DNA of 64,000 nt from Rhynchopus sp. YZ270_cl-10 (lineage: Eukaryota; Euglenozoa; Diplonemea; Diplonemida; Diplonemidae), in contig OZ037863.1 of NCBI GenBank assembly GCA_964035575.1, positions 1,094,001-1,158,000 of the forward strand, given 5' to 3'. Below the pieces are notes generated by a model that was not told the origin of the DNA, did no database searches, and saw nothing but the letters and a program-made list of their open reading frames with translations. Every line of letters starts with the position of its first letter. Position 1 is the stretch's first letter. The position numbers and the translations under genes are program-made. This document shows, piece after piece, positions 1-64,000 of this stretch.

Positions 1-203
1 GAGCACCCTGACCTGTGGACACTGCTTCCGTGCTTGAGACACAGCAGACCCTGACCCGGTCCGTCGGTTGTGCCTCACACCACATGTGGAGACGCTCCCT
101 TCCTGCCTGCGAGCATGCATCTCTGCACTCTCCTCGGCTGCCTCCCACAGGCTGTTTGTCTTCTTGCTTGGCAGATGCACACCACACTATACACCTTGTA
201 CAG
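1..203 (+). other. 3' part of an intron of a ubiquitin-like gene cut by the window edge
   Basis: This stretch is closely similar to the introns at 2051-2258 and 2499-2779 (shared blocks such as GACACAGCAGACCCTGAC and ACCACATGTGGAGACGC) and ends in the same acceptor, CTTGTACAG. It is therefore the end of an intron whose upstream exons lie outside the window. Confidence 0.7.
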
Positions 204-428
204 AACATGCAGATCATCGTCAAGACCTTGGATGGAACGACGATCACCCTTTCTGGGCTTTCCTCGAATGACACTATCGATAACGTGAAGGCGAAGATCC
301 AGGCAATGGGGGGCATCCCACCCGAACAGCAGCTACTCCTCTTCGCAGGGAAGCAGCTTGAGGACGAACGCACCCTTGCAGACTACAAGATTTGGCATGA
401 GTGCACACTGAACTTGGTGCTGGAATAA
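204..428 (+). CDS. Ubiquitin-like domain protein, terminal exon (5' partial)
   Basis: The exon follows a TACAG acceptor and encodes one ubiquitin-like domain starting [15 protein letters not shown] and ending NLVLE before a TAA stop. It keeps the ubiquitin hallmarks [28 protein letters not shown]. It ends right after the last beta strand, without the LRLRGG tail of true ubiquitin, so it should not be processed or conjugated as ubiquitin is. It is the last unit of a multi-domain gene like its neighbour at 1335-2875. The upstream exons are outside the window. The domain assignment is firm; the cellular role is unknown. Confidence 0.75.
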
Positions 429-1334
429 GAAGTAGACTTGTGTGTATTTAAAGTAGCAAATGGGGAGGCACTTCTGCACAACGGCACCCTGTAAGAGCAG
501 AACACGTCAATTAAGTGACGACATAAGGATGCGGCACCTTTTTGTTAACCTCTTCTTCGTGCACGGAGAACTCATCTCCTTTCCACATATCGTACTTATG
601 AGGTACACCATGTGATGCAAGAAGCACGTTTGGTCTCATGTGTGTCATTTACGCGTTTCTGTTTTTGAAGATGTGTGTGCACGAGAGGCACATTTATCAT
701 ACATGTTTTCTTTCTCTTGTGTTCCCATGTTTTCACACATTTTCTAGCCTCTTTTCCTGCACAGAGAACTCATCTCCTTGCCACATGTTGTCTTATGAGG
801 AACAGCATGTGACACGAAGGTCCCAGCACACAGTTGAAAAGGACAACGTGCAACACTTCAACAATCACCCCTTTTTGGGTGTCAACACAAGTTACAAAGC
901 TCATCTGGACCCCATTTTCCCATAAACATTTTGCGACTTTCCCCTTCTTAGTATCAATGTGCTACGTAAGTCTGTACGTCAAGATGTCTTTGCTTTGGCA
1001 GGACCGGCACCAGGTTGCCAACGGAAGCGCCAAGGTACGGCACTTTTATGAGAAGACTGTTTGTTTTGGTGTTGTGTCCTCGCACTGTGCCTTTTAGGGT
1101 GCTTTTGTTTCGGGTGTGCTTTTAGGACAAAGCAACAATAACATGGCAGATGCATACCAACGGGAGCACGCTCAGCACAGCATGCACGAAAGAGGTAGTT
1201 ATCTGGACATTTCTCAGACATTTGTACCAAAGAGTCTGACAGCAGTCAATATTTTGTTCACACTTTCAAGGGTTTCACATCATTCTGCAGGAAACGTCGT
1301 GTCTCTGTGAACACAACACAGCACTAATATCACC
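429..1334. other. Intergenic region between the two ubiquitin-like genes
   Basis: There is no supported gene here. Positions 430-700 are duplicated at about 3190-3465 (the 3' flank of the next UBL gene), which shows that gene and flank were duplicated together. A GNRA hairpin lies at 670-698. A short reading frame near 984-1034 ends at a GTACGG donor-like site and could be an upstream non-UBL exon, but I cannot support it. Confidence 0.6.
670..698 (+). repeat. GNRA hairpin element, stem type A
   Basis: Left arm GATGTGTGTGC, loop ACGAGAG, right arm GCACATTTATC. The C-GAGA-G tetraloop is followed by a T-rich tract. Its duplicate is at 3431-3459. Confidence 0.6.
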
Positions 1335-2875
1335 ATGGAAGCGTCGGCACCACACTTGCAGGACAAACAGAAGATAGACGTGCAAGTGGACGACTCTTCA
1401 CGCGTGCTTTCCGTGGAACTTGACTTCACGAGAGACACATGCCTCTTCGACTTTAAAAAGCTGGTTGCTGCAAAGGAAGGTGTGCGCACAGAACAGGTGC
1501 ATCTCACCATTGGGGGCAAGGAGTACCCAGACACAAAGAAACTTATGCTTGTGGCACATCTGGACTTTGTGCTGGAGCTTGCTAGTAAGGTAATGTTGGT
1601 TTTGTTATTGACACCTCCTCACGTTGTGAGCTGCACTATTTGCCCCATTTTTGTCATCCAACTCACCTCCGCTTTGGAACGTGAGAAGCTGGCCACAACC
1701 ATCATATGCGGTTACCTGAACTGCATCTGCACTCTCCTTCACGACGGAGTCTGCTTGCAAGGCCCTGTTTCTCATTTCACATGACAGGTTTACGTTCCCT
1801 CACCACCTCTAACTTACAGATGCCGATCTTCGTGAAGTCGTTGGCAGGGAAGACAATCCGTCTTGAAGTAGAACCACGTGACACCGTCCTTGCTGTGAAG
1901 GAGCAGATCAAGGACAAGGGGGACATCCCGATAGACCAGCAGTGCCTTGTTGTGGGAGACGAGGAGCTTGAAGACGGACACACCCTTGCAGACTGCAACA
2001 TTCAGGAGGACAGCACTCTGTACTTGGTGGTGTTCTCTCCACAGCGACAGGTATGCCCACCACCACAAGATCAACACACACAACGTACTGTGCACACTTT
2101 TGCTCTGCACACCCTGATGGGAGCACCCTGACCTCGTGTGGCACTGTGTGGACATTGCTTCCGTGCTCGAGACACAGCAGACCCTGACCCGGTCCGTCGG
2201 TTGTGCCACACACCACATGTGGAGACGCTCCCTTCCTGCCACCACACACCTTGTACAGGGAATGCGGATCTTCGTCAAGACCTTTTATGAGAGGACACTT
2301 ACCCTTGAGATTTCTCCCAATGACACTCTCGAGGATGTGAGTGCGAAGATTCAGGACAAGGAGGGCATCCCACCCGAACGGCAGAACCTCCTCTTCGGAG
2401 GGAAGCAGCTTGAGTACTCACGCACCCTTGCAGACTACCACATTCAGAATGAGAGCACACTGCATTTGATGCTGAGATGTAGTTCTAGACAGACAGAGGT
2501 ATGCCCACCATCACGAGAGTAGCTCAACGTACTGTGCACACTTTTGCTCTGCAACCCTGATGAGAGCATTCTCACCTCGTGTGGCACTGTGTGGACACTG
2601 TTTCCGTGCTCGAGACACAGCAGACCCTGCCTGACCCGGTCCGTCGGTTGTGCCAGACACCACATGTGGAGACGCTCCCTTCCTGCCTGCGAGCATGCAT
2701 CTCTGCACTCTCCTCGGCTGCCTCCCCAAAGGCTGTTTGTCTTCTTGCTTGGCAGATGCACACCACACACCTTGTACAGGACCTGCAGGTTTTCTTCCCC
2801 TGGACCAGGGATGGAAAGCAAATCGCCCTTCCTGGGCTTGCCTTGTACCGTAAACTGAAGAATTGTGGGTCGTAA
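1335..2875 (+). CDS. Multi-domain ubiquitin-like protein, four exons
   Basis: Exons 1335-1589, 1820-2050, 2259-2498 and 2780-2875 join in phase 0 across introns with GTAATG or GTATGC donors and TTACAG/TGTACAG acceptors. Exons 1-3 each hold one ubiquitin-like domain: a divergent one ([18 protein letters not shown]), then [19 protein letters not shown], then [19 protein letters not shown]. Domain junctions read VVFSPQRQ and [10 protein letters not shown] rather than LRLRGG, so cleavage into free ubiquitin is not expected; the product is probably one chain of fused UBL folds. The start is the first ATG of exon 1, in an ACCATGG context. Exon 4 begins like a fourth UBL unit but stops after 31 codons at a foldback insertion, and the rest of that unit lies downstream out of use. 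The introns are similar to one another, so exon and intron were duplicated as a unit. Confidence 0.65.
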
Positions 2876-2892
2876 CTATTCTGAGACAGAAG

Positions 2893-2964
2893 TATTCTGG
2901 GCCGGAACAAAACTGGAACACTTGGGGTTTTTGGGGTGTCCCAATTTTGTTCCGGCCCAGAATA
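2893..2964. repeat. Perfect-arm foldback inside the fourth UBL unit
   Basis: Arms of 24 bp at 2893-2916 and 2941-2964 (core CTGGGCCGGAACAAAA and its complement) differ at one position and enclose a 24 bp loop. The foldback separates the two halves of the fourth ubiquitin-like unit, so it looks like a small insertion in a coding exon. Confidence 0.7.
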
Positions 2965-3144
2965 ATTCTTTTTACGTATGACACAATCGAGAACATGAAG
3001 GCGAAGATCCAGGACAAGGAGGATATCCCATCCGACCAGCAGCGTCTCATCTACGCAGGGAATCAGTGTGCGAAGCGGCTTGAGGACGAAGGCACCTTTG
3101 CAGACTACAATATTTGGCTGAGCACACACTGCACTTGGTGCTGA
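2965..3144 (+). pseudogene. Detached second half of the fourth ubiquitin-like unit
   Basis: The translation [20 protein letters not shown] and then [10 protein letters not shown] matches the second half of a ubiquitin fold, with an extra NQCAK segment and a one-base loss near the end compared with 204-428. No intact splice route from exon 4 was found. It reads as a decayed duplicate unit. Confidence 0.6.
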
Positions 3145-3678
3145 AAAACAGCGGTGACTAAGAAGTGTTATAGTTTTGAATGAACACCGTCTTCTGAGAA
3201 GACGTGTATTTAAAGTCGCAAATGGGGAGGCGCTTCTGCACAACGGCACCCCGCAAGAGGAGAACACGTCAGTTAGGTGACGACATAAGGATGCGGCACC
3301 TTTTGTTGGCCTCTTCTTCCTGCACAGAGAACTCATCTCCTTTCGATATGTTGTATTTATGAGATACTGCCTGTGATGCAAGAAGCACGTTTGGTCTCAT
3401 GTGTGTCATTTACGCGTTTCTGTTTTTGAAGATGTGTGTGCACGAGAGGCACATTCATCATACACGTGGACCTATTCCAGAATTATGCCAGGGGTTTTCT
3501 GGGACTCAGTGGGTTTTGGGAGGATTTTTTTTTGAGTTTTTGCTGGCGGCTGCAGGCCTTTTGCTAACCATCATGCCATCATGCCACGTTTTTGGGCGTT
3601 TTTTGTTTTTTTTTCCATCATGCCACCATCATGCCACGGGGGGGCTTTCGCTCTGCATCACCTGGGGATTTCCCCCCA
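3145..3678. other. 3' flank of the UBL gene and lead-in to the octamer array
   Basis: The first 320 bases repeat the 3' flank of the upstream UBL gene, including the GNRA hairpin. At 3570-3590 and 3617-3640 are short runs of ATGCCATC, the inverted form of the octamer that follows. No gene is seen. Confidence 0.6.
3431..3459 (+). repeat. GNRA hairpin element, stem type A
   Basis: Left arm GATGTGTGTGC, loop ACGAGAG, right arm GCACATTCATC. This is the duplicate of 670-698. Confidence 0.6.
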
Positions 3679-4125
3679 GATGGCATGATGGCATGATGGC
3701 ATGATGGCATGATGGCATGATGGCATGATGGCATGATGGCATGATGGCATGATGGCATGATGGCATGATGGCATGATGGCATGATGGCATGATGGCATGA
3801 TGGCATGATGGCATGATGGCATGATGGCATGATGGCATGATGGCATGATGGCATGATGGCATGATGGCATGATGGCATGATGGCATGATGGCATGATGGC
3901 ATGATGGCATGATGGCATGATGGCATGATGGCATGATGGCATGATGGCATGATGGCATGATGGCATGATGGCATGATGGCATGATGGCATGATGGCATGA
4001 TGGCATGATGGCATGATGGCATGATGGCATGATGGCATGATGGCATGATGGCATGATGGCATGATGGCATGATGGCATGATGGCATGATGGCATGATGGC
4101 ATGATGGCATGATGGCATGATGGCA
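3679..4125. repeat. Tandem array of the octamer GATGGCAT, about 56 copies
   Basis: The array is essentially uninterrupted for about 447 bp. Inverted copies of the unit occur just upstream, so the border can fold back. Because 8 is not a multiple of 3 and the unit holds no stop in the CATCATGC sense, all three frames of the minus strand stay open; these open frames are not genes. Confidence 0.98.
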
Positions 4126-4767
4126 CCTTGAAATTTTTCTGCTCGCTGCGCTCGCGGAGGTATACCTCAAAAAAAATTCCCGCTCGCTTCGCTCGCGCTG
4201 TACGCTATCCTGCCTACGATGCCATTTTACAATGTCTAAGGGGATTCCCTTGCATTTTGCAGCCAGAAATGAAACTTGACCCAAGCTGCAAAAAATTGAA
4301 CATTGTTATTTCAAAGTGACCCAACTGTTGCAACAGCCCCTGCTTCTGGAAGACGTATTGATTTTGTACGGTTAGTGTACGTAAGGCGCAAGACCAAGCA
4401 CCGTTAATAAAGGATTAGATTCCGTTTTTGTTAGCTTGCAAAGCTGACCCTTCGCCTCTCCACCCTGTGGCTGGCAGGGAGGCGCGCGCGAAGCGCGCGA
4501 CGACCGCTTTTACCAGGTGGGAAAGCTCGGAATGTACTTTTTTTCCAGGAAATTATTTTTTTTTGACCATCATGCCATTCAGGGGGAAAATCCCAAAGTT
4601 AGCAAAAGGCCTGTGGCGGCTGGCGTGTGCTTGCGGGGCCGAGGGCCCATTTTACTACAGTTCCACCACCAACACTACTAGTTTAGTGGAGCGTTTTCCG
4701 GTCTGCGGGATGACGCCTGATGATGCACGATTATGCACGATGACAGCACGATTACGTTTTTTTATTT
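4126..4767. other. Spacer between the octamer and heptamer arrays
   Basis: No gene is seen. It contains palindromic GCTCGCTGCGCTCGCGG and GCTCGCTTCGCTCGCGC segments near 4141-4197, and GATGACGC/GCACGATTA motifs at 4707-4755 that recur on the far side of the heptamer array at 5539-5605. Confidence 0.5.
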
Positions 4768-5422
4768 TGTGTACTGTGTACTGTGTACTGTGTACTGTGT
4801 ACTGTGTACTGTGTACTGTGTACTGTGTACTGTGTACTGTGTACTGTGTACTGTGTACTGTGTACTGTGTACTGTGTACTGTGTACTGTGTACTGTGTAC
4901 TGTGTACTGTGTACTGTGTACTGTGTACTGTGTACTGTGTACTGTGTACTGTGTACTGTGTACTGTGTACTGTGTACTGTGTACTGTGTACTGTGTACTG
5001 TGTACTGTGTACTGTGTACTGTGTACTGTGTACTGTGTACTGTGTACTGTGTACTGTGTACTGTGTACTGTGTACTGTGTACTGTGTACTGTGTACTGTG
5101 TACTGTGTACTGTGTACTGTGTACTGTGTACTGTGTACTGTGTACTGTGTACTGTGTACTGTGTACTGTGTACTGTGTACTGTGTACTGTGTACTGTGTA
5201 CTGTGTACTGTGTACTGTGTACTGTGTACTGTGTACTGTGTACTGTGTACTGTGTACTGTGTACTGTGTACTGTGTACTGTGTACTGTGTACTGTGTACT
5301 GTGTACTGTGTACTGTGTACTGTGTACTGTGTACTGTGTACTGTGTACTGTGTACTGTGTACTGTGTACTGTGTACTGTGTACTGTGTACTGTGTACTGT
5401 GTACTGTGTACTGTGTACTGTG
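4768..5422. repeat. Tandem array of the heptamer TGTGTAC, about 93 copies
   Basis: About 655 bp of TGTGTAC repeats with no visible substitution. The unit contains the palindrome GTAC, and long reading frames on both strands result from the period of 7 with no stop, so they are not genes. The flanks share degenerate GATGACGC/GCACGATTA motifs. Confidence 0.98.
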
Positions 5423-5874
5423 AGAAAATTGATCAAAAACGAGAACTTGGCAAATTGACCCCACCACTGGCCGGACGGATTCCGAAAATGCAAATGGTGT
5501 TGAAAAGCTTCACCAACAAGGGAAAAAAAAATCCCCTGACACGATGACTCCCGATTATGCACGATTAGGCACGATGACAGCCGATGACGCCCGATTTGGC
5601 GCGATTATTTGCCCCGGAAAACGCTCCATTTAGCACCAGTCGTTACGACAGTAGTACCCACAAGCAGTCCGCCGTGTACACACTGATGCTGAAGCTTCCT
5701 GGCACGGCGGGGCCATAGAGGCACAGATTTAGTGAATACTCCTGGGGCCCATCCCCATCAACAAAACACCCCCGCGCCACTTCACACAAAGTGACCACAA
5801 AACACTACAGACAAACGGGGGGGTTTTTCCCTTCTTATCTCCTCTACCGGAGGCACACACCAACAACAAACACG
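5423..5874. other. Spacer and 5' flank of LSM7
   Basis: It begins with the flank motifs shared with the other side of the heptamer array (5539-5605). The last 120 bases before the LSM7 start are rich in CAC/CAA and presumably form the 5' untranslated region. No gene is seen. Confidence 0.5.
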
Positions 5875-6526
5875 ATGTCCGGTGGTGGTGGTGGTGGTGG
5901 CGGTGCAGGGGGCGCAGGAGGTGGCGGGCGCGGCAAAAACAAAAAGGATGTCCTGCACGACATGGAGCGTCTGATGGACCAACCCGTCAACGTGAAGCTC
6001 GCAGGAGGCCGTGAGGTGACCGGTGTGCTCAAAGGCTACGACGCTTCTCTGAACCTCGTTCTCGATGAGACCAGAGAGTACGTCCGTGACTATAAGGTAA
6101 AAACCATTTGTTTTTTCTTCAACAACAATTTGCACGGTTTGCAAAAATGACATTTCAGGCAAACCCATCACCTAACACCTTCCCCCCTCTGGTCAACCAC
6201 CAAAAATGACTGAAAAATGTTATCATTTCCTTTGAGCCCCCCCTACCCCCATACCCCCTTCCCCCACCCCCTTTCCCAACCACACCACAACGGGCCATAT
6301 TCTGCGAAGAATTACCCTCACTAGACATCAACCTCACAACATCACTTCACAACAGAACTTCCAAAAGCGCCGTATCGTACCCGACCCTGAGGACGACGAA
6401 GCCTGCATAGAGGACACACGCAACCTAGGTGTCGCTGTTGTCAAGGGCACGCTGGTGGAGGTGGTGGCACCCTATGACGGCACCGAAGAAATACCTAACC
6501 CCTTCATGGAAGAGCAAGAGGAATAG
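5875..6526 (+). CDS. LSM7: U6 snRNA-associated Sm-like protein LSm7
   Basis: LSm7 is a subunit of the LSm1-7 ring (mRNA decapping and decay) and the LSm2-8 ring (U6 snRNA binding). Two exons, 5875-6096 and 6356-6526, join in phase 0 (TATAAG|GTAAAA ... CAACAG|AAC) to give 130 residues. The Sm1 motif is VNVKLAGGREVTGVLKGYD followed by SLNLVLDETREYVRD; exon 2 gives the family-specific EDTRNLGVAVVKGT (Sm2) and the diagnostic C-terminal IPNPF. The start is the ATG before a glycine-rich leader (MSGGGGGGGG) that replaces the lysine-rich leader of animal LSm7. The exon 1 frame stays open a short way into the intron, but the Sm2 motif needs the splice. Its presence agrees with the active splicing seen throughout the window. 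Confidence 0.95.
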
Positions 6527-6779
6527 AATAGAGCACCTAAGGAGCGGATAACAGGTGTTGCGGATGACCGTGCAAAGGTTGGGGTAGTGGGGAGGTGGGT
6601 GGGGCATCTTGGTGGGGTAGGGGGTAGGTGTTTTGCGTCCATAGCGATGTACAGCGCTTTTCTGGTTCATATGTTAAAACTGAAGGAATACTATTTTTTC
6701 TCCCCATTCTCTGGGTTGGGGTTGGCCCCTCCATTATACACCCTTCAACCTCTCAGCTCCCCCCCTTCTCCCAACATAA

Positions 6780-8447
6780 ATGGCCTTCCCTGGGCTGAGT
6801 ACGATCACCGGCAGCAATGCTGGGCGGTTTAGGGATCGGGCACCTCGGCTGGACCCTGCGGGGAAGGTGACAAGCGACCCAAGCGAGAACGTTGGGTCGT
6901 GCGTTAAATTTGTCAGCGACAGGCCGAACACACCGGACGGGATCGCACCATACCGAAAGTCGCGACAGGAGGTCGGAAAGGCAATCATCCCCACTGGACG
7001 TGCCCGCGACGACCCACCCCCAGACATCCGCTTCGGCAAACGCAACCTCTACAACGACAGCGCGCACTCCCTCGTCCAGGCCGACACCCGCTCACTCTTC
7101 CTCCAAAAACAGCAGGAGCTCAAAGAGAATATGTACCTCACCTCCAAGACCGAGCCCCTAGGACAATCCCGCAAATGCACCTCCCTCCCAGACAAAGCGA
7201 TCGACCCGCAGACGCGCTTTGGGAGGGTCACAAAGACCTCCGAGAACTCTAAGGAAGTGATCTATCCGTACGACGGTGAAGGCGCGGATGAGGAGCAGAC
7301 CAACCACGGCCGCTACTGCAAGACGCACAACAGCTACGATGCGGGCGAGCAGAAGAAGCGCAGCTACGACTGGAACTCCCACGGCATCTGCCCCGCAAGC
7401 CACCGCTTTGGCTACGTAAAGGAGAAGGAGCACGACGGCGTGCGGCAGGCCCTCGTCTACGGCAGGGACCGCAACACTGTCATTGTCCCGAAGATGATTG
7501 AAGAGTTCAAAGACGTCTCAGGCGACTCTCTGGGCTGTGCAAAGAACCAAGGCTTCGGCAACGAACGCGACCTGCCTGGCAACTTCACATTCGGCCGCAA
7601 GAACGTTTCCGACGAATGGGGTGTAAAGGAGTGCGTCGCGAGCTGTGCGCAGGACGCCGAGCTGGTCGACAAAGACCTTGGAGCCTCTAAGAAGCACAAC
7701 CCCACACACGAGGTCGACACCAACCGCATCTACGGTGTGCCCTCCGTACGCAAGGACCTTGCACGGCCACGTCACAAGAAGGTGACAGACTGCGTCAACT
7801 ACGGCGACGACACCAGCGCAAGCACCTTGCTCTGCCCATCGAAGTACGCGGCGCTTGACGTACACGAAGAGGTATGTTGAGGTGTCTGTGACATATTTGT
7901 GTTTATCAAGTTTGTGAAGATGTCTCAAATGAGAGGAGGTGATGGTGCATTGAGGGGGTGAAAGGAAGGTGGTGGTTTTTTGTATTTGGGATGGATGTCC
8001 CAAGTGGAATGGAGGAAAGGGGGTGGGTGGAGTTGTTGCACAGTGAGGACTGCCTCGTTGTGTTTGGCAGTGAGGCAATCATCGAATGAAATGCAGAATA
8101 CATAACAACCCTTTTCAACAACAGGACTTCCTCCACCCAATCACACGCGACTTCATGCACGAACTGGCAAGTAAATGTGGGTTCGACTTGGAAGAAGATG
8201 AGTTCGAGCAGGTATGCAAGACACCCCAAACCTTTGCACACATGCCCTTTTTATTCACTTTTTTGAGAGTGTTTTCTAGTAGCTGTGTCAAGACTGTTCT
8301 GAAGGCTCTACAAAACCAACAGATTACAAAAATGTGCAATAAACAACAACAAAACCACAGTGCTGGAATTTGTCGGAAACATACACTACCGACGGCAGTG
8401 TATCAATCGAGACGTTTAGACGGGCTGTTGAGGAGCTTGGGTACTAA
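6780..8447 (+). CDS. EFHB: EF-hand domain-containing protein B (axonemal CFAP21-like)
   Basis: EFHB/CFAP21 is a protein of ciliary doublet microtubules. Exons 6780-7871, 8125-8211 and 8361-8447 join in phase 0 (GAG|GTATGT, CAG|GTATGC; acceptors ACAG) to give 421 residues. The body shows the family's repeated short motifs around conserved FGK/FG and YDW residues: IRFGKRNLYND, FGRVTKTS, SYDWNSHG then HRFGYVKEKEHDG, and IYGVPSVRKDL then VTDCVNYGDD. The C-terminal part, ITRDFMHELASKCGFDLEED followed across the second intron by CWNLSETYTTDGSVSIETF, is the EF-hand-like helical region of the family, although a canonical calcium loop is not obvious. This gene is the strongest sign that the organism builds a flagellum. 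Confidence 0.88.
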
Positions 8448-8732
8448 TTGAAAAAAATCTGTCTGAATCCCACAAAGGGCAGGAAAACATCGGGGAAACT
8501 CAGAACAAATCAAAATGGCAAAAAATCGACACACGGATATCTGCCAAACAAAATCCTTCTTTTTTTGAAGCACCAGGTGCACAACATAACCATCATGACT
8601 CTTTGGCTCCGGACTTCCGTCCGTTCTGCTTCAGAGTGCAAAGGACCTAGGTACTTTCCCCGCACCCCCTTTGAGGCGCCACGCCTGCCTAAGAGTGTGC
8701 ACTATCTTGCACACTTCTTCTTTTTTTCATAA

Positions 8733-8765
8733 GGCGACTAAGGCAACGGGAGGCTGAGGTTCATC
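8733..8765 (+). repeat. GNRA hairpin element, stem type B
   Basis: GGCGACTAAGGC pairs with GGCTGAGGTTCATC around a loop with the tetraloop GGGA closed by C-G (another GNRA sequence). CTTATAAAAA follows. Confidence 0.55.
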
Positions 8766-9176
8766 TTATAAAAAACTGTTCTTCATACAAGGCGTGTCAG
8801 GAGGGTAGAGTGCGTTCCTCCAGCTCCCTCCCATTTTCAGCGGGGAAACCCTCAGCCCCATTACCCCCTATTGTTAGCCTAATGCACATATTGTTACACA
8901 CAAAAAAACATCAGTAAGACACCCCTCCCTCCCTCCTCCCTCCCTTTCCTTTGAATCATCCTTCAGGAATTTGTTTTTTGACAGCGAAACGTTTCCCCAT
9001 GTATTGCAGCGGGAAACAATATGACAAACAGGTGCAGGGTGGTTCCATGCATATCATAGAATTCGGCACCTTGTGTGTCTCCCAAAATCCAAAAGCGTTG
9101 TGTGTGAGGTTTTGAAGGAAAAAATAGACTTTTTGTTTGGCAAAGCATCTAAGCGACAGACCGCATTTAGACTTCG

Positions 9177-9207
9177 CCTGATAAAGCAACGAGAGGCTTA
9201 GGTTCAT
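9177..9207 (+). repeat. GNRA hairpin element, stem type B
   Basis: The arms CCTGATAAAGC and GCTTAGGTTCATC flank AACGAGAG, with a C-GAGA-G tetraloop. Confidence 0.55.
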
Positions 9208-9282
9208 CTTTATCCACTTTTCTTTCTTTTCTTTAATACGGAAACCTGCTTACAGCTTCCCTGTAAACCACTCCCAAGCGCA

Positions 9283-9314
9283 ACACTCCGGGGGTTCGAT
9301 AACCCGCGGAGTGT
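9283..9314 (+). repeat. tRNA T-arm-like hairpin
   Basis: ACACTCCG-GGGGTT pairs with AACCC-GCGGAGTGT around CGAT. The core GGTTCGATAACC resembles a Pol III B box. A second version at 47259-47283 (CTCTG-GGGTT / AACCC-ACAGAG) keeps the pairing with changed bases. No full tRNA cloverleaf could be drawn around it. Confidence 0.55.
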
Positions 9315-9317
9315 CAG

Positions 9318-9376
9318 GTGCCTGCGTCCCAGAGGCGTTTTGCACTATCAACTTCACTTTCTTTTTTACTAATCAC
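9318..9376 (+). repeat. Family D element: hairpin plus CACTATCAACTTCACTTT tail
   Basis: GTGCCTGCGTCCCAGAGGCG (stem GCCT/AGGC) is followed by TTTTGCACTATCAACTTC and a T-rich run. Similar elements are at 22371, 23892, 39118, 57086 and 63716. Confidence 0.6.
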
Positions 9377-9766
9377 CTCATTGCAAGAAAAGAGGGGAAA
9401 AAAATGTGTAAAGCCCCTCCCCACTATCCATCACACACTCCACAGACAAACTCCCCCCGAGGGGGGCGAACACACAACCCCTTTTTAAGGGGAGAAGAAC
9501 AGAAAGCGCGACGTACCAAACAATGCTATAGCTAGTTGCCAACTGTTTAGTCCTCTCCCTCTCCCTCTCCCCTCTCTTCTCTTCTGTTCTCACTCTTTCC
9601 CATTGTTCTACGCCGGACTCCACTGTGCCACCTTGGTTTATTGACTTTATTGACGTTTCTTTTTTCTGCTTTTCTTTAGCTGATTCCACAACGTTTTTTT
9701 TGTCTTTCGTTCAGTTTCTATTTTGAGAAGACGGGTGTTTTTTTTTCAAAAAACCCTTTTTTTCCA

Positions 9767-12023
9767 ATGATGCAACCACGCCACACAAAGTCGCCCAACA
9801 CCGGACGTGGCAAGACGGACACCTTCTCAGCACCACGCGCCTCGCTTCCCATGCTCCGTACACCAGTCTTGAATGTGTCCCCTGCAAGCGTGCTGGTGTC
9901 GCCACCGGCATCAGGATGTGACAACAGGCCGCGTAGAAAGTCGTTAGTGGCGTGTAGAGGTACAGGCCGGCAGGATGGGAAGGTGTGTTTGTATGTGCAT
10001 CTGTCCACGTTGTATTTCAAGCCGTTCTTCTCGTACGCAGTGGACATCATGACAAAGTGTGGCGCCGCTGTGAGCCAGCATCCTGTTGTGGTGTCGCGTA
10101 TGGCGCAAGACTTTGTCGGTGCAGGCGGCAGTGCGTGCACAGCGCATGCCGCTGTGATGTACTTCATCGCCCAGGCAGTGGCGCCTGTGTTCTTCGCAAG
10201 GTTGCCGTGTATGGCGCAGGCGCAGATCATATCACATTTCCCACGGACCGAGCTCATCTGCGATAAGGTTTGTACCTTTTTTGACAACATCACAACAAAA
10301 CCCTTCGAATCAACCTACAATGCGAACACAAAAACGACAACACAACAACAGGTCTCCCTTGCACTGCTTCTCTCCGCTCTCAAGACTGAGGCACATTCCA
10401 CTGGTAAGAGCGCGCTGTGGGACTTCGTCCCCACGACATGCACTTCTTGGGAGCAGTATCAGGTATGGGTCCCCTTTCTCAGTTCTTCCACCCCCACCTC
10501 CACCGCTGCAGGTTGAGGACGAAGCCTCCCCAGGGTGCTGGATCATCAAGGAAGACCGGGGCCAGCAGGGGCAGGGGATCAAGCTTGCGTTCAACCTCAC
10601 CGCAGATGCGTTTTCACAGACGAAGTGTCTTGCCCAGCGGTACATCACACCGCCTCTGCTCATCGACGGCCGTCGCTTCGACCTCCGCGTCTTTGTCTTC
10701 GTCACCTCCTACAACCCTTTACGCGTCTTCATCGCAAAAGACGGCATCGTTCACCTCTGCTCTGAACGGTACACCCCACCTACCTCAAATGACGACATCG
10801 GGCCTCTGCATCGCCATATCACAAACACTGCGGTCAACCAAAAAATCCCAGGATATTCCACTGGAACACGAGAAGGAAATACCGGAAATGTACGCGGCTT
10901 CGCTAACTTCAACAATAGATTAGGGAATGACGTTGATGCTTTTTGGAGGGACGTAAAAAAGGCGATTCTAAAGACGATAGGAGCGGTCAAGCCTTTTGTC
11001 GATGACGCAGCACTCCGGAAGGAAAACTACGGGCCAGATAAGGCACGTCATATAAAGTGCTTTGAGCTCTATGGGTTTGACTTTATTAGCGACGCAGACT
11101 GCCGGCCTTATGTGTTGGAGGTCAATCAGTTCCCTTCTTGGGTTGTCGCGGGGTCATGGTTTGCGAACATCAAAACCCGCATTCTCAAAGATGTCATGCA
11201 GTTTGCAAAGCTTCTCTCACGAACCCCTGATTATATACGCAATGTACCCCCATCTGATACACAACAGCAGCCTACTCCACGAGGGTTTTGTCTTTCTCCA
11301 GTTAAACCTAGGCCTGCGGGGGAATCTAATATGAATAATAACCCAGAATCTGATCCCTATATACCCGATGAGGCTGCGCTTCTTCGAGCGGAAGATGCGA
11401 TAGTTAACGCAGATTCCGCGATTTTTGAACGTCTCTGGCCTCTGAACGGCGTGCTTTCTGATACCGTCACTGTGAAGGTGGAGCACCCAAAGAAGGGCGC
11501 GCACATTAAAAAGAAGCCGCCGGCCGAAAGGGTACCACAATACCAATCAGGGCACGTCGGGGTGTACCCCATCTGGGCTACCACTGAGGACGCGGAAGAG
11601 ATAAAAGAGATGTTGGCGCTTCCGAATCGGATCTTCTCTGGATATGCAAAGACAATTCCGCATGGGGTTACTGCAACGATAAGCCACGGTGATTCCATTG
11701 TTAACGTAGACCACCTCGCAGTCTTACAGGAGCGAGAAAAGGAAAAGGAGAAGGAAAAGGAAAACGGTGGTCCCGTCTGTGCAACGCCCACCCCACCCCA
11801 CGCGCTGTCTCCTCTGTCGCCAGGCCCCAAAGGGGTGACCCTGACACACTCCGCTCCCGCCCTCCCCTCCTCCCAACCATGTCTCGTCTCTCCCGTCTCC
11901 TCCCCAGCCGATGCAGAGGAGTGTATCTCCCCCTTTGTCCGCCCAGAGCGGCGGAGACGAAGTGGAGGTGGAGATGGCGTCCTGCTGATGTACCCGGACA
12001 CCGTGGCAGACACAATGGAGTGA
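9767..12023 (+). CDS. Tubulin tyrosine ligase-like enzyme (probable tubulin polyglutamylase)
   Basis: TTLL enzymes use ATP to add tyrosine, glutamate or glycine to tubulin. Exons 9767-10267, 10352-10462 and 10512-12023 join in phase 0 to give about 707 residues. The 84 bp first intron is a multiple of three with no stop, so a 735-residue retained form is also possible. Visible TTL motifs are SHFPRTELICDK (about 156-167), DFVPTT, the ATP-binding WIIKEDRGQQGQGI (about 214-227), GRRFDLRVFVFVTSYNPLRV (about 257-276), HITNTAVN (about 306-313) and CFELYGFDF then VLEVNQFPS with the metal-binding asparagine of LEVN (about 409). The motif set fits the glutamylase-type TTLLs better than TTL itself; which substrate is modified cannot be read. 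The C-terminal 250 residues are low in complexity and include an EKEKEKEKE run. Its neighbour EFHB is also axonemal. Confidence 0.88.
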
Positions 12024-12225
12024 GAGGTGTGAGGGGAAAAATGATTGCAGAAGAAAAAGGGGGAAAACGGTGGTTTGTGATATTATTCGAAAAAATAAAT
12101 ATAGAGAAAAAGGGGATGGGGGAGAGTGGTGCCTTTTTGGTGTAGGTTTCAAAATTGTGTTTGTAGATGTGTGTGTTTGTGTTTGATAACTAATAGGGGT
12201 AATTCTTGCGCAGAATATGACCCCA

Positions 12226-12254
12226 GATGTGTGTACACGAGAGGTACATTCATC
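12226..12254 (+). repeat. GNRA hairpin element, stem type A with a compensated base pair
   Basis: Left arm GATGTGTGTAC, loop ACGAGAG, right arm GTACATTCATC. Compared with 3431-3459, a G-C pair of the stem is replaced by A-T on both sides. Confidence 0.65.
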
Positions 12255-12757
12255 TCAATAGGTTTTCTTTGTATAGAACCGTGTATTTTTTTTGAGACAG
12301 TAGTGCAAGATTAGGTGATCTATGAACGGGGGAGAATATTTTGTACTAGCTCTCAGTAGCGTCTCACAGGCTCCTCACAGTTCTTACTAACTCTCAGTAA
12401 GTTCTCACAGCCTGTTTGTTGCCACGGAGACAATCATAGATCACCCCAAAGATGCTGAGCAAGCATGTCCTTAAATCCGGGAAAAATCAGGATTTTTCTG
12501 ATTTTTAAATCTCAAAATTTTCTTATAGAAAAAAAAATTTTCGCGCTGCGCGCGAAAATTTTTCGCGCACAACAGGAGAAGATATTTTTTTTGTTGTAGG
12601 CCCGCAGTGCGGGGTGGTCACATTTTTCTCCCCACCAGAGTGCCTTATCCAAGAATCAGATTTCAAGATTTTTGGGGTCAGTTTGTGTTCCCCCCAAGAT
12701 GTTTTTCAGTTCTGACCAGCGAAGACATTGGGAACATAGGTAACTGTATTTTATTTT

Positions 12758-12960
12758 CCTTTTGCGGAGCAAAAGGAATAACACAAAATGGCGCCGCAGG
12801 CGAAAAAATAATAGGGTACGGTGTAAACAAACACTACAGAGTCAGTCAACGAACCCTTTTTTGCGGAGCAAAAAAGTAATAAATAATGGCGCCGCAGGCA
12901 AAAAAAAATTAGGGGACAGCCTGGGATTTCACGGTGCGGTCAGTAACTCAGTTCCCCAGG
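12758..12960 (+). repeat. Dispersed two-unit repeat with GCGGAGC and GGCGCC palindromes (copy 1)
   Basis: Two units of TTTTGCGGAGCAAAA plus ATGGCGCCGCAGGC flank a middle reading GGGTACGGTGTAAA and GTCAACGAACCC. Other copies are at 13369-13520 (inverted) and 40095-40312 (direct). Confidence 0.8.
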
Positions 12961-13160
12961 GTACTCCCGTGGTTCAACCACTGTTCTACCAGGAAATTAT
13001 TCCGACCTCCCTAAAAAAGACACTGCCCCATATCCATATGAAAATTTTTTCACCGGCAAAAATAAAATTTTCTTATAAAATTTTCTTATAGAAAATCCTG
13101 AATCCTAAATCCGATTTAGAGGACAGCATGATGCTGAGTACAAAAAAAAAAAAAAACTAA

Positions 13161-13189
13161 TAGTGGAGTTCATCCTCGGGTGTCTACAC
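13161..13189 (+). repeat. Family H hairpin
   Basis: AGTGGAG and CTACACT close a hairpin over TTCATCCTCGGGTGT, followed by AATACAAACCAAG. A near-identical copy is at 63895. Confidence 0.55.
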
Positions 13190-13368
13190 TAATACAAACC
13201 AAGTCAGGGGATTATCGTGCGGTTCGCATTTAGTTGAAATCAACTAAATATTTTTTTGGGAGGGAAAAAAAAAAAAAAGAGGGGATTTTTGGGCACTTTT
13301 GGGGACCCCTCGCCCGACCCCCAGATGACTGGAATGATGGAACCTTAAAATTTTTCTGCTTGCTGCGT

Positions 13369-13520
13369 ACCGTACCCCTTATTTTTTTTGCCTGCGGCGC
13401 CATTTTCCTTTTTTGCTCCGCAAAAAAGGGTTTGTTGAGTGACTGTGTGGTGTAAACCAGCATTTTTACACCGTACCCTATTTTTTTTCGCCTGCGGCGC
13501 CATTTATTTTTTTTCATACG
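13369..13520 (-). repeat. Dispersed GCGGAGC/GGCGCC repeat (copy 2, inverted)
   Basis: Same two-unit structure as copy 1, read on the opposite strand: GCCTGCGGCGCCAT and TTTTTTGCTCCGCAAAAAA, with ACACCGTACCC between. Confidence 0.8.
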
Positions 13521-14453
13521 GCTAAATAATCGCAGGGTGGCGTTCGCGAAGTTTGACGAATACAAGCGCGTGCGAAAAGTAGTTATGCAGTGGAGAAAGG
13601 AATGGAAACCACCAACCCTGAACAGTACTTGACCTGCCTTTCCCGGGGGGAAAATTTTTTTATCAACTAAATCTGAGAAAATTGCGAATTTGACGATAAT
13701 GGGCTGAACCAAGTTTTCAAAAAAAAAAAAAACAAAACCATTTTTTTTCCAATTGTTGTATTATGTTCTATTGAAGGGCGTGTGTTTTAGCCCCTCGTTT
13801 CAAATGTTTTATTGTTCACAAATTGTGTGGGGTGCAAGGAGTGGCTACACCTTCATGCTCTGATAAAATGGCCTTCCGGCCTTTTTTTTGAGTCTACTGA
13901 TCATCTTTACAGCCCAAGCCCCGTGAGGTGTGTTTATCTGTTTCAGCGAAGTTCCTTTTTGGGTTGCAGCAACAAAGATAGTTCGTTGAAGCTCGGTGTT
14001 ATATATTTCTTCATTGTTTTTGCCTTTTAGTTTTTTTTTTTGTGTGTTGTTCTGTGGCCGCCTTCTTTTGCAACAAAGCAAACCATATTATTTGTCACAC
14101 AAACACTTCTTCCTCTCCCTCCCAACCCCGGAAAAATGCGCCAGCTTTTGTTTTTTGTTCACACGGCGCAAAACAGTGCTCTCATGAGGATTTTTCTTTT
14201 TTCTTTGGAGGGATACAGGTTGGGGTCCCTGCCCCCATTTATGCTGTACGCGTTGATTTAAAAGTTAAACGTGTTAATTTCAATACATACCCCGAATTAA
14301 TTTTGGATTGGGAAATGGGGGTATGGGAAAACCACAAAAAAAAAAAAAATGCAAATAAGGACCCTTTCTAGTTCAGATGTAAACGAAATTATTGTAAAAC
14401 TGCATGGTTGGGGGGGTGTGTCCACCCACGGTACATCCCGATCCTTGTACCAA

Positions 14454-14502
14454 GGTACACTGTTCACGAGAGGGCTTTTGTATTTCAACTCTACTTTTAA
14501 TT
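14454..14502 (+). repeat. Type C element with the CACGAGAGG loop
   Basis: GGTACACTGTTCACGAGAGG then GCTTTTGTATTTCAACTCT and ACTTTTAATTT. It is closely related to 43115-43160 and 61660-61700. Confidence 0.6.
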
Positions 14503-15076
14503 TGTTCCCTTGAAATGTGTATTAGTGATCCTACAGGGATTGGGGACATTTTTAGGGACGTGCAATGTAACAAAGAGTTTTGTGTCGGGATTGAATTTGA
14601 GAAAAAAAAAACGACGTTGTTTTCTTTTGTACCCCCTTTTGTTCACCTCTCTCTCCCACATAGACAGCCTATCTCTCCATCCCACGTCTGTGCTCTACAC
14701 CAGCTTCATACACCTCACAGACAATGCATCAAAGCAAAACAAGAACGATCCGAAAGAAAGACAAAAAAACAAGCATACTTTTTTTTTTTTGTGCAAAAAC
14801 GTTGTGAAAGTTTTTCCCACCGGAAAAAAAAATGCATATTTTTTTTGAACGCACGCAGCTGCTTGCAATTGTACTACGTAGAACACAAAAAAGAAAGCAT
14901 AGTGTACCACATTCTCAAGGTGTACACAAATAAATTCAAATTTTCAAAAAGAATGTAAAAATACGGAGCAAAATCACCATCTTTTCTTCCCAGGCATTTT
15001 AATATGAGCACTGTACCAAAAATAAAAGGCCCCCCATATTTCTTTGTTGCACAGAATACGCAACCCCTACCCCCCC

Positions 15077-15288
15077 CCTCCACCTCCACCTCCACCTCCA
15101 CCTCCACCTCCACCTCCACCTCCACCTCCACCTCCACCTCCACCTTCCCCTCCACCTCCACCTCCACCTCCACCTCCACCTCCACCTCCACCTCCACCTC
15201 CACCTCCACCTCCACCTCCACCTTCCCCTCCACCTCCACCTCCACCTCCACCTCCACCTCCACCTCCACCTCCACCTTCCCCTCCCCT
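15077..15288. repeat. CCACCT hexamer tract in the leader of globin gene 1
   Basis: About 35 units of CCACCT with three regularly spaced CTTCCC interruptions (near 15141, 15222 and 15276), so a longer unit made of several hexamers seems to have been duplicated. It ends about 60 bp before the likely start codon. It is probably untranslated leader or promoter-proximal DNA. Confidence 0.9.
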
Positions 15289-15348
15289 CTCCTTTCCCTC
15301 TTTCCCTATTTACCACCCACCCACCCACACTACAGTCAAACCCCTAAG

Positions 15349-18300
15349 ATGGGTGTCAAGGCGGACGCTGATAAGTCGCGAACATGCGACTACATTGCGG
15401 CCAACCTGATACCACGTGAGATCGAGCTGGCTCTGTCCGGGCTTTTCAAGGACATGCCTGAGGTGCCCCTGGTGTGGCTTGCACAGTACTTCTACGCGCG
15501 CTGCCAGGACCTGCAGTTGCCCTGCTCACTGCCGGGCTCGCCTGCCACTGCCTCAGCCTCTTCTGCATCTTCTTCCCACGAAAGCCCTGCACAGCATCCA
15601 CCTAGCCCCACTGCACCGTGCAGCCTCTACGAACGCATGGGCGGCGTGATGGCGGTGACTCGCGTCATCGATATGTTCTTTTTGCGTATTGAGAACGACG
15701 TGCGTGTTGCGTTTGTGTTGAATGACACAAATATCGATATTGTGAAGAAGACAATGGTGACGATGCTGAGTGCAGAGATTGGTTCGCTTGGGCTGCCGCA
15801 GGACACGCGGCTGCCGACGGTGGGCACGAAGCTGCCGCTCCCCTTGTCGTCGGTGTCGACGCTTGCCTCCCATCTGCGTGCCTGCATGAACGACCTCGGC
15901 TACACGCCTGCAGAGGTCGGCCCCTTCGTCACAGCCTTCATCCAGCTATACTCCCCCGCCAAGCGCTCCTCCAGCGTCACCTGGGTGCAGCCCCACGAAG
16001 CCCCCCTCCCCCAAGAGCGCAGGGTGTCCAAGCCCGAAGCAGACGTTCCCAAAGTGGAAGACGTCGAAGAGGTGGTGGTCAAGAAGACGCTGTTCGAACG
16101 TCTTGGTGGTGCACCTGCTGTTGAGGCGACTGTAGACAAGTTCTACGAGAAGGTTGTGAACGACGACCGTGTGAAGTCCTTCTTCAAGACCGTGGACATG
16201 CGCAAGCAGCGTCAGAAGCAGAAGTCCTTCCTGACCTACGCCTTTGGAGGACCGAACAACTACACCTCCAAGAACATGCGTGACGGACACAGACACATGG
16301 TGCGTGACCAGGGACTGAACGACATGCACTTCGACACCATTGTTGAGCTTCTTGCAGGAACCCTGAAGGAACTTGACATCCCAGACTCTGACATTGCTCA
16401 GGTTGGCGCAATCGCAGAGAGTGTTCGTGACGATGTTCTGTGCAAGGGTGAAGGACTTGAGAAGAAGGAAAAGACACTGTTTGAGCGTCTTGGTGGTGAA
16501 TCTGCTGTTGAGGCGACTGTTGACAGGTTCTACGAGAAGGTTGTGAACGACGACCGTGTGAAGTCCTTCTTCAAGACTGTGGACATGCAGAAGCAACGTC
16601 AGAAGCAGAAGTCCTTCCTGACCTACGCCTTTGGAGGACCGAACAACTACACATCCAAGAACATGCGTGACGGACACAGACACATGGTGCGTGACCAGGG
16701 TCTCAACGACATGCACTTCGACAGAATTGTTGAACTTCTTACTTTAACACTTGCTGAGCTTGGTGTACACCAGTCTGACATTGCTGAGGTCACTAAGATC
16801 GCAGAGAGTGTTCGTGACGACGTTCTGTGCAGGGATGAGGGACTTGAGAGGCCGCTTTTTGAGCGTCTTGGCGGTGCACCTGCTGTGGAGGCGACTGTGG
16901 ATAAGTTTTATGCGAAGGTGATTGACGATGACAGGATCAAATCCTTCTTCACTGCCACGGACATGCGCCGCCAACGCCGCCACCAGAGGACCTTCCTTAC
17001 CTTTGCCTTTGGCGGGCCAAACTCCTACAATGGACGCAACATGCGCGACGCACATCGCCGCATCGTTCTAGAAAAAGGCCTCAGCGACACACACTTTGAC
17101 ATTGTCCTACAACTTCTCATTTGCACCTTGAAAGAGCTCGGTGTAGGCGACCACGACGTTGCCGCCGTTACTACCATAGTCGAAAGCATTCGCGACGACG
17201 TCCTCTGCAGAGGGGAAGTACACAAGAAGAAGAAGCTCTTTGAACGCATCGGAGGAGACGAAGCACTGGACAAGGCTGTACGACACTTTTACACAAAGGT
17301 GCTCGCTGACAGATCGGTCGCCCCTTTCTTTGATGGCGTCGATATGGATAAACAACGGCAAAAACAGAAACAGTTTTTGGCCTTCGTCTTTGGAGGACCT
17401 GCCGCATACAGTGCGAAGGGCATGCGCGATGGACACCGCCATTTGGTGCGAGACCAGGGGCTGAATGACAGCCACTTTGACACGATCCTGCGCTACCTGA
17501 CTGAGGCGCTGAAGGAGATGGGTGTATCGGAGCATGATGTGGCTGAGGTCAGCCGTATTGCCGAGAGTGTACGCGAAGACGTTCTGTGCAAAGGTGAAGG
17601 CATTGTGTACGTCGGCTCCCCGCGCGACAGCCTCTACGAACGCATTGGCGGTGCCATCGCTGTCGACATCGCAGTAGACAAATTCTACGCCAGAGTCCTC
17701 GCAGACGACCGCATCAAATCCTTCTTCCTCAACGTCAATATGCGGACACAACGTCAAAAGCAAAAATCTTTCCTGACCTACGCCTTTGGAGGACCCAACC
17801 ACTACAGCGCCAAAAACATGCGTGACGGACACAGATCCATGGTACGCGACCAGGGACTCAACGACATGCACTTCGACATAATCCAAAATTTGTTATCCGA
17901 CACGCTTCGTGATTTGGGAGTTACAGAGGACGATGTGGCGGATGTGAACAGATTCACTGAAAGCATGCGGGACGACGTTCTATGCAAAGGAGAGCACGAA
18001 AACATTGAATCCTTATACGTCCGTATGGGGGGAGAAGTTGCGATGCAGGCTGTCACCGAAGAATTTTACGCTAAGGTCATGCGGGATGCCCGCATCTTCC
18101 GCTTCTTCGACCGCGTAGACATGACCAAACAGCACCATCTGCAGAAGGAGTTCCTCACCTGGGCGACCGGAGGGCCAGTAAAATACGATACACAACGCCT
18201 CCGGGACCAACACCGCCATCTCGTTCGCGACCATGGGATGAACGAAACTCATTTTGACACATTTGTAGAACTCCTGGCAGGCACCCTGCAGGAGCAAGGT

Positions 18301-18756
18301 GTAGGCGATGAAGATATTGCAAATGTTGCAGACGTTCTCTTCAGTGTCCGCGACGATGTGCTCAGTACCGGTGAAGTCGCCCCTAGAAAGCTCTTCGAAA
18401 GGATTGGAGGCCACGCCGCAGTAGAAATTGCGGTTGTAAAATTCTATCATAAAATCCTTGCTGAGCCGACAGTGGCGCCTTTCTTTAAGGGGATCGATAT
18501 GGCCGTGCAGCACCAAAAGCAGAAGTCATTCTTAAGCTTTGCCTTTGGCGGTCCCAACATTTATACCGGAACCAATATGCGCGATGGACACAGACGGATG
18601 GTGCGTGAGATGGGCCTGTCTGATTACCACTTCGACAAAGTGGTATCGATTTTGTGTGCAACCCTCACAGACATGGACGTACATGCAGCAGATATCGCCG
18701 AAGTGGTGGCCATTACCGAATCCGTACGTAATGACATTCTCTGCAAGGGGGAATAA
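15349..18756 (+). CDS. Polymeric truncated hemoglobin 1 (docking motif, globin-like domain, seven heme globins)
   Basis: This encodes about 1135 residues from the ATG reading MGVKADADKS; the frame is open further upstream only through the CCACCT tract. Residues about 22-58 (IELALSGLFKDMPEVPLVWL then AQYFYAR) fit the RIIa/Dpy-30 docking helix pattern. A Ser/Pro-rich linker leads to a globin-like domain (YERMGGVMAVTRVIDMFF) with no proximal histidine. Seven group I truncated globins follow from base 16090. Each keeps Tyr B10 (FY), Phe CD1 (FF), Gln E7 and Gln E11 (as in MRKQRQKQK) and the proximal His F8 (MRDGHR or equivalent). Domains 1-2 are nearly identical to the repeats of the other three genes; domains 3-7 have diverged (for example FFTATDMRRQRRHQ and FFDRVDMTKQHHLQ). 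Linkers are short (CKGEGLEKKE). There is no signal peptide and no intron in the coding part. Group I globins bind O2 or NO; the exact role here is unknown. Confidence 0.9.
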   Translation: MGVKADADKSRTCDYIAANLIPREIELALSGLFKDMPEVPLVWLAQYFYARCQDLQLPCSLPGSPATASASSASSSHESPAQHPPSPTAPCSLYERMGGVMAVTRVIDMFFLRIENDVRVAFVLNDTNIDIVKKTMVTMLSAEIGSLGLPQDTRLPTVGTKLPLPLSSVSTLASHLRACMNDLGYTPAEVGPFVTAFIQLYSPAKRSSSVTWVQPHEAPLPQERRVSKPEADVPKVEDVEEVVVKKTLFERLGGAPAVEATVDKFYEKVVNDDRVKSFFKTVDMRKQRQKQKSFLTYAFGGPNNYTSKNMRDGHRHMVRDQGLNDMHFDTIVELLAGTLKELDIPDSDIAQVGAIAESVRDDVLCKGEGLEKKEKTLFERLGGESAVEATVDRFYEKVVNDDRVKSFFKTVDMQKQRQKQKSFLTYAFGGPNNYTSKNMRDGHRHMVRDQGLNDMHFDRIVELLTLTLAELGVHQSDIAEVTKIAESVRDDVLCRDEGLERPLFERLGGAPAVEATVDKFYAKVIDDDRIKSFFTATDMRRQRRHQRTFLTFAFGGPNSYNGRNMRDAHRRIVLEKGLSDTHFDIVLQLLICTLKELGVGDHDVAAVTTIVESIRDDVLCRGEVHKKKKLFERIGGDEALDKAVRHFYTKVLADRSVAPFFDGVDMDKQRQKQKQFLAFVFGGPAAYSAKGMRDGHRHLVRDQGLNDSHFDTILRYLTEALKEMGVSEHDVAEVSRIAESVREDVLCKGEGIVYVGSPRDSLYERIGGAIAVDIAVDKFYARVLADDRIKSFFLNVNMRTQRQKQKSFLTYAFGGPNHYSAKNMRDGHRSMVRDQGLNDMHFDIIQNLLSDTLRDLGVTEDDVADVNRFTESMRDDVLCKGEHENIESLYVRMGGEVAMQAVTEEFYAKVMRDARIFRFFDRVDMTKQHHLQKEFLTWATGGPVKYDTQRLRDQHRHLVRDHGMNETHFDTFVELLAGTLQEQGVGDEDIANVADVLFSVRDDVLSTGEVAPRKLFERIGGHAAVEIAVVKFYHKILAEPTVAPFFKGIDMAVQHQKQKSFLSFAFGGPNIYTGTNMRDGHRRMVREMGLSDYHFDKVVSILCATLTDMDVHAADIAEVVAITESVRNDILCKGE

Positions 18757-18797
18757 GGGCGTGAAATGGACGACGTCCATTCAATAAAAGAAAGAAC

Positions 18798-18862
18798 AGT
18801 GAAGATTGCACAACTGTGGCAACACAACCGAGGCAACTGCACTACAATAATTTGTCAAAATA
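18798..18862 (+). repeat. Family H element in the 3' flank of globin gene 1
   Basis: CAGTGAAG and CTGCACT close a hairpin containing TGTGGCAACACA and ACCGAGGC, followed by ACAATAATTTGTCAAAA. It lies 42 bp after the stop codon, close to a possible AATAAA polyadenylation signal. Confidence 0.6.
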
Positions 18863-19201
18863 AAAGAAATGATAATCAAAACAACGTCAAAAAAAAAGAG
18901 AGAGAAAGAAAAATATAGTATGAGAGGACAGGAACCATCGTTAGAACTGTCCTGGAGTGTAACAAATGAAGCAGAAAACAGGTCTAAACGACTGCTATTT
19001 CTGAAAGGGGTGGGGGGTCGGCTAGCTCCAAAAAAAAAAGTAATTTTTTTGTAAAGGGGTGATGGGGGGGGTGGTAGGAAAATGGGTGGGGGGTCTGTGT
19101 TGTCTCAATCTGGTTTATGTTTCTTGTTCTGGATGCCTTTTCTGTGAGCGTCCGTTTTTTTTTTCCCCTCCTTCTTTTGCTTCACCTTCTCTTTTGTGAA
19201 A

Positions 19202-19232
19202 GGTGAGCCTAGCGCCACGGCTTAGGTTTGTC
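19202..19232 (+). repeat. Stem type B relative with a changed loop
   Basis: GGTGAGCCTAGC pairs with GCTTAGGTTTGTC over GCCACG. The stem matches type B but the GNRA loop is not kept. Confidence 0.45.
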
Positions 19233-20189
19233 TTATGATTCGCCCCCCTCCTCTCCTCCCCATTCTTTTACGTCGCAAATAAAGTAAGAAGATACTACAA
19301 CAATAACTATTTGTATATTCTTGTGTCCTCCAATATATTTCCATTTGAACAGCACAAACATGCGGCCCAAAACCTAATATCATGCTTGTCTCGAACCTGG
19401 CTAGTTCGACAAAGGAACCTGGTAAATTCCATCTCTGATTCAAGGACCCTTTATTGGAATCACTGAAACGCAAATAACGGTTGTTGTCATGCTTTAAGGT
19501 TTGTGCGCCTCGTTACTTTTTAGTAGGAGCACCATAAACATAACGAATTGTGTGAAAAACACCTCATCATACGACACGTTTCCCATAAATTGTGAAAACT
19601 GTCTGCCCACAGGTTGGCGTGCTACGATACCTGTACACAAAAGCAAAAAGAACATGAAATTCCTGCTGCTGTTTTTTCGTCATTGTAACCAATAAAATTG
19701 CTTTCACATAAAAAGCTTTTTATTGTATCCTACCTTTTCCCCCCCCTTTTTATTTTTTAGCCCTTGCTCCTTCTGATGAGCGCGGTCGAAGGGCTTTTTC
19801 CTGGTCAGGGAGCAGACCGCTGAAACCAGAATTTTTTATTTTGACATTTATTTTGAAAAACAAGGTTATTTTGACTTTTTCCCCCCTTTTTTTTTTTTTT
19901 TTTTTTTTCTTTTTTCGAAAAAGCAATGAAAGTTCCCGTACAACCACTGCGACAGAGTAAGCCGGAAACTACATTAAAGTTCGCACATCGCTTTGGTTAA
20001 GGATCTAAAAAAGCTAAACAAACACAAACACAAAATAGCAAAAACAAAGAGTACAAACATAACAACAAACATTTTCAAACTCCCCATTCTTTTTTGTCGG
20101 GAAGTGATCGTGGTTGCTGAAAAGTACAAGTAATATTGTGTAAACAGCGGCGGGGTGTGTTTTGTGAAAGGGGCAAATTTGACTTTGGT

Positions 20190-20356
20190 AATACCGTATT
20201 CGTACGGTACGTAAAAAAAAAAAAAACAACCGAGGCAAACTACACTACTCCAACAATTTATCAAAAAAAAATTATCGGAAAAAAGGTCGAACTTCCAGAA
20301 AAATCCTGAAAAGGTCGAACATTTTTACGGTCGATAATTTGTATGAATACGGTAAT
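20190..20356. mobile_element. Small element with imperfect inverted ends
   Basis: ATACCGTATTCGTAC at the left is matched by GTATGAATACGGTAAT at the right. Inside are a family H 3' part and twin AGGTCGAAC motifs. A related sequence, inverted relative to this one, is at 54939-55025. Confidence 0.5.
20227..20270 (+). repeat. Family H 3' half
   Basis: ACCGAGGCAAACTACACTAC then TCCAACAATTTATCAAAA, with the left arm missing. It lies inside the small element 20190-20356. Confidence 0.5.
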
Positions 20357-21116
20357 AGTAAAAAAATATCCAAAAAAACGACTCACTCACTCACTCTCTC
20401 TCTCTCCCCTACGCCCCAGTTTCCTTTGGCTTTCTCAGAAAAGAAGCCACTTTTCTGTAAGATGTGTGTGCAACGATGGGACATTCATGTCGCGTTTTCT
20501 ATTTATTGTTTGAGGTGTTGTGTGAATGACACATTCGTCTTTGTATCTGATCAATCCCGAAATGATGCGTGCGACCTTGCTGGTTAAAAAAGGCTGTCTG
20601 TGCCCCCTAAGTGGCCAGGGAGAGGGGAGGTGCTCACATAATGTGTCAACCCGCTCACCGAGTAAAAGAAGCACCAGGATCGCAAAGCCCCGGCAGATTA
20701 CACAGAACAATGTGTCGCCAGGGCGAGTAACAAAGCAAAGCAAATAAACACCTCTGCACTTTACAGATTAATGTCGTGTTTTCAAAGGTTTTGTCTTTTC
20801 TTTTTTTTCTTTTTATGCTTTTATTCTTTTGTTAGTTTTTCTTGACACAGGAAGTTACTTCGTCGACAATACAAAGAAAAGAAATGGTTTGGTCTGGTTT
20901 GTTTTTCCCCCCCTCCCCATCTTTATTCATTCCCCTTCTTCAGTGCCCCCCTGGGTTCGCATTTGACAAATTCACTATTTTTTTTTCTTTGTGTGCTGCA
21001 TCCTTTCGTGTGGCGTTATTTTTGCGAGAGGTAACTAAGCACAAAAGATTCCATACATAGGTTCCTCTGAGCGACCTTTGCTTTACTTTTTGATTTTGAT
21101 TTTTTTTTTATTTCAT

Positions 21117-21228
21117 TTTTCACGCACACTACTTTGTGAGCGGAAAGTTTCGCGTCGTTCGCTCACCCGTGTGGAAGCGTCAACGCATCAAACAACTAGG
21201 GGGTGGGGGAACGACAAGTGACACTTTT
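21117..21228 (+). repeat. Family F repeat (short copy)
   Basis: ACGCACACTACTTTGTGAGC then GGAAAGTTTCGCGTCGTTCG and GTGGAAGCGTCAACGCATCA and GGGAACGACAAGTGACAC. Longer copies are at 23938-24105 and 47339-47500. Confidence 0.75.
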
Positions 21229-21358
21229 TTTCAGTATCTGCGTCTGCCTGCACTCTGTTAGTGTCGTCTAGCTAACAATAGAGAATTTCTGGGCAAGGCG
21301 CCGGCTCACGAAATTCTTCGGGATAACCTCAGGTGCATGAAAATTGCGTGTGATCTGG

Positions 21359-21400
21359 GGTGAGGAAGCGTTCCAACTTTTCAACCTCTTCCCCTATTTA
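21359..21400 (+). repeat. Family G element
   Basis: GGGTGAGGAAGCGTTCCAAC then TTTTCAACCTCTTCCCC, with the small palindrome GGAAGCGTTCC. A second copy lies in the cullin intron at 43291-43330. Confidence 0.6.
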
Positions 21401-21509
21401 CCTTTCACGCCTTTTTTACCCTCCCCCGTTTTAGAATCAACAGAGAGTGTACGTTAAGATTTTTACCCCGAAATTGAACGATTGTGCACCCTTTGATGCA
21501 AAGAGAAGA

Positions 21510-21566
21510 GTGTGGATCTTTGTGCAGGTGGGCAACTACACGACCCCAACAGTTTATCAAAGAAAA
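21510..21566 (+). repeat. Family H element
   Basis: GTGTGG and CTACAC close a hairpin over a GC-rich loop, followed by GACCCCAACAGTTTATCAAA. Confidence 0.55.
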
Positions 21567-22370
21567 TAATTCGTCTCTTATTTTCAATTGTGCACATTCT
21601 GATGTCTGTGCACGAGACGTATATTTCATCAGTGCGCTGCACCGAAGAAACGATGAAGCGTTTACACTTCTTTTTCATTGTTTGCTGTTATTCTCTACCC
21701 CCTTTTTTTTTTGCTTTTTTTGATCCCTTCTGCGTTGCCGAACAACAGCAGAAACAAAAGCAAAACTTTTTTTTATCAGATGTAAACCACGAAATGGATG
21801 GAGCTGGGCTTTTGTGCCAGACTGCCACCGGTACTTTATTTTTATGCGACTGTGTCCACCGATGGTGAAGTTCTTTTTCTCTCTCTTTTTTTTTTTCACT
21901 TTCAACCTTCAACTTTCTCTCGTTTATTTTCCAACCTATTTCTCCTTCGAGCGTAGCAAAGCGTACCAAAACAAGAGCATCTTTTCTCTTCAATCGTGAT
22001 ACAATATGTTGTGAACCCTAAAATGTTCGAAACATCGGAGGAGTTAAAACACCAAAAAAAAATTTGCAATTTCAAAAACCCAAGGAGAATTTTACCCCCC
22101 CCTCTGACGGTTCTTGGATCACAGCGAGCACGCCCCCCCGGAATGTCGACACTACAACCAACCGTCGCATAGTTTATAATTCCAAAGGTTTGGGGTATTG
22201 GTAAAAAGCTGATAAATCCCTATTTTTCTCCGAACCAGAGAGAGTGAAATCCCCAGGGCAACGCTTCTTTCAGACTACCAAAAAAAGCAAAAAAATATAA
22301 CAGTCCAAAAAGCTTGGCGTCCAAAATAAGTTTGCAACTGAGTTGCTGAAGCAGCCTTTTACTTCTTTCC

Positions 22371-22430
22371 TCAGTGCCCTGCGTCCGCCGATGAACGGTG
22401 CGGCGTTTGCACTTTTCAACTTCTTTCTTC
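22371..22430 (+). repeat. Family D element, long-loop form
   Basis: GTGCCCTGCGTCCGCCGATG then AACGGTGCGGCGTTTGCAC and TTTTCAACTTCTTTCTTC. It shares its loop (GTCCGCCGATGAACGGTG) with the copy at 57086. Confidence 0.6.
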
Positions 22431-22764
22431 TGTAGTCCATCAACAATGATCACCCCCCCTTATTTTTTTTTGTAGCAGTTTTTTTAAAAAGAGGAGACGA
22501 CGCTGGTGGACAAAACTCCATCTTTCGATTGAAAATATTAACTTAATCATTCTGTCGCAGATGTCAACCTCAAAAATGGATGTAGCACCGCATGGCTGAC
22601 GGTCCACCTAGTGTACCGGTTATACTGCTTTTATTTGCTCGTCGCTGTCCGTTCTGGAAAGGTAAACCAGAGGAACGCATTCTCTGATGAGAGTGTCTTT
22701 TTTTTGTCTCATGTACAAAGAAGAAAACAGCGATGACCATTCCTACAGGGGAGGAGCTTGGGGG

Positions 22765-23419
22765 TTAAATCGGGTCAGATTGACCCGATTTCCTTCGGCC
22801 CCATGGAAAAAAACGGGTCAGGGCAAAAAAAAAAAAAAAACTATAGATTTTTGAGGGAAAAAATCCAAAAAATAGGGTACTCTACTTGTTGCATGAGGGG
22901 GTCTGAGAAGGATGAGGAACTGCTATGTGACCCCACCGCGACGAGCACGAAGCTCAAAGAAGCCAGAATGCCCTCAAACGCGCGCTCCACCCCGATCAAA
23001 CCCGAACCCAAGAGGGATGCCGAACTCGACCTAGCCGTTGGTTACTGGCGCGAGCTGACGATCCAGATATTGGATCAACTCGCTGGGTGACACACCAAAA
23101 GAGGGGCTCAGACAGTGACAAGTGTTGCCGGGGATACGGAACGCCCTCCGACGTTTGCTCGAAGGGGACACCTGCCCAGAGAGAGTACCTGACCTGGCGA
23201 GGGCCTACGCACACATTCCACACCTCCATTGCGCAACCCTACCTTGATGACCTCATCGCCAGTGTCAAGGGCAACATGCATTCCGCGGGGATGGTGCAAC
23301 ATTTGTGTATCATCAACGTGTAACATTTTGTGACACGCGCCTTCTCATTCTGCATGTGTTTGTCTTCACAGGAGCTTTTCCGCCGAAGGCGGAAAAGCTC
23401 GGGACCTGACCCGATTTAA
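22765..23419. mobile_element. Candidate non-autonomous DNA element bounded by TTAA and inverted repeats
   Basis: TTAAATCGGGTCAG at the left end and CTGACCCGATTTAA at the right end form a 14 bp perfect inverted repeat. Both ends carry TTAA, which is the target duplication of piggyBac-type elements, but TTAA is itself a palindrome, so this is only suggestive. Inner hairpins occur at both ends (GGGTCAGATTGACCC, and AGCTTTTCCGCC with GGCGGAAAAGCT). The 450 bp core is more GC-rich than its surroundings and has broken-looking reading frames on both strands (for example YWRELTIQILDQL), none of which I recognise. Confidence 0.55.
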
Positions 23420-23645
23420 CAGAATTTGACCTGATTTTGCCCCAAACCCATATTCCAAGCTCCTGCCCTGCATTCCTCATCATTGAAAACAGAAAGAAAT
23501 ACAAAGGGTAACACCCTCTTTTTTTTCACAAAATAAAAATCGGCAAGATTTTTGGATTTTTTTGAGAAGATTTTTGACCCCAATTTTTGAACCTTCCACG
23601 ACAGGTCTTTTTTTTTTTTGCCGCAGGGTACTTGTGCTTTCATCC

Positions 23646-23705
23646 GGATGGCTGGCATCGTACGTGGGTCAGTCGGCGGTGCCTGCATTAATAACTTCAC
23701 TTTTT
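23646..23705 (+). repeat. Family E element
   Basis: GGATGGCTGGCATCGTACGT then GGGTCAGTCGGCGGTGCCTG. GGCATCG pairs with CGGTGCC. Related copies are at 54396 and 54834. Confidence 0.6.
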
Positions 23706-23891
23706 TTTTGCAGGGCTTTGTATATTTTATGCCTGCGTCAGTACCTGCGTTCCCTGCCCCCCTCTCTCCATCCCCGTTCCCTGCACTATTTGACCCCCCC
23801 AAAAAAAATGTGAATATTTGCATTCTCCTACAGTGCTTGGTGGCGACAGCCAATGCGCCTTTAAGCTCCCCCCCATCCCCATTTCTTTTTA

Positions 23892-24105
23892 AGTGTCTGC
23901 GTCCCAGAAGCGTTTTCACTATCAACTTCACTTTTTTTTTACGCACACTACTTTGTGAGCGGAAAGTGTCACGTCGTTCACTCACCCAACCGTGCTCCGC
24001 AACACCACCACCCAACAGGTGATTTTTAGTGTGTGTGGAAGCGTCAACGCATCAAACAACTACAAGAAGGGGGGTGAGGGAACGACAAGTTGACACTTTT
24101 GTTAT
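23892..24105 (+). repeat. Composite SINE-like repeat: family D followed by family F
   Basis: GTGTCTGCGTCCCAGAAGCG with the ACTATCAACTTCACTTTT tail runs straight into ACGCACACTACTTTGTGAGC and about 165 bp shared with 47339-47500, ending GGGAACGACAAGTTGACAC. Confidence 0.7.
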
Positions 24106-24653
24106 AGCCATTCCTCGATCCGTCATATTTTATTGATTTCTTCTTTTTTCTTTTTTCCTTTTTTTTTGTTTTTTGTATGTATCCTTACTTGGGTGGAGTT
24201 TGTCCATGCTACACATCCTTTTTTGTGGAAAATCTGTGATTTGCTGGTACCACACAGCGAACGTCTTTAACTGTCCACCCATCCTTCCCCCATGCATTTC
24301 TCTTACCAGCCTGAGCTTAAGTCTACTGGTATTCTTAACAATAGGGTACTTTCCCATATTTCGTCGTTTGGGACCGCACTGCACTCCATCATGTTCAGCT
24401 GTACTGCTTCATAGTGCCCCGCTTTGGCTGCTGTGTGACCAGACCCGCAATAATTCTGTCCTGGGTAACCAAAACACATCAATCCCGCCAGCGTGGAGGT
24501 CCTCAGGTCTGTTCGAGTGAAGATGTTCCTGTATCGCCCCAGAGTCTGGTAGAGCCTTGCGTGTAAACCAAGTCGTTCAAGACCCATGTTACAAAAAAAA
24601 AAATACCCACACAGATTTGACACATAAGTAAAAATAACCCTCAGTCGTGTGCA

Positions 24654-27600
24654 ATGACTTCGCCTGTGAGCAACGCTGAGTACACAGCTCAGAAGAGCGT
24701 CAACGCAGAGATCGAGCTTGCCCTCGGTGAGATGTTCAAGGTCCGACCCGATGAGCCTGTGCCCTGGATGGCAGAGTACTTCGTGGAACGCTCTGCAGCG
24801 CTGAACCTGCCCTGCAGAGTTGCGACGTCGCTGTCCGCAAGAACCACGTTCGAGATCCTCGGTGGTGTTGCTGCAGTGACACGCGCAGTGGACGTCACCT
24901 TCCTGCGCGCTATCTCAGATGTACGCGTCGCACATCTTCTCAACGGCGTAAAGGTGGACGACATCAAGTCTGCAACTGTGGCCGCCCTCTCCAAGGCTGT
25001 TGGCGCCACAGCGGACGCACGTCTGCCGCAGGAAGGAGCACTTCTCTCACACTCTGATGAGTCTGGTGAGATTTTTGCTGCACACCTGCGTCAGTCGCTT
25101 GTGGACCTTGGCTACGCCACACATGAGGTGGACGTCACCGTTGCTGCCTTCCTTTCGCTTGGCAAAGAAAAGAGTCTGTTCGAGCGTCTTGGTGGTGCAC
25201 CTGCTGTTGATGTTGCTGTTGACAAGTTCTACGAGAAGGTTGTGAACGACGACCGTGTGAAGTCCTTCTTCAAGACCGTGGACATGCGCAAGCAGCGTCA
25301 GAAGCAGAAGTCCTTCCTGACCTACGCCTTTGGAGGACCGAACAACTACACATCCAAGAACATGCGTGACGGACACAGGTACATGGTGCGTGACCAGGGT
25401 CTGAACGACATGCACTTCGACACCATTGTTGAGCTTCTTGCAGGAACCCTGAAGGAGCTTGGCATCCCAGACTCTGACATTGCTCAGGTTGGTGCAATCG
25501 CAGAGAGTGTTCGTGACGATGTTCTGTGCAGAGGTGAAGGACTTGAGAAGAAGGAACAGACACTGTTCGAGCGTCTTGGTGGTGCACCTGCTGTTGATAT
25601 TGCTGTGGACAAGTTCTACGAGAAGGTTGTGAACGATGACCGTGTGAAGTCCTTCTTCAAGACTGTGGACATGCGCAAGCAGCGTCAGAAGCAGAAGTCC
25701 TTCCTGACCTACGCCTTTGGAGGACCGAACAACTACACTTCGAAGAACATGCGTGACGGACACAGGTACATGGTGCGTGACCAAGGACTGAACGACATGC
25801 ACTTCGACACCATTGTTGAACTTCTTGCAGGAACCCTGAAGGAACTTGGCATCCCAGACTCTGACATTGCTCAGGTTGGCGCAATCGCAGAGAGTGTTCG
25901 TGACGATGTTCTGTGCAGAGGTGAAGGACTTGAGAAGAAGGAACAGACACTCTTTGAGCGTCTTGGTGGTGCACCTGCTGTTGATGTTGCTGTGGACAAG
26001 TTCTACGAGAAGGTTGTGAACGATGACCGTGTGAAGTCCTTCTTCAAGACTGTGGACATGCGTAAGCAGCGTCAGAAGCAGAAGTCCTTCCTGACCTACG
26101 CCTTTGGAGGACCGAACAACTACACCTCGAAGAACATGCGTGACGGACACAGGTACATGGTGCGTGACCAGGGACTGAACGACATGCACTTCGACACCAT
26201 TGTTGAGCTGCTTGCAGGAACCCTGAAGGAACTTGGCATCCCAGACTCTGACATCGCGCAGGTGGGCGCGATTGCAGAGAGTGTTCGTGACGACGTTCTG
26301 TGCAAGGGTGAGGGACTTGAGAAGAAGGAACAGACACTGTTCGAGCGTCTTGGTGGTGCACCTGCTGTTGATGTTGCTGTGGACAAGTTCTACGAGAAGG
26401 TTGTGAACGATGACCGTGTGAAGTCCTTCTTCAAGACCGTGGACATGCGCAAGCAACGTCAGAAGCAGAAGTCCTTCCTGACCTACGCCTTTGGAGGACC
26501 GAACAACTACACATCCAAGAACATGCGTGATGGACACAGGTACATGGTGCGTGACCAGGGACTGAACGACATGCACTTCGACACCATTGTTGAGCTTCTT
26601 GCAGGAACCCTGAAGGAGCTTGGCATCCCAGACTCTGACATTGCTCAGGTTGGCGCAATCGCAGAGAGTGTTCGTGACGATGTTCTGTGCAAGGGAGAGG
26701 GACTTGAGAAGAAGGAACAGACACTCTTTGAGCGTCTTGGTGGTGCACCTGCTGTTGATGTTGCTGTGGACAAGTTCTACGAGAAGGTTGTGAACGATGA
26801 CCGTGTGAAGTCCTTCTTCAAGACTGTGGACATGCGCAAACAACGTCAGAAGCAGAAGTCCTTCCTGACCTACGCCTTTGGAGGACCGAACAACTACACA
26901 TCCAAGAACATGCGTGACGGACACAGGTACATGGTGCGTGACCAGGGACTGAACGACATGCACTTCGACACCATTGTTGAGCTCCTTGCAGGAACCCTGA
27001 AGGAGCTTGACATCCCAGACTCTGACATTGCTCAGGTTGGCGCAATCGCAGAGAGTGTTCGTGACGATGTTCTGTGCAGAGGTGAGGGACTTGAGAAGAA
27101 GGAACAGACACTCTTCGAACGTCTTGGTGGTGCACCTGCTGTGGATGTTGCTGTTGACAAGTTCTACGAGAAGGTTGTGAACGACGACCGTGTGAAGTCC
27201 TTCTTCAAGACCGTGGACATGCGTAAGCAGCGTCAGAAGCAGAAGTCCTTCCTGACCTACGCCTTTGGAGGACCGAACAACTACACCTCGAAAAACATGC
27301 GTGACGGACACAGGTACATGGTGCGTGACCAGGGACTGAACGACATGCACTTCGACACCATTGTTGAACTTCTTGCAGGAACCCTGAAGGAGCTTGACAT
27401 CCCAGACTCTGACATTGCTCAGGTTGGCGCAATCGCAGAGAGTGTTCGTGACGACGTTCTGTGCAAGGGTGAGGGATTTGACGTCGTTAAATCGCCTAAG
27501 GCTGCTACCGCCAAGAAGGCAACGAAGAAGGTGGTGAAGAAGGCACCGACAAAGACGACGAAGGCGGCCTCACCCTCTGCCAAGTCTGCTGCCAAGGCCA

Positions 27601-27698
27601 CGACGAAGAGCACCGCAAAGACGTCGACGAAATGTGCAGCTAAACCTGCCGCAAAAGCCGCTAAAACCGTCTCGAAGAAGGCAACAGAGAAGAATTAA
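24654..27698 (+). CDS. Polymeric truncated hemoglobin 2 (six heme globins, lysine/alanine-rich tail)
   Basis: 1014 residues from an ATG reading MTSPVSNAEY. The docking motif EIELALGEMFKVRPDEPVPW then MAEYFVER (about 22-50) is the clearest RIIa/Dpy-30 match of the four. A heme-less globin-like domain follows (TTFEILGGVAAVTRAVDVTF, about 65-170). Six globin repeats of 129 residues begin at base 25176 and are almost identical to each other. Each has Tyr B10, Phe CD1, Gln E7, Gln E11 and His F8, and ends SVRDDVLC(K/R)GEG. The last about 70 residues (AKKATKKVVKKAPTKTTKA and onward) resemble the basic tail of histone H1 and could bind acidic tubulin tails, RNA or DNA (inference). No intron is seen. 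It differs from gene 3 mainly in repeat number and tail. Confidence 0.92.
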   Translation: MTSPVSNAEYTAQKSVNAEIELALGEMFKVRPDEPVPWMAEYFVERSAALNLPCRVATSLSARTTFEILGGVAAVTRAVDVTFLRAISDVRVAHLLNGVKVDDIKSATVAALSKAVGATADARLPQEGALLSHSDESGEIFAAHLRQSLVDLGYATHEVDVTVAAFLSLGKEKSLFERLGGAPAVDVAVDKFYEKVVNDDRVKSFFKTVDMRKQRQKQKSFLTYAFGGPNNYTSKNMRDGHRYMVRDQGLNDMHFDTIVELLAGTLKELGIPDSDIAQVGAIAESVRDDVLCRGEGLEKKEQTLFERLGGAPAVDIAVDKFYEKVVNDDRVKSFFKTVDMRKQRQKQKSFLTYAFGGPNNYTSKNMRDGHRYMVRDQGLNDMHFDTIVELLAGTLKELGIPDSDIAQVGAIAESVRDDVLCRGEGLEKKEQTLFERLGGAPAVDVAVDKFYEKVVNDDRVKSFFKTVDMRKQRQKQKSFLTYAFGGPNNYTSKNMRDGHRYMVRDQGLNDMHFDTIVELLAGTLKELGIPDSDIAQVGAIAESVRDDVLCKGEGLEKKEQTLFERLGGAPAVDVAVDKFYEKVVNDDRVKSFFKTVDMRKQRQKQKSFLTYAFGGPNNYTSKNMRDGHRYMVRDQGLNDMHFDTIVELLAGTLKELGIPDSDIAQVGAIAESVRDDVLCKGEGLEKKEQTLFERLGGAPAVDVAVDKFYEKVVNDDRVKSFFKTVDMRKQRQKQKSFLTYAFGGPNNYTSKNMRDGHRYMVRDQGLNDMHFDTIVELLAGTLKELDIPDSDIAQVGAIAESVRDDVLCRGEGLEKKEQTLFERLGGAPAVDVAVDKFYEKVVNDDRVKSFFKTVDMRKQRQKQKSFLTYAFGGPNNYTSKNMRDGHRYMVRDQGLNDMHFDTIVELLAGTLKELDIPDSDIAQVGAIAESVRDDVLCKGEGFDVVKSPKAATAKKATKKVVKKAPTKTTKAASPSAKSAAKATTKSTAKTSTKCAAKPAAKAAKTVSKKATEKN
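25176..27476 (+). repeat. 387 bp coding repeat array, six units
   Basis: Six direct repeats of 387 bp, one globin domain each, differ mostly at scattered silent sites. This is the pattern of recent unequal exchange or gene conversion. Confidence 0.95.
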
Positions 27699-28339
27699 GC
27701 TTAATGACATTTTGTGTTTTTATTATTAAGTAGTTTGTGTCTTTGGGTTTGTTTCTTTGTGTTTCACGTGCCCGATGTGGTTTGTGTGAAGGAAACCTTG
27801 GTTTTTTTTGTAACTGATGTTATCAGATTTTGGTAATGCGACCTTTAGCTTGGATATTTGTAGTGAATTTGTGATCTGTTTGATTTGTACATGAAGTGAG
27901 GAAATTGTTGTTATCATTGAGTACGTGCGTCAGTTAGTATGTACGGTAAGATGTTCATTTTCAGCTTTTTTGTACTTTTTTATTTCTAAAATTTTCTTCT
28001 TCGGATCAAAATGGAGTGCTGAAGCACACCTATTGTATTGCCGATGTTGTTTTTTTTTTTTATCACCCCTTTTCTCTCTGTTTTACCCTCCCTTTTATTG
28101 TTTGGTTACTGTATTCAGTTTAACCGTCCCTGTCAGTCTTACTCTGAGCAGTATTTTTATTGTTTATATTCTGTTGCTCAGTGTCGACACTTCATTGATT
28201 ATTGACTACTTTTTTCCGCAGGAACACCTTTTGCGAATGGCAGTACTGCCCGATTCACCAACATCGCAAAAGAGTATCCAGTGAAGTACCTATATAACAG
28301 TATAGGGTACTGTTTCTATGGATCAGTTTAAATAAAACT

Positions 28340-28400
28340 GTGGAGTAAAGAGTGCAGGTTGCACAGGTGGCATCTACACTATTCCAACAAGTTATCAATA
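28340..28400 (+). repeat. Family H element
   Basis: GTGGAG and CTACAC close a hairpin with GTGCAGGTTGCAC inside, followed by TATTCCAACAAGTTATCAAT. Confidence 0.6.
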
Positions 28401-29308
28401 AAACCACATTTTTTTTTGTTTTCTTTTCCCTCCCCGTTGAAGATAGCCACGCCTTCATGAGGGTTTTTCCTTGGTGAGGATTTGCATCTTCTTAACCACT
28501 TCCTTTTTTTTTTTGTGTACTTCCAGGGTTTCCGCCAGGATTTGGGGTTTCAGAAATTGGGGTGTACCATGAAAACGACCCCCAAAAAAATTTTTTTCTC
28601 CCCAAAAAAGCGGTCGTCGCGCGATTCGCGCGCGCCTCCCTGTCAGACACAGGTAGAGAGGCGAAGCGTGCGGGGGGGTGCTACAAAAAAACTTTTTGGG
28701 AAGGGTTGAAAGAGCAGAAGGGGAAGTGCGAGATACGCTCACTACCGGTTGAGGTGTCACTTCCACTGGCCGTATCGCCTCGTCAACCGTGGGAGGGGTC
28801 TCCTTCTTGACCAAGACAAGTCGGCTCTGCCGCAGCTTTGGCACAATTTTGGGTTTTTGCACCAGGCTTTTTAGCACCAGCTTTGATAGCAACCATGTTA
28901 AGCTTCGCAGCTGTGTTGTCTGGTAGAGGTGGTTCGTTTGGAGGTCGGGGGTGGAAGCTTAACAAGGTAAGGAGTCTTGTGAGAGGTGATGGTATTTGTT
29001 TTTTCATTGCGTGGTGCTACACAGTGATTACAGTGCTGCCGTTGGAACATGTAATAGAAAGTGAATGCACTCGTCGCTTGCACCGAAGCCTCCTTTAAAA
29101 AAGGGTCAATGCACAGAAGTGTCAATGATAATATAGCAACATCAAATAGCCAGCAACACAGCGCCGCAGGCGCACGGTACGCTACTTTTTTCTTTTTTTC
29201 CTAGATTTTACCCCCCTTTTCTTCCACTTCTTTTGACGCAGCGAGCCAAACGCTCTGCACGGTGGGGTCACATGACCACGGGGGGTCATCTACAACCTCT
29301 AAAACCCC

Positions 29309-29401
29309 ATTTTTCTCGGGTGTACTTTGGTACACCCCGAATCCCTGTAAAAATCCAAATTTTTCCGGGAAAAATATTGGGGTGTACCAAAGTACACCCC
29401 G
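29309..29401. repeat. Foldback with twin GTAC palindromes
   Basis: GGTGTACTTTGGTACACC near 29319 and GGTGTACCAAAGTACACC near 29382 are inverted copies of each other, with ATTTTTC and GGAAAAAT between. The block can form one long hairpin or two small ones. Confidence 0.65.
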
Positions 29402-29745
29402 GTACACCTTGGCGGAAACTCTGACTTCCCAACTACACTCCCCTCCCGGTTTCCCACCATTCTGTTTTGTTGCGGTACACCCCTGGACCTCAAGGTCTTG
29501 TGCTGGCTGTTCGCGTCTAGCTTCCTGGCACTAGCGATTTCTTCAATTTCATTTTATTGTCTTTTTTTGTCTGGATTGATGTGTGAGACTTGACCACATC
29601 CATCTGTTCAGTCATTTTTGTTTACGTGGTAACGAAGTGGAGAAGGCGTTTTAGCACAATTTAAGAATTTTTCTTGAATGTGACTAAAACACGAGAAGGT
29701 TCCGTTCGTATCATAGTTGTTTTTTTTTTTATTCGAATATGATCA

Positions 29746-29776
29746 GGTGACTCAGCACGAGAGGCTTAGGGTCATC
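29746..29776 (+). repeat. GNRA hairpin element, stem type B
   Basis: GGTGACTCAGC, loop ACGAGAG, then GCTTAGGGTCATC, followed by TTATAAACTTTTCTTTTAT. Confidence 0.6.
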
Positions 29777-30179
29777 TTATAAACTTTTCTTTTATTCCGT
29801 TCTCTTTTCGACACAAAAAAAGATGACAAAAAAAAATGTGTCTATTCTCAGATCGCAGGATTAAGGTGCTTAACCAGAGACCCAGATGGTGTTCTCTGAG
29901 CAAACTTCACCCTTTCCTCTGAGAAAGAAGGCTAAAATGCCGCGTCCCTTTTTCTCGGGTCATTTTTTTTGTCTTTTTTTTTAAAAAATCAGCTCTCTTT
30001 TTGCACGAAACATACGGAAATGTTATCAGTGGACTCCTGGTCTACTTTCACCTAAATGAAAAGACCCCCCCTTCCCATATGTTACTTCACGTCAACCAAA
30101 ACTTTGGGTATCCCTTTTGCTTCATTTTGAAAGATCTCAATAGACTCCCCAACGTTGTTGCCGCTTTACTCCACATCAA

Positions 30180-30745
30180 GCGTTAGCGAGGTTGCAAAAT
30201 GATGTGATATTCACTAACCTCGCCACATAGCTACCACATGCTGCAGAGAGCGTCTCGTTGCAGATCGCCTCGTCGATGGCCTCCTTCACAGGTGGAAGGA
30301 GAACACGGTTCGAGAGAGGGGTTTGCAGTGCGGTGTGTGTGATGGTCTATAGTCCAGTTCTGTGCGCCGCCTGGCCATGGGGACTTCAAGAAGATTTCGT
30401 TATCGAAATTGAGAGCATGTGCACTCAGCATATCCTCCCCCCACTACGTAGATTGCGCCCCAACAGATCGACAATGTCTGCTGCCTCGTGGTCAGACATG
30501 ATTCCACGGTCTACTTGTTTATGAACCGCTCGTTGTAGCTGCAGAGCCTTGCATTGCCCCGTCCCCGATGTGATGACATCGATGAACATATTAAAGACCA
30601 AGACCTTCTTTGCATCGTTGGGGTGTCATACGGACACATTCACCACAGAGAACGAACAGCCATTCTTGGCGGCAGTCCCACCGTTATGGGGCACCATATT
30701 ATGGTGTCTATTGTTCCCGACGTATAGGTGTACACTGACTCTCGC
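30180..30745 (-). pseudogene. Decayed protein-coding trace of unknown family
   Basis: On the minus strand several coding-like segments follow in order: LYVGNNRHHNMVPHN, then KKVLVFNMFIDVITSG and ALQLQRAVHKQVDRGIMSDH, then VKEAIDEAICNETLSAACGS. The stretch is more GC-rich than its surroundings, as the real genes are. No single open frame spans it, so it is broken or cut by unrecognised introns. The protein family is unknown to me. It lies just upstream of globin gene 3. Confidence 0.4.
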
Positions 30746-30993
30746 TGGATAGTTCCTCATAACGATGTTGCATTTATTTAATAGTAATACACGGATACTG
30801 CTAGATCTGGCCAGATCTGGGAAAAAGAGCTGTGAATCTGCGAGTTCATTTTTCTTTAGCGTTTATCTAAATTCAAATGCAACAGCAGTTGCAGCGGCGG
30901 AGGACTGTGATGCTTACCACCACACACCAATCACCTCCTTCACATCAGCTAGTTATACTACCCATACCCCATACCCAAACCAACAAGCAAAAT

Positions 30994-33900
30994 ATGTCTT
31001 CGACAAGAGACCTCATTGCCATCGCAAAGGAGCGCACCACAAAGTACTCCGACTCCAACGACCTCACCCACGAGATCGAGCTCGCTCTCGGGGAGCTCTT
31101 CAAGACCATGCCCGACGCACCCGTGCCGTGGCTTGCAGAGTACTTCGTGGAACGCTCTGCAGCGCTGAACCTGCCCTGCAGAGTTGCGACGTCGCTGTCC
31201 GCAAGAACCACGTTCGAGATCCTCGGTGGTGTTGCTGCAGTTACACGCGCAGTGGACGTCACCTTCCTGCGCGCTATCTCAGATGTGCGTGTCGCACATC
31301 TTCTCAACGGCACCAAGGTCGACGACATCAAGTCTGCAACTGTGGCCGCCCTCTCCAAGGCTGTTGGCGCCACAGCGGACGCACGTCTGCCGCAGGAAGG
31401 AGCACTTCTCTCACACTCTGATGAGTCTGGTGAGATTTTTGCTGCACACCTGCGTCACTCGCTTGTGGACCTTGGCTACGCCACACATGAGGTGGACGTC
31501 ACCGTTGCTGCCTTCCTTTCGCTTGGCAAAGAAAAGAGTCTGTTCGAGCGTCTTGGTGGTGCACCTGCTGTTGATGTTGCTGTTGACAAGTTCTACGAGA
31601 AGGTTGTGAACGACGACCGTGTGAAGTCCTTCTTCAAGACCGTGGACATGCGTAAGCAGCGTCAGAAGCAGAAGTCCTTCCTGACCTACGCCTTTGGAGG
31701 ACCGAACAACTACACATCCAAGAACATGCGTGACGGACACAGGTACATGGTGCGTGACCAGGGTCTGAACGACATGCACTTCGACACCATTGTTGAGCTT
31801 CTTGCAGGAACCCTGAAGGAGCTTGGCATCCCAGACTCTGACATTGCTCAGGTTGGCGCAATCGCAGAGAGTGTTCGTGACGATGTTCTGTGCAGAGGTG
31901 AAGGACTTGAGAAGAAGGAACAGACACTCTTCGAACGTCTTGGTGGTGCACCTGCTGTGGATGTTGCTGTGGACAAGTTCTACGAGAAGGTTGTGAACGA
32001 CGACCGTGTGAAGTCCTTCTTCAAGACTGTGGACATGCGCAAGCAGCGTCAGAAGCAGAAGTCCTTCCTGACCTACGCCTTTGGAGGACCGAACAACTAC
32101 ACCTCCAAGAACATGCGTGACGGACACAGGTACATGGTGCGTGACCAGGGACTGAACGACATGCACTTCGACACCATTGTTGAGCTTCTTGCAGGAACCC
32201 TGAAGGAACTTGGCATCCCAGACTCTGACATTGCTCAGGTTGGTGCAATCGCAGAGAGTGTTCGTGACGATGTTTTGTGCAAGGGTGAGGGACTTGAGAA
32301 GAAGGAACAGACACTGTTCGAGCGTCTTGGTGGTGCACCTGCTGTTGACGTTGCTGTGGACAAGTTCTACGAGAAGGTTGTGAACGATGACCGTGTGAAG
32401 TCCTTCTTCAAGACTGTTGACATGCGCAAGCAGCGTCAGAAGCAGAAGTCCTTCCTGACCTACGCCTTTGGTGGACCGAACAACTACACATCTAAGAACA
32501 TGCGTGACGGACACAGGTACATGGTGCGTGACCAGGGACTGAACGACATGCACTTCGACACCATTGTTGAGCTTCTTGCAGGAACCCTGAAGGAGCTTGG
32601 CATCCCAGACTCTGACATTGCTCAGGTTGGCGCAATCGCAGAGAGTGTGCGTGACGATGTTTTGTGCAAGGGTGAGGGACTTGAGAAGAAGGAACAGACA
32701 CTGTTCGAACGTCTTGGTGGTGCACCTGCTGTTGATGTTGCTGTTGACAAGTTCTACGAGAAGGTTGTGAACGACGACCGTGTGAAGTCCTTCTTCAAGA
32801 CCGTGGACATGCGCAAGCAACGTCAGAAGCAGAAGTCTTTCCTGACCTACGCCTTTGGAGGACCGAACAACTACACATCCAAGAACATGCGTGACGGACA
32901 CAGGTACATGGTGCGTGACCAAGGACTCAACGACATGCACTTCGACACCATTGTTGAGCTTCTTGCAGGAACCCTGAAGGAGCTTGGCATCCCAGACTCT
33001 GACATTGCTCAGGTTGGCGCAATCGCAGAGAGTGTGCGTGACGATGTTTTGTGCAAGGGTGAGGGACTTGAGAAGAAGGAACAGACACTGTTCGAACGTC
33101 TTGGTGGTGCACCTGCTGTTGATGTTGCTGTTGACAAGTTCTACGAGAAGGTTGTGAACGACGACCGTGTGAAGTCCTTCTTCAAGACCGTGGACATGCG
33201 CAAGCAACGTCAGAAGCAGAAGTCTTTCCTGACCTACGCCTTTGGAGGACCGAACAACTACACCTCCAAGAACATGCGTGACGGACACAGGTACATGGTG
33301 CGTGACCAGGGATTGAACGACATGCACTTCGACACCATTGTCGAACTTCTTGCAGGAACCCTGAAGGAGCTTGGCATCCCAGACTCTGACATTGCTCAGG
33401 TTGGTGCAATCGCAGAGAGTGTTCGTGACGACGTTCTGTGCAAGGGAGAGGGACTTGAGAAGAAGGAAAAGACACTCTTTGAACGTCTTGGTGGTGCACC
33501 TGCTGTTGATGTTGCTGTGGACAAGTTCTACGAGAAGGTTGTGAACGATGACCGTGTGAAGTCCTTCTTCAAGACTGTGGACATGCGCAAGCAGCGTCAG
33601 AAGCAGAAGTCCTTCCTGACCTACGCCTTTGGAGGACCGAACAACTACACCTCGAAGAACATGCGTGACGGACACAGGTACATGGTCCGTGACCAAGGAC
33701 TGAACGACATGCACTTCGACACCATTGTTGAGCTTCTTGCAGGAACCCTGAAGGAACTTGGCATCCCAGACTCTGACATTGCTCAGGTTGGCGCAATCGC
33801 AGAGAGTGTTCGTGACGACGTTCTGTGCAAGGGAGAGGGACTTGAGAAGAAGGAACGGACACTCTTTGAGCGTCTTGGTGGTGCACCTGCTGTTGATGTT

Positions 33901-34698
33901 GCTGTGGACAAGTTCTACGAGAAGGTTGTGAACGACGACCGTGTGAAGTCCTTCTTCAAGACTGTGGACATGCGCAAGCAACGTCAGAAGCAGAAGTCCT
34001 TCCTGACCTACGCCTTTGGAGGACCGAACAACTACACATCCAAGAACATGCGTGACGGACACAGGTACATGGTGCGTGACCAAGGACTCAACGACATGCA
34101 CTTCGACACCATTGTTGAGCTCCTTGCAGGAACCCTGAAGGAACTTGGCATCCCAGACTCTGACATTGCTCAGGTTGGCGCAATCGCAGAGAGTGTTCGT
34201 GACGATGTTTTGTGCAAGGGTGAGGGACTTGAGAAGAAGGAACAGACACTCTTCGAGCGTCTTGGTGGTGCACCTGCTGTTGATGTTGCTGTGGACAAGT
34301 TCTACGAGAAGGTTGTGAACGACGACCGTGTGAAGTCCTTCTTCAAGACTGTTGACATGCGCAAGCAGCGTCAGAAGCAGAAGTCCTTCCTGACCTACGC
34401 CTTTGGAGGACCGAACAACTACACATCCAAGAACATGCGTGACGGACACAGGTACATGGTGCGTGACCAGGGATTGAACGACATGCACTTCGACACCATT
34501 GTCGAACTTCTTGCAGGAACCCTGAAGGAGCTTGGCATCCCAGACTCTGACATTGCTCAGGTTGGCGCAATCGCAGAGAGTGTTCGTGACGACGTTCTGT
34601 GCAAGGGTGAGGGCTTTGGAGACGCCAAGCCTAAGGCGAATGTGAAGCACACGGCTAAGAAGGTAGTGCGCAAGGTTCCTGCGAAGAAATCGAAGTAG
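30994..34698 (+). CDS. Polymeric truncated hemoglobin 3 (eight heme globins, basic tail)
   Basis: 1234 residues from the ATG reading MSSTRDLIAIAKERTTKY; the frame is open for 39 codons upstream, but this start matches the N-terminus of gene 4. The docking motif EIELALGELFKTMPDAPVPW then LAEYFVER is at about 29-57. The heme-less globin-like domain follows, then eight 129-residue globins from base 31540 with Tyr B10, Phe CD1, Gln E7, Gln E11 and His F8 in every copy. Linkers vary only as KKEQ, KKEK or KKER. The tail (GDAKPKANVKHTAKKVVRKV and onward) is short and basic. It is the longest array of the cluster. The subject is an intron-free, cytosolic-type chain with no signal peptide. It would carry up to eight hemes (inference from conserved ligands). 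Confidence 0.92.
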   Translation: MSSTRDLIAIAKERTTKYSDSNDLTHEIELALGELFKTMPDAPVPWLAEYFVERSAALNLPCRVATSLSARTTFEILGGVAAVTRAVDVTFLRAISDVRVAHLLNGTKVDDIKSATVAALSKAVGATADARLPQEGALLSHSDESGEIFAAHLRHSLVDLGYATHEVDVTVAAFLSLGKEKSLFERLGGAPAVDVAVDKFYEKVVNDDRVKSFFKTVDMRKQRQKQKSFLTYAFGGPNNYTSKNMRDGHRYMVRDQGLNDMHFDTIVELLAGTLKELGIPDSDIAQVGAIAESVRDDVLCRGEGLEKKEQTLFERLGGAPAVDVAVDKFYEKVVNDDRVKSFFKTVDMRKQRQKQKSFLTYAFGGPNNYTSKNMRDGHRYMVRDQGLNDMHFDTIVELLAGTLKELGIPDSDIAQVGAIAESVRDDVLCKGEGLEKKEQTLFERLGGAPAVDVAVDKFYEKVVNDDRVKSFFKTVDMRKQRQKQKSFLTYAFGGPNNYTSKNMRDGHRYMVRDQGLNDMHFDTIVELLAGTLKELGIPDSDIAQVGAIAESVRDDVLCKGEGLEKKEQTLFERLGGAPAVDVAVDKFYEKVVNDDRVKSFFKTVDMRKQRQKQKSFLTYAFGGPNNYTSKNMRDGHRYMVRDQGLNDMHFDTIVELLAGTLKELGIPDSDIAQVGAIAESVRDDVLCKGEGLEKKEQTLFERLGGAPAVDVAVDKFYEKVVNDDRVKSFFKTVDMRKQRQKQKSFLTYAFGGPNNYTSKNMRDGHRYMVRDQGLNDMHFDTIVELLAGTLKELGIPDSDIAQVGAIAESVRDDVLCKGEGLEKKEKTLFERLGGAPAVDVAVDKFYEKVVNDDRVKSFFKTVDMRKQRQKQKSFLTYAFGGPNNYTSKNMRDGHRYMVRDQGLNDMHFDTIVELLAGTLKELGIPDSDIAQVGAIAESVRDDVLCKGEGLEKKERTLFERLGGAPAVDVAVDKFYEKVVNDDRVKSFFKTVDMRKQRQKQKSFLTYAFGGPNNYTSKNMRDGHRYMVRDQGLNDMHFDTIVELLAGTLKELGIPDSDIAQVGAIAESVRDDVLCKGEGLEKKEQTLFERLGGAPAVDVAVDKFYEKVVNDDRVKSFFKTVDMRKQRQKQKSFLTYAFGGPNNYTSKNMRDGHRYMVRDQGLNDMHFDTIVELLAGTLKELGIPDSDIAQVGAIAESVRDDVLCKGEGFGDAKPKANVKHTAKKVVRKVPAKKSK
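31540..34614 (+). repeat. 387 bp coding repeat array, eight units
   Basis: Eight direct repeats of 387 bp, near identical to each other and to the repeats of globin genes 2 and 4. Confidence 0.95.
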
Positions 34699-36602
34699 GC
34701 AGTTTTTGTGGTTCTTGTTTGTTAGAAGACCAATATTTTATCAGTTGCTTGTCTTATCTCTACGCCTCCGTCTGTATCTACCTTTAGAGTAGGGTTTTTC
34801 TCATTTTTTGTACTCGGCTTTTTTTTCCGCTCTATGATTTTTTATTCTGTTGACGTTGCCGAATGGTATACGTAATTTTCAATTTATGTCTATTTTTTCC
34901 GTTTTTCCGTTTTTTCGTTTTTCCGTTTGGAGTGCTCTTTCTCGTTCATTGCTGTTCTTGTTTATTCATTTGTTATTTTTTCCCACTGTGATTGTCAATG
35001 TCACTCTAAAGTTCCCCATCATGCGATCAACGCGTGTTTGGTTGTTTTTTTTTTTTTTTACTTTTTGTTCTGAGAAAGGAGCTCCTTTTTATTTCGTGGA
35101 GGTGGGTCATTCTGGATTGAGGTTGCACTGTGGCCTCATAATATTCCTGAATTAGGAGGGTTATGTACGGAACCGTATTATACCCGTTTTAGTTGTTCGT
35201 GTGGACAGATTATCACCCTCGACAGTCCGCACTCGAAATGAACAATTATTTTTTGAAATATTGTTCACTGATGTGGTCCGTTGGTTGCGTAGTGTGCAGT
35301 CTAATGATCTTGCGCGACGTAACTCTGACCGTACCGGTTCTAGTGTTTATACAGGGCCCTGTTCACATTTCGTTAAAATGTTTTGCTTTCTTGTTCGTAG
35401 GTGCAAGTTTTTTATCCCTAGGTTCAAGTTATTTTTTATTTTCCTTTTCGCTATTTTCCTTCGAAGTAGACCAATGTTTGTCTGCTTTAGTTACGTGGAA
35501 TACCCATTATTTTATTGGTGACAAAGAAAACACTACATATTTCTCAAGACAATATGTTCAAAACACACTACCCACGCCCCCTACTTTTTTTGAACTCTTT
35601 TTCGTGCCCTCGGCAGATTCATGTTTGCGTTTGTCTGCTCCGCTATTCCTTGCAGCATACTGCACGTCTACTGTTGGTAACCAACGATTCCCTGCAATAA
35701 TACCCTGTCGAGCAGGAAGTATTTATGACACTGTGGAAACAAAGCGAGCTTTTCCAATGAACTTCACATTAAGCTTCACCACAGTCATTAGGGGGTTGCT
35801 GGCGGCTTGGGAGACTTCCTCCTTCAGCGAAGTGGCGGTTTCCTTCTCCTTCGGGGTAAGTGAGAGGACAGGACGGGGTGGTTTCTTCGACAGATGCCTA
35901 CCTACACCGTTCCGACAGTGAGGAGGTGAACAAGTGCCTCGACGTCACCGTCTTCTGGGGTCTGTATGCATTTATTAAAAAAAATTACGTCATAACGATC
36001 ACGAGTCTCTTCCGGAACCTCGGACAAATGACGCGTGTTGTGAAATTTGCGACAAAATGTCGCTTTCCCCTCATCCTCCATGCCCCCGCTGAGGCCGCGG
36101 TGCCAGAAGTAGCACGTGGGCATTATGGACCGCATGGTCCATACCAGGTGCCCCGGCAGGTCCCACAAGAGCTTCTGCGCACACTTCTGCAGCAGATTCG
36201 CATTCACGGGTGTGTCGGATTCGTTGTTGATGATCCCCATCTCCATGGCGATCTTGATGATCGCCTCGCGCACTCCCCCCGCCTCCTTCCTGATCTGCCG
36301 GAGGTACATTACCCTGTGGTGTCGTGCCACTTATTGATTGTTCATGAACTCACTTTCGCGTCTAGAACGCTAAATGAGCATGGTATGCTTCGTCGTGCAA
36401 AGCGTGGTCACTTTGTATATCTTTTTCGAATCTGTGCCACTCACCAACGGAACAGTGCTTTCAGTGTCTGCACAGACATCCGCTTGTCGGTTCCTGTACG
36501 TTTGCTGAGCAATAAGACTGTGCAATAGTTCATACCCAAAGTGTGTCAGCAGACGAAGTATCATCAATATCCACCCCAACACCACAGGCCCTTTCACAAC
36601 AT
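34699..36602. other. Intergenic region between globin genes 3 and 4
   Basis: The first kilobase is T-rich with no gene seen. A GC-richer coding trace on the minus strand occupies about 35720-36330 (listed separately). The 5' flank of gene 4 begins after about 36340. Confidence 0.5.
35720..36330 (-). pseudogene. Coding trace of unknown family on the minus strand
   Basis: On the minus strand MYLRQIRKEAGGVREAIIKI, then AMEMGIINNESDTPVNANLL and CAQKLLWDLPGHL, runs for about 140 residues before the composition turns AT-rich; a second segment (KEKETATSLKEEVSQAASNP, then MTVVKLNVKFIGKARF) follows downstream. GTATGG after PGHL may be a donor, so a spliced gene is possible. GC content is gene-like. 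The family is not recognised. Like the trace at 30180-30745 it lies antisense, upstream of a globin gene. Confidence 0.35.
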
Positions 36603-38657
36603 ATGGCTGCTGCAGCGCGTGAACGTACGACACAATACACAGTGCGTACAGGGCTAGCTGATGAAATCGAGCTCGCCCTCGGGGAGCTCTTCAAGACCAT
36701 GCCCGACGCACCCGTGCCGTGGCTTGCAGAGTACTTCGTGGAACGCTCTGCAGCGCTGAACCTGCCCTGCAGAGTTGCGACGTCGCTGTCCGCAAGAACC
36801 ACGTTCGAGATCCTCGGTGGTGTTGCTGCAGTGACACGCGCAGTGGACGTCACCTTCCTGCGCGCTATATCAGACGTACGCGTCGCACATCTTCTCAACG
36901 GCACCAAGGTCGACGACATCAAGTCTGCAACTCTGGCCGCACTCTCCAAGGCTGTTGGCGCCACTGCGGACGCACGTCTGCCGCAGGAAGGAGCACTTCT
37001 CTCACACTCTGATGAGTCTGGTGAGATTTTTGCTGCACACCTGCGTCAGTCGCTTGTGGACCTTGGCTACGCCACACATGAGGTGGACGTCACCGTTGCT
37101 GCCTTCCTTTCGCTTGGCAAAGAAAAGAGTCTGTTCGAACGTCTTGGTGGTGCACCTGCTGTTGATGTTGCTGTTGACAAGTTCTACGAGAAGGTTGTGA
37201 ACGACGACCGTGTGAAGTCCTTCTTCAAGACCGTGGACATGCGCAAGCAGCGTCAGAAGCAGAAGTCCTTCCTGACCTACGCCTTTGGAGGACCGAACAA
37301 CTACACTTCGAAGAACATGCGTGACGGACACAGGTACATGGTGCGTGACCAGGGTCTCAACGATATGCACTTTGACACCATTGTTGAGCTTCTTGCAGGA
37401 ACCCTGAAGGAGCTTGGCATCCCAGACTCTGACATTGCTCAGGTTGGCGCAATCGCAGAGAGTGTTCGTGACGACGTTCTGTGCAGAGGTGAGGGACTTG
37501 AGAAGAAGGAACAGACACTCTTCGAGCGTCTTGGTGGTGCACCTGCTGTGGATGTTGCTGTGGACAAGTTCTACGAGAAGGTTGTGAACGACGACCGTGT
37601 GAAGTCCTTCTTCAAGACCGTGGACATGCGCAAGCAGCGTCAGAAGCAGAAGTCCTTCCTGACCTACGCCTTTGGAGGACCGAACAACTACACATCCAAG
37701 AACATGCGTGACGGACACAGGTACATGGTACGTGACCAAGGACTCAACGACATGCACTTCGACACCATTGTTGAGCTTCTTGCAGGAACCCTGAAGGAAC
37801 TTGGCATCCCAGACTCTGACATTGCTCAGGTTGGCGCAATCGCAGAGAGTGTGCGTGACGATGTTCTGTGCAAGGGTGAGGGACTTGAGAAGAAGGAACA
37901 GACACTCTTCGAGCGTCTTGGTGGTGCACCTGCTGTTGACGTTGCTGTGGACAAGTTCTACGAGAAGGTTGTGAACGACGACCGTGTGAAGTCCTTCTTC
38001 AAGACCGTGGACATGCGCAAGCAGCGTCAGAAGCAGAAGTCCTTCCTGACCTACGCCTTTGGAGGACCGAACAACTACACTTCGAAGAACATGCGTGACG
38101 GACACAGGTACATGGTACGTGACCAGGGTCTGAACGACATGCACTTCGACACCATTGTTGAGCTTCTTGCAGGAACCCTGAAGGAACTTGGCATCCCAGA
38201 CTCTGACATTGCTCAGGTTGGCGCAATCGCAGAGAGTGTTCGTGACGACGTTCTGTGCAGAGGTGAAGGACTTGAGAAGAAGGAACAGACACTCTTCGAG
38301 CGTCTTGGTGGTGCACCTGCTGTGGATGTTGCTGTGGACAAGTTCTACGAGAAGGTTGTGAACGATGACCGTGTGAAGTCCTTCTTCAAGACTGTGGACA
38401 TGCGCAAGCAGCGTCAGAAGCAGAAGTCCTTCCTGACCTACGCCTTTGGAGGACCGAACAACTACACCTCCAAGAACATGCGTGACGGACACAGGTACAT
38501 GGTACGTGACCAAGGACTCAACGACATGCACTTCGACACCATTGTTGAGCTTCTTGCAGGAACCCTGAAGGAGCTTGGCATCCCAGACTCTGACATCGCC
38601 GAAGTGGGCAAGATTGCAGAGAGTGTTCGTGACGACGTTCTGTGCAGAGCTGAATAG
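36603..38657 (+). CDS. Polymeric truncated hemoglobin 4 (four heme globins)
   Basis: 684 residues from the ATG reading MAAAARERTTQYTVRTGL, which aligns with the N-terminus of gene 3; the frame upstream opens only with a GTG. The docking motif EIELALGELFKTMPDAPVPW then LAEYFVER is at about 26-54, the heme-less globin-like domain at about 70-175, and four globins start at base 37131. All keep Tyr B10, Phe CD1, Gln E7, Gln E11 and His F8. The last domain differs at its end (IAEVGKIAESVRDDVLCRAE), like the diverged domains of gene 1, and there is no basic tail. This suggests that terminal units escape the homogenisation acting on inner ones. Confidence 0.91.
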   Translation: MAAAARERTTQYTVRTGLADEIELALGELFKTMPDAPVPWLAEYFVERSAALNLPCRVATSLSARTTFEILGGVAAVTRAVDVTFLRAISDVRVAHLLNGTKVDDIKSATLAALSKAVGATADARLPQEGALLSHSDESGEIFAAHLRQSLVDLGYATHEVDVTVAAFLSLGKEKSLFERLGGAPAVDVAVDKFYEKVVNDDRVKSFFKTVDMRKQRQKQKSFLTYAFGGPNNYTSKNMRDGHRYMVRDQGLNDMHFDTIVELLAGTLKELGIPDSDIAQVGAIAESVRDDVLCRGEGLEKKEQTLFERLGGAPAVDVAVDKFYEKVVNDDRVKSFFKTVDMRKQRQKQKSFLTYAFGGPNNYTSKNMRDGHRYMVRDQGLNDMHFDTIVELLAGTLKELGIPDSDIAQVGAIAESVRDDVLCKGEGLEKKEQTLFERLGGAPAVDVAVDKFYEKVVNDDRVKSFFKTVDMRKQRQKQKSFLTYAFGGPNNYTSKNMRDGHRYMVRDQGLNDMHFDTIVELLAGTLKELGIPDSDIAQVGAIAESVRDDVLCRGEGLEKKEQTLFERLGGAPAVDVAVDKFYEKVVNDDRVKSFFKTVDMRKQRQKQKSFLTYAFGGPNNYTSKNMRDGHRYMVRDQGLNDMHFDTIVELLAGTLKELGIPDSDIAEVGKIAESVRDDVLCRAE
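37131..38654 (+). repeat. 387 bp coding repeat array, four units
   Basis: Four direct 387 bp repeats, one globin domain each, near identical to those in genes 2 and 3. Confidence 0.95.
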
Positions 38658-39117
38658 GATGTGAGAGAGAGTGATGCTGTGTGCTGATGCATTTGTATTA
38701 ACTTCGAAGTGGACGAAGGACTGAACGTGGTTGAGGTACACTATCAAGTCAATTATGTACGTTCTTTCCCTTCAACTCCTTTTCTGTTTGATTGCTGTGG
38801 GCACAGCCGCCCGATGTTTGCGAATTCAGGATTTGTCATTGACTAACTGACTGTGCACGAACGAGCCATTTGTTTTCCAATCTGACAGATATTTTTTGTT
38901 CACAGTGAACTGAGGAAAAATTCACTGTGAACTAAACTGATTTTTTTTTGTCCATACTGTGAGCTTGTAAGAGCTCTATTTACACATTTTTCTTCATTGG
39001 CAGATTGGTCCTGGTGGTCATGGATTTTCTTCTCAACTTACCAACCCTCTGTTATTTTTTTATTCCTCTTTTTTTTGCTTTTCTCCGATACTTTCTTTCT
39101 TTTCCCGCAAAGTTTCA

Positions 39118-39160
39118 GTGCTTGCGTTCGTCAAGGCCTTTGCACTGTCAACTTCCCTCG
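39118..39160 (+). repeat. Family D element with a changed stem
   Basis: GTGCTTGCGTTCGTCAAGGC then CTTTGCACTGTCAACTTCC. The stem is CTTG/CAAG where other copies have CCT/AGG. Confidence 0.55.
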
Positions 39161-40094
39161 TATTTCAACAGAACAGTGTCTCCGACAAAGTCGTATATTT
39201 ACATACTACGAACGAGGCAAACTGATGTTTTGCCTATTGTAAAAAATGTAGGAGACATTTTGTCGTGACACACTTGACACAAAAAAGTTGAACTTCTCCT
39301 TTTTCTTCTTCTTTTTGCGTTCATCTCTCGCTAGGTCGGGCTTACTTTTTCCTCTTTCTTCGTCTGATGCGTGCGAAGCCACTCTTATGCTTTTGTTTTC
39401 TTAGTTCAAAGTATAGTCTCCCTACCAAGGTATGCTACTGTGCAAAGACACGCAATGGCGTTGTCTTCAGGTTGTATTTTCCTTTGTGTCAAAATAGGAT
39501 GGAAAAAAATGTGACTCCCTCTGATGCTTTCTGTTCTCCTGAGAGCATGTAGAGTATGGGAAGGTGCGTTCACAAGGCCTAGGTTGGTCGTCAGCGTCGT
39601 AAGGTTGTAAGAACCTTTCATGACGAAATGATGTGGGGTGGGGGGGGGGAATCGATCTGTGCTTCTTGTATGAAGCAAGAAGTGTCGTAGAGTGCAGCAA
39701 TTTACGTTGTTCCTTTTTTGGGATGTTGTGGATGTCATGTCCCCAAAGTTTTGTTTTTCCGTTTCCAACTTTTTTTTTTGCTAAAGATGTGCACAGGGAT
39801 TTATATACGATTTTTTTCCTTACCAAAAGTGCAAAAAAAGTGAGGTTGCTAATCCTGAGGGGCCTGGAGGCACGGAGTGGCTTTTTTCAAGAAATGGACT
39901 TAAGATTGAAGTATCATCATTGTACTAGCCCAGGGGGCTTCACTGGCTAGGGCTCCAGCAGGTCCCTCCACACGTGCACTATGCCTGACTCCAGCACGCA
40001 GGGTAGCATTCACAGCACCTTTCACCCCTTCTGGAGGAGTGCACAAAAGGGCACCCGGATGCAATTTTTCACCCATATCAGGACGTAACTCAAT

Positions 40095-40312
40095 TTTTTT
40101 TTTGCGAAGCAAAAAAAAAATAATATAATATGGCGCCGCAGGCGAAAAAAAATTGGGGTACGGTGTAAAAATCTAGCCTTTTACACCACAGGGTCACTCA
40201 ACGAACCCTTTTTTGCGGAGCAAAAAAGGAAAAATGGCGCCGCAGGCAAAAAAAAATTGGGTACAGCTGTATGGTACGGGATTTCATGGTGCGATCAGCA
40301 ACCCAGTTCCCC
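40095..40312 (+). repeat. Dispersed GCGGAGC/GGCGCC repeat (copy 3)
   Basis: Same two-unit layout as 12758-12960, with the shared end ATTTCATGGTGCGATCAGCA then ACCCAGTTCCCC. The left palindrome has changed to TTTGCGAAGCAAA, so the arms still pair. Confidence 0.8.
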
Positions 40313-40951
40313 AAAAAAATGCAAAAAACTTTTTCTCCAAATCTGCAAAAGTTTTTTTTTTTTTTTCAAAACTGAGGTTCAGCCTCAGTTCTACTATGGT
40401 ATATAAATCTCTGGATGTGCATGCCTGCGAGGTATTTATCTTTCTGCTATTGATTTTTTTTTTCATCAGATTGTAAACCACGAAATCGATTGGGGTCCCC
40501 CCCCCGGTACACCGGTCATTGAACCAAGGTATACCGTCGCGAACGGACTGTCATATTTCATATATTTCATGCGAACTTTACTTTGCCTCAAGAAACAATA
40601 CAAAAGCAACCCACCCATATTCCCCCTAGTTTTTGGCGCGATTTTACTAAGATCTTTGACAAAACACCTAAGATACGAAGATAGGGGATTTTTTTGGGAA
40701 AACCAACCTCTCTGTTAAGATCTTCTCCATCCCATCGTCTTTAGAGTGCGATACAACAAACAGGGTCATACATTCAACAAATTTGCTTTCCTTCCTTCCT
40801 TTTGCAAAACATCCAAAAAAAAGCAAGGGTACATTTTTCGCACCCTCTTTGCCTTCTTTTCGTTTAGAAAAGAAAGTATATGAAATAATTTCTTTCCTTC
40901 CTCACATCCCCTCCCACCACAACCATCAGGCCCCCCCACCCCTCCCCTTTA

Positions 40952-43624
40952 ATGATGGTAACAGGCGCTACTGTTATCGATGCTATCTCCCGCCCGAGGC
41001 CTTCCCTGCGGGTCCGCGCAGTCGACTTCGACTCGAACTGGTTGATCCTCCAGGAAGCTATGGACTGTGTCTTGACAAACCCTACGGTCAACCCTCCGAA
41101 GCAGGAGATCCACGTCTACAACGCGATTGTATACAAACTGTGTCAAGCACCGACGCGCGATGCGGAGTCCGGCCAGGCTAAGCTTGAGCAGCATATCCAA
41201 CTCTTTCTTGAGGCGACGGTCACCACAAAAATGCTCCCCGCTGTAGAAGCTAGCACCTCCTCGCACGAAGGCCTCCTTGCAGTGTACCTTGAGAAGTGGG
41301 AGTCCTTCCGTAGGGGGATGGACTACATCGACGCGATGTTCCATATCAACGACAAAGACAAACAGACCCGCTATGTGGGCTACCACACCTGGCTGAGAAG
41401 GCTGTACTCAGTGGTCAGCGAGCGCCTTGTTGAAGCACTTCTCCATCAAATCGAATTTGACCGTCTAGGATCAGACGTGAACAACGCACTTCTTAAGGGA
41501 GTGATTCAATCTATTGTTGCGTTGAGTGTCTACAACGAACCTTTTGAGGCACGCTTTTTGGTTGAAACGGAGGCATTTTACAGCAGAGAGGTTGCAGAAA
41601 AGCTTGATTTTGGTGCAGATCAACGTGAATGCGATATTCTGCCAAACTATATGATATACGTCGAAAAGCGTCTTGAAGAAGAAAAACGGCGTTTGAACAA
41701 ATACCTTGATGAATCATCTCGCAAAAACCTTGAAAAAACGCTGGTCAGAGTTATGATTGAGGTTCACATCGAGCGGCTTTTGGAGGCTTGTTTAGAATGG
41801 TTTGCTTTGGATCGGGTTGCAGAGCAGAGACGTCTGTTCAACCTATTAGAGAAATCTGATGGGGGTTTGGAACCTCTTCGGAAGATCGTTGAGGATCGCA
41901 TTGACGGAGAAGGAAAAGCCGCGATTTTGCGCATCAAAAGCGAGGTTTCGAAGGACCCTTGTCTCTATGTCGACAGCATCCTCCAGGTCCACAGCAAATA
42001 CAGTGCAATGGTACGCAACATCTTCGGCGGCCACACCTACTTCGAGGAAGCCCTCAACGTCGGCTGCAAAGTGTTCATCAACAAGAACGCCATCGCCACG
42101 ACATCTGGCGCCAAGTCGGCGGAGCTCCTCGCCCGCTATATACATATGCACCTCAAACCCTCCTCCAAAGCTGCCAAAACCAGGACCGATGCGGAGACAG
42201 AACAAACACTCAAAGACGTTCTCACCATTTTCGGTCTTCTCCAAGATAAAGACGTCTTCCAGAAGGTGTACCGTGATAAGCTGTCACAACGGTTGATCCA
42301 GGGCACCTATGTGCAGGATTTGGAGACGTTGATGATTGATAAGCTAAAGGCGGTGTGCGAATATGAGTACACATACAAACTGCAGCAGATGTTCACCGAT
42401 GTCGGCATATCCGCGGAGCTGACGAAGTTGTATGAAAAGTACTGTGCGGATGAGAGGAGGGGGTTGGCGGTGCCGGAGACCAGCGCTGCGGCGCCTGCGT
42501 CGGAGCGTCGTGCTGAGGTGCTTGCGTACATCAATGCAGACCCGCCACAGCTTCTCGTCAACATTCTGAAGTCCGTCTCCTGGCCGCAAACCCCCTCGAG
42601 AGCGACGTTCACGATGCCCCCCATCATCAGTCTCGGTCTCGACAATTTCCAGTCATACTACAGGACGAAATACCAAGGCCGTTCGTTGATCTGGCTGCCG
42701 CACCAGAGCAACGGAGTGTTGAAGACCACGTACATGGCAAAGTCGTATGAATTCCAGGCAAGCTCCTTCCAAGCGGCTCTTCTTCTGTGCTTCAACTCGG
42801 CAGATGTGGTGCAGCAGACGTACGCTGCACTCTCAGAGGCAACAAGCCTTGCTGATAAGGAGCTCGACGCAGCCATCCACGTCCTCGTGAAGACCCGCAT
42901 TCTGAATGTCTCCGGAGCACCCTCAAGCACCGGGTCCTACACAGACGGCGTCTTTACGATAAACGAATCGTTCCAGTCCAACACCCGCAAGATCCCCCTC
43001 TTCGCAACAGTCTACAAGGAGGGTGCAGGGCAGGAGGATGCTGCTGTCGTCAAGGGGGTGACGGAAGATAGGAAGTACACCATTCAGGTATGAAAAAAAG
43101 GGTACTGTTTTGTTGGTACACTGTTCACGAGAGGGCTTTGTATAACTCTACTTTTATTTTTTTGTAATTGGGTGGTCGAGGATTTGGGGATTGTGATCAA
43201 AGGTGACTCAGTACGGGCGCTGCGAGGCTTAGGTTCATCTTGCAAACTTTTTCTAGATGAAAACCCTGGACTCTAGTTTGGGTCCAGTCTGGGTGAGGAA
43301 GCGTTCCAACTTTTCAATCCCCCATTTTTCTATTCGCGATTTTCCCCCCACCGTACAATATTTTGGACCACATTCACATGCATGAATTACTCATCACTGC
43401 CTTTACCATTTGTACCCCAACACCACCTACAGGCTGCCCTCGTGCGTGTCATGAAGAGCCGCAAGCAAGCCACCCACGCACTGCTTGTTGCTGAAGTGTT
43501 GAAGCAGCTCAGCGTCACCTTCGTGCCTTCCCAAGCAGATGTCAAGAAAAACATTGAACTCCTGATTGAGAAGGACTACATCGAGCGAACACAGGACGGA
43601 AAGTCCTATGTGTACCAGGCATAA
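40952..43624 (+). CDS. Cullin-1-like scaffold of an SCF-type ubiquitin ligase
   Basis: Cullins hold a RING protein and a substrate adaptor together in cullin-RING ubiquitin ligases. Exons 40952-43087 and 43433-43624 join in phase 0 (CAG|GTATGA ... CTACAG|GCT) to give 775 residues, almost the length of human CUL1 (776). The N-terminal helical repeats (WLILQEAMDCVLTNP onward) are followed by the cullin homology region (VYRDKLSQRLIQGTYVQDLE, ITINESFQSNT-like FTINESFQSN). Exon 2 is the neddylation winged helix: AALVRVMKSRKQATH, LLVAEVLKQL, LIEKDYIERTQDGKSYVYQA. The lysine of VRVMK falls at residue 720, the same number as the NEDD8 site of CUL1. The gene therefore looks intact and regulated by neddylation. 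The intron holds three hairpin elements. CUL1 type is likely by length and motifs, but other cullins cannot be excluded without a tree. Confidence 0.93.
43115..43160 (+). repeat. Type C element in the cullin intron
   Basis: GGTACACTGTTCACGAGAGG then GCTTTGTATAACTCTACTTT. Near identical to 14454-14502. Confidence 0.6.
43202..43239 (+). repeat. GNRA hairpin relative, stem type B, in the cullin intron
   Basis: GGTGACTCAG and GCTTAGGTTCATC flank an enlarged loop TACGGGCGCTGCGAG. Confidence 0.5.
43291..43330 (+). repeat. Family G element in the cullin intron
   Basis: GGGTGAGGAAGCGTTCCAAC then TTTTCAATCCCCCAT, matching 21359-21400. Confidence 0.6.
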
Positions 43625-44814
43625 GCGGGATGACGGGAAGAGAAGAGCGAAGCCCCCAACCCCTTTATAAAAGGATTGTGTCAAAAAAAAAGCTGTATTT
43701 TAAGAACATCTCAAAAAGGCCCCACTCCCCCTCTGTTAAATTTCAAAATAAAAATGGTTTTTGTTCTCGAAAATAAACTTAAAAAGCATTCAAAAAACAA
43801 GCACAGCAAATAGCAAAATAAAAAAATGGCGTAGGGGATGGGGAAAGATAACCTCCCACGGTGATGATGTTGCTCAGGTTTTTGGTGATATGGAATGTTA
43901 TATGATAGGGTTTGAACATAACATGTCATATAGCATGTCATATATCACGAAAAAATTTTAGTAACATCAGCACCGTGCCTGAAGATGAGAGAGTAGAGAG
44001 AGAGAGCTGGACGCACTTGAATCTCGATCAACACATTGCAATTGGACACCACCGCCACCACCTCCTCTGATGAGTCTATGTGTCCTACCTCCCCTCCCTC
44101 CCTCTACCCCCTGCCTCCTCTGTGGATTTCTGTTTGTAAAAACCCTTCTGGCGACTTTGTGTACAGAACCCGGTCTCGTGGGGGATGATCGTCGAAACTA
44201 CAAAAAAAAAAAAAGAGAGAAAAAAACCCCCACCCCTTCCCCCACTCCCACTTAAGGCCTCCCCTCACTCCCCCCCCCATCGTCAGTAAAATCGTTGTGC
44301 AGTAGATTATTTTGTGTGTTTTAAAATCTGGTTAGTGTCTGTCCTTTTTGGGGGGAAAGGTACTGTGGAAAAGAACGAAAGCTATCATAAAAGGTTTCGT
44401 CAAAAAGAGCGCAGTTGTTTAGAATAGGAAAATTTTTTTTGGGGGTGGTGTAGGGTGAGAGAAATTGTCCTCTTTTTTTTCCATTTTAATCTTTTCAAAA
44501 AAAGGGCAATGAAAAATATTGTGAGGCTGTCCTTCCAACCCTTGATGAAATGTGTGTTTAAAAGCAACGCTATGACATTACGCCATCACGAAAAACCGTG
44601 GCACCTTACAACCTGAGCTCTGGATCCAACTACGAGCTTTTTAACAGCAGCAGCACACTCCATACCAAATGTGGCTCTCATTCACCTCTGCGGGCGCACT
44701 TCGGAACGGCCCTGTAAGGGCTGCTCTGATTGAATCTTCTCAGTAACAGCGAATGCTGTCTGAGTAAAATCTTAAAAGCAAGCAATTGTGGGTAACATGG
44801 TCTAATAATGAAAT
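43625..44814. other. Intergenic region downstream of the cullin gene
   Basis: No gene is seen. It is AT-rich with C-rich runs near 44090-44280. ATGTCATATAGCATGTCATA near 43923 is a short repeat. A GC-richer stretch at 44580-44780 with some inverted motifs (AACAGC, GCTGT) has no recognisable product. Confidence 0.5.
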
Positions 44815-45212
44815 GTATGAGTTCATCATGGATGTACAAAGTACTTGATTACTTTTTTTTACTTTTTTTGGTCTACTTCAAGTACTTGATCAATTTAAAA
44901 AAAAAATATTTTTTTCTTGCTTCAAGTACTTTTTTTTCTTCAAGTACTTTCACTTTTTTTGTACTTGATTACTTTTTTTGTTGCATCAAGTACTTGAATT
45001 GGCAAAAAAAGTAAAAAAAATGGAAAAGTACTTGAATTTATTCAAGTACTTTTCCATTTTTTTGCCGAATCAAGTACTTGATGCAAAAAAAAAAGTAATC
45101 AAGTAAAAAAAAAAAAAAAAACGGGTCAAGTACTTGAAGTATCAAGTACTGGGATTTTTCTACTTTTTTTTACTTTCTGGAAAAAAGTACTTTGTACATC
45201 CATGGTTCATAA
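44815..45212. repeat. Foldback built on TCAAGTACTTGA palindromes
   Basis: CATGGATGTACAAAGTACTT at the left and its exact complement at the right bound about 390 bp containing roughly ten AAGTACTT palindromes separated by T or A runs. The whole block can form a long hairpin. A Mutator-like element sits immediately to its right. Confidence 0.8.
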
Positions 45213-45221
45213 TTCATTTTT

Positions 45222-47073
45222 GGGTGAAAGTCAAATGTATACACATATACACAGGGTTATAGTCAGATCTATACACTCATTGTATATACAATTGTCAATT
45301 GTACATACAATTGTATAGAAATTGTATAGATCTGACTATTTGATGTACAATCCCAACTTTTTTTATAGTCAGATCTATACAATTTATGTACAATCCTAGT
45401 ATACACTAGGTCGTACACAAATTGTATAGATTTGACTATACAAAAGTCAGATCTATACAATTTTTGGATTGTACACTCGAGGGAGATTGTACACGCCATA
45501 CCCAGGTACCCAGGTACCCAGGTACCCAGGTACACGGTACACTGTGTACAAGGATAAAAGTCGTGAAAGAGCAACCACAGCCAACCCGCCAGTCACTGAG
45601 AAGTGACCAGACAGTCCACTTGACAAACACAAAAGTGTCCGTCGCGTGGGGCATGCATGCACTGAGGAGATAATGATCCAACAATTTACAAGAAAACATT
45701 ACTTAACCTACTGCTGGAAATTGCCAGGTCGTAGTAACACACAAAGTGTGCCTCCGTTCGGGAATATCGGAGTTATAGAGTCCTAAAAGGCCTCTGCCGC
45801 TAGTCAAGGTATAACCGAATGAACGGCCCAAGACCCCCGTGGAGAAGTTAAATGTTGTAATGATTTCAAGTAAAATGCGAGCACTGTCTTACCCTCCTCA
45901 ATGCATGGTGGAAGATGTCTTTCACAACAAATATCCTGTACCCAGGTACCCAAATTCCCAAACCCACGCAGTGGCACATGACCGCAAGTGTGAGTGACCC
46001 ACACATGAGGGAATGCGACACTACGCAAAATTTACCACCAGACCCTGTCTTCGTGCACCTGAAGTACAACGCCGCAGACAGGCCAAACATGCGTTGGACT
46101 CAGAGGAATGCCCGCTGTGCAGGTATCAAACATGAGAACAACTCCCAGCAACAAGGGGCGCCTTTTGGCGGGCGTTGTTGAGGGTGTTTGGGGTGCAAAG
46201 TTTTCCACAATTTTGATGCGCGGGTACAGAAGTGTTGTCTTGTTCTTTCATCTCTAGGAATGTAAATGTCAATCGCGTTTAACTACCACGAGGGCTTGTT
46301 CAGTGAACCCACAAGGGGTCGAAGGGGGTTGGTTATCCCGTATCTATCAAAGGTTGTGTCGACCAGGCGAATCCACTATGTTACGCTGTACGTGTTAAAT
46401 CCGAAGAAATAACGCTTTAGCAGCCGCAGGAAGTTTGTTAAAAAGAGTGCCTCACGCTACACAAACCACCACCCGCAATTGACTTAGATGTTATAACAAA
46501 AAGAATTCAGAACAAAACAACACCCTGCCCCATACACACTAAATTGTCATGCTTTCAGAGCATGCCTGGGCCAAAATTACTATGACGAAAAGGCAACAAG
46601 ACCACCCACAAGGAGTGTGAAATGTGCGCTGGTTTTCTGGGGGAACGCAATATTTTCTTGTGTCTAGTCCTCCGCAAGCAGAGGACAGACTTTCCGGAAG
46701 GTTTCCAAAGTCAAATTTCTTGCACTAGCTATGCTCCCTGGGTTAAATGGCAATAGCAGTGACTGACTTCTGAGAAAAATCGGGTGTGCGAAACCCAATT
46801 TCCATTTTTTTGTGTATAGTCCTGTAGGGGTGGGTGTGTGTGGGTAGGTGGGTAGGTGGGAGGCAATAGCCAGAAACCTGGCCAAATCCTGTGTACTGGG
46901 ATTGTACATAAATTGTATAGATCTGACTATAAAAAAAGTTGGGATTGTACATCAAATAGTCAGATCTATACAATTTCTATACAATTGTATGTACAATTGA
47001 CAATTGTATATACAATGAGTGTATAGATCTGACTATAACCCTGTGTATATGTGTATACATTTGACTTTCACCC
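45222..47073. mobile_element. Mutator-like (MULE) non-autonomous DNA transposon
   Basis: The two ends are inverted repeats of about 175 bp (45222-45396 and 46899-47073) that I found identical when reading them side by side. They begin GGGTGAAAGTCAAATG and contain several AGATCTATACAAT motifs. The nine bases TTCATTTTT directly flank both ends (45213-45221 and 47074-47082) as a target site duplication. Long inverted ends with a 9 bp duplication are the mark of Mutator-like elements. The 1.5 kb core has a CCAGGTA minisatellite (about 45500-45533, again near 45945) and a possible fragment (45915-46181, PPDPVFVHLKYNAADRPNMR and onward) that I do not recognise. No transposase is seen. The identical ends imply a recent insertion. 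Confidence 0.88.
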
Positions 47074-47171
47074 TTCATTTTTCAAAAAAAAAAAAAAAAA
47101 AAATAAAAATTACGAAACAAAATGTATTGGGAACAATCTTGCCACCCTTTTTTGAGTAGTGTGCAGTAATA

Positions 47172-47200
47172 GATAGGTGTGCACGTGAGGCACTTTCATC
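47172..47200 (+). repeat. GNRA hairpin element, stem type A with a GTGA loop
   Basis: GATAGGTGTGC, loop ACGTGAG, then GCACTTTCATC. The tetraloop is GTGA, still GNRA, closed by C-G. Confidence 0.6.
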
Positions 47201-47258
47201 TTACATTTTTTTTTGGTTAGTTTTGCTATCCCACGGGGAACCCCTTACGTACTGGCAC

Positions 47259-47500
47259 CTCTGGGGTTTGATAACCCACAGAGCGTTGTCCTGTGTCCTG
47301 TCGTTTGCACTACATTCCCCCCCGCTTTTTGTTTTGTTACGCACACTACTTTGTGAGCGGAAAGTGTTCATTGTCGTTTACCTCACCCCAACCGTGCCCC
47401 GCAACACCACCCAAGGTGAGAGATTATTGTGGAAGCGTCAACGCATCAAAACAACAATACAAGAAGGGGGGGGGTGAGGGAACGACAAAATGGCATTTTT
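47259..47500 (+). repeat. SINE-like repeat: T-arm-like hairpin followed by family F
   Basis: CTCTGGGGTTTGATAACCCA then CAGAG is the paired variant of the hairpin at 9283. Family F follows at 47339 (ACGCACACTACTTTGTGAGC, to GGGAACGACAAAATGGCA). Confidence 0.65.
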
Positions 47501-47533
47501 TTTATGAGATTTCTCCCCCCCCCCCCCCCCCCC

Positions 47534-49110
47534 CTAGGGGCCGCAGTCCCCTAAGGAAATTATGTAACAATAATTATTTCGTCATTTTTTGGGCATCTAG
47601 TGGGCACCTCAGGGTGTGTCTGACACCCAAAATAGGTTTCCGGGGCAGTGTGACCCAGAATTTCATGGTTTGGCACCTCAGAAAGTGAAAAAAGTGTGAA
47701 AAAATAGGATTTTCAGCCCTTTTGGCCATTTGGGGCAAAATGGCCAATTTTGGCACATTTTTTGCTTTGTGGGGGTACTTGGGGCTATTTCACCCCCAAA
47801 ACCACTCAGAACATGTTCTAGGCACCTATTTTCAACCACAATTACCCATACAGGGGGGTATTCCGCTCAAGAAATGGTTTTGTTGGGGTTATTTTCAGCA
47901 AATTTTCACAAAGTTTCACTAAGTTTTGCTAAGTTTCACTAAGTTTTACTAAGTTTCACTAAGTTTTGGTCAAAAAAAATGCAAAAAAAATGCAAAAAAC
48001 ACGAAAAATTGCACAAAAAATGGGAGGAACCGAACAAATATGTATGGTATGGCAAAAATGTGTCCTTTTTTTTGGGTGACTGATTACCAGAAACACAAAA
48101 AAAATGGAAAATAAAGCACAAATCGGCCATTTGGGCCATTTTGGGACAAATGACCATTTTTGACCAAATTTTCAAAAAAATTGTAAAATTTCGACATCAT
48201 GACAGCTGCTTGGGCACAAAACTACCCCAGGGATGTCCCGTGAGTCTATTCCGACCTGTTTTGGACACTTTAGGTACTTTTTTTGGCCGCTTTTTGGTGT
48301 TTTGAGGTCAAAATGACCCCCTGTCTACCCCCTGTCCAGGGGTCATATTCGACTCAATATTTCAAACCAAGATCGGTTCGAGGGGCCCAAAAGGGTGCAG
48401 CTCGTCGAAATCAGGCCCACAGGACCCCTAGGAGTACGATTTCCACAGGAGAGTGACCCCAAGAGGCCTCTGGCGGCCCTAATTTGGCATTTTTTTAGCC
48501 CAAAACCGCCCCTACCCCCCTCTCTGGGGGGGAGGGCAATTTCTCACTCATTTTCCCCATTTCTAGTGCTTCTGAGTCCTCCAAAGGGTAAAAAAACGGT
48601 TCCGTTGGGTCCGCAGACCATTTTTTGGGGGGGTACATACCAAAATTTGCACCATACCCTACTTTATGTGATGGCCAGGGGAAAAATCCTGGCCTTGGAC
48701 AGGGGGTAGACAGGGGGTGGACAGGGGGTCATTTTGACCAAATTTTGGCCAAATTCACCAAAGAAAAGGCGTAAAAATGTGAAAAACAGGCGAGAATGGA
48801 CTCCAAGCACGTTTTTGGGGCAAAATAGGTCTCAAATGACTCTCTGAAACATCGAATTTGGTGTTTTTTTTATGTTTTTTCATGAAAAATCGGGGTTTTG
48901 GCCAAAATGGCCAAAACCCCCAAAAAGCCAGTTTTTTGCTATTTTTTCCCATTTTTTCACATTCTAGAGTCGAATTTTCGCCCAATTTTGCCTCACAGGG
49001 TGTTTCTGACCTATTCTGGGGTGGTTCTCTGCAGGTTGTGGCCACTATACGCCAAAAAGTGGCAAAATGAATTATTGTTACATAATTTCCTTAGGGGACT
49101 GCGGCCCCTA
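47534..49110. mobile_element. Non-autonomous element with 41 bp inverted ends
   Basis: TAGGGGCCGCAGTCCCCTAA then GGAAATTATGTAACAATAATT is at the left end, and its exact complement at the right end. Both ends sit in poly-C. If TA is taken as the target duplication this would fit a Tc1/mariner-type MITE, but TAGGGG beside CCCC is nearly palindromic and the boundary is unsure. The interior has no gene; it is made of GGCCAAAATGG-like and ACAGGGGGT-like motifs in both orientations (near 48318 and 48697), giving further internal foldback. Confidence 0.75.
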
Positions 49111-49817
49111 CCCCCCCCCCCCTTCACCACACCCTCCTGTAACCATCGGGGAGGTGTGCCCTTTTTCACTTCAAAGATGTTGTTGTGCGAATTAGATATT
49201 ACCTAAAAATGAAAACTTAACAGATGTTGTTGTATTCTCTTTTGAAGGGACTATGTACATTACCAGTTTTCTCCCTCTTTTTCTTTAAACAAGAAACTGG
49301 AGTATGCGTCCCAGAAATTAGTAATCCAGCGACATTTTTTTTTTTACCCCTCATTTTCACCCTTTTTTTTAAACCCAAACTGGGGGTGGAGGGGGAGTAC
49401 CCTCCATGCCCACCCCACCAAACAAATAAAACCCTGGCACACACGTCGGTGGATGCCGCACATATTTATAACAAAAAAGAAGTATAGAAGCGGTTTGCTG
49501 TTTGCTACTTGCTACACCTGAATTTTTTTTTTCGCAAGGTGACTAAGCACGAGAGGCTTAGGGTCATCTTATAAACTTTTCTTTTATTTTTTTTTAGCCT
49601 ACAAAAAAAAAAAAAATGTAACGGTGAATTTGTCAAATACCACAAAACAAAATAGATCAGAATTCCCACCCCATCACCTTTTTTTTAGATTTAAAAATTT
49701 CTACTTTATTTTTCATAAAACCTCTCCTCCCTTTTGGTTCTCCCTTTCCTTGTCCTTCTCCTGTTTGGAAGGGGGGAGGGGTTTGCAATTCACCTATCAT
49801 CCATTCCACCTAACACT
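49111..49817. other. Spacer with one GNRA hairpin
   Basis: No gene is seen. A type B hairpin is at 49538-49568. Otherwise it is low-complexity T- and C-rich DNA. Confidence 0.5.
49538..49568 (+). repeat. GNRA hairpin element, stem type B
   Basis: GGTGACTAAGC, loop ACGAGAG, then GCTTAGGGTCATC, followed by TTATAAACTTTTCTTTTAT. This is the consensus form of the type. Confidence 0.65.
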
Positions 49818-50230
49818 CTACACTTCAGGCTCTTCGGAACAGTTCTTTCTGTTGTGCCCAGTCTCTTTGCACCTGCCGCAACTTCGAAGTTTGGCGCTTT
49901 CCTTTGGTTGACCAGCAGGGCGCGTCGCCTGGAGACACAAATTCCCCAGAGACTCTCTGAAGTTTTTTTTTGGGGGGGGGTTTAGACCACATGGCATGTT
50001 CCATTCTCCGGGCACCCCTCTGTAGCTCTTCTGAGGTGAGTAGGTGCGGATATGAGTGGTCGGTTATATGATTTCACTCACTGCGGGAAGGGGCGTATCA
50101 CCAGCTGTATATCCATCCGTAGATTCCAGTAGTTCTCCACAGCATCATAGAAACGGGGTATCCCCCAGGTATTAGGAAGACATGGGTTGCATCGCGGGCG
50201 GGGCTCTTTCTGTGCAAAAAACACTTCACA
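49818..50230 (-). pseudogene. Fragment of a transposase-like protein ending in a CCHC zinc knuckle
   Basis: On the minus strand, IPRFYDAVENYWNLRMDIQL then VIRPFP is followed, across a possible short intron (GTGAGT ... CCTCAG), by PGEWNMPCGL and LRSCGRCKETGHNRKNC and a stop. The last motif is a perfect C-x2-C-x4-H-x4-C zinc knuckle, which typically closes Mutator-like and some other transposases. Only the C-terminal part is present, so it is a truncated copy. A gag-type knuckle is a less likely alternative. Confidence 0.5.
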
Positions 50231-50659
50231 CAGAATTCTCTCTGTGTCTCTAGTCAAATTCGTTCACTACTGTAGACTCTGCTTCTAACCCCCCTAGGCA
50301 TACAGTGCACACGATGGGGGCTGCAGTGACCTTTGACTTGGCGGGCGGGCACAGCTGCATTGGAGGAGATGTTGAAGGGTTTGCTATCCGCGATGGAGGG
50401 GCGGTAGTTACGACTGGACACATTCGTTTGCACACGCGCGTTGGTGGGGGCGGTTGGGACGATGGGAAAAACTTGCTGGGGATGTAGAGTCGTATTATTG
50501 GTTACGACGCTTGGTTGCGGTCATTTGAGGGTTGGGGAACAGCACAAAAAAAGGTTGCCCTCCAGGACATTCTTCTCCCCTCCTGAAGGATTGCTGTTTA
50601 CAGTCACCCCCCCACCCCACCATCCCAATAGGCCACACAACAGCATCTTTTTTTACATC

Positions 50660-51730
50660 ATGGTGTTGCCCAGCCGTATATGTTGCGCTGCGAAGAAGTC
50701 GTTTTGGTATGCATCACAGCACGCCCCCGACCATGGCGGGCGGGGTGATGCCTTTGCACGAGACCGCTTTCTGCAATCCCCTGGTACTACCCTCGACAGC
50801 CTCGAACGGCAAGGCTATGCGGTTGGACCTGCTGCCCTCCTTGCTGGGTTTGGCGTTGGGTCGGTTACTTTAAATGAGGTTCTTTCGAGACAACAAGGAC
50901 ACCGCTCTAAAGAATGGGAAGCGCTGCTTGGTGGAGTAATAAGGCGGTCGGTTTCGCTTGACCCTTCGGCAAGATTTGATCAAATTGAACAAAAATACAT
51001 TTTTTCTAAAATTGTTGCAATCAACTCGCTAAAAGATTCTCCAGACGCTGCCTGGGGCCGTATTCTCTTAAACGAAAGCAACCCAAATGATACTACACTA
51101 TGCCCAGACGCGGCGCTTCTTTTAGCCTCATCTACTGCAGAATTTGAGAGGTATTTAATTGAGGCTGGATATTCTGAAGAAAAGGATGGCCATTATAAGA
51201 ATAGCACATCAAATACTCTGCATCTCCGATGGGGCGCTGCGGGTGGAGTGGGGTGGAATGAATTAGGCCAAAGTAAGGATGTGACCTCGCAGTATGCATC
51301 AGACCGCGTGGAGGTTGCGGAGGATGTACGCAGGGCGTTGTTGGTGCAGGCGTATTCTAAGGCAGGGAGGTTCGATCTGGTGTGCAGTGCGCTTCCACAG
51401 GATGTGGCAGCCTGTCCTATTACATGCATTGCAGTGATAAATGCTTGCGCCGAGCGAATTGACTGTACAGATGATGTATACGGACGTCTCGGTCTGCGTC
51501 TTTTCAATACTCTTCCAAAAAGCCCTGCCTCCGCGGCAGCCTTAATGAAAATGCATTGCAGTGCGAGAGACCTCCCCACTGCGCGGGCCTTCAAGACACG
51601 TATGGTAGGTGAGAGCCTCTCCAGTCCGCTGCTTCTTCATTCCTTTCAAGAGCTGCTCATAATCGAAGGGGAGACTGAGGCAGCAGAGGTCGTGCTTGTG
51701 GAGAAGGAGCGGCTGCTGAGCAGGTTGTAG
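50660..51730 (+). CDS. Helical-repeat protein, PPR-like (uncertain)
   Basis: 356 residues from the ATG reading MVLPSRICCAAKKSFWYASQ; the frame is open 73 codons further upstream. The second half has paired helices with a PPR look: ALLVQAYSKAGRFDLVCSAL, then CIAVINACAERI, then AAALMKMHCSARDLPTARAF, then LHSFQELLIIEGETEAAEVV. PPR proteins bind organelle RNA; the basic, serine/cysteine-containing N-terminus might be an organelle-targeting leader, but this is a guess. The first half has no recognisable domain. No intron is seen. Codon use (many AAA and TTT/ATT codons) is more AT-rich than in the globin genes. Confidence 0.55.
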   Translation: MVLPSRICCAAKKSFWYASQHAPDHGGRGDAFARDRFLQSPGTTLDSLERQGYAVGPAALLAGFGVGSVTLNEVLSRQQGHRSKEWEALLGGVIRRSVSLDPSARFDQIEQKYIFSKIVAINSLKDSPDAAWGRILLNESNPNDTTLCPDAALLLASSTAEFERYLIEAGYSEEKDGHYKNSTSNTLHLRWGAAGGVGWNELGQSKDVTSQYASDRVEVAEDVRRALLVQAYSKAGRFDLVCSALPQDVAACPITCIAVINACAERIDCTDDVYGRLGLRLFNTLPKSPASAAALMKMHCSARDLPTARAFKTRMVGESLSSPLLLHSFQELLIIEGETEAAEVVLVEKERLLSRL

Positions 51731-52295
51731 AAGGGGAGGAAGAGGAGGAGGGGGGAGAGGAGGTGGCTGAGGTGTATTGGCTGCCTCAGAGTGTCGCCCT
51801 GTCGATGGGAAGGCCAAACAAACGGGTGAAGGGGAGATTGTGTAATTATTTTCTTCCGCAACTGCAGTACATTGAGAGCCCTGCGCTTGTGTGTGGGGAG
51901 TGTGGCGTAGGGGAGTGGTGTGTAGAGGGGAGGAGGGGGACCCCGCAAAATCGCTAGGTTCGTTCGCTCTAATGAGTGAAGAATATTCTCTTTTTGTGTT
52001 TTTTCACGCGAATAAAAAAAAAATTCCAAGAAAAAAAGGTGTCCGCTGGGACGCAACCTTGATAGCTTTTTTTTTGTATCCTGGTGACAAAGCCACTGTC
52101 ACCCCTTTTGTTTATCACTATCCTCAGAAGTACATTTATACGAAATATTTTTTTCATGACCAACCCCCCCAAATCACACCACCACCACCCCCTTAACCCC
52201 TCCACCCCTCACCTACTTTCCTCCCTACCAACTCAGAAACCCCCCTTTTTTTCCCCCCCTTTTTTTTCTCTCCTTTTTTCTCTCTTATTTTCAAC
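51731..52295. other. Intergenic spacer before the J-domain gene
   Basis: No gene is seen. It ends in a long pyrimidine tract (CCCCCCTTTTTTTTCTCTCC and more) directly before the ATG at 52296, like the C/T-rich leaders of other genes here. Confidence 0.5.
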
Positions 52296-53576
52296 ATGAT
52301 GCCTCCTATCAACCACTATGAAATCCTCGGAGTTCAGCGCCAAGCCGACAATGTAGACATCAAAAAGGCATACAAAAAGGCGGCCATGCGGCTGCACCCT
52401 GATAAGAACCCCCAGGGGGAATCGATGTTCAAACGCGTCGCCGTGGCCTATGAAGTTCTGAAGAGCCCTGTAGAACGCCGCAAGCACGACCAAGCATTAG
52501 AAAGGCACAGAACTCCTGCCGCACCGTTTTCTCAACAACCTAGAGGGTATTACCGTCCGGCACCTCCACAGCCTCAGCCGTTTAACGCAGCGCACCGTGA
52601 GTTTGAATCTGCAGAGAAGGAGAGGTTGTACAAGGAAATGCTTGCACGCCGTGCCAAGGAAGATGCGAAGCGGAACAAACAGCAGGCAGACTTTTTGAAA
52701 GGGGGGCTCAACTTTGCGGAGTGGTATCGTATGAAGTGCGCTGAGGCGGATGATGTGTCGCCTCCACCTACCCCAACACCTACTCCAAAGGCGACTCCTA
52801 GGGCCCCTCCGAGAGCGCCTCCGGCAGATGATCAAAGATGGAAAAAGGAGGCGCAAAGAAAGCAAGAGGAGCTTGCGGAAATGCTGCAAAAGAAGGTGCA
52901 AAAAGAAAAAGAGGAAGACGAACACAACGCTGCAGCAGAAGCAATCAAAGCGGAAGAAGCTATGATGCAAATCCGCCGCCAAAGAGAAGATCTCCGCAAA
53001 GAAAAAGAACAGCAAAAAAGACAGCGCAGCAAAGCCCGCCGCGAGGCTTCGGTCCTCCCCCCTATCTACAACGATCCCCTGAAAGAACACAATCTGGCAG
53101 ATCTTCACAAAGAAGAAAGAATGCAATGGGAAAAGGAAAAGGCGATGAGAGATGCCCAAGATAAGAAGGAGGAGGAAATGCACCAAGCTAGACTTCGCGA
53201 GATTCAGGCAGTGCAAAGGGAAAGACAACAGGTGGAAGCTGGGGTGGCAGAGGATATTGCAGAGGTGTCAAGAAATATGACAAAGCATGTCAGGAACTTC
53301 AGAGATGAGCTGAGAAGGGAGCGGGCTAAGCACGAAAGGGATATGGAGAAGATGAGACGTCACAGTGCAGAGCAAGAACGGGAAATGCTTGAAAAGCTTG
53401 AGCTTGTCCGTCGCGCGAAGCGTGAAGGGAAACCCATCCCTCCCGTCACCCTCGAGCCCCTAATGTCCACCCCACCCACCCTCTCCTCCCTCGCGACCTC
53501 GTCTGCAGCGTCGTCATGCAAATTGCCGGTTCTCTCTGCGACCCAAAACTCAGCGGTTTCGAGGGGTTCTGAATAA
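52296..53576 (+). CDS. J-domain (DnaJ/Hsp40) protein with a long coiled coil
   Basis: 426 residues. The J domain occupies residues about 5-68 ([20 protein letters not shown]) with the HPD motif at 34-36 ([11 protein letters not shown]), which activates Hsp70 ATPase. There is no Gly/Phe region, zinc finger or C-terminal substrate domain, so it is a class C (type III) J protein. Residues about 170-375 are a highly charged Glu/Lys/Arg coiled coil (for example [20 protein letters not shown]) and the last 50 residues are Ser/Pro/Thr-rich. A proline-rich linker ([20 protein letters not shown]) sits between. The coil suggests a fixed partner, perhaps cytoskeletal. The start is the first of two adjacent ATGs. 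No intron is seen. Confidence 0.88.
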
Positions 53577-53578
53577 AC

Positions 53579-53653
53579 AGTGTAGATTTTGCACAAAATG
53601 TGGCAACACAAACCGAGGCGAACTACACTACTCCAAAAATTTATCAAAAAAAG
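53579..53653 (+). repeat. Family H element at the 3' end of the J-domain gene
   Basis: GTGTAG and CTACAC close a hairpin that holds TTTTGCACAAAA and TGTGGCAACACA, followed by TACTCCAAAAATTTATCAAA. It starts three bases after the stop codon and is the best-paired copy. Confidence 0.65.
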
Positions 53654-53857
53654 AGAGAAAAAAAAAGCGGAGGGGAAAAAAAAAAAAAGGGAAAAATGGC
53701 GGATAATCTTTTTAGTTTTCTTTGTGAGTGTGGAGTTTTTGAGCATGATTTGTACGTTTTTTTTTTTTCTCTTTTTTCTTTCTGATATGTGTTTGGGTAC
53801 ATTTAGTGCACCCTATTATACCTTCTATTCAGTAGAATAGTTAGTATATGAAACAAT

Positions 53858-53886
53858 GATGTGTGTGCGCGAGAGGCACATTCATC
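53858..53886 (+). repeat. GNRA hairpin element, stem type A
   Basis: GATGTGTGTGC, loop GCGAGAG, then GCACATTCATC. The bulged base before the tetraloop is G instead of A. Confidence 0.6.
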
Positions 53887-54181
53887 ATTCCAAGCTTTTT
53901 TTTGTTCAGCCTTCTTTGTGGGTGTTTGGAATGAATAGGAGGGGTAAAAAAAGAAAAGGAAAAAGAAAAAGCGGACAGCTTTTTGCCTCCTTTCATTCCT
54001 GATACTAAAGTCAGTTTTCTCCTTCCATACGCCCTCCCTCACCCCCCGGGAAATCATTCGCAAGTTTTATTTTTTTTTGGAAAAAAAAAAGTTATCACAA
54101 AAAGCCTGCCCCTTCCTTTCCGCCTGTGTGTTTTGTCTTATTTTTTTTGGTTTTTGCCTTCATTTTAAAAAAAAAAATACA

Positions 54182-54212
54182 GATGTTGTGTACCCGTGAG
54201 GCTCATGGCATC
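54182..54212 (+). repeat. GNRA hairpin relative with a GTGA loop
   Basis: GATGTTGTGTACC, C-GTGA-G, then GCTCATGGCATC. The outer GATG/CATC pairs and the GNRA loop are kept. Confidence 0.5.
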
Positions 54213-54395
54213 TGAGGAGTTCTGGTTTTGTTTTTGTTTTTTGTTTTTTTTTCTCAGTGCAACATTTCAGGATACGATCACCCTTCCAAAGAGTGAGTTC
54301 CAGATGTGTTTGTACTTATCAACTTTACATTTTTTTTTTGTTCATTGATCCTCCTGATTTTGGAGGTGTGTTTTTTTTATTGTGCTTTTCTTCCG

Positions 54396-54447
54396 AATGG
54401 CTGGTATCGTACGTCGTAGGTCAGTCGGAGGTGTGCCTGCATCAATG
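54396..54447 (+). repeat. Family E element
   Basis: GAATGGCTGGTATCGTACGT then CGTAGGTCAGTCGGAGGTGT and GCCTGCATCAAT. Confidence 0.6.
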
Positions 54448-54833
54448 ACCACCATTTTAAGAGGGAAAAAATACCTCGCAATCTATTCTGGCCTCCTTTA
54501 TTTGTAATAAGGGGGGTGGGGGGCATGTGTGCATGGGGCATACCAAAAATGTAAAGGGGTTTTTTTACGTGGGGGAAAAAACCTCGACTTTTGCCTTGTG
54601 CTTGCAAATCTTTTGGTCGATCACGTCAGTTAGTTTTTGAGTTTTTGAATTTTTTGGATCTGTTGTGTTCCATACGAGATTTGCATGGCTGTCTCAGACC
54701 AAAAAGCCTCCAGACCCCAAGAGGAAAAGTGTAACGGGGGGTTTTTATACGCCTTGCTGTTTCTTTTTATCTCCCTGACCTGACACACAATTCAGGTCAA
54801 GGACATGCAGGCTTACACGGATTCCTCTCACTT

Positions 54834-54890
54834 TTGTGCTGGCATTGTACGTGGTCAGCCGAGGTGCCTGCATCAATATTTTTTCATTTT
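54834..54890 (+). repeat. Family E element
   Basis: TGTGCTGGCATTGTACGTGG then TCAGCCGAGGTGCCTGCATC and a T-rich tail. Confidence 0.6.
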
Positions 54891-54938
54891 TTCCCCCCAA
54901 AGATGCTTGTATCGATGGGATGTGAGACATACCGTACC

Positions 54939-55025
54939 GGTAATATAAACTGACCGTAAAAATGTTTGACCTTTTCCGGGCTTTTAGGGGAGTTTGACCT
55001 TTTTTACAGTCAGTACAATATTATG
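54939..55025. repeat. Relative of the 20190-20356 element
   Basis: GACCGTAAAAATGTTTGACC then TTTTCCGGGCTTTTAGGGG and AGTTTGACCTTTTTT match the complement of 20280-20340. Confidence 0.5.
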
Positions 55026-55582
55026 CTACCTGTACAGTATTCATCATTCAGCTTTTGTACCCTGCTTTCAGGCCATAAAGAGTCCCCCCCCCTTTCCCCA
55101 AAAAACCTCTCCTCTTCAGTTTCTCCACATCGTGTGCGTGCTCCTTTTTTTTTCTCTTTTTTCTTACAGACTTACAATGAGGAAAGAAATAAGCCGTGTT
55201 TTTTTGGGTTGGGGATAAAAGAGTTGGACATGGGAGGTGCACCACCTTTTAACCCACCATTAAATTAAACAACAAAAAATTTCAGGAAGAGGTGCATTTC
55301 ATAGAAATTAATTTTTAGAGGAATAAAAAGAAGATGTTAACGTGGGGCTTAGGTTCATCTTGAAAAGCCTTTTATTTGTTGCTTTCGCGGCTTTTTTTGT
55401 TTGTCCATTTTTTCTGTCTGCCTGAGTTATTGTGTTTGCTGTATCAAGGCAACTCTTGTTTTCTTGAAGGACATGCGGACAGTGTCAAGGTGAGGCCGTT
55501 TGTCCTTTCTTTTGGTTTATCAACTTTAGTTTTTTTTTAGTACCAAGTGCATTCCACCTTCTCGTAGATGCACTGTTATCAA

Positions 55583-55613
55583 GGTGACTAAGCACGAGAG
55601 GCTTAGGGTCATC
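55583..55613 (+). repeat. GNRA hairpin element, stem type B
   Basis: GGTGACTAAGC, loop ACGAGAG, GCTTAGGGTCATC, then TTATAAAACTTTTCTTTAT. Confidence 0.65.
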
Positions 55614-56068
55614 TTATAAAACTTTTCTTTATCAAAGATACTCCCTGGTGTTTGCAATGAAAATGTACCATATATGAATGAGCTTCAAAGTGCCCCCCGG
55701 TATAGTGAGTCATTCATTGATTGAAAGTTTTCTAATTTTTTTTATTTCCCTTCAAATTTTGACCCACCACTCTGCTCAAAAAGAAGTCTCAGATCCTTGA
55801 TCAATAAAATGGGGGTTTTTTTTTAAAGATGTTGCTGAAAGCCTAAGCTCACCCCATCTTCAAAAAAAAATCAAAAAAAAAAAAAAAAAATCAGGACGAG
55901 ACGCTCCTTTGCAGCAGAATGTCAAGGTCGAAAAATAAAAATAAAAATCAACTTCCCGCCTACACATCTCCTCCCTTCAGTTTCCCCAGTCCATTTTTTT
56001 TTAAAAGGTGCAGCTTCGCCTTTTTGTCGTTGCGCTTACCCAATACACACCCTTTTTTATTGGTTTAA

Positions 56069-56101
56069 GGTGACTTAGCACGAGAGGCTCAGGGGTCTAC
56101 C
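56069..56101 (+). repeat. GNRA hairpin element, stem type B
   Basis: GGTGACTTAGC, loop ACGAGAG, GCTCAGGGGTCTACC. The outer stem is weaker than in the consensus. Confidence 0.5.
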
Positions 56102-57085
56102 TTTGCCAACCTTTCCCCTATTTTTTTTTCATTTTCATTTACCCCTCAATGTGTCTTTCACACTCCTCCCAACACACACACTTTCCCCCCAAGCTCTCAT
56201 GGATTGCCTCTTTGCTTTGAAAAGAAAAACCTACGATTTTGCTTCACTTACACACAGAGAGAGCGTTGGGGAGGTTGGTTCTATGACAAAAAAAAACCAC
56301 ACAAAAACCCCTTTTCCATCTCAACAACAAAACAGCAAAACAAGGTGCCAAAGTCAGAGAACAAAAACAAAAAAACAAAACAAAACGAAAAAAAGCGCCA
56401 TACATTGGCAAAAAGAGATCTGGGAACAAAAAAAAATTGTGCAACATGCCCTCTTTTTCCCCTCCTCCCTAAACCTTAAAAACTCGGTTGTTTTCCATTC
56501 CAACGGAGCTGCTGTGCTATTGCGTGACTCCGCAAACAAGCCTCTCTTCACAAATACGTCCACAACGTCATTTGCTAACTGCTTTCTCGACGTGGGGGTT
56601 CAATTTGCCATGATAGGATATTCTCTATCCAACAAACACTGAGATTCTCTTCTATGTCTATGGCTGTCCGTCATAGAGTGGGGCACGGTGCGTGTAGGGG
56701 TTGCTGGAGGGGTGCACGGCTTTGCCGACTCTGTACGGTTTTCCTTATTCCTGATCTTCCATATACCATATACTATCAAGTTATTGATTGCATATGATGA
56801 AAATACTTATTCCTGATCTTGTGCCTGATTCAATGCGTTTTCTCGTTTCTCTTTTTCCAGGTTTGCTTTTCCTTTCAGATGTTTGGTCTTCCCCTTTTAT
56901 CTGAGGTGAAAGGGGAAGCCAACCCCATCCACTTACCCATTTGTTCAACAGTTACAAAACAAGAGAAGGTTTCCACATTTTTTTAAATGCCCCAAAAATT
57001 CCCGTAATTTCCTGAGAACCCTGGGCATCGTAGATAAGGGACCCGGCATGGGGTTATATTGCGCCCTTTCCTCCCTCCACAACTA

Positions 57086-57140
57086 GTGCCTGCAGTCCGC
57101 CGATGAACGGTGAGGCGTGCACTTTCAACTTCTCTTTTTT
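57086..57140 (+). repeat. Family D element, long-loop form
   Basis: GTGCCTGCAGTCCGCCGATG then AACGGTGAGGCGTGCACTTT and CAACTTCTCTTTTTT. GCCT pairs with AGGC. It ends about 80 bp before a UBL-propeller gene. Confidence 0.6.
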
Positions 57141-57218
57141 GGGGGGTGTTGTAATTATTTGTCGTTGCGAAGTGACACCACCAACCATCACATCAAACAC
57201 AACAGAGCCCTTAACAAT

Positions 57219-58343
57219 ATGATGGATGTGACCTTTGTGCTGGAAGAGTCAGGCGTGACTGCGACAGTGGAGGTGCCGTGCGAGGCGAAGGTTGCAGCGG
57301 CAAAGGAGGTTGCGTGCACGGCGCTTGCTGTCTCGCCTGCGTCTGTCGAGATGCGCATCGGCACGCAGGTGCTGGAGGGGACGTGCCGTCTGCAGGACAC
57401 TGCGTTTGATGCAGGGGTGCAGGTTGTGCTTGCCCGCCGCTTTGCCGACATCAAGTGTCCTGCTCAGTACACTGGACAGGAGCAAACAAGAAGGATGTCT
57501 CTGTCGCGTTGTGGAACACTCTGCCTCATTAGTGATGGTGCAAATGTTGTTGGCTTCGACACAGAAACCTTCGACACTGTCTTCTCGTTTGAAGTGGACA
57601 CTGACGGGAACACGGCTTCGCCTGCCATCTCACGGTGCAAGACACGCTGCTACCTGGCGTGTGAGGATCACCTTCTCGAAGTTGCGCTTCCGGGTGGAGA
57701 GGTGGTCCGCAAAGTGGACGACACCTCAGAGTCAGTGTTCGCGTGTGGCAGTGTTGTTGTCTCTGAGGGTTACGACGGCGTCTCTGTGTATGACGAAGAC
57801 CTGACGTTGCTCCGCTTTCTCTCGCATGAACGGTGTATGAAATTTGCAGTATCGGACTGTGGTGGGTGGGTGATCACCGCCTCCTACCGTGAGAAGAACG
57901 CACGTCTGTGGGATGTGAACACAGGTGAAGCTGTGGCATGTGTTCCGGCGAGAGGGTGGTGTTGCGTGGCGCTTTCACGGCCTGCCTCTGTCTTTGCTGT
58001 GTCGGACTCTGACACTGTGGATGGTGTGTGCTCTAACAAAGTGCAGCTCTATGATTGGAGTGGTGCGGCTCTTCGCAGTGTTGATGTGGAGGGCCGTGTC
58101 GAGCGCATGCAGTTCACCCCGTGTGGGAAGTACCTTGTGTCCCACGAAGAAAATGATGAATACAATGTAGACCTGCACCAGTACGATGTGGCGACCATGT
58201 CCTGTGTGCGTGTGGTACCGCTAACCTATGGTGGGCCATTTGCGATATCACCGTGTTCACGTGTGGTTGTGTTACGGTATGACGACGAAAGCGATACAAG
58301 CGTTATTGTAACAAGGCATCTGTACCCACACAACAGTGAGTGA
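57219..58343 (+). CDS. UBL and beta-propeller-like fusion protein, copy 1
   Basis: 374 residues. Residues about 3-73 (VTFVLEESGVTATVEVPCEA to VQVVLARRF) have the length and strand pattern of a ubiquitin-like fold. The rest consists of repeated blade-like strands with WD-type features: LTLSRCGTL-type starts, AVSDCGGWVITASYREKNAR then LWDVNTGEAVACV, MQFTPCGKYLVSHE, and FAISPCSRVVV. Canonical GH...WD spacing is only partly kept. No intron is seen. The start is the first of two ATGs after AACAAT; the frame upstream lacks conservation among the copies. Copies 2 and 3 follow in tandem with an almost identical first 75 residues and 5' flank (TCGTTGCGAAGTGACACCAC). The function is unknown; a UBL-plus-propeller layout suggests a ubiquitin-pathway or scaffold protein (inference). 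Confidence 0.75.
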   Translation: MMDVTFVLEESGVTATVEVPCEAKVAAAKEVACTALAVSPASVEMRIGTQVLEGTCRLQDTAFDAGVQVVLARRFADIKCPAQYTGQEQTRRMSLSRCGTLCLISDGANVVGFDTETFDTVFSFEVDTDGNTASPAISRCKTRCYLACEDHLLEVALPGGEVVRKVDDTSESVFACGSVVVSEGYDGVSVYDEDLTLLRFLSHERCMKFAVSDCGGWVITASYREKNARLWDVNTGEAVACVPARGWCCVALSRPASVFAVSDSDTVDGVCSNKVQLYDWSGAALRSVDVEGRVERMQFTPCGKYLVSHEENDEYNVDLHQYDVATMSCVRVVPLTYGGPFAISPCSRVVVLRYDDESDTSVIVTRHLYPHNSE

Positions 58344-58847
58344 TGTTTCGCGAGGGGTGGGAGGTGGTGACTGTATTCTGACAGAAGGGGACAGTGCAAG
58401 TGTCTGCAGAGGGTATACCATCAACTGCATAGGCCACACACCGTTCATCTAGCTCAAGCGGACGGCTTTTCACACATAACACACAAAGACTTTGTTGTTG
58501 TGATTCTTTTTCATATTGTTATCGTTTCTTGTTGACTCTTTATTTGTGAAGATGTGCGTGCACGAGAGTCATATTCATGTTTCAGGTTTTATTTGCTTTT
58601 TTTTTCCATGAGAAACACAAACCGGGTGACGAGCGGTAATGTGGTGACCTTCCCCGTTCACACCACAGTGCGAGCAAGCCATGAGGTTTCTTTTCACATC
58701 TCCTGTGTGTTTGCCGCAGGGTATCTGCAAAGTGCTGTCTTTATCAGAGTTTGTTGAAACACGCATTTAACCCACCACCCTTCTTATTTGTCGTTGCGAA
58801 GTGACACCACCAACCATCACATCAAACACAACAGAGCCCTTAACAAT
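58344..58847. other. Spacer between UBL-propeller copies 1 and 2
   Basis: It holds a GNRA hairpin at 58551-58579 and the conserved 5' flank shared by the three copies (58793-58847). No gene is seen. Confidence 0.6.
58551..58579 (+). repeat. GNRA hairpin element, stem type A (weaker)
   Basis: GATGTGCGTGC, loop ACGAGAG, then TCATATTCATG. The tetraloop is kept while the inner stem has lost some pairs. Confidence 0.5.
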
Positions 58848-59957
58848 ATGATGGATGTGACCTTTGTGCTGGAAGAGTCAGGCGTGACTGCGACAGTGGA
58901 GGTGCCGTGCGAGGCGAAGGTTGCAGCGGCAAAGGAGGTTGCGTGCACGGCGCTTGCTGTCTCGCCTGCGTCTGTCGAGATGCGCATCGGCACGCAGGTG
59001 CTGGAGGGGACGTGCCGTCTGCAGGACACTGCGTTTGATGCAGGGGTGCAGGTTGTGCTTGCCCGCTGTTTTGCTGACATCAAGTGTCCTGCTGAGTACA
59101 CTTTAGAGAAGCGCGCGACGTCGTTGACGCTGTCGCGTTGTGGAACGCTCTGCGTTTCTAGTCACGGGAGTGGATGTATTGGCGGTTTCGACACAGAAAC
59201 CTTCGATACTGCCTTCAAATTCACAATTGACCGTCGTGTGTACCGTCAGCCTGCAATCTCGCAGTGCAAGACACGCTGCTACCTGGCGTGTGAGGATTGC
59301 CTTCTCGAGGTTGCGCTTCCGGGTGGAGAGGTGGTCCGCAAAGTCGACAGCATCTCGAAGTCAGTGTTCGCGTGTGGTGGTGTTGTTGTCTCAAAAGGCA
59401 CAGACTGCGTCTCTGTGTATGACGAAGACCTGACGTTACTCCGCTCTCTCTCGCATGAAATGTGCTGGGGTATGGCAGTGTCGGACTGTGGTGGGTGGGT
59501 GATCACCTCCTCCACGAGGGAGGAGAACGCACGTCTGTGGGATGTGAACACAGGTGAAGCTGTGGCATGTGTGCCTGCGGATGGGTGGTGTTGCGTGGCG
59601 CTTTCACGGTCTGCCTCTGTCTTTGCTGTGAGCTGTTTTGGCAACGTGCAGCTCTATGATTGGAGTGGTGTGGCTCTTCGCAGTGTTGGTATGGATGGGG
59701 ATGTCGAGGACATGCAGTTCACCCCGTGTGGGAAGTACCTTGTGGTCAGGGTAGAGGGTACGGATTCTGATGATGACACAGATGACGATTACAATACACC
59801 ACTGCACCAGTATGATGTGGCGACCATGTCCTGTGTGCGTGTGATGTTGCAATGTTCAGGTGCATTTGCGATATCGCCGTGTTCACGTGTTGTTGTGCTA
59901 TTGGAAGAAGGTACCGTCATTGTGACAAAGCATCTGTACCCACACAACAGTGAGTGA
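58848..59957 (+). CDS. UBL and beta-propeller-like fusion protein, copy 2
   Basis: 369 residues. The UBL part is identical to copy 1 over about 72 residues apart from the last few (VVLARCFADIK). The propeller part is clearly related but diverged (AVSDCGGWVITSSTREENAR then LWDVNTGEAVACVPADGW). An acidic insert (TDSDDDTDDDYNT) lies in a late loop where copy 1 has NDEYN. The contrast between identical N-termini and diverged bodies, with the conserved region extending into the untranslated flank, points to gene conversion over the 5' part. Confidence 0.75.
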   Translation: MMDVTFVLEESGVTATVEVPCEAKVAAAKEVACTALAVSPASVEMRIGTQVLEGTCRLQDTAFDAGVQVVLARCFADIKCPAEYTLEKRATSLTLSRCGTLCVSSHGSGCIGGFDTETFDTAFKFTIDRRVYRQPAISQCKTRCYLACEDCLLEVALPGGEVVRKVDSISKSVFACGGVVVSKGTDCVSVYDEDLTLLRSLSHEMCWGMAVSDCGGWVITSSTREENARLWDVNTGEAVACVPADGWCCVALSRSASVFAVSCFGNVQLYDWSGVALRSVGMDGDVEDMQFTPCGKYLVVRVEGTDSDDDTDDDYNTPLHQYDVATMSCVRVMLQCSGAFAISPCSRVVVLLEEGTVIVTKHLYPHNSE

Positions 59958-60136
59958 TGTGTGACCAGGGGAGGGGAGGGAGAGTGGTGAGCAATATAAC
60001 CCAGGGTACGACAAAAAAAAACCCAAGACCCTCAAAACACCCCCTTTCAGCCCTGTTAGAAACACGTATTCTCTCTTCTTCTTTGTCGTTGCGAAGTGAC
60101 ACCACCATCACATCAAACACAACAGAACTTAACAAT

Positions 60137-61273
60137 ATGATGGATGTGACCTTTGTGCTGGAAGAGTCAGGCGTGACTGCGACAGTGGAGGTGCCGTGCG
60201 AGGCGAAGGTTGCAGCGGCAAAGGAGGTTGCGTGCACGGCGCTTGCTGTCTCGACTGCGTCTGTCGAGATGCGCATCGGCACGCAGGTGCTGGAGGGGAC
60301 GTGCCGTCTGCAGGACACTGCGTTTGGTGCAGGGGTGCAGGTTGTGCTTGCCCGCCGCTTTGCCGACATCAAGTGTCCTGCTGAGTACAGTGTAGATGCA
60401 ACTGATGGACATCGGATGTATATGCATCACTTATCGCTGTCTTCTTGTGGAGCACTCTGCCTCGTTGCACAGAAGGCAGGCTTTGTCACTTATGTCACCG
60501 GCCTCGATACAGAAACCTTCAGCCCTACCTTCAAGTTCAAAGTAGACGGGGGTTTGTACGGTGAGCCTGCCATCTCACGGTGCAAGACACGCTGCTACCT
60601 GGCGTGTCGAGATTACCTTCTCGAGGTTGTGCTTCCGGATGGGGAGGTGGTCCGCAAAGTCGACGGCCCCTCGCACGCAGTGTTCTCCTCTGGCGGTTTT
60701 GTTGTTTCCAGCGAAGATGATGTTGTCTCTGTGTATGACGAAGACCTGACGTTGCTCCGCACCCTCTCGCACAAAGGGTGCAGGCGTGCAGCCCTGTCGG
60801 ACTGTGGTGGGTGGGTAATCACCTCCTCCTACACGGAGAAGAAGGCACGTCTGTGGGATGTGAACACAGGTGAAGCTGTGGCATGTGTGCCAGCGGAGGG
60901 GGTGTGGTGCGCAGAAGTGGCGCTTTCACGGTCTGCTTCTGTCTGTGCTGTGGTGAGCCCAAAAAAAAAAAAGGTGCACCTCTATGATTCGAGTGGTGCG
61001 GCTATAGGCAGCGTTGATGTGGGTGCGGCGGTAGCGGGCATGCATTTCACCCCGTGTGGGAAGTACCTTGTCGTGAGGGTAACGGTTGATGATGTTGACA
61101 GAGAATACGAAGTACACCTGCACCAGTATGATGTGACGACCATGTCCTGTGTGCGTGTGATGCCACCCATGGAGGAGGAATTTGCGATATCGCCGTGTTC
61201 ACGTGTTGTTGTGTCTATGCCGCAAATGGGCGTCATTGTGACAAGGCATCTGTACCCACACAACAGTGAGTGA
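60137..61273 (+). CDS. UBL and beta-propeller-like fusion protein, copy 3
   Basis: 378 residues, same layout as copies 1 and 2. The UBL part has two substitutions (ALAVSTASVEM and TAFGAGVQ). The body includes AALSDCGGWVITSSYTEKKA then RLWDVNTGEAVACVPAEG. A run of twelve A bases inside the gene encodes the lysines of SPKKKKVHLYD and could be a slippage site. The C-terminus VTRHLYPHNSE is shared by all copies. Gene order and spacing (about 180-500 bp) show simple tandem duplication. Confidence 0.75.
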   Translation: MMDVTFVLEESGVTATVEVPCEAKVAAAKEVACTALAVSTASVEMRIGTQVLEGTCRLQDTAFGAGVQVVLARRFADIKCPAEYSVDATDGHRMYMHHLSLSSCGALCLVAQKAGFVTYVTGLDTETFSPTFKFKVDGGLYGEPAISRCKTRCYLACRDYLLEVVLPDGEVVRKVDGPSHAVFSSGGFVVSSEDDVVSVYDEDLTLLRTLSHKGCRRAALSDCGGWVITSSYTEKKARLWDVNTGEAVACVPAEGVWCAEVALSRSASVCAVVSPKKKKVHLYDSSGAAIGSVDVGAAVAGMHFTPCGKYLVVRVTVDDVDREYEVHLHQYDVTTMSCVRVMPPMEEEFAISPCSRVVVSMPQMGVIVTRHLYPHNSE

Positions 61274-61859
61274 TGTGTGACGAGGGGAGGGTGGTGATGA
61301 ATATAACCCATAATATCAGCAGGGACCGAACGCTCGGTCGTGCACGCCTAAGGGGAAAGGCTGCGCTGGTGGGGAGTCGACCGTAACGGTTGAAAGAAAG
61401 GGGAGGGGGTATGAAATCATCAGCAAAGCTGAGGTGGCCAAGATAGTGATCTTGTTTTAGGGTTGTGTGCGTTTTACCACAACCTCTCCTTTTTGTCTTT
61501 ATTTTGTTGTTACTGCTTTATTGGGAGTGGGGGGAAACATGAAAAGGGAAAGTAGGAGCGCAGTTTCAATTTTTGGGAGCAGGTGTATCCTGCACGAAAA
61601 TTGAGTATGAAAAAAATTATATTAGCACAAGACCCAGATATTTCTTTTTTTTTCTTTCAGGTGCACTGTCACGAGAGGGCTTTGTATTTCAAGTCAAACT
61701 TTCTTTCACGAGCGCTCTCTCTTCTCCCTCCTCCACCTCCCCCCTACCCTGATACGTCTCGAAAAAGGTAGCTATTCTGCGAGGTACACACGGAGTTGGG
61801 TTAGTGTGTGTGTAGCCCGCCACGTCTGGCGTTATTCTCCCACAGATCACCAATGAACC
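61274..61859. other. Spacer with a type C hairpin element
   Basis: No gene is seen. A type C element is at 61660-61700, preceded by a TTTTTTTTTCTTTCAG run. Confidence 0.5.
61660..61700 (+). repeat. Type C element
   Basis: GGTGCACTGTCACGAGAGGG then CTTTGTATTTCAAGTCAAAC. Related to 14454 and 43115. Confidence 0.6.
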
Positions 61860-62110
61860 CCCCCACTTCTCCCTTTTTATTGGATGTGCCAACATCCTCA
61901 GCAACGTGAACTGCGCCCTCTGCATAGGAGCTGGGGTGCCGCCATCCCGGCGGCACGCCCAACACGTACACAGTACTTCCTCGACCCCCGACCCAGGTGA
62001 GCGCAGTGAGCCCTGGTACAGCGCCCCCGAGCTCCTGCTGAACGCACCTGTCATCAGCTACACATGGGACATCTGGAGCGGTGTCATTTGGAGTGATCAG
62101 AGACATTATT
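61860..62110 (+). pseudogene. Fragment of a protein kinase (CDK/MAPK type)
   Basis: ANILSNVNCALCIGAG aligns with the catalytic-loop to DFG region of CDK/MAPK kinases (N-x-L-x-N-x-x-C-x-L-K-I-x-D-F-G), and about 30 residues on SEPWYSAPELLLNAPVISYT then WDIWS matches the APE activation segment and the following D-x-W-S. The DFG is replaced by GAG, the lobe before it and the helices after it are absent, and the frame is lost soon after WDIWS. It is a decayed kinase piece, not a working enzyme. Confidence 0.55.
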
Positions 62111-62332
62111 TTTTAGACCTACAAAGCGATAGTTTAAAGGAGAAAATAGTTCCTCAGATACCGCCAAATCACCCCCCCTTCAACAGAGCCTAAGAAAAAT
62201 CACACTATCGCGTTTAGAGCTGAACCACCCCTTGATTTTTTTTATAAATAAATTACCCAAAAACCCCTTATTTCAGGTACCCCCTCTCTCTCTCTCTCAC
62301 TCTCCCGACAAAAAACACCCCGACTTCAAAAA

Positions 62333-63232
62333 ATGGGAAAAGGGAAGAAAGTGTTGGACAGTTATGCGCAGTTCTGGACGTTGATCACCCTTGTGATCCA
62401 TTTTTTGCATTGTCTTTTGTGTCTCTCGAACTACCTAGACTGGGTGCGACACCAGGAGGAGCAGCTGGGGCTCCGCATCGTGAGATTGTATTTAGCCTTG
62501 ACGATCATCGCAATCATCAGCTTTCTGCTGTTCTCGTCTGTGTTCTACATGTGGGCGTGGCGTTACGCCAGCAGCGAGGACGCTGCCAAGAGACGCCGCA
62601 TTTGGGGAATCGCCATCAACCTTGTGTTTGCGGACTTCCCACTGTTCTGCACTGAGGTCGACATTGTGTGGAATGTGGGGTTCGCCACCGGGCTGCAGGG
62701 GCTTTCCTTCATCTTCACGTGTCTGTCCTTTGCGTACAGTGCGATTCGTGTGTGGTTGTTCGTCATGGTGCGTGTCATTAAGCGTGCCTCGCCCCACGCT
62801 CACGTAGGGGGTGTCCAAGCGACCAACGGTGGTGTCATCCCCCAGTCGCCTGCCCGTGCTGACAACCCCTTTGGTCTTTCTGCCTTTGACCGCATGCCAA
62901 TCGACAAAGCAGTCCCACAGCACTCATTCGTCAGCAACGAAGAGGAGATGGGCGGCCCGACCGCAATCCCAGATGCATTGGGCGACGTGGATCAGTCCTT
63001 CGATATCGACGCTGTTCGGGCAGGTATGTGGGGGTGTTTTTTTTTTGTACTTTTTCCTTTTCTCAAATATCCGGATATTTCAATTTCAACCTTTTTTAAC
63101 AACACTACAGGTGGCATCATCCCGGCCCCCAGGCAGCAAGTCACCTACCACGCTCCCACGCCAGCGCAAGGCATCATCCCCACAAACACGTACTCCCGTG
63201 CGCCCTCAGTCTACAGTGTAAACGCCCCATGA
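62333..63232 (+). CDS. Four-pass membrane protein of unknown function
   Basis: Exons 62333-63023 and 63111-63232 join in phase 1 (GCAG|GTATGT ... CTACAG|GT) to give 270 residues; an unspliced read-through frame is also open. Four hydrophobic segments are visible: FWTLITLVIHFLHCLLCLSN (about 14-35), LYLALTIIAIISFLLFSSVF (about 53-75), WGIAINLVFADFPLFCTEVD (about 92-112) and LSFIFTCLSFAYSAIRVWLF (about 123-145). Basic residues after segments 2 and 4 (RRR, VIKR) suggest cytosolic sides there. The C-terminal 120 residues are hydrophilic and proline-rich, ending APSVYSVNAP. The conserved-looking D-x-P-x-F-x-x-E in segment 3 is a useful search handle. I do not recognise the family. Confidence 0.75.
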   Translation: MGKGKKVLDSYAQFWTLITLVIHFLHCLLCLSNYLDWVRHQEEQLGLRIVRLYLALTIIAIISFLLFSSVFYMWAWRYASSEDAAKRRRIWGIAINLVFADFPLFCTEVDIVWNVGFATGLQGLSFIFTCLSFAYSAIRVWLFVMVRVIKRASPHAHVGGVQATNGGVIPQSPARADNPFGLSAFDRMPIDKAVPQHSFVSNEEEMGGPTAIPDALGDVDQSFDIDAVRAGMWGCFFFVLFPFLKYPDISISTFFNNTTGGIIPAPRQQVTYHAPTPAQGIIPTNTYSRAPSVYSVNAP

Positions 63233-63715
63233 GAAAAGGGGAACCAAACATAAGGGTCGGGGGGGGGGGGGAGTCTCGTTTTTGGGTGTTTTTCCAGGTT
63301 ACGAACACAGTTTTTTTGTGTTGCTTACTGAGACTAAAACACGAGGCTTTGTGGTCTCAAGCTTACCAACCTTTTGTTTGTCACAATAGCGCTGGACCCT
63401 TTTTGACTCCCCCCGGCCCCACCCCCCCAGCTCCCCCCTCCGCCCGTAGATTAGATACAAAAGCCTTTTTAACCATTTCCTCCTTTGTTTGTTTGGATTG
63501 TTAGGTCCCAAGAGAGGGGAATGGCCTTGGTGTTGTAAAACATTTTCCAAAATATGCCCACAAGTTCACAAATTCAATCAGCAGGCAACGTTCCCAACGA
63601 AAAGGAGAAGGGGTTGGTAATGTCACTTTTAAAAAAGATGCATGTGTGCAGAAGAGGGATGAATTCATCCTTCAAGTTGCCTTTTTTTCCCCCCCTCCCC
63701 CGCGGGTGGGTGGCA

Positions 63716-63770
63716 GTGCCTGCGTCCCAGAGGCGTTTTTTTCACTATCAACTTCACTTTTTCTTCCGAC
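63716..63770 (+). repeat. Family D element
   Basis: GTGCCTGCGTCCCAGAGGCG then TTTTTTTCACTATCAACTTC and ACTTTTTC. It matches the copy at 9318. Confidence 0.65.
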
Positions 63771-63894
63771 CATCCACAGTACTAAAGTAGAGTGTACCGC
63801 AAAGGTAAGCGGCGTGCTTTGAAAGCAATTAATGAGTATTTCTTTTGTGGGATATTCCTCATATGCAGAACGTTAGGCTTTCAAAATATTGTTT

Positions 63895-63945
63895 AGTGGA
63901 GCTCATCCTCGGGTGTCTACACTAATACAACCAAGTTTTCAAAAA
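63895..63945 (+). repeat. Family H element
   Basis: AGTGGAG and CTACACT flank CTCATCCTCGGGTGT, followed by AATACAACCAAGTTTTCAAA. Confidence 0.6.
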
Positions 63946-64000
63946 TAAGTGAAAGCGCTTCCTCGGGTGCAAAAAGAAAGAAGGAAGCATTAAAAAAATG

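Follow-up and report, generated by a model that had tools for sequence, protein, structure and literature searches.

A cluster of four truncated-hemoglobin polymers with a putative docking/dimerization head in the diplonemid Rhynchopus

The window, a stretch of 64,000 nucleotides from Rhynchopus sp. YZ270_cl-10, carries on its + strand a cluster of four genes, each an uninterrupted frame in which a short helical head is followed by canonical group I truncated hemoglobins (7, 6, 8 and 4 in genes 1 to 4, 25 in total). Profile comparisons and a predicted fold make a docking/dimerization (D/D) domain the most likely identity of the head. With a probability of roughly 0.45, we regard the products as addressed heme polymers, in which the D/D head would dock to a scaffold and the string would remove NO or bind O2 there. 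We infer the dimer, docking partner, location and chemistry of these globin polymers as follows. The head would form a D/D dimer, as its predicted fold suggests, and this dimer would bind a scaffold protein, perhaps a flagellar one, through an amphipathic helix of the latter. The degenerate globin behind the head, probably heme-free, may act as an adaptor, and with four to eight group I globins strung along each chain, the local heme concentration would be very high. The dimer of gene 3 would hold 16 hemes, if gene 3 dimerizes and all of its canonical domains are loaded. The most likely chemistry would be O2-dependent NO removal (dioxygenation).

Gene 1 (15349..18756, +) is an open frame for a putative D/D head, a probably heme-less globin and seven divergent group I truncated hemoglobins, as supported by PF01152 (8.2e-128) and the domain map. 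The same order of head and degenerate globin is followed by six canonical globins and a Lys/Ala-rich basic C-terminal tail (27474..27695, +) in gene 2 (24654..27698, +), by eight and a basic C-terminal tail (34612..34695, +) in gene 3 (30994..34698, +), and by four in gene 4 (36603..38657, +). The gene starts are our choice, being the first in-frame ATG in genes 2 and 4 (24654 and 36603). Earlier in-frame ATGs occur in gene 1 at 15004, ahead of a CCTCCA repeat, and in gene 3 at 30877 and 30910. The initial annotation had left out the degenerate globin behind each head, the basic tails of genes 2 and 3, and a fifth gene elsewhere in the genome that combines the same head with 14 globin domains. 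Antisense frames opposite genes 2 to 4 (767, 1079 and 581 aa) were rejected as coding, with the variation sitting at sense third positions, which in gene 3 are the antisense first positions. Further Pfam families reported for the repeats (protoglobin, TetR, restriction enzyme etc.), most without any single stretch passing alone, were discarded because they stem from accumulated partial hits to a single repeated motif. An NCBIfam scan gave short spurious matches only, and the window yielded no match in Rfam and no tRNA with ARAGORN.

The canonical globins occupy 16090..18753 (residues 248-1135) in gene 1, 25176..27473 in gene 2, 31540..34611 in gene 3 and 37131..38651 in gene 4, all on the + strand. 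PF01152 lists 25 domains in the cluster, all above the curated cut-off and over 21 bits, with the degenerate domains not among them; this bears out the strings of 7, 6, 8 and 4 that had been proposed. Tyr B10, Phe CD1, Gln E7, Gln E11 and His F8, likewise claimed for every canonical domain, are indeed present in 25 of 25. Lys occupies E10 in 23 of them, that is, in all six of gene 2, all eight of gene 3, all four of gene 4 and five of gene 1, whose other two have His and Leu. All 14 globin domains of the fifth gene also exceed 21 bits, and residues other than Lys or His are found at E10 in this gene and several homologs. In Chlamydomonas THB1, THB2 and THB4, Lys E10 serves as the sixth ligand of the heme, while THB11 has Lys at E10 yet no such ligation, according to the accessible text of PMC7082302. 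This Lys, the hallmark of THB1-type hemoglobins, is found in 23 of the 25 canonical domains and may ligate the heme iron there. Because of Tyr B10, Gln E7, Gln E11 and the frequent Lys E10, the canonical domains should bind O2 tightly and require reduction after each turnover.

A docked O2 store or buffer, in which the polymer would hold O2 near a consumer in a flagellate meeting low oxygen, is a possible but rather doubtful alternative; multi-domain invertebrate hemoglobins, which hold O2 near its consumer, are the model for it. The long strings of intact globins would suit such a store, as would an E10 that is neither Lys nor His, which is seen in the fifth gene and in several homologs. However, Tyr B10 plus two Gln is generally known to favour very slow O2 release, which suits delivery badly, and O2 would first have to displace Lys E10. 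The survival of Diplonema papillatum under hypoxia (PMC8611851) also counts in favour of a store, but the main text of that paper contains no words starting with globin, hemoglobin or haemoglobin and therefore gives the O2 store no support.

The degenerate globins lie, all on the + strand, at 15625..15966 (residues 93-206) in gene 1, 24849..25157 (residues 66-168) in gene 2, 31213..31521 (residues 74-176) in gene 3 and 36804..37112 (residues 68-170) in gene 4. By alignment, all four are without His F8, Phe CD1 and Tyr B10; gene 1 has Phe at B10, and genes 1, 2 and 4 have Leu at CD1 and Asp in the F8 column. These spans came from a first globin profile for which the degenerate domain of gene 1 had served as one of the seeds. 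With a profile lacking this seed, the four domains still score 15.0-24.7 bits over about 55 residues (93-146 in gene 1, 66-121 in gene 2, 68-123 in gene 4), the match stopping before F8, so the F8 column was read from a separate alignment. The corresponding domain of homolog P0007 has His at F8 in the profile alignment and Asp there in alignment A2. Other His residues occur in the degenerate globin of genes 2 to 4. It is likely, but not certain, that the degenerate globins have lost heme.

Among the 18 units of genes 2 to 4, 39 of 48 variable sites fall at third codon positions (binomial p 1.2e-11) and pN/pS is 0.029; it is 0.071 among seven units of the fifth gene. The repeats of genes 2 to 4 thus differ almost solely at silent sites, and therefore the protein is under selection. 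The globin strings are near-identical between these three genes despite divergent D/D heads (pN 0.14-0.22, pS 0.39-0.51), and the degenerate globin shows pS of 0.05-0.07. Apparently, gene conversion keeps the globin body of genes 2 to 4 nearly identical. Tentatively, one heme-string payload may be sent to several addresses, each paralog being directed by its head to a scaffold of its own, which could for example be flagellar. If true, genes 2 to 4 would provide the same multi-heme NO/O2 sink at several scaffolds, a localized gas handling for which we know of no counterpart.

Heads that diverge while the bodies remain alike would also fit an alternative that we consider unlikely, namely structural or regulatory strings in which the D/D head would vie with PKA regulatory subunits or radial-spoke proteins for binding to scaffold helices, with the globins as gas-sensitive spacers. 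RI-alpha as the closest relative of the head and the degenerate globin retained behind every head are in line with this idea. On the other hand, the heme pockets are strict in 25 of 25 domains, beyond what a spacer requires, and the window proteins carry no output domain.

The heads were placed, all on the + strand, at 15382..15525 (residues 12-59) in gene 1, 24672..24818 (residues 7-55) in gene 2, 31036..31182 (residues 15-63) in gene 3 and 36618..36773 (residues 6-57) in gene 4. They had been described as RIIa/Dpy-30-type helix pairs, with the example EMFKVRPDEPVPWMAEYF, which we located in gene 2. Membership of the D/D superfamily is upheld by profile, hhalign and predicted fold, but the Pfam cut-offs are missed. 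All four heads match Dpy-30 (PF05186) best, with 12.3, 17.7 (E 0.0029), 15.9 and 15.1 bits for genes 1 to 4, but the cut-off is 22 bits; none of them has a listed match to RIIa (PF02197, cut-off 22.4 bits). Over the whole genome, PF05186 at E 0.001 did not list the globin genes, and the 15 places listed by PF02197 at E 10 include no globin gene. None of the full-length proteins scanned exceeds the cut-offs of the Pfam docking families; homolog P0006 reaches 24.1 bits against RIIa (cut-off 22.4) only as an excised 60-residue piece, whereas the full protein stays below it with 19.3 bits (E 9.1e-4).

A profile of homologs outside the cluster matches the heads of genes 1, 2 and 4 with 40.0, 36.5 and 46.7 bits. 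In a shuffle comparison with a profile of homologs from outside the cluster, the best of 10,000 shuffled heads scored 15.5 bits versus 44-54 for the real heads, so the match is not due to chance. Most members of the head family have a Pro-x-x-Pro motif, and aromatic positions are conserved. Against PDB sequences, the head family profile found PKA RI-alpha first (2.8e-4) and Dpy-30 at 0.011, and hhalign of the head with Dpy-30 domains encoded in this genome gave 92% over 45 columns. With the 186-residue N-terminus as query, globins alone were among the best 50 matches each of Foldseek and VIA-align because the degenerate globin fills the match list; therefore, the head structure was predicted alone. 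This model has the helix-turn-helix fold of a D/D protomer, and 27 of its 28 Foldseek matches, all with weak E-values, are RI-alpha or DPY-30 entries (17) or axonemal or radial-spoke chains (10). By profile and predicted fold, the nearest relative of the head is PKA RI-alpha, not Dpy-30. That the head is another short helical pair is quite improbable: the sub-threshold Pfam scores of the window heads and full-length proteins and the weak Foldseek E-values would agree with it, but the PDB profile matches, hhalign, the fold comparison and the 27 of 28 structure matches favour the D/D superfamily.

The D/D-type head is found in six of 12 multi-globin homologs outside the cluster, namely P0002 (same genome), P0005, P0006, P0007, P0012 and P0014, a set chosen by eye before the profiles were built. 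These counts exclude P0001 and P0003, which are encoded in the window itself, and P0015-P0028 were judged from homolog table entries only. A profile from the four window heads alone recovers five of the six. A protein search with P0014 returned four proteins including itself, none new to the family, and one with P0005 returned nothing but P0005. In homolog P0011, a globin string is joined to a cytochrome b5 domain, plausibly an electron donor. A PF00042 search of the genome found two globin-kinase genes and no flavohemoglobin. The genome also encodes RSP3, paraflagellar-rod proteins and Dpy-30 domains above cut-off. With ALAD and ferrochelatase encoded as well, heme synthesis is probably possible. 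In D. papillatum, no heme pathway was noticed, from little data, according to the accessible part of PMC4870792; the idea of heme auxotrophy, prompted by this remark, is weakened by ALAD and ferrochelatase in the present genome. A polymer storing heme rather than gas ligands is very improbable, because although all group I globin domains listed by the PF01152 genome search (at least 39) lie within the five polymer genes, ALAD and ferrochelatase are present and the gas-ligand contacts B10, E7 and E11, which storage does not need, are invariant in 25 domains. For the reading as addressed heme polymers, we counted in favour the five pocket residues in 25 of 25 domains, the role of Lys E10 as heme ligand in THB1, THB2 and THB4, the low pN/pS, the head matches, the six head-bearing homologs, the cytochrome b5 domain of P0011, the two globin-kinase genes with no flavohemoglobin, the RSP3, paraflagellar-rod and Dpy-30 proteins, and ALAD with ferrochelatase.

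Multidomain truncated hemoglobins, in which globin units follow one another in tandem, were reportedly described by Hade and colleagues in 2017. They likewise carry several truncated hemoglobins per chain, some with fused domains, but the present proteins probably differ from them in that a D/D head and a degenerate globin precede the string, and in that four clustered genes encode up to eight canonical units each, with 14 globin domains in the fifth gene. Polypeptides containing several 2/2Hb domains are already known, as stated in the accessible text of PMC7082302. One gene 3 unit matches Synechocystis cyanoglobin at 1.2e-38 and Chlamydomonas THB1 at 1.2e-28. The former shares the pocket residues of the window repeats except E10 and the latter shares Lys E10 (PMC7082302, accessible text), but each of these two proteins consists of one globin domain and lacks a docking head. 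'Group 1 truncated hemoglobin GlbN' of Diplonema papillatum (P0010) has five tandem group I globins and is 54% identical over 56% of gene 1; unlike the window proteins, it has no D/D head match, and its hydrophobic C-terminal segment could be a membrane tail anchor. The window proteins have a helix-turn-helix head, the Pro-x-x-Pro motif of most members, conserved aromatic positions and a similar predicted fold in common with PKA RI-alpha, DPY-30, radial-spoke and central-pair proteins. In the accessible text of PMC8339350 on the D/D superfamily, no word starts with globin, hemoglobin, haemoglobin or myoglobin, and no globin fusion was found. No paper was found that pairs truncated hemoglobin with Dpy-30, and the few found on globins of diplonemids, Diplonema or Euglenozoa include none on such proteins, as judged by titles and the first lines of abstracts; coverage of the broader literature was not exhaustive. 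The suggestion that no described protein joins this docking motif to a globin polymer agrees with the literature searched. Within that literature, the D/D head is the new element, while multidomain truncated hemoglobins themselves have been described.

Finally, diplonemids are described as highly abundant and D. papillatum as genetically tractable in the accessible text of PMC8611851. Since the heads differ while the payload is shared, the idea of addressing could be tested by tagging the heads. A globin polymer with a scaffold-docking head, if true, would be a direct case of heme chemistry placed at a chosen site in the cell, and would tie gas handling to the scaffolding that PKA and axonemal proteins use.

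The globin-string architecture of genes 1-4 is real and well supported. On the + strand, their open frames (gene 1, 15349-18756; gene 2, 24654-27698; gene 3, 30994-34698; gene 4, 36603-38657) encode strings of canonical group I truncated hemoglobins (7, 6, 8 and 4, respectively) behind a predicted docking/dimerization (D/D) head and a degenerate, probably heme-free globin. The initial annotation had given the same counts, which agree with the open frames and the PF01152 listing, and had correctly ascribed five pocket residues to every canonical domain: Tyr B10, Phe CD1, Gln E7, Gln E11 and His F8 are present in 25 of 25. Searches of the genome (152 Mb, 126 contigs) listed at least 39 PF01152 domains, all over the cut-off and to be read as lower-bound counts, with 25 in the window and 14 outside it in a single gene of contig C68 (the C68 gene), which carries the same head. 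Among the four genes, only genes 2 (27474-27695) and 3 (34612-34695) end in Lys/Ala-rich basic tails, which recall histone H1-like tails. Long antisense open frames face genes 2-4 on the - strand (25047-27350, 31411-34650 and 37002-38747), probably produced incidentally by the recurring codon pattern, judging from the codon positions of gene 3.

The 18 units of genes 2-4 encode 6 distinct 120-residue proteins, and third codon positions account for 39 of their 48 variable sites. Pooled over 153 pairs, pS was 0.163 and pN 0.0048 (ratio 0.029), and the seven central units of the C68 gene gave a ratio of 0.071. These low ratios indicate that the globin proteins are maintained rather than decaying repeats. 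Mean dS was about equal within genes 2-4 (0.176-0.195) and between them (0.176-0.203), the pattern that exchange of units among these genes would produce. Divergence among the gene 1 units is much greater, except that the first is near those of genes 2-4 (dS 0.18 from one gene-3 unit). The heads of genes 2-4 have escaped homogenization yet remain under constraint: pS between them was 0.39-0.51 and pN 0.14-0.22 (ratio 0.37-0.57), while pS of the degenerate globin directly after the head was 0.05-0.07.

The gene 1 search returned 28 proteins, namely two of the window, 12 eukaryotic-looking multi-globin proteins (P0002, P0004-P0014) and 14 that look bacterial by domains and names. The head is present in six of the 12 (P0002 from the same genome, P0005, P0006, P0007, P0012 and P0014), and the profile search found no head match in the remaining six. 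P0013 seems to start within a globin, and P0007 and P0012 stop within one. P0004, P0006, P0008 and P0009, on contigs of equal size (322053), may represent another cluster. The headless Diplonema papillatum homolog P0010 has a clearly hydrophobic C-terminal segment, and P0008 and P0009, also headless, have weaker ones; by sequence, these are possible tail anchors. P0011 combines five group I units, a further weak match to a 3/3 globin and, at its C-terminus, a cytochrome b5 domain, and its N-terminus starts with MGC, which we take to be a possible lipidation site.

We propose that the heads, whose fold is predicted, would dimerize and dock to an amphipathic helix, which would site the globin string at one cellular location for gas chemistry. 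NO dioxygenation is the favoured chemistry because of the pocket residues, a Lys E10 like that of Chlamydomonas THB1, the b5 fusion in P0011 and the lack of flavohemoglobin in the PF00042 genome search (two matches, both globin-kinase genes), although intron-split genes can escape this six-frame search; the RSP3 match in two pieces suggests that the genome contains introns. On the other hand, the absence of a reductase in the window proteins and the variable E10 residue across the family count against it. The genome yielded one molybdenum oxidoreductase, which may be a nitrate reductase or a sulfite oxidase. Elsewhere, L022:1508-2893 (contig C55) joins a 3/3-type globin, a PH-like domain (slightly under the cut-off) and a protein kinase, within which the frame stops, and L023:2148-4631 (contig C59) has these domain types plus a CAP-Gly domain; from their domains, both look like globin-coupled kinases.

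Upstream of the cluster and on the same strand (+) lie a CFAP77-like gene (6780-7880) and a tubulin-tyrosine-ligase family gene (10281-12023). Under polycistronic transcription, gene neighbours carry little information. Paraflagellar-rod proteins, whose abundance is a mark of Euglenozoa, gave 30 matches in the genome. Together with the Diplonema papillatum origin of P0010, the one eukaryotic homolog that carries a species name, this points to a probable diplonemid host. A common repeat, with longer pieces 78-89% identical, occurs in both flanks (about 12750-13515 upstream and 40090-40315 downstream), and perfect arrays lie at 3679-4125 (8-base unit, 55.9 copies) and 4768-5422 (7-base unit, 93.6 copies). 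The genes at 57117-58343 and 59954-61273 resemble each other and share almost identical stretches at the start; between them lies a frame with weak beta-propeller matches (58788-59957).

Single chains with several 2/2Hb domains are already known (PMC7082302), as are two chimeric proteins with six 3/3 globin domains in Guillardia theta (PMC4101818). No globin with a D/D head was found in the available portions of these two papers and of PMC4439042, PMC8339350, PMC8611851 and PMC4870792, or in a broader, non-exhaustive literature search. Within this scope, the D/D head with a globin string is a new combination of known parts. The D/D head, the membrane tail and the b5 fusion may be alternative ways of placing or powering similar globin strings.
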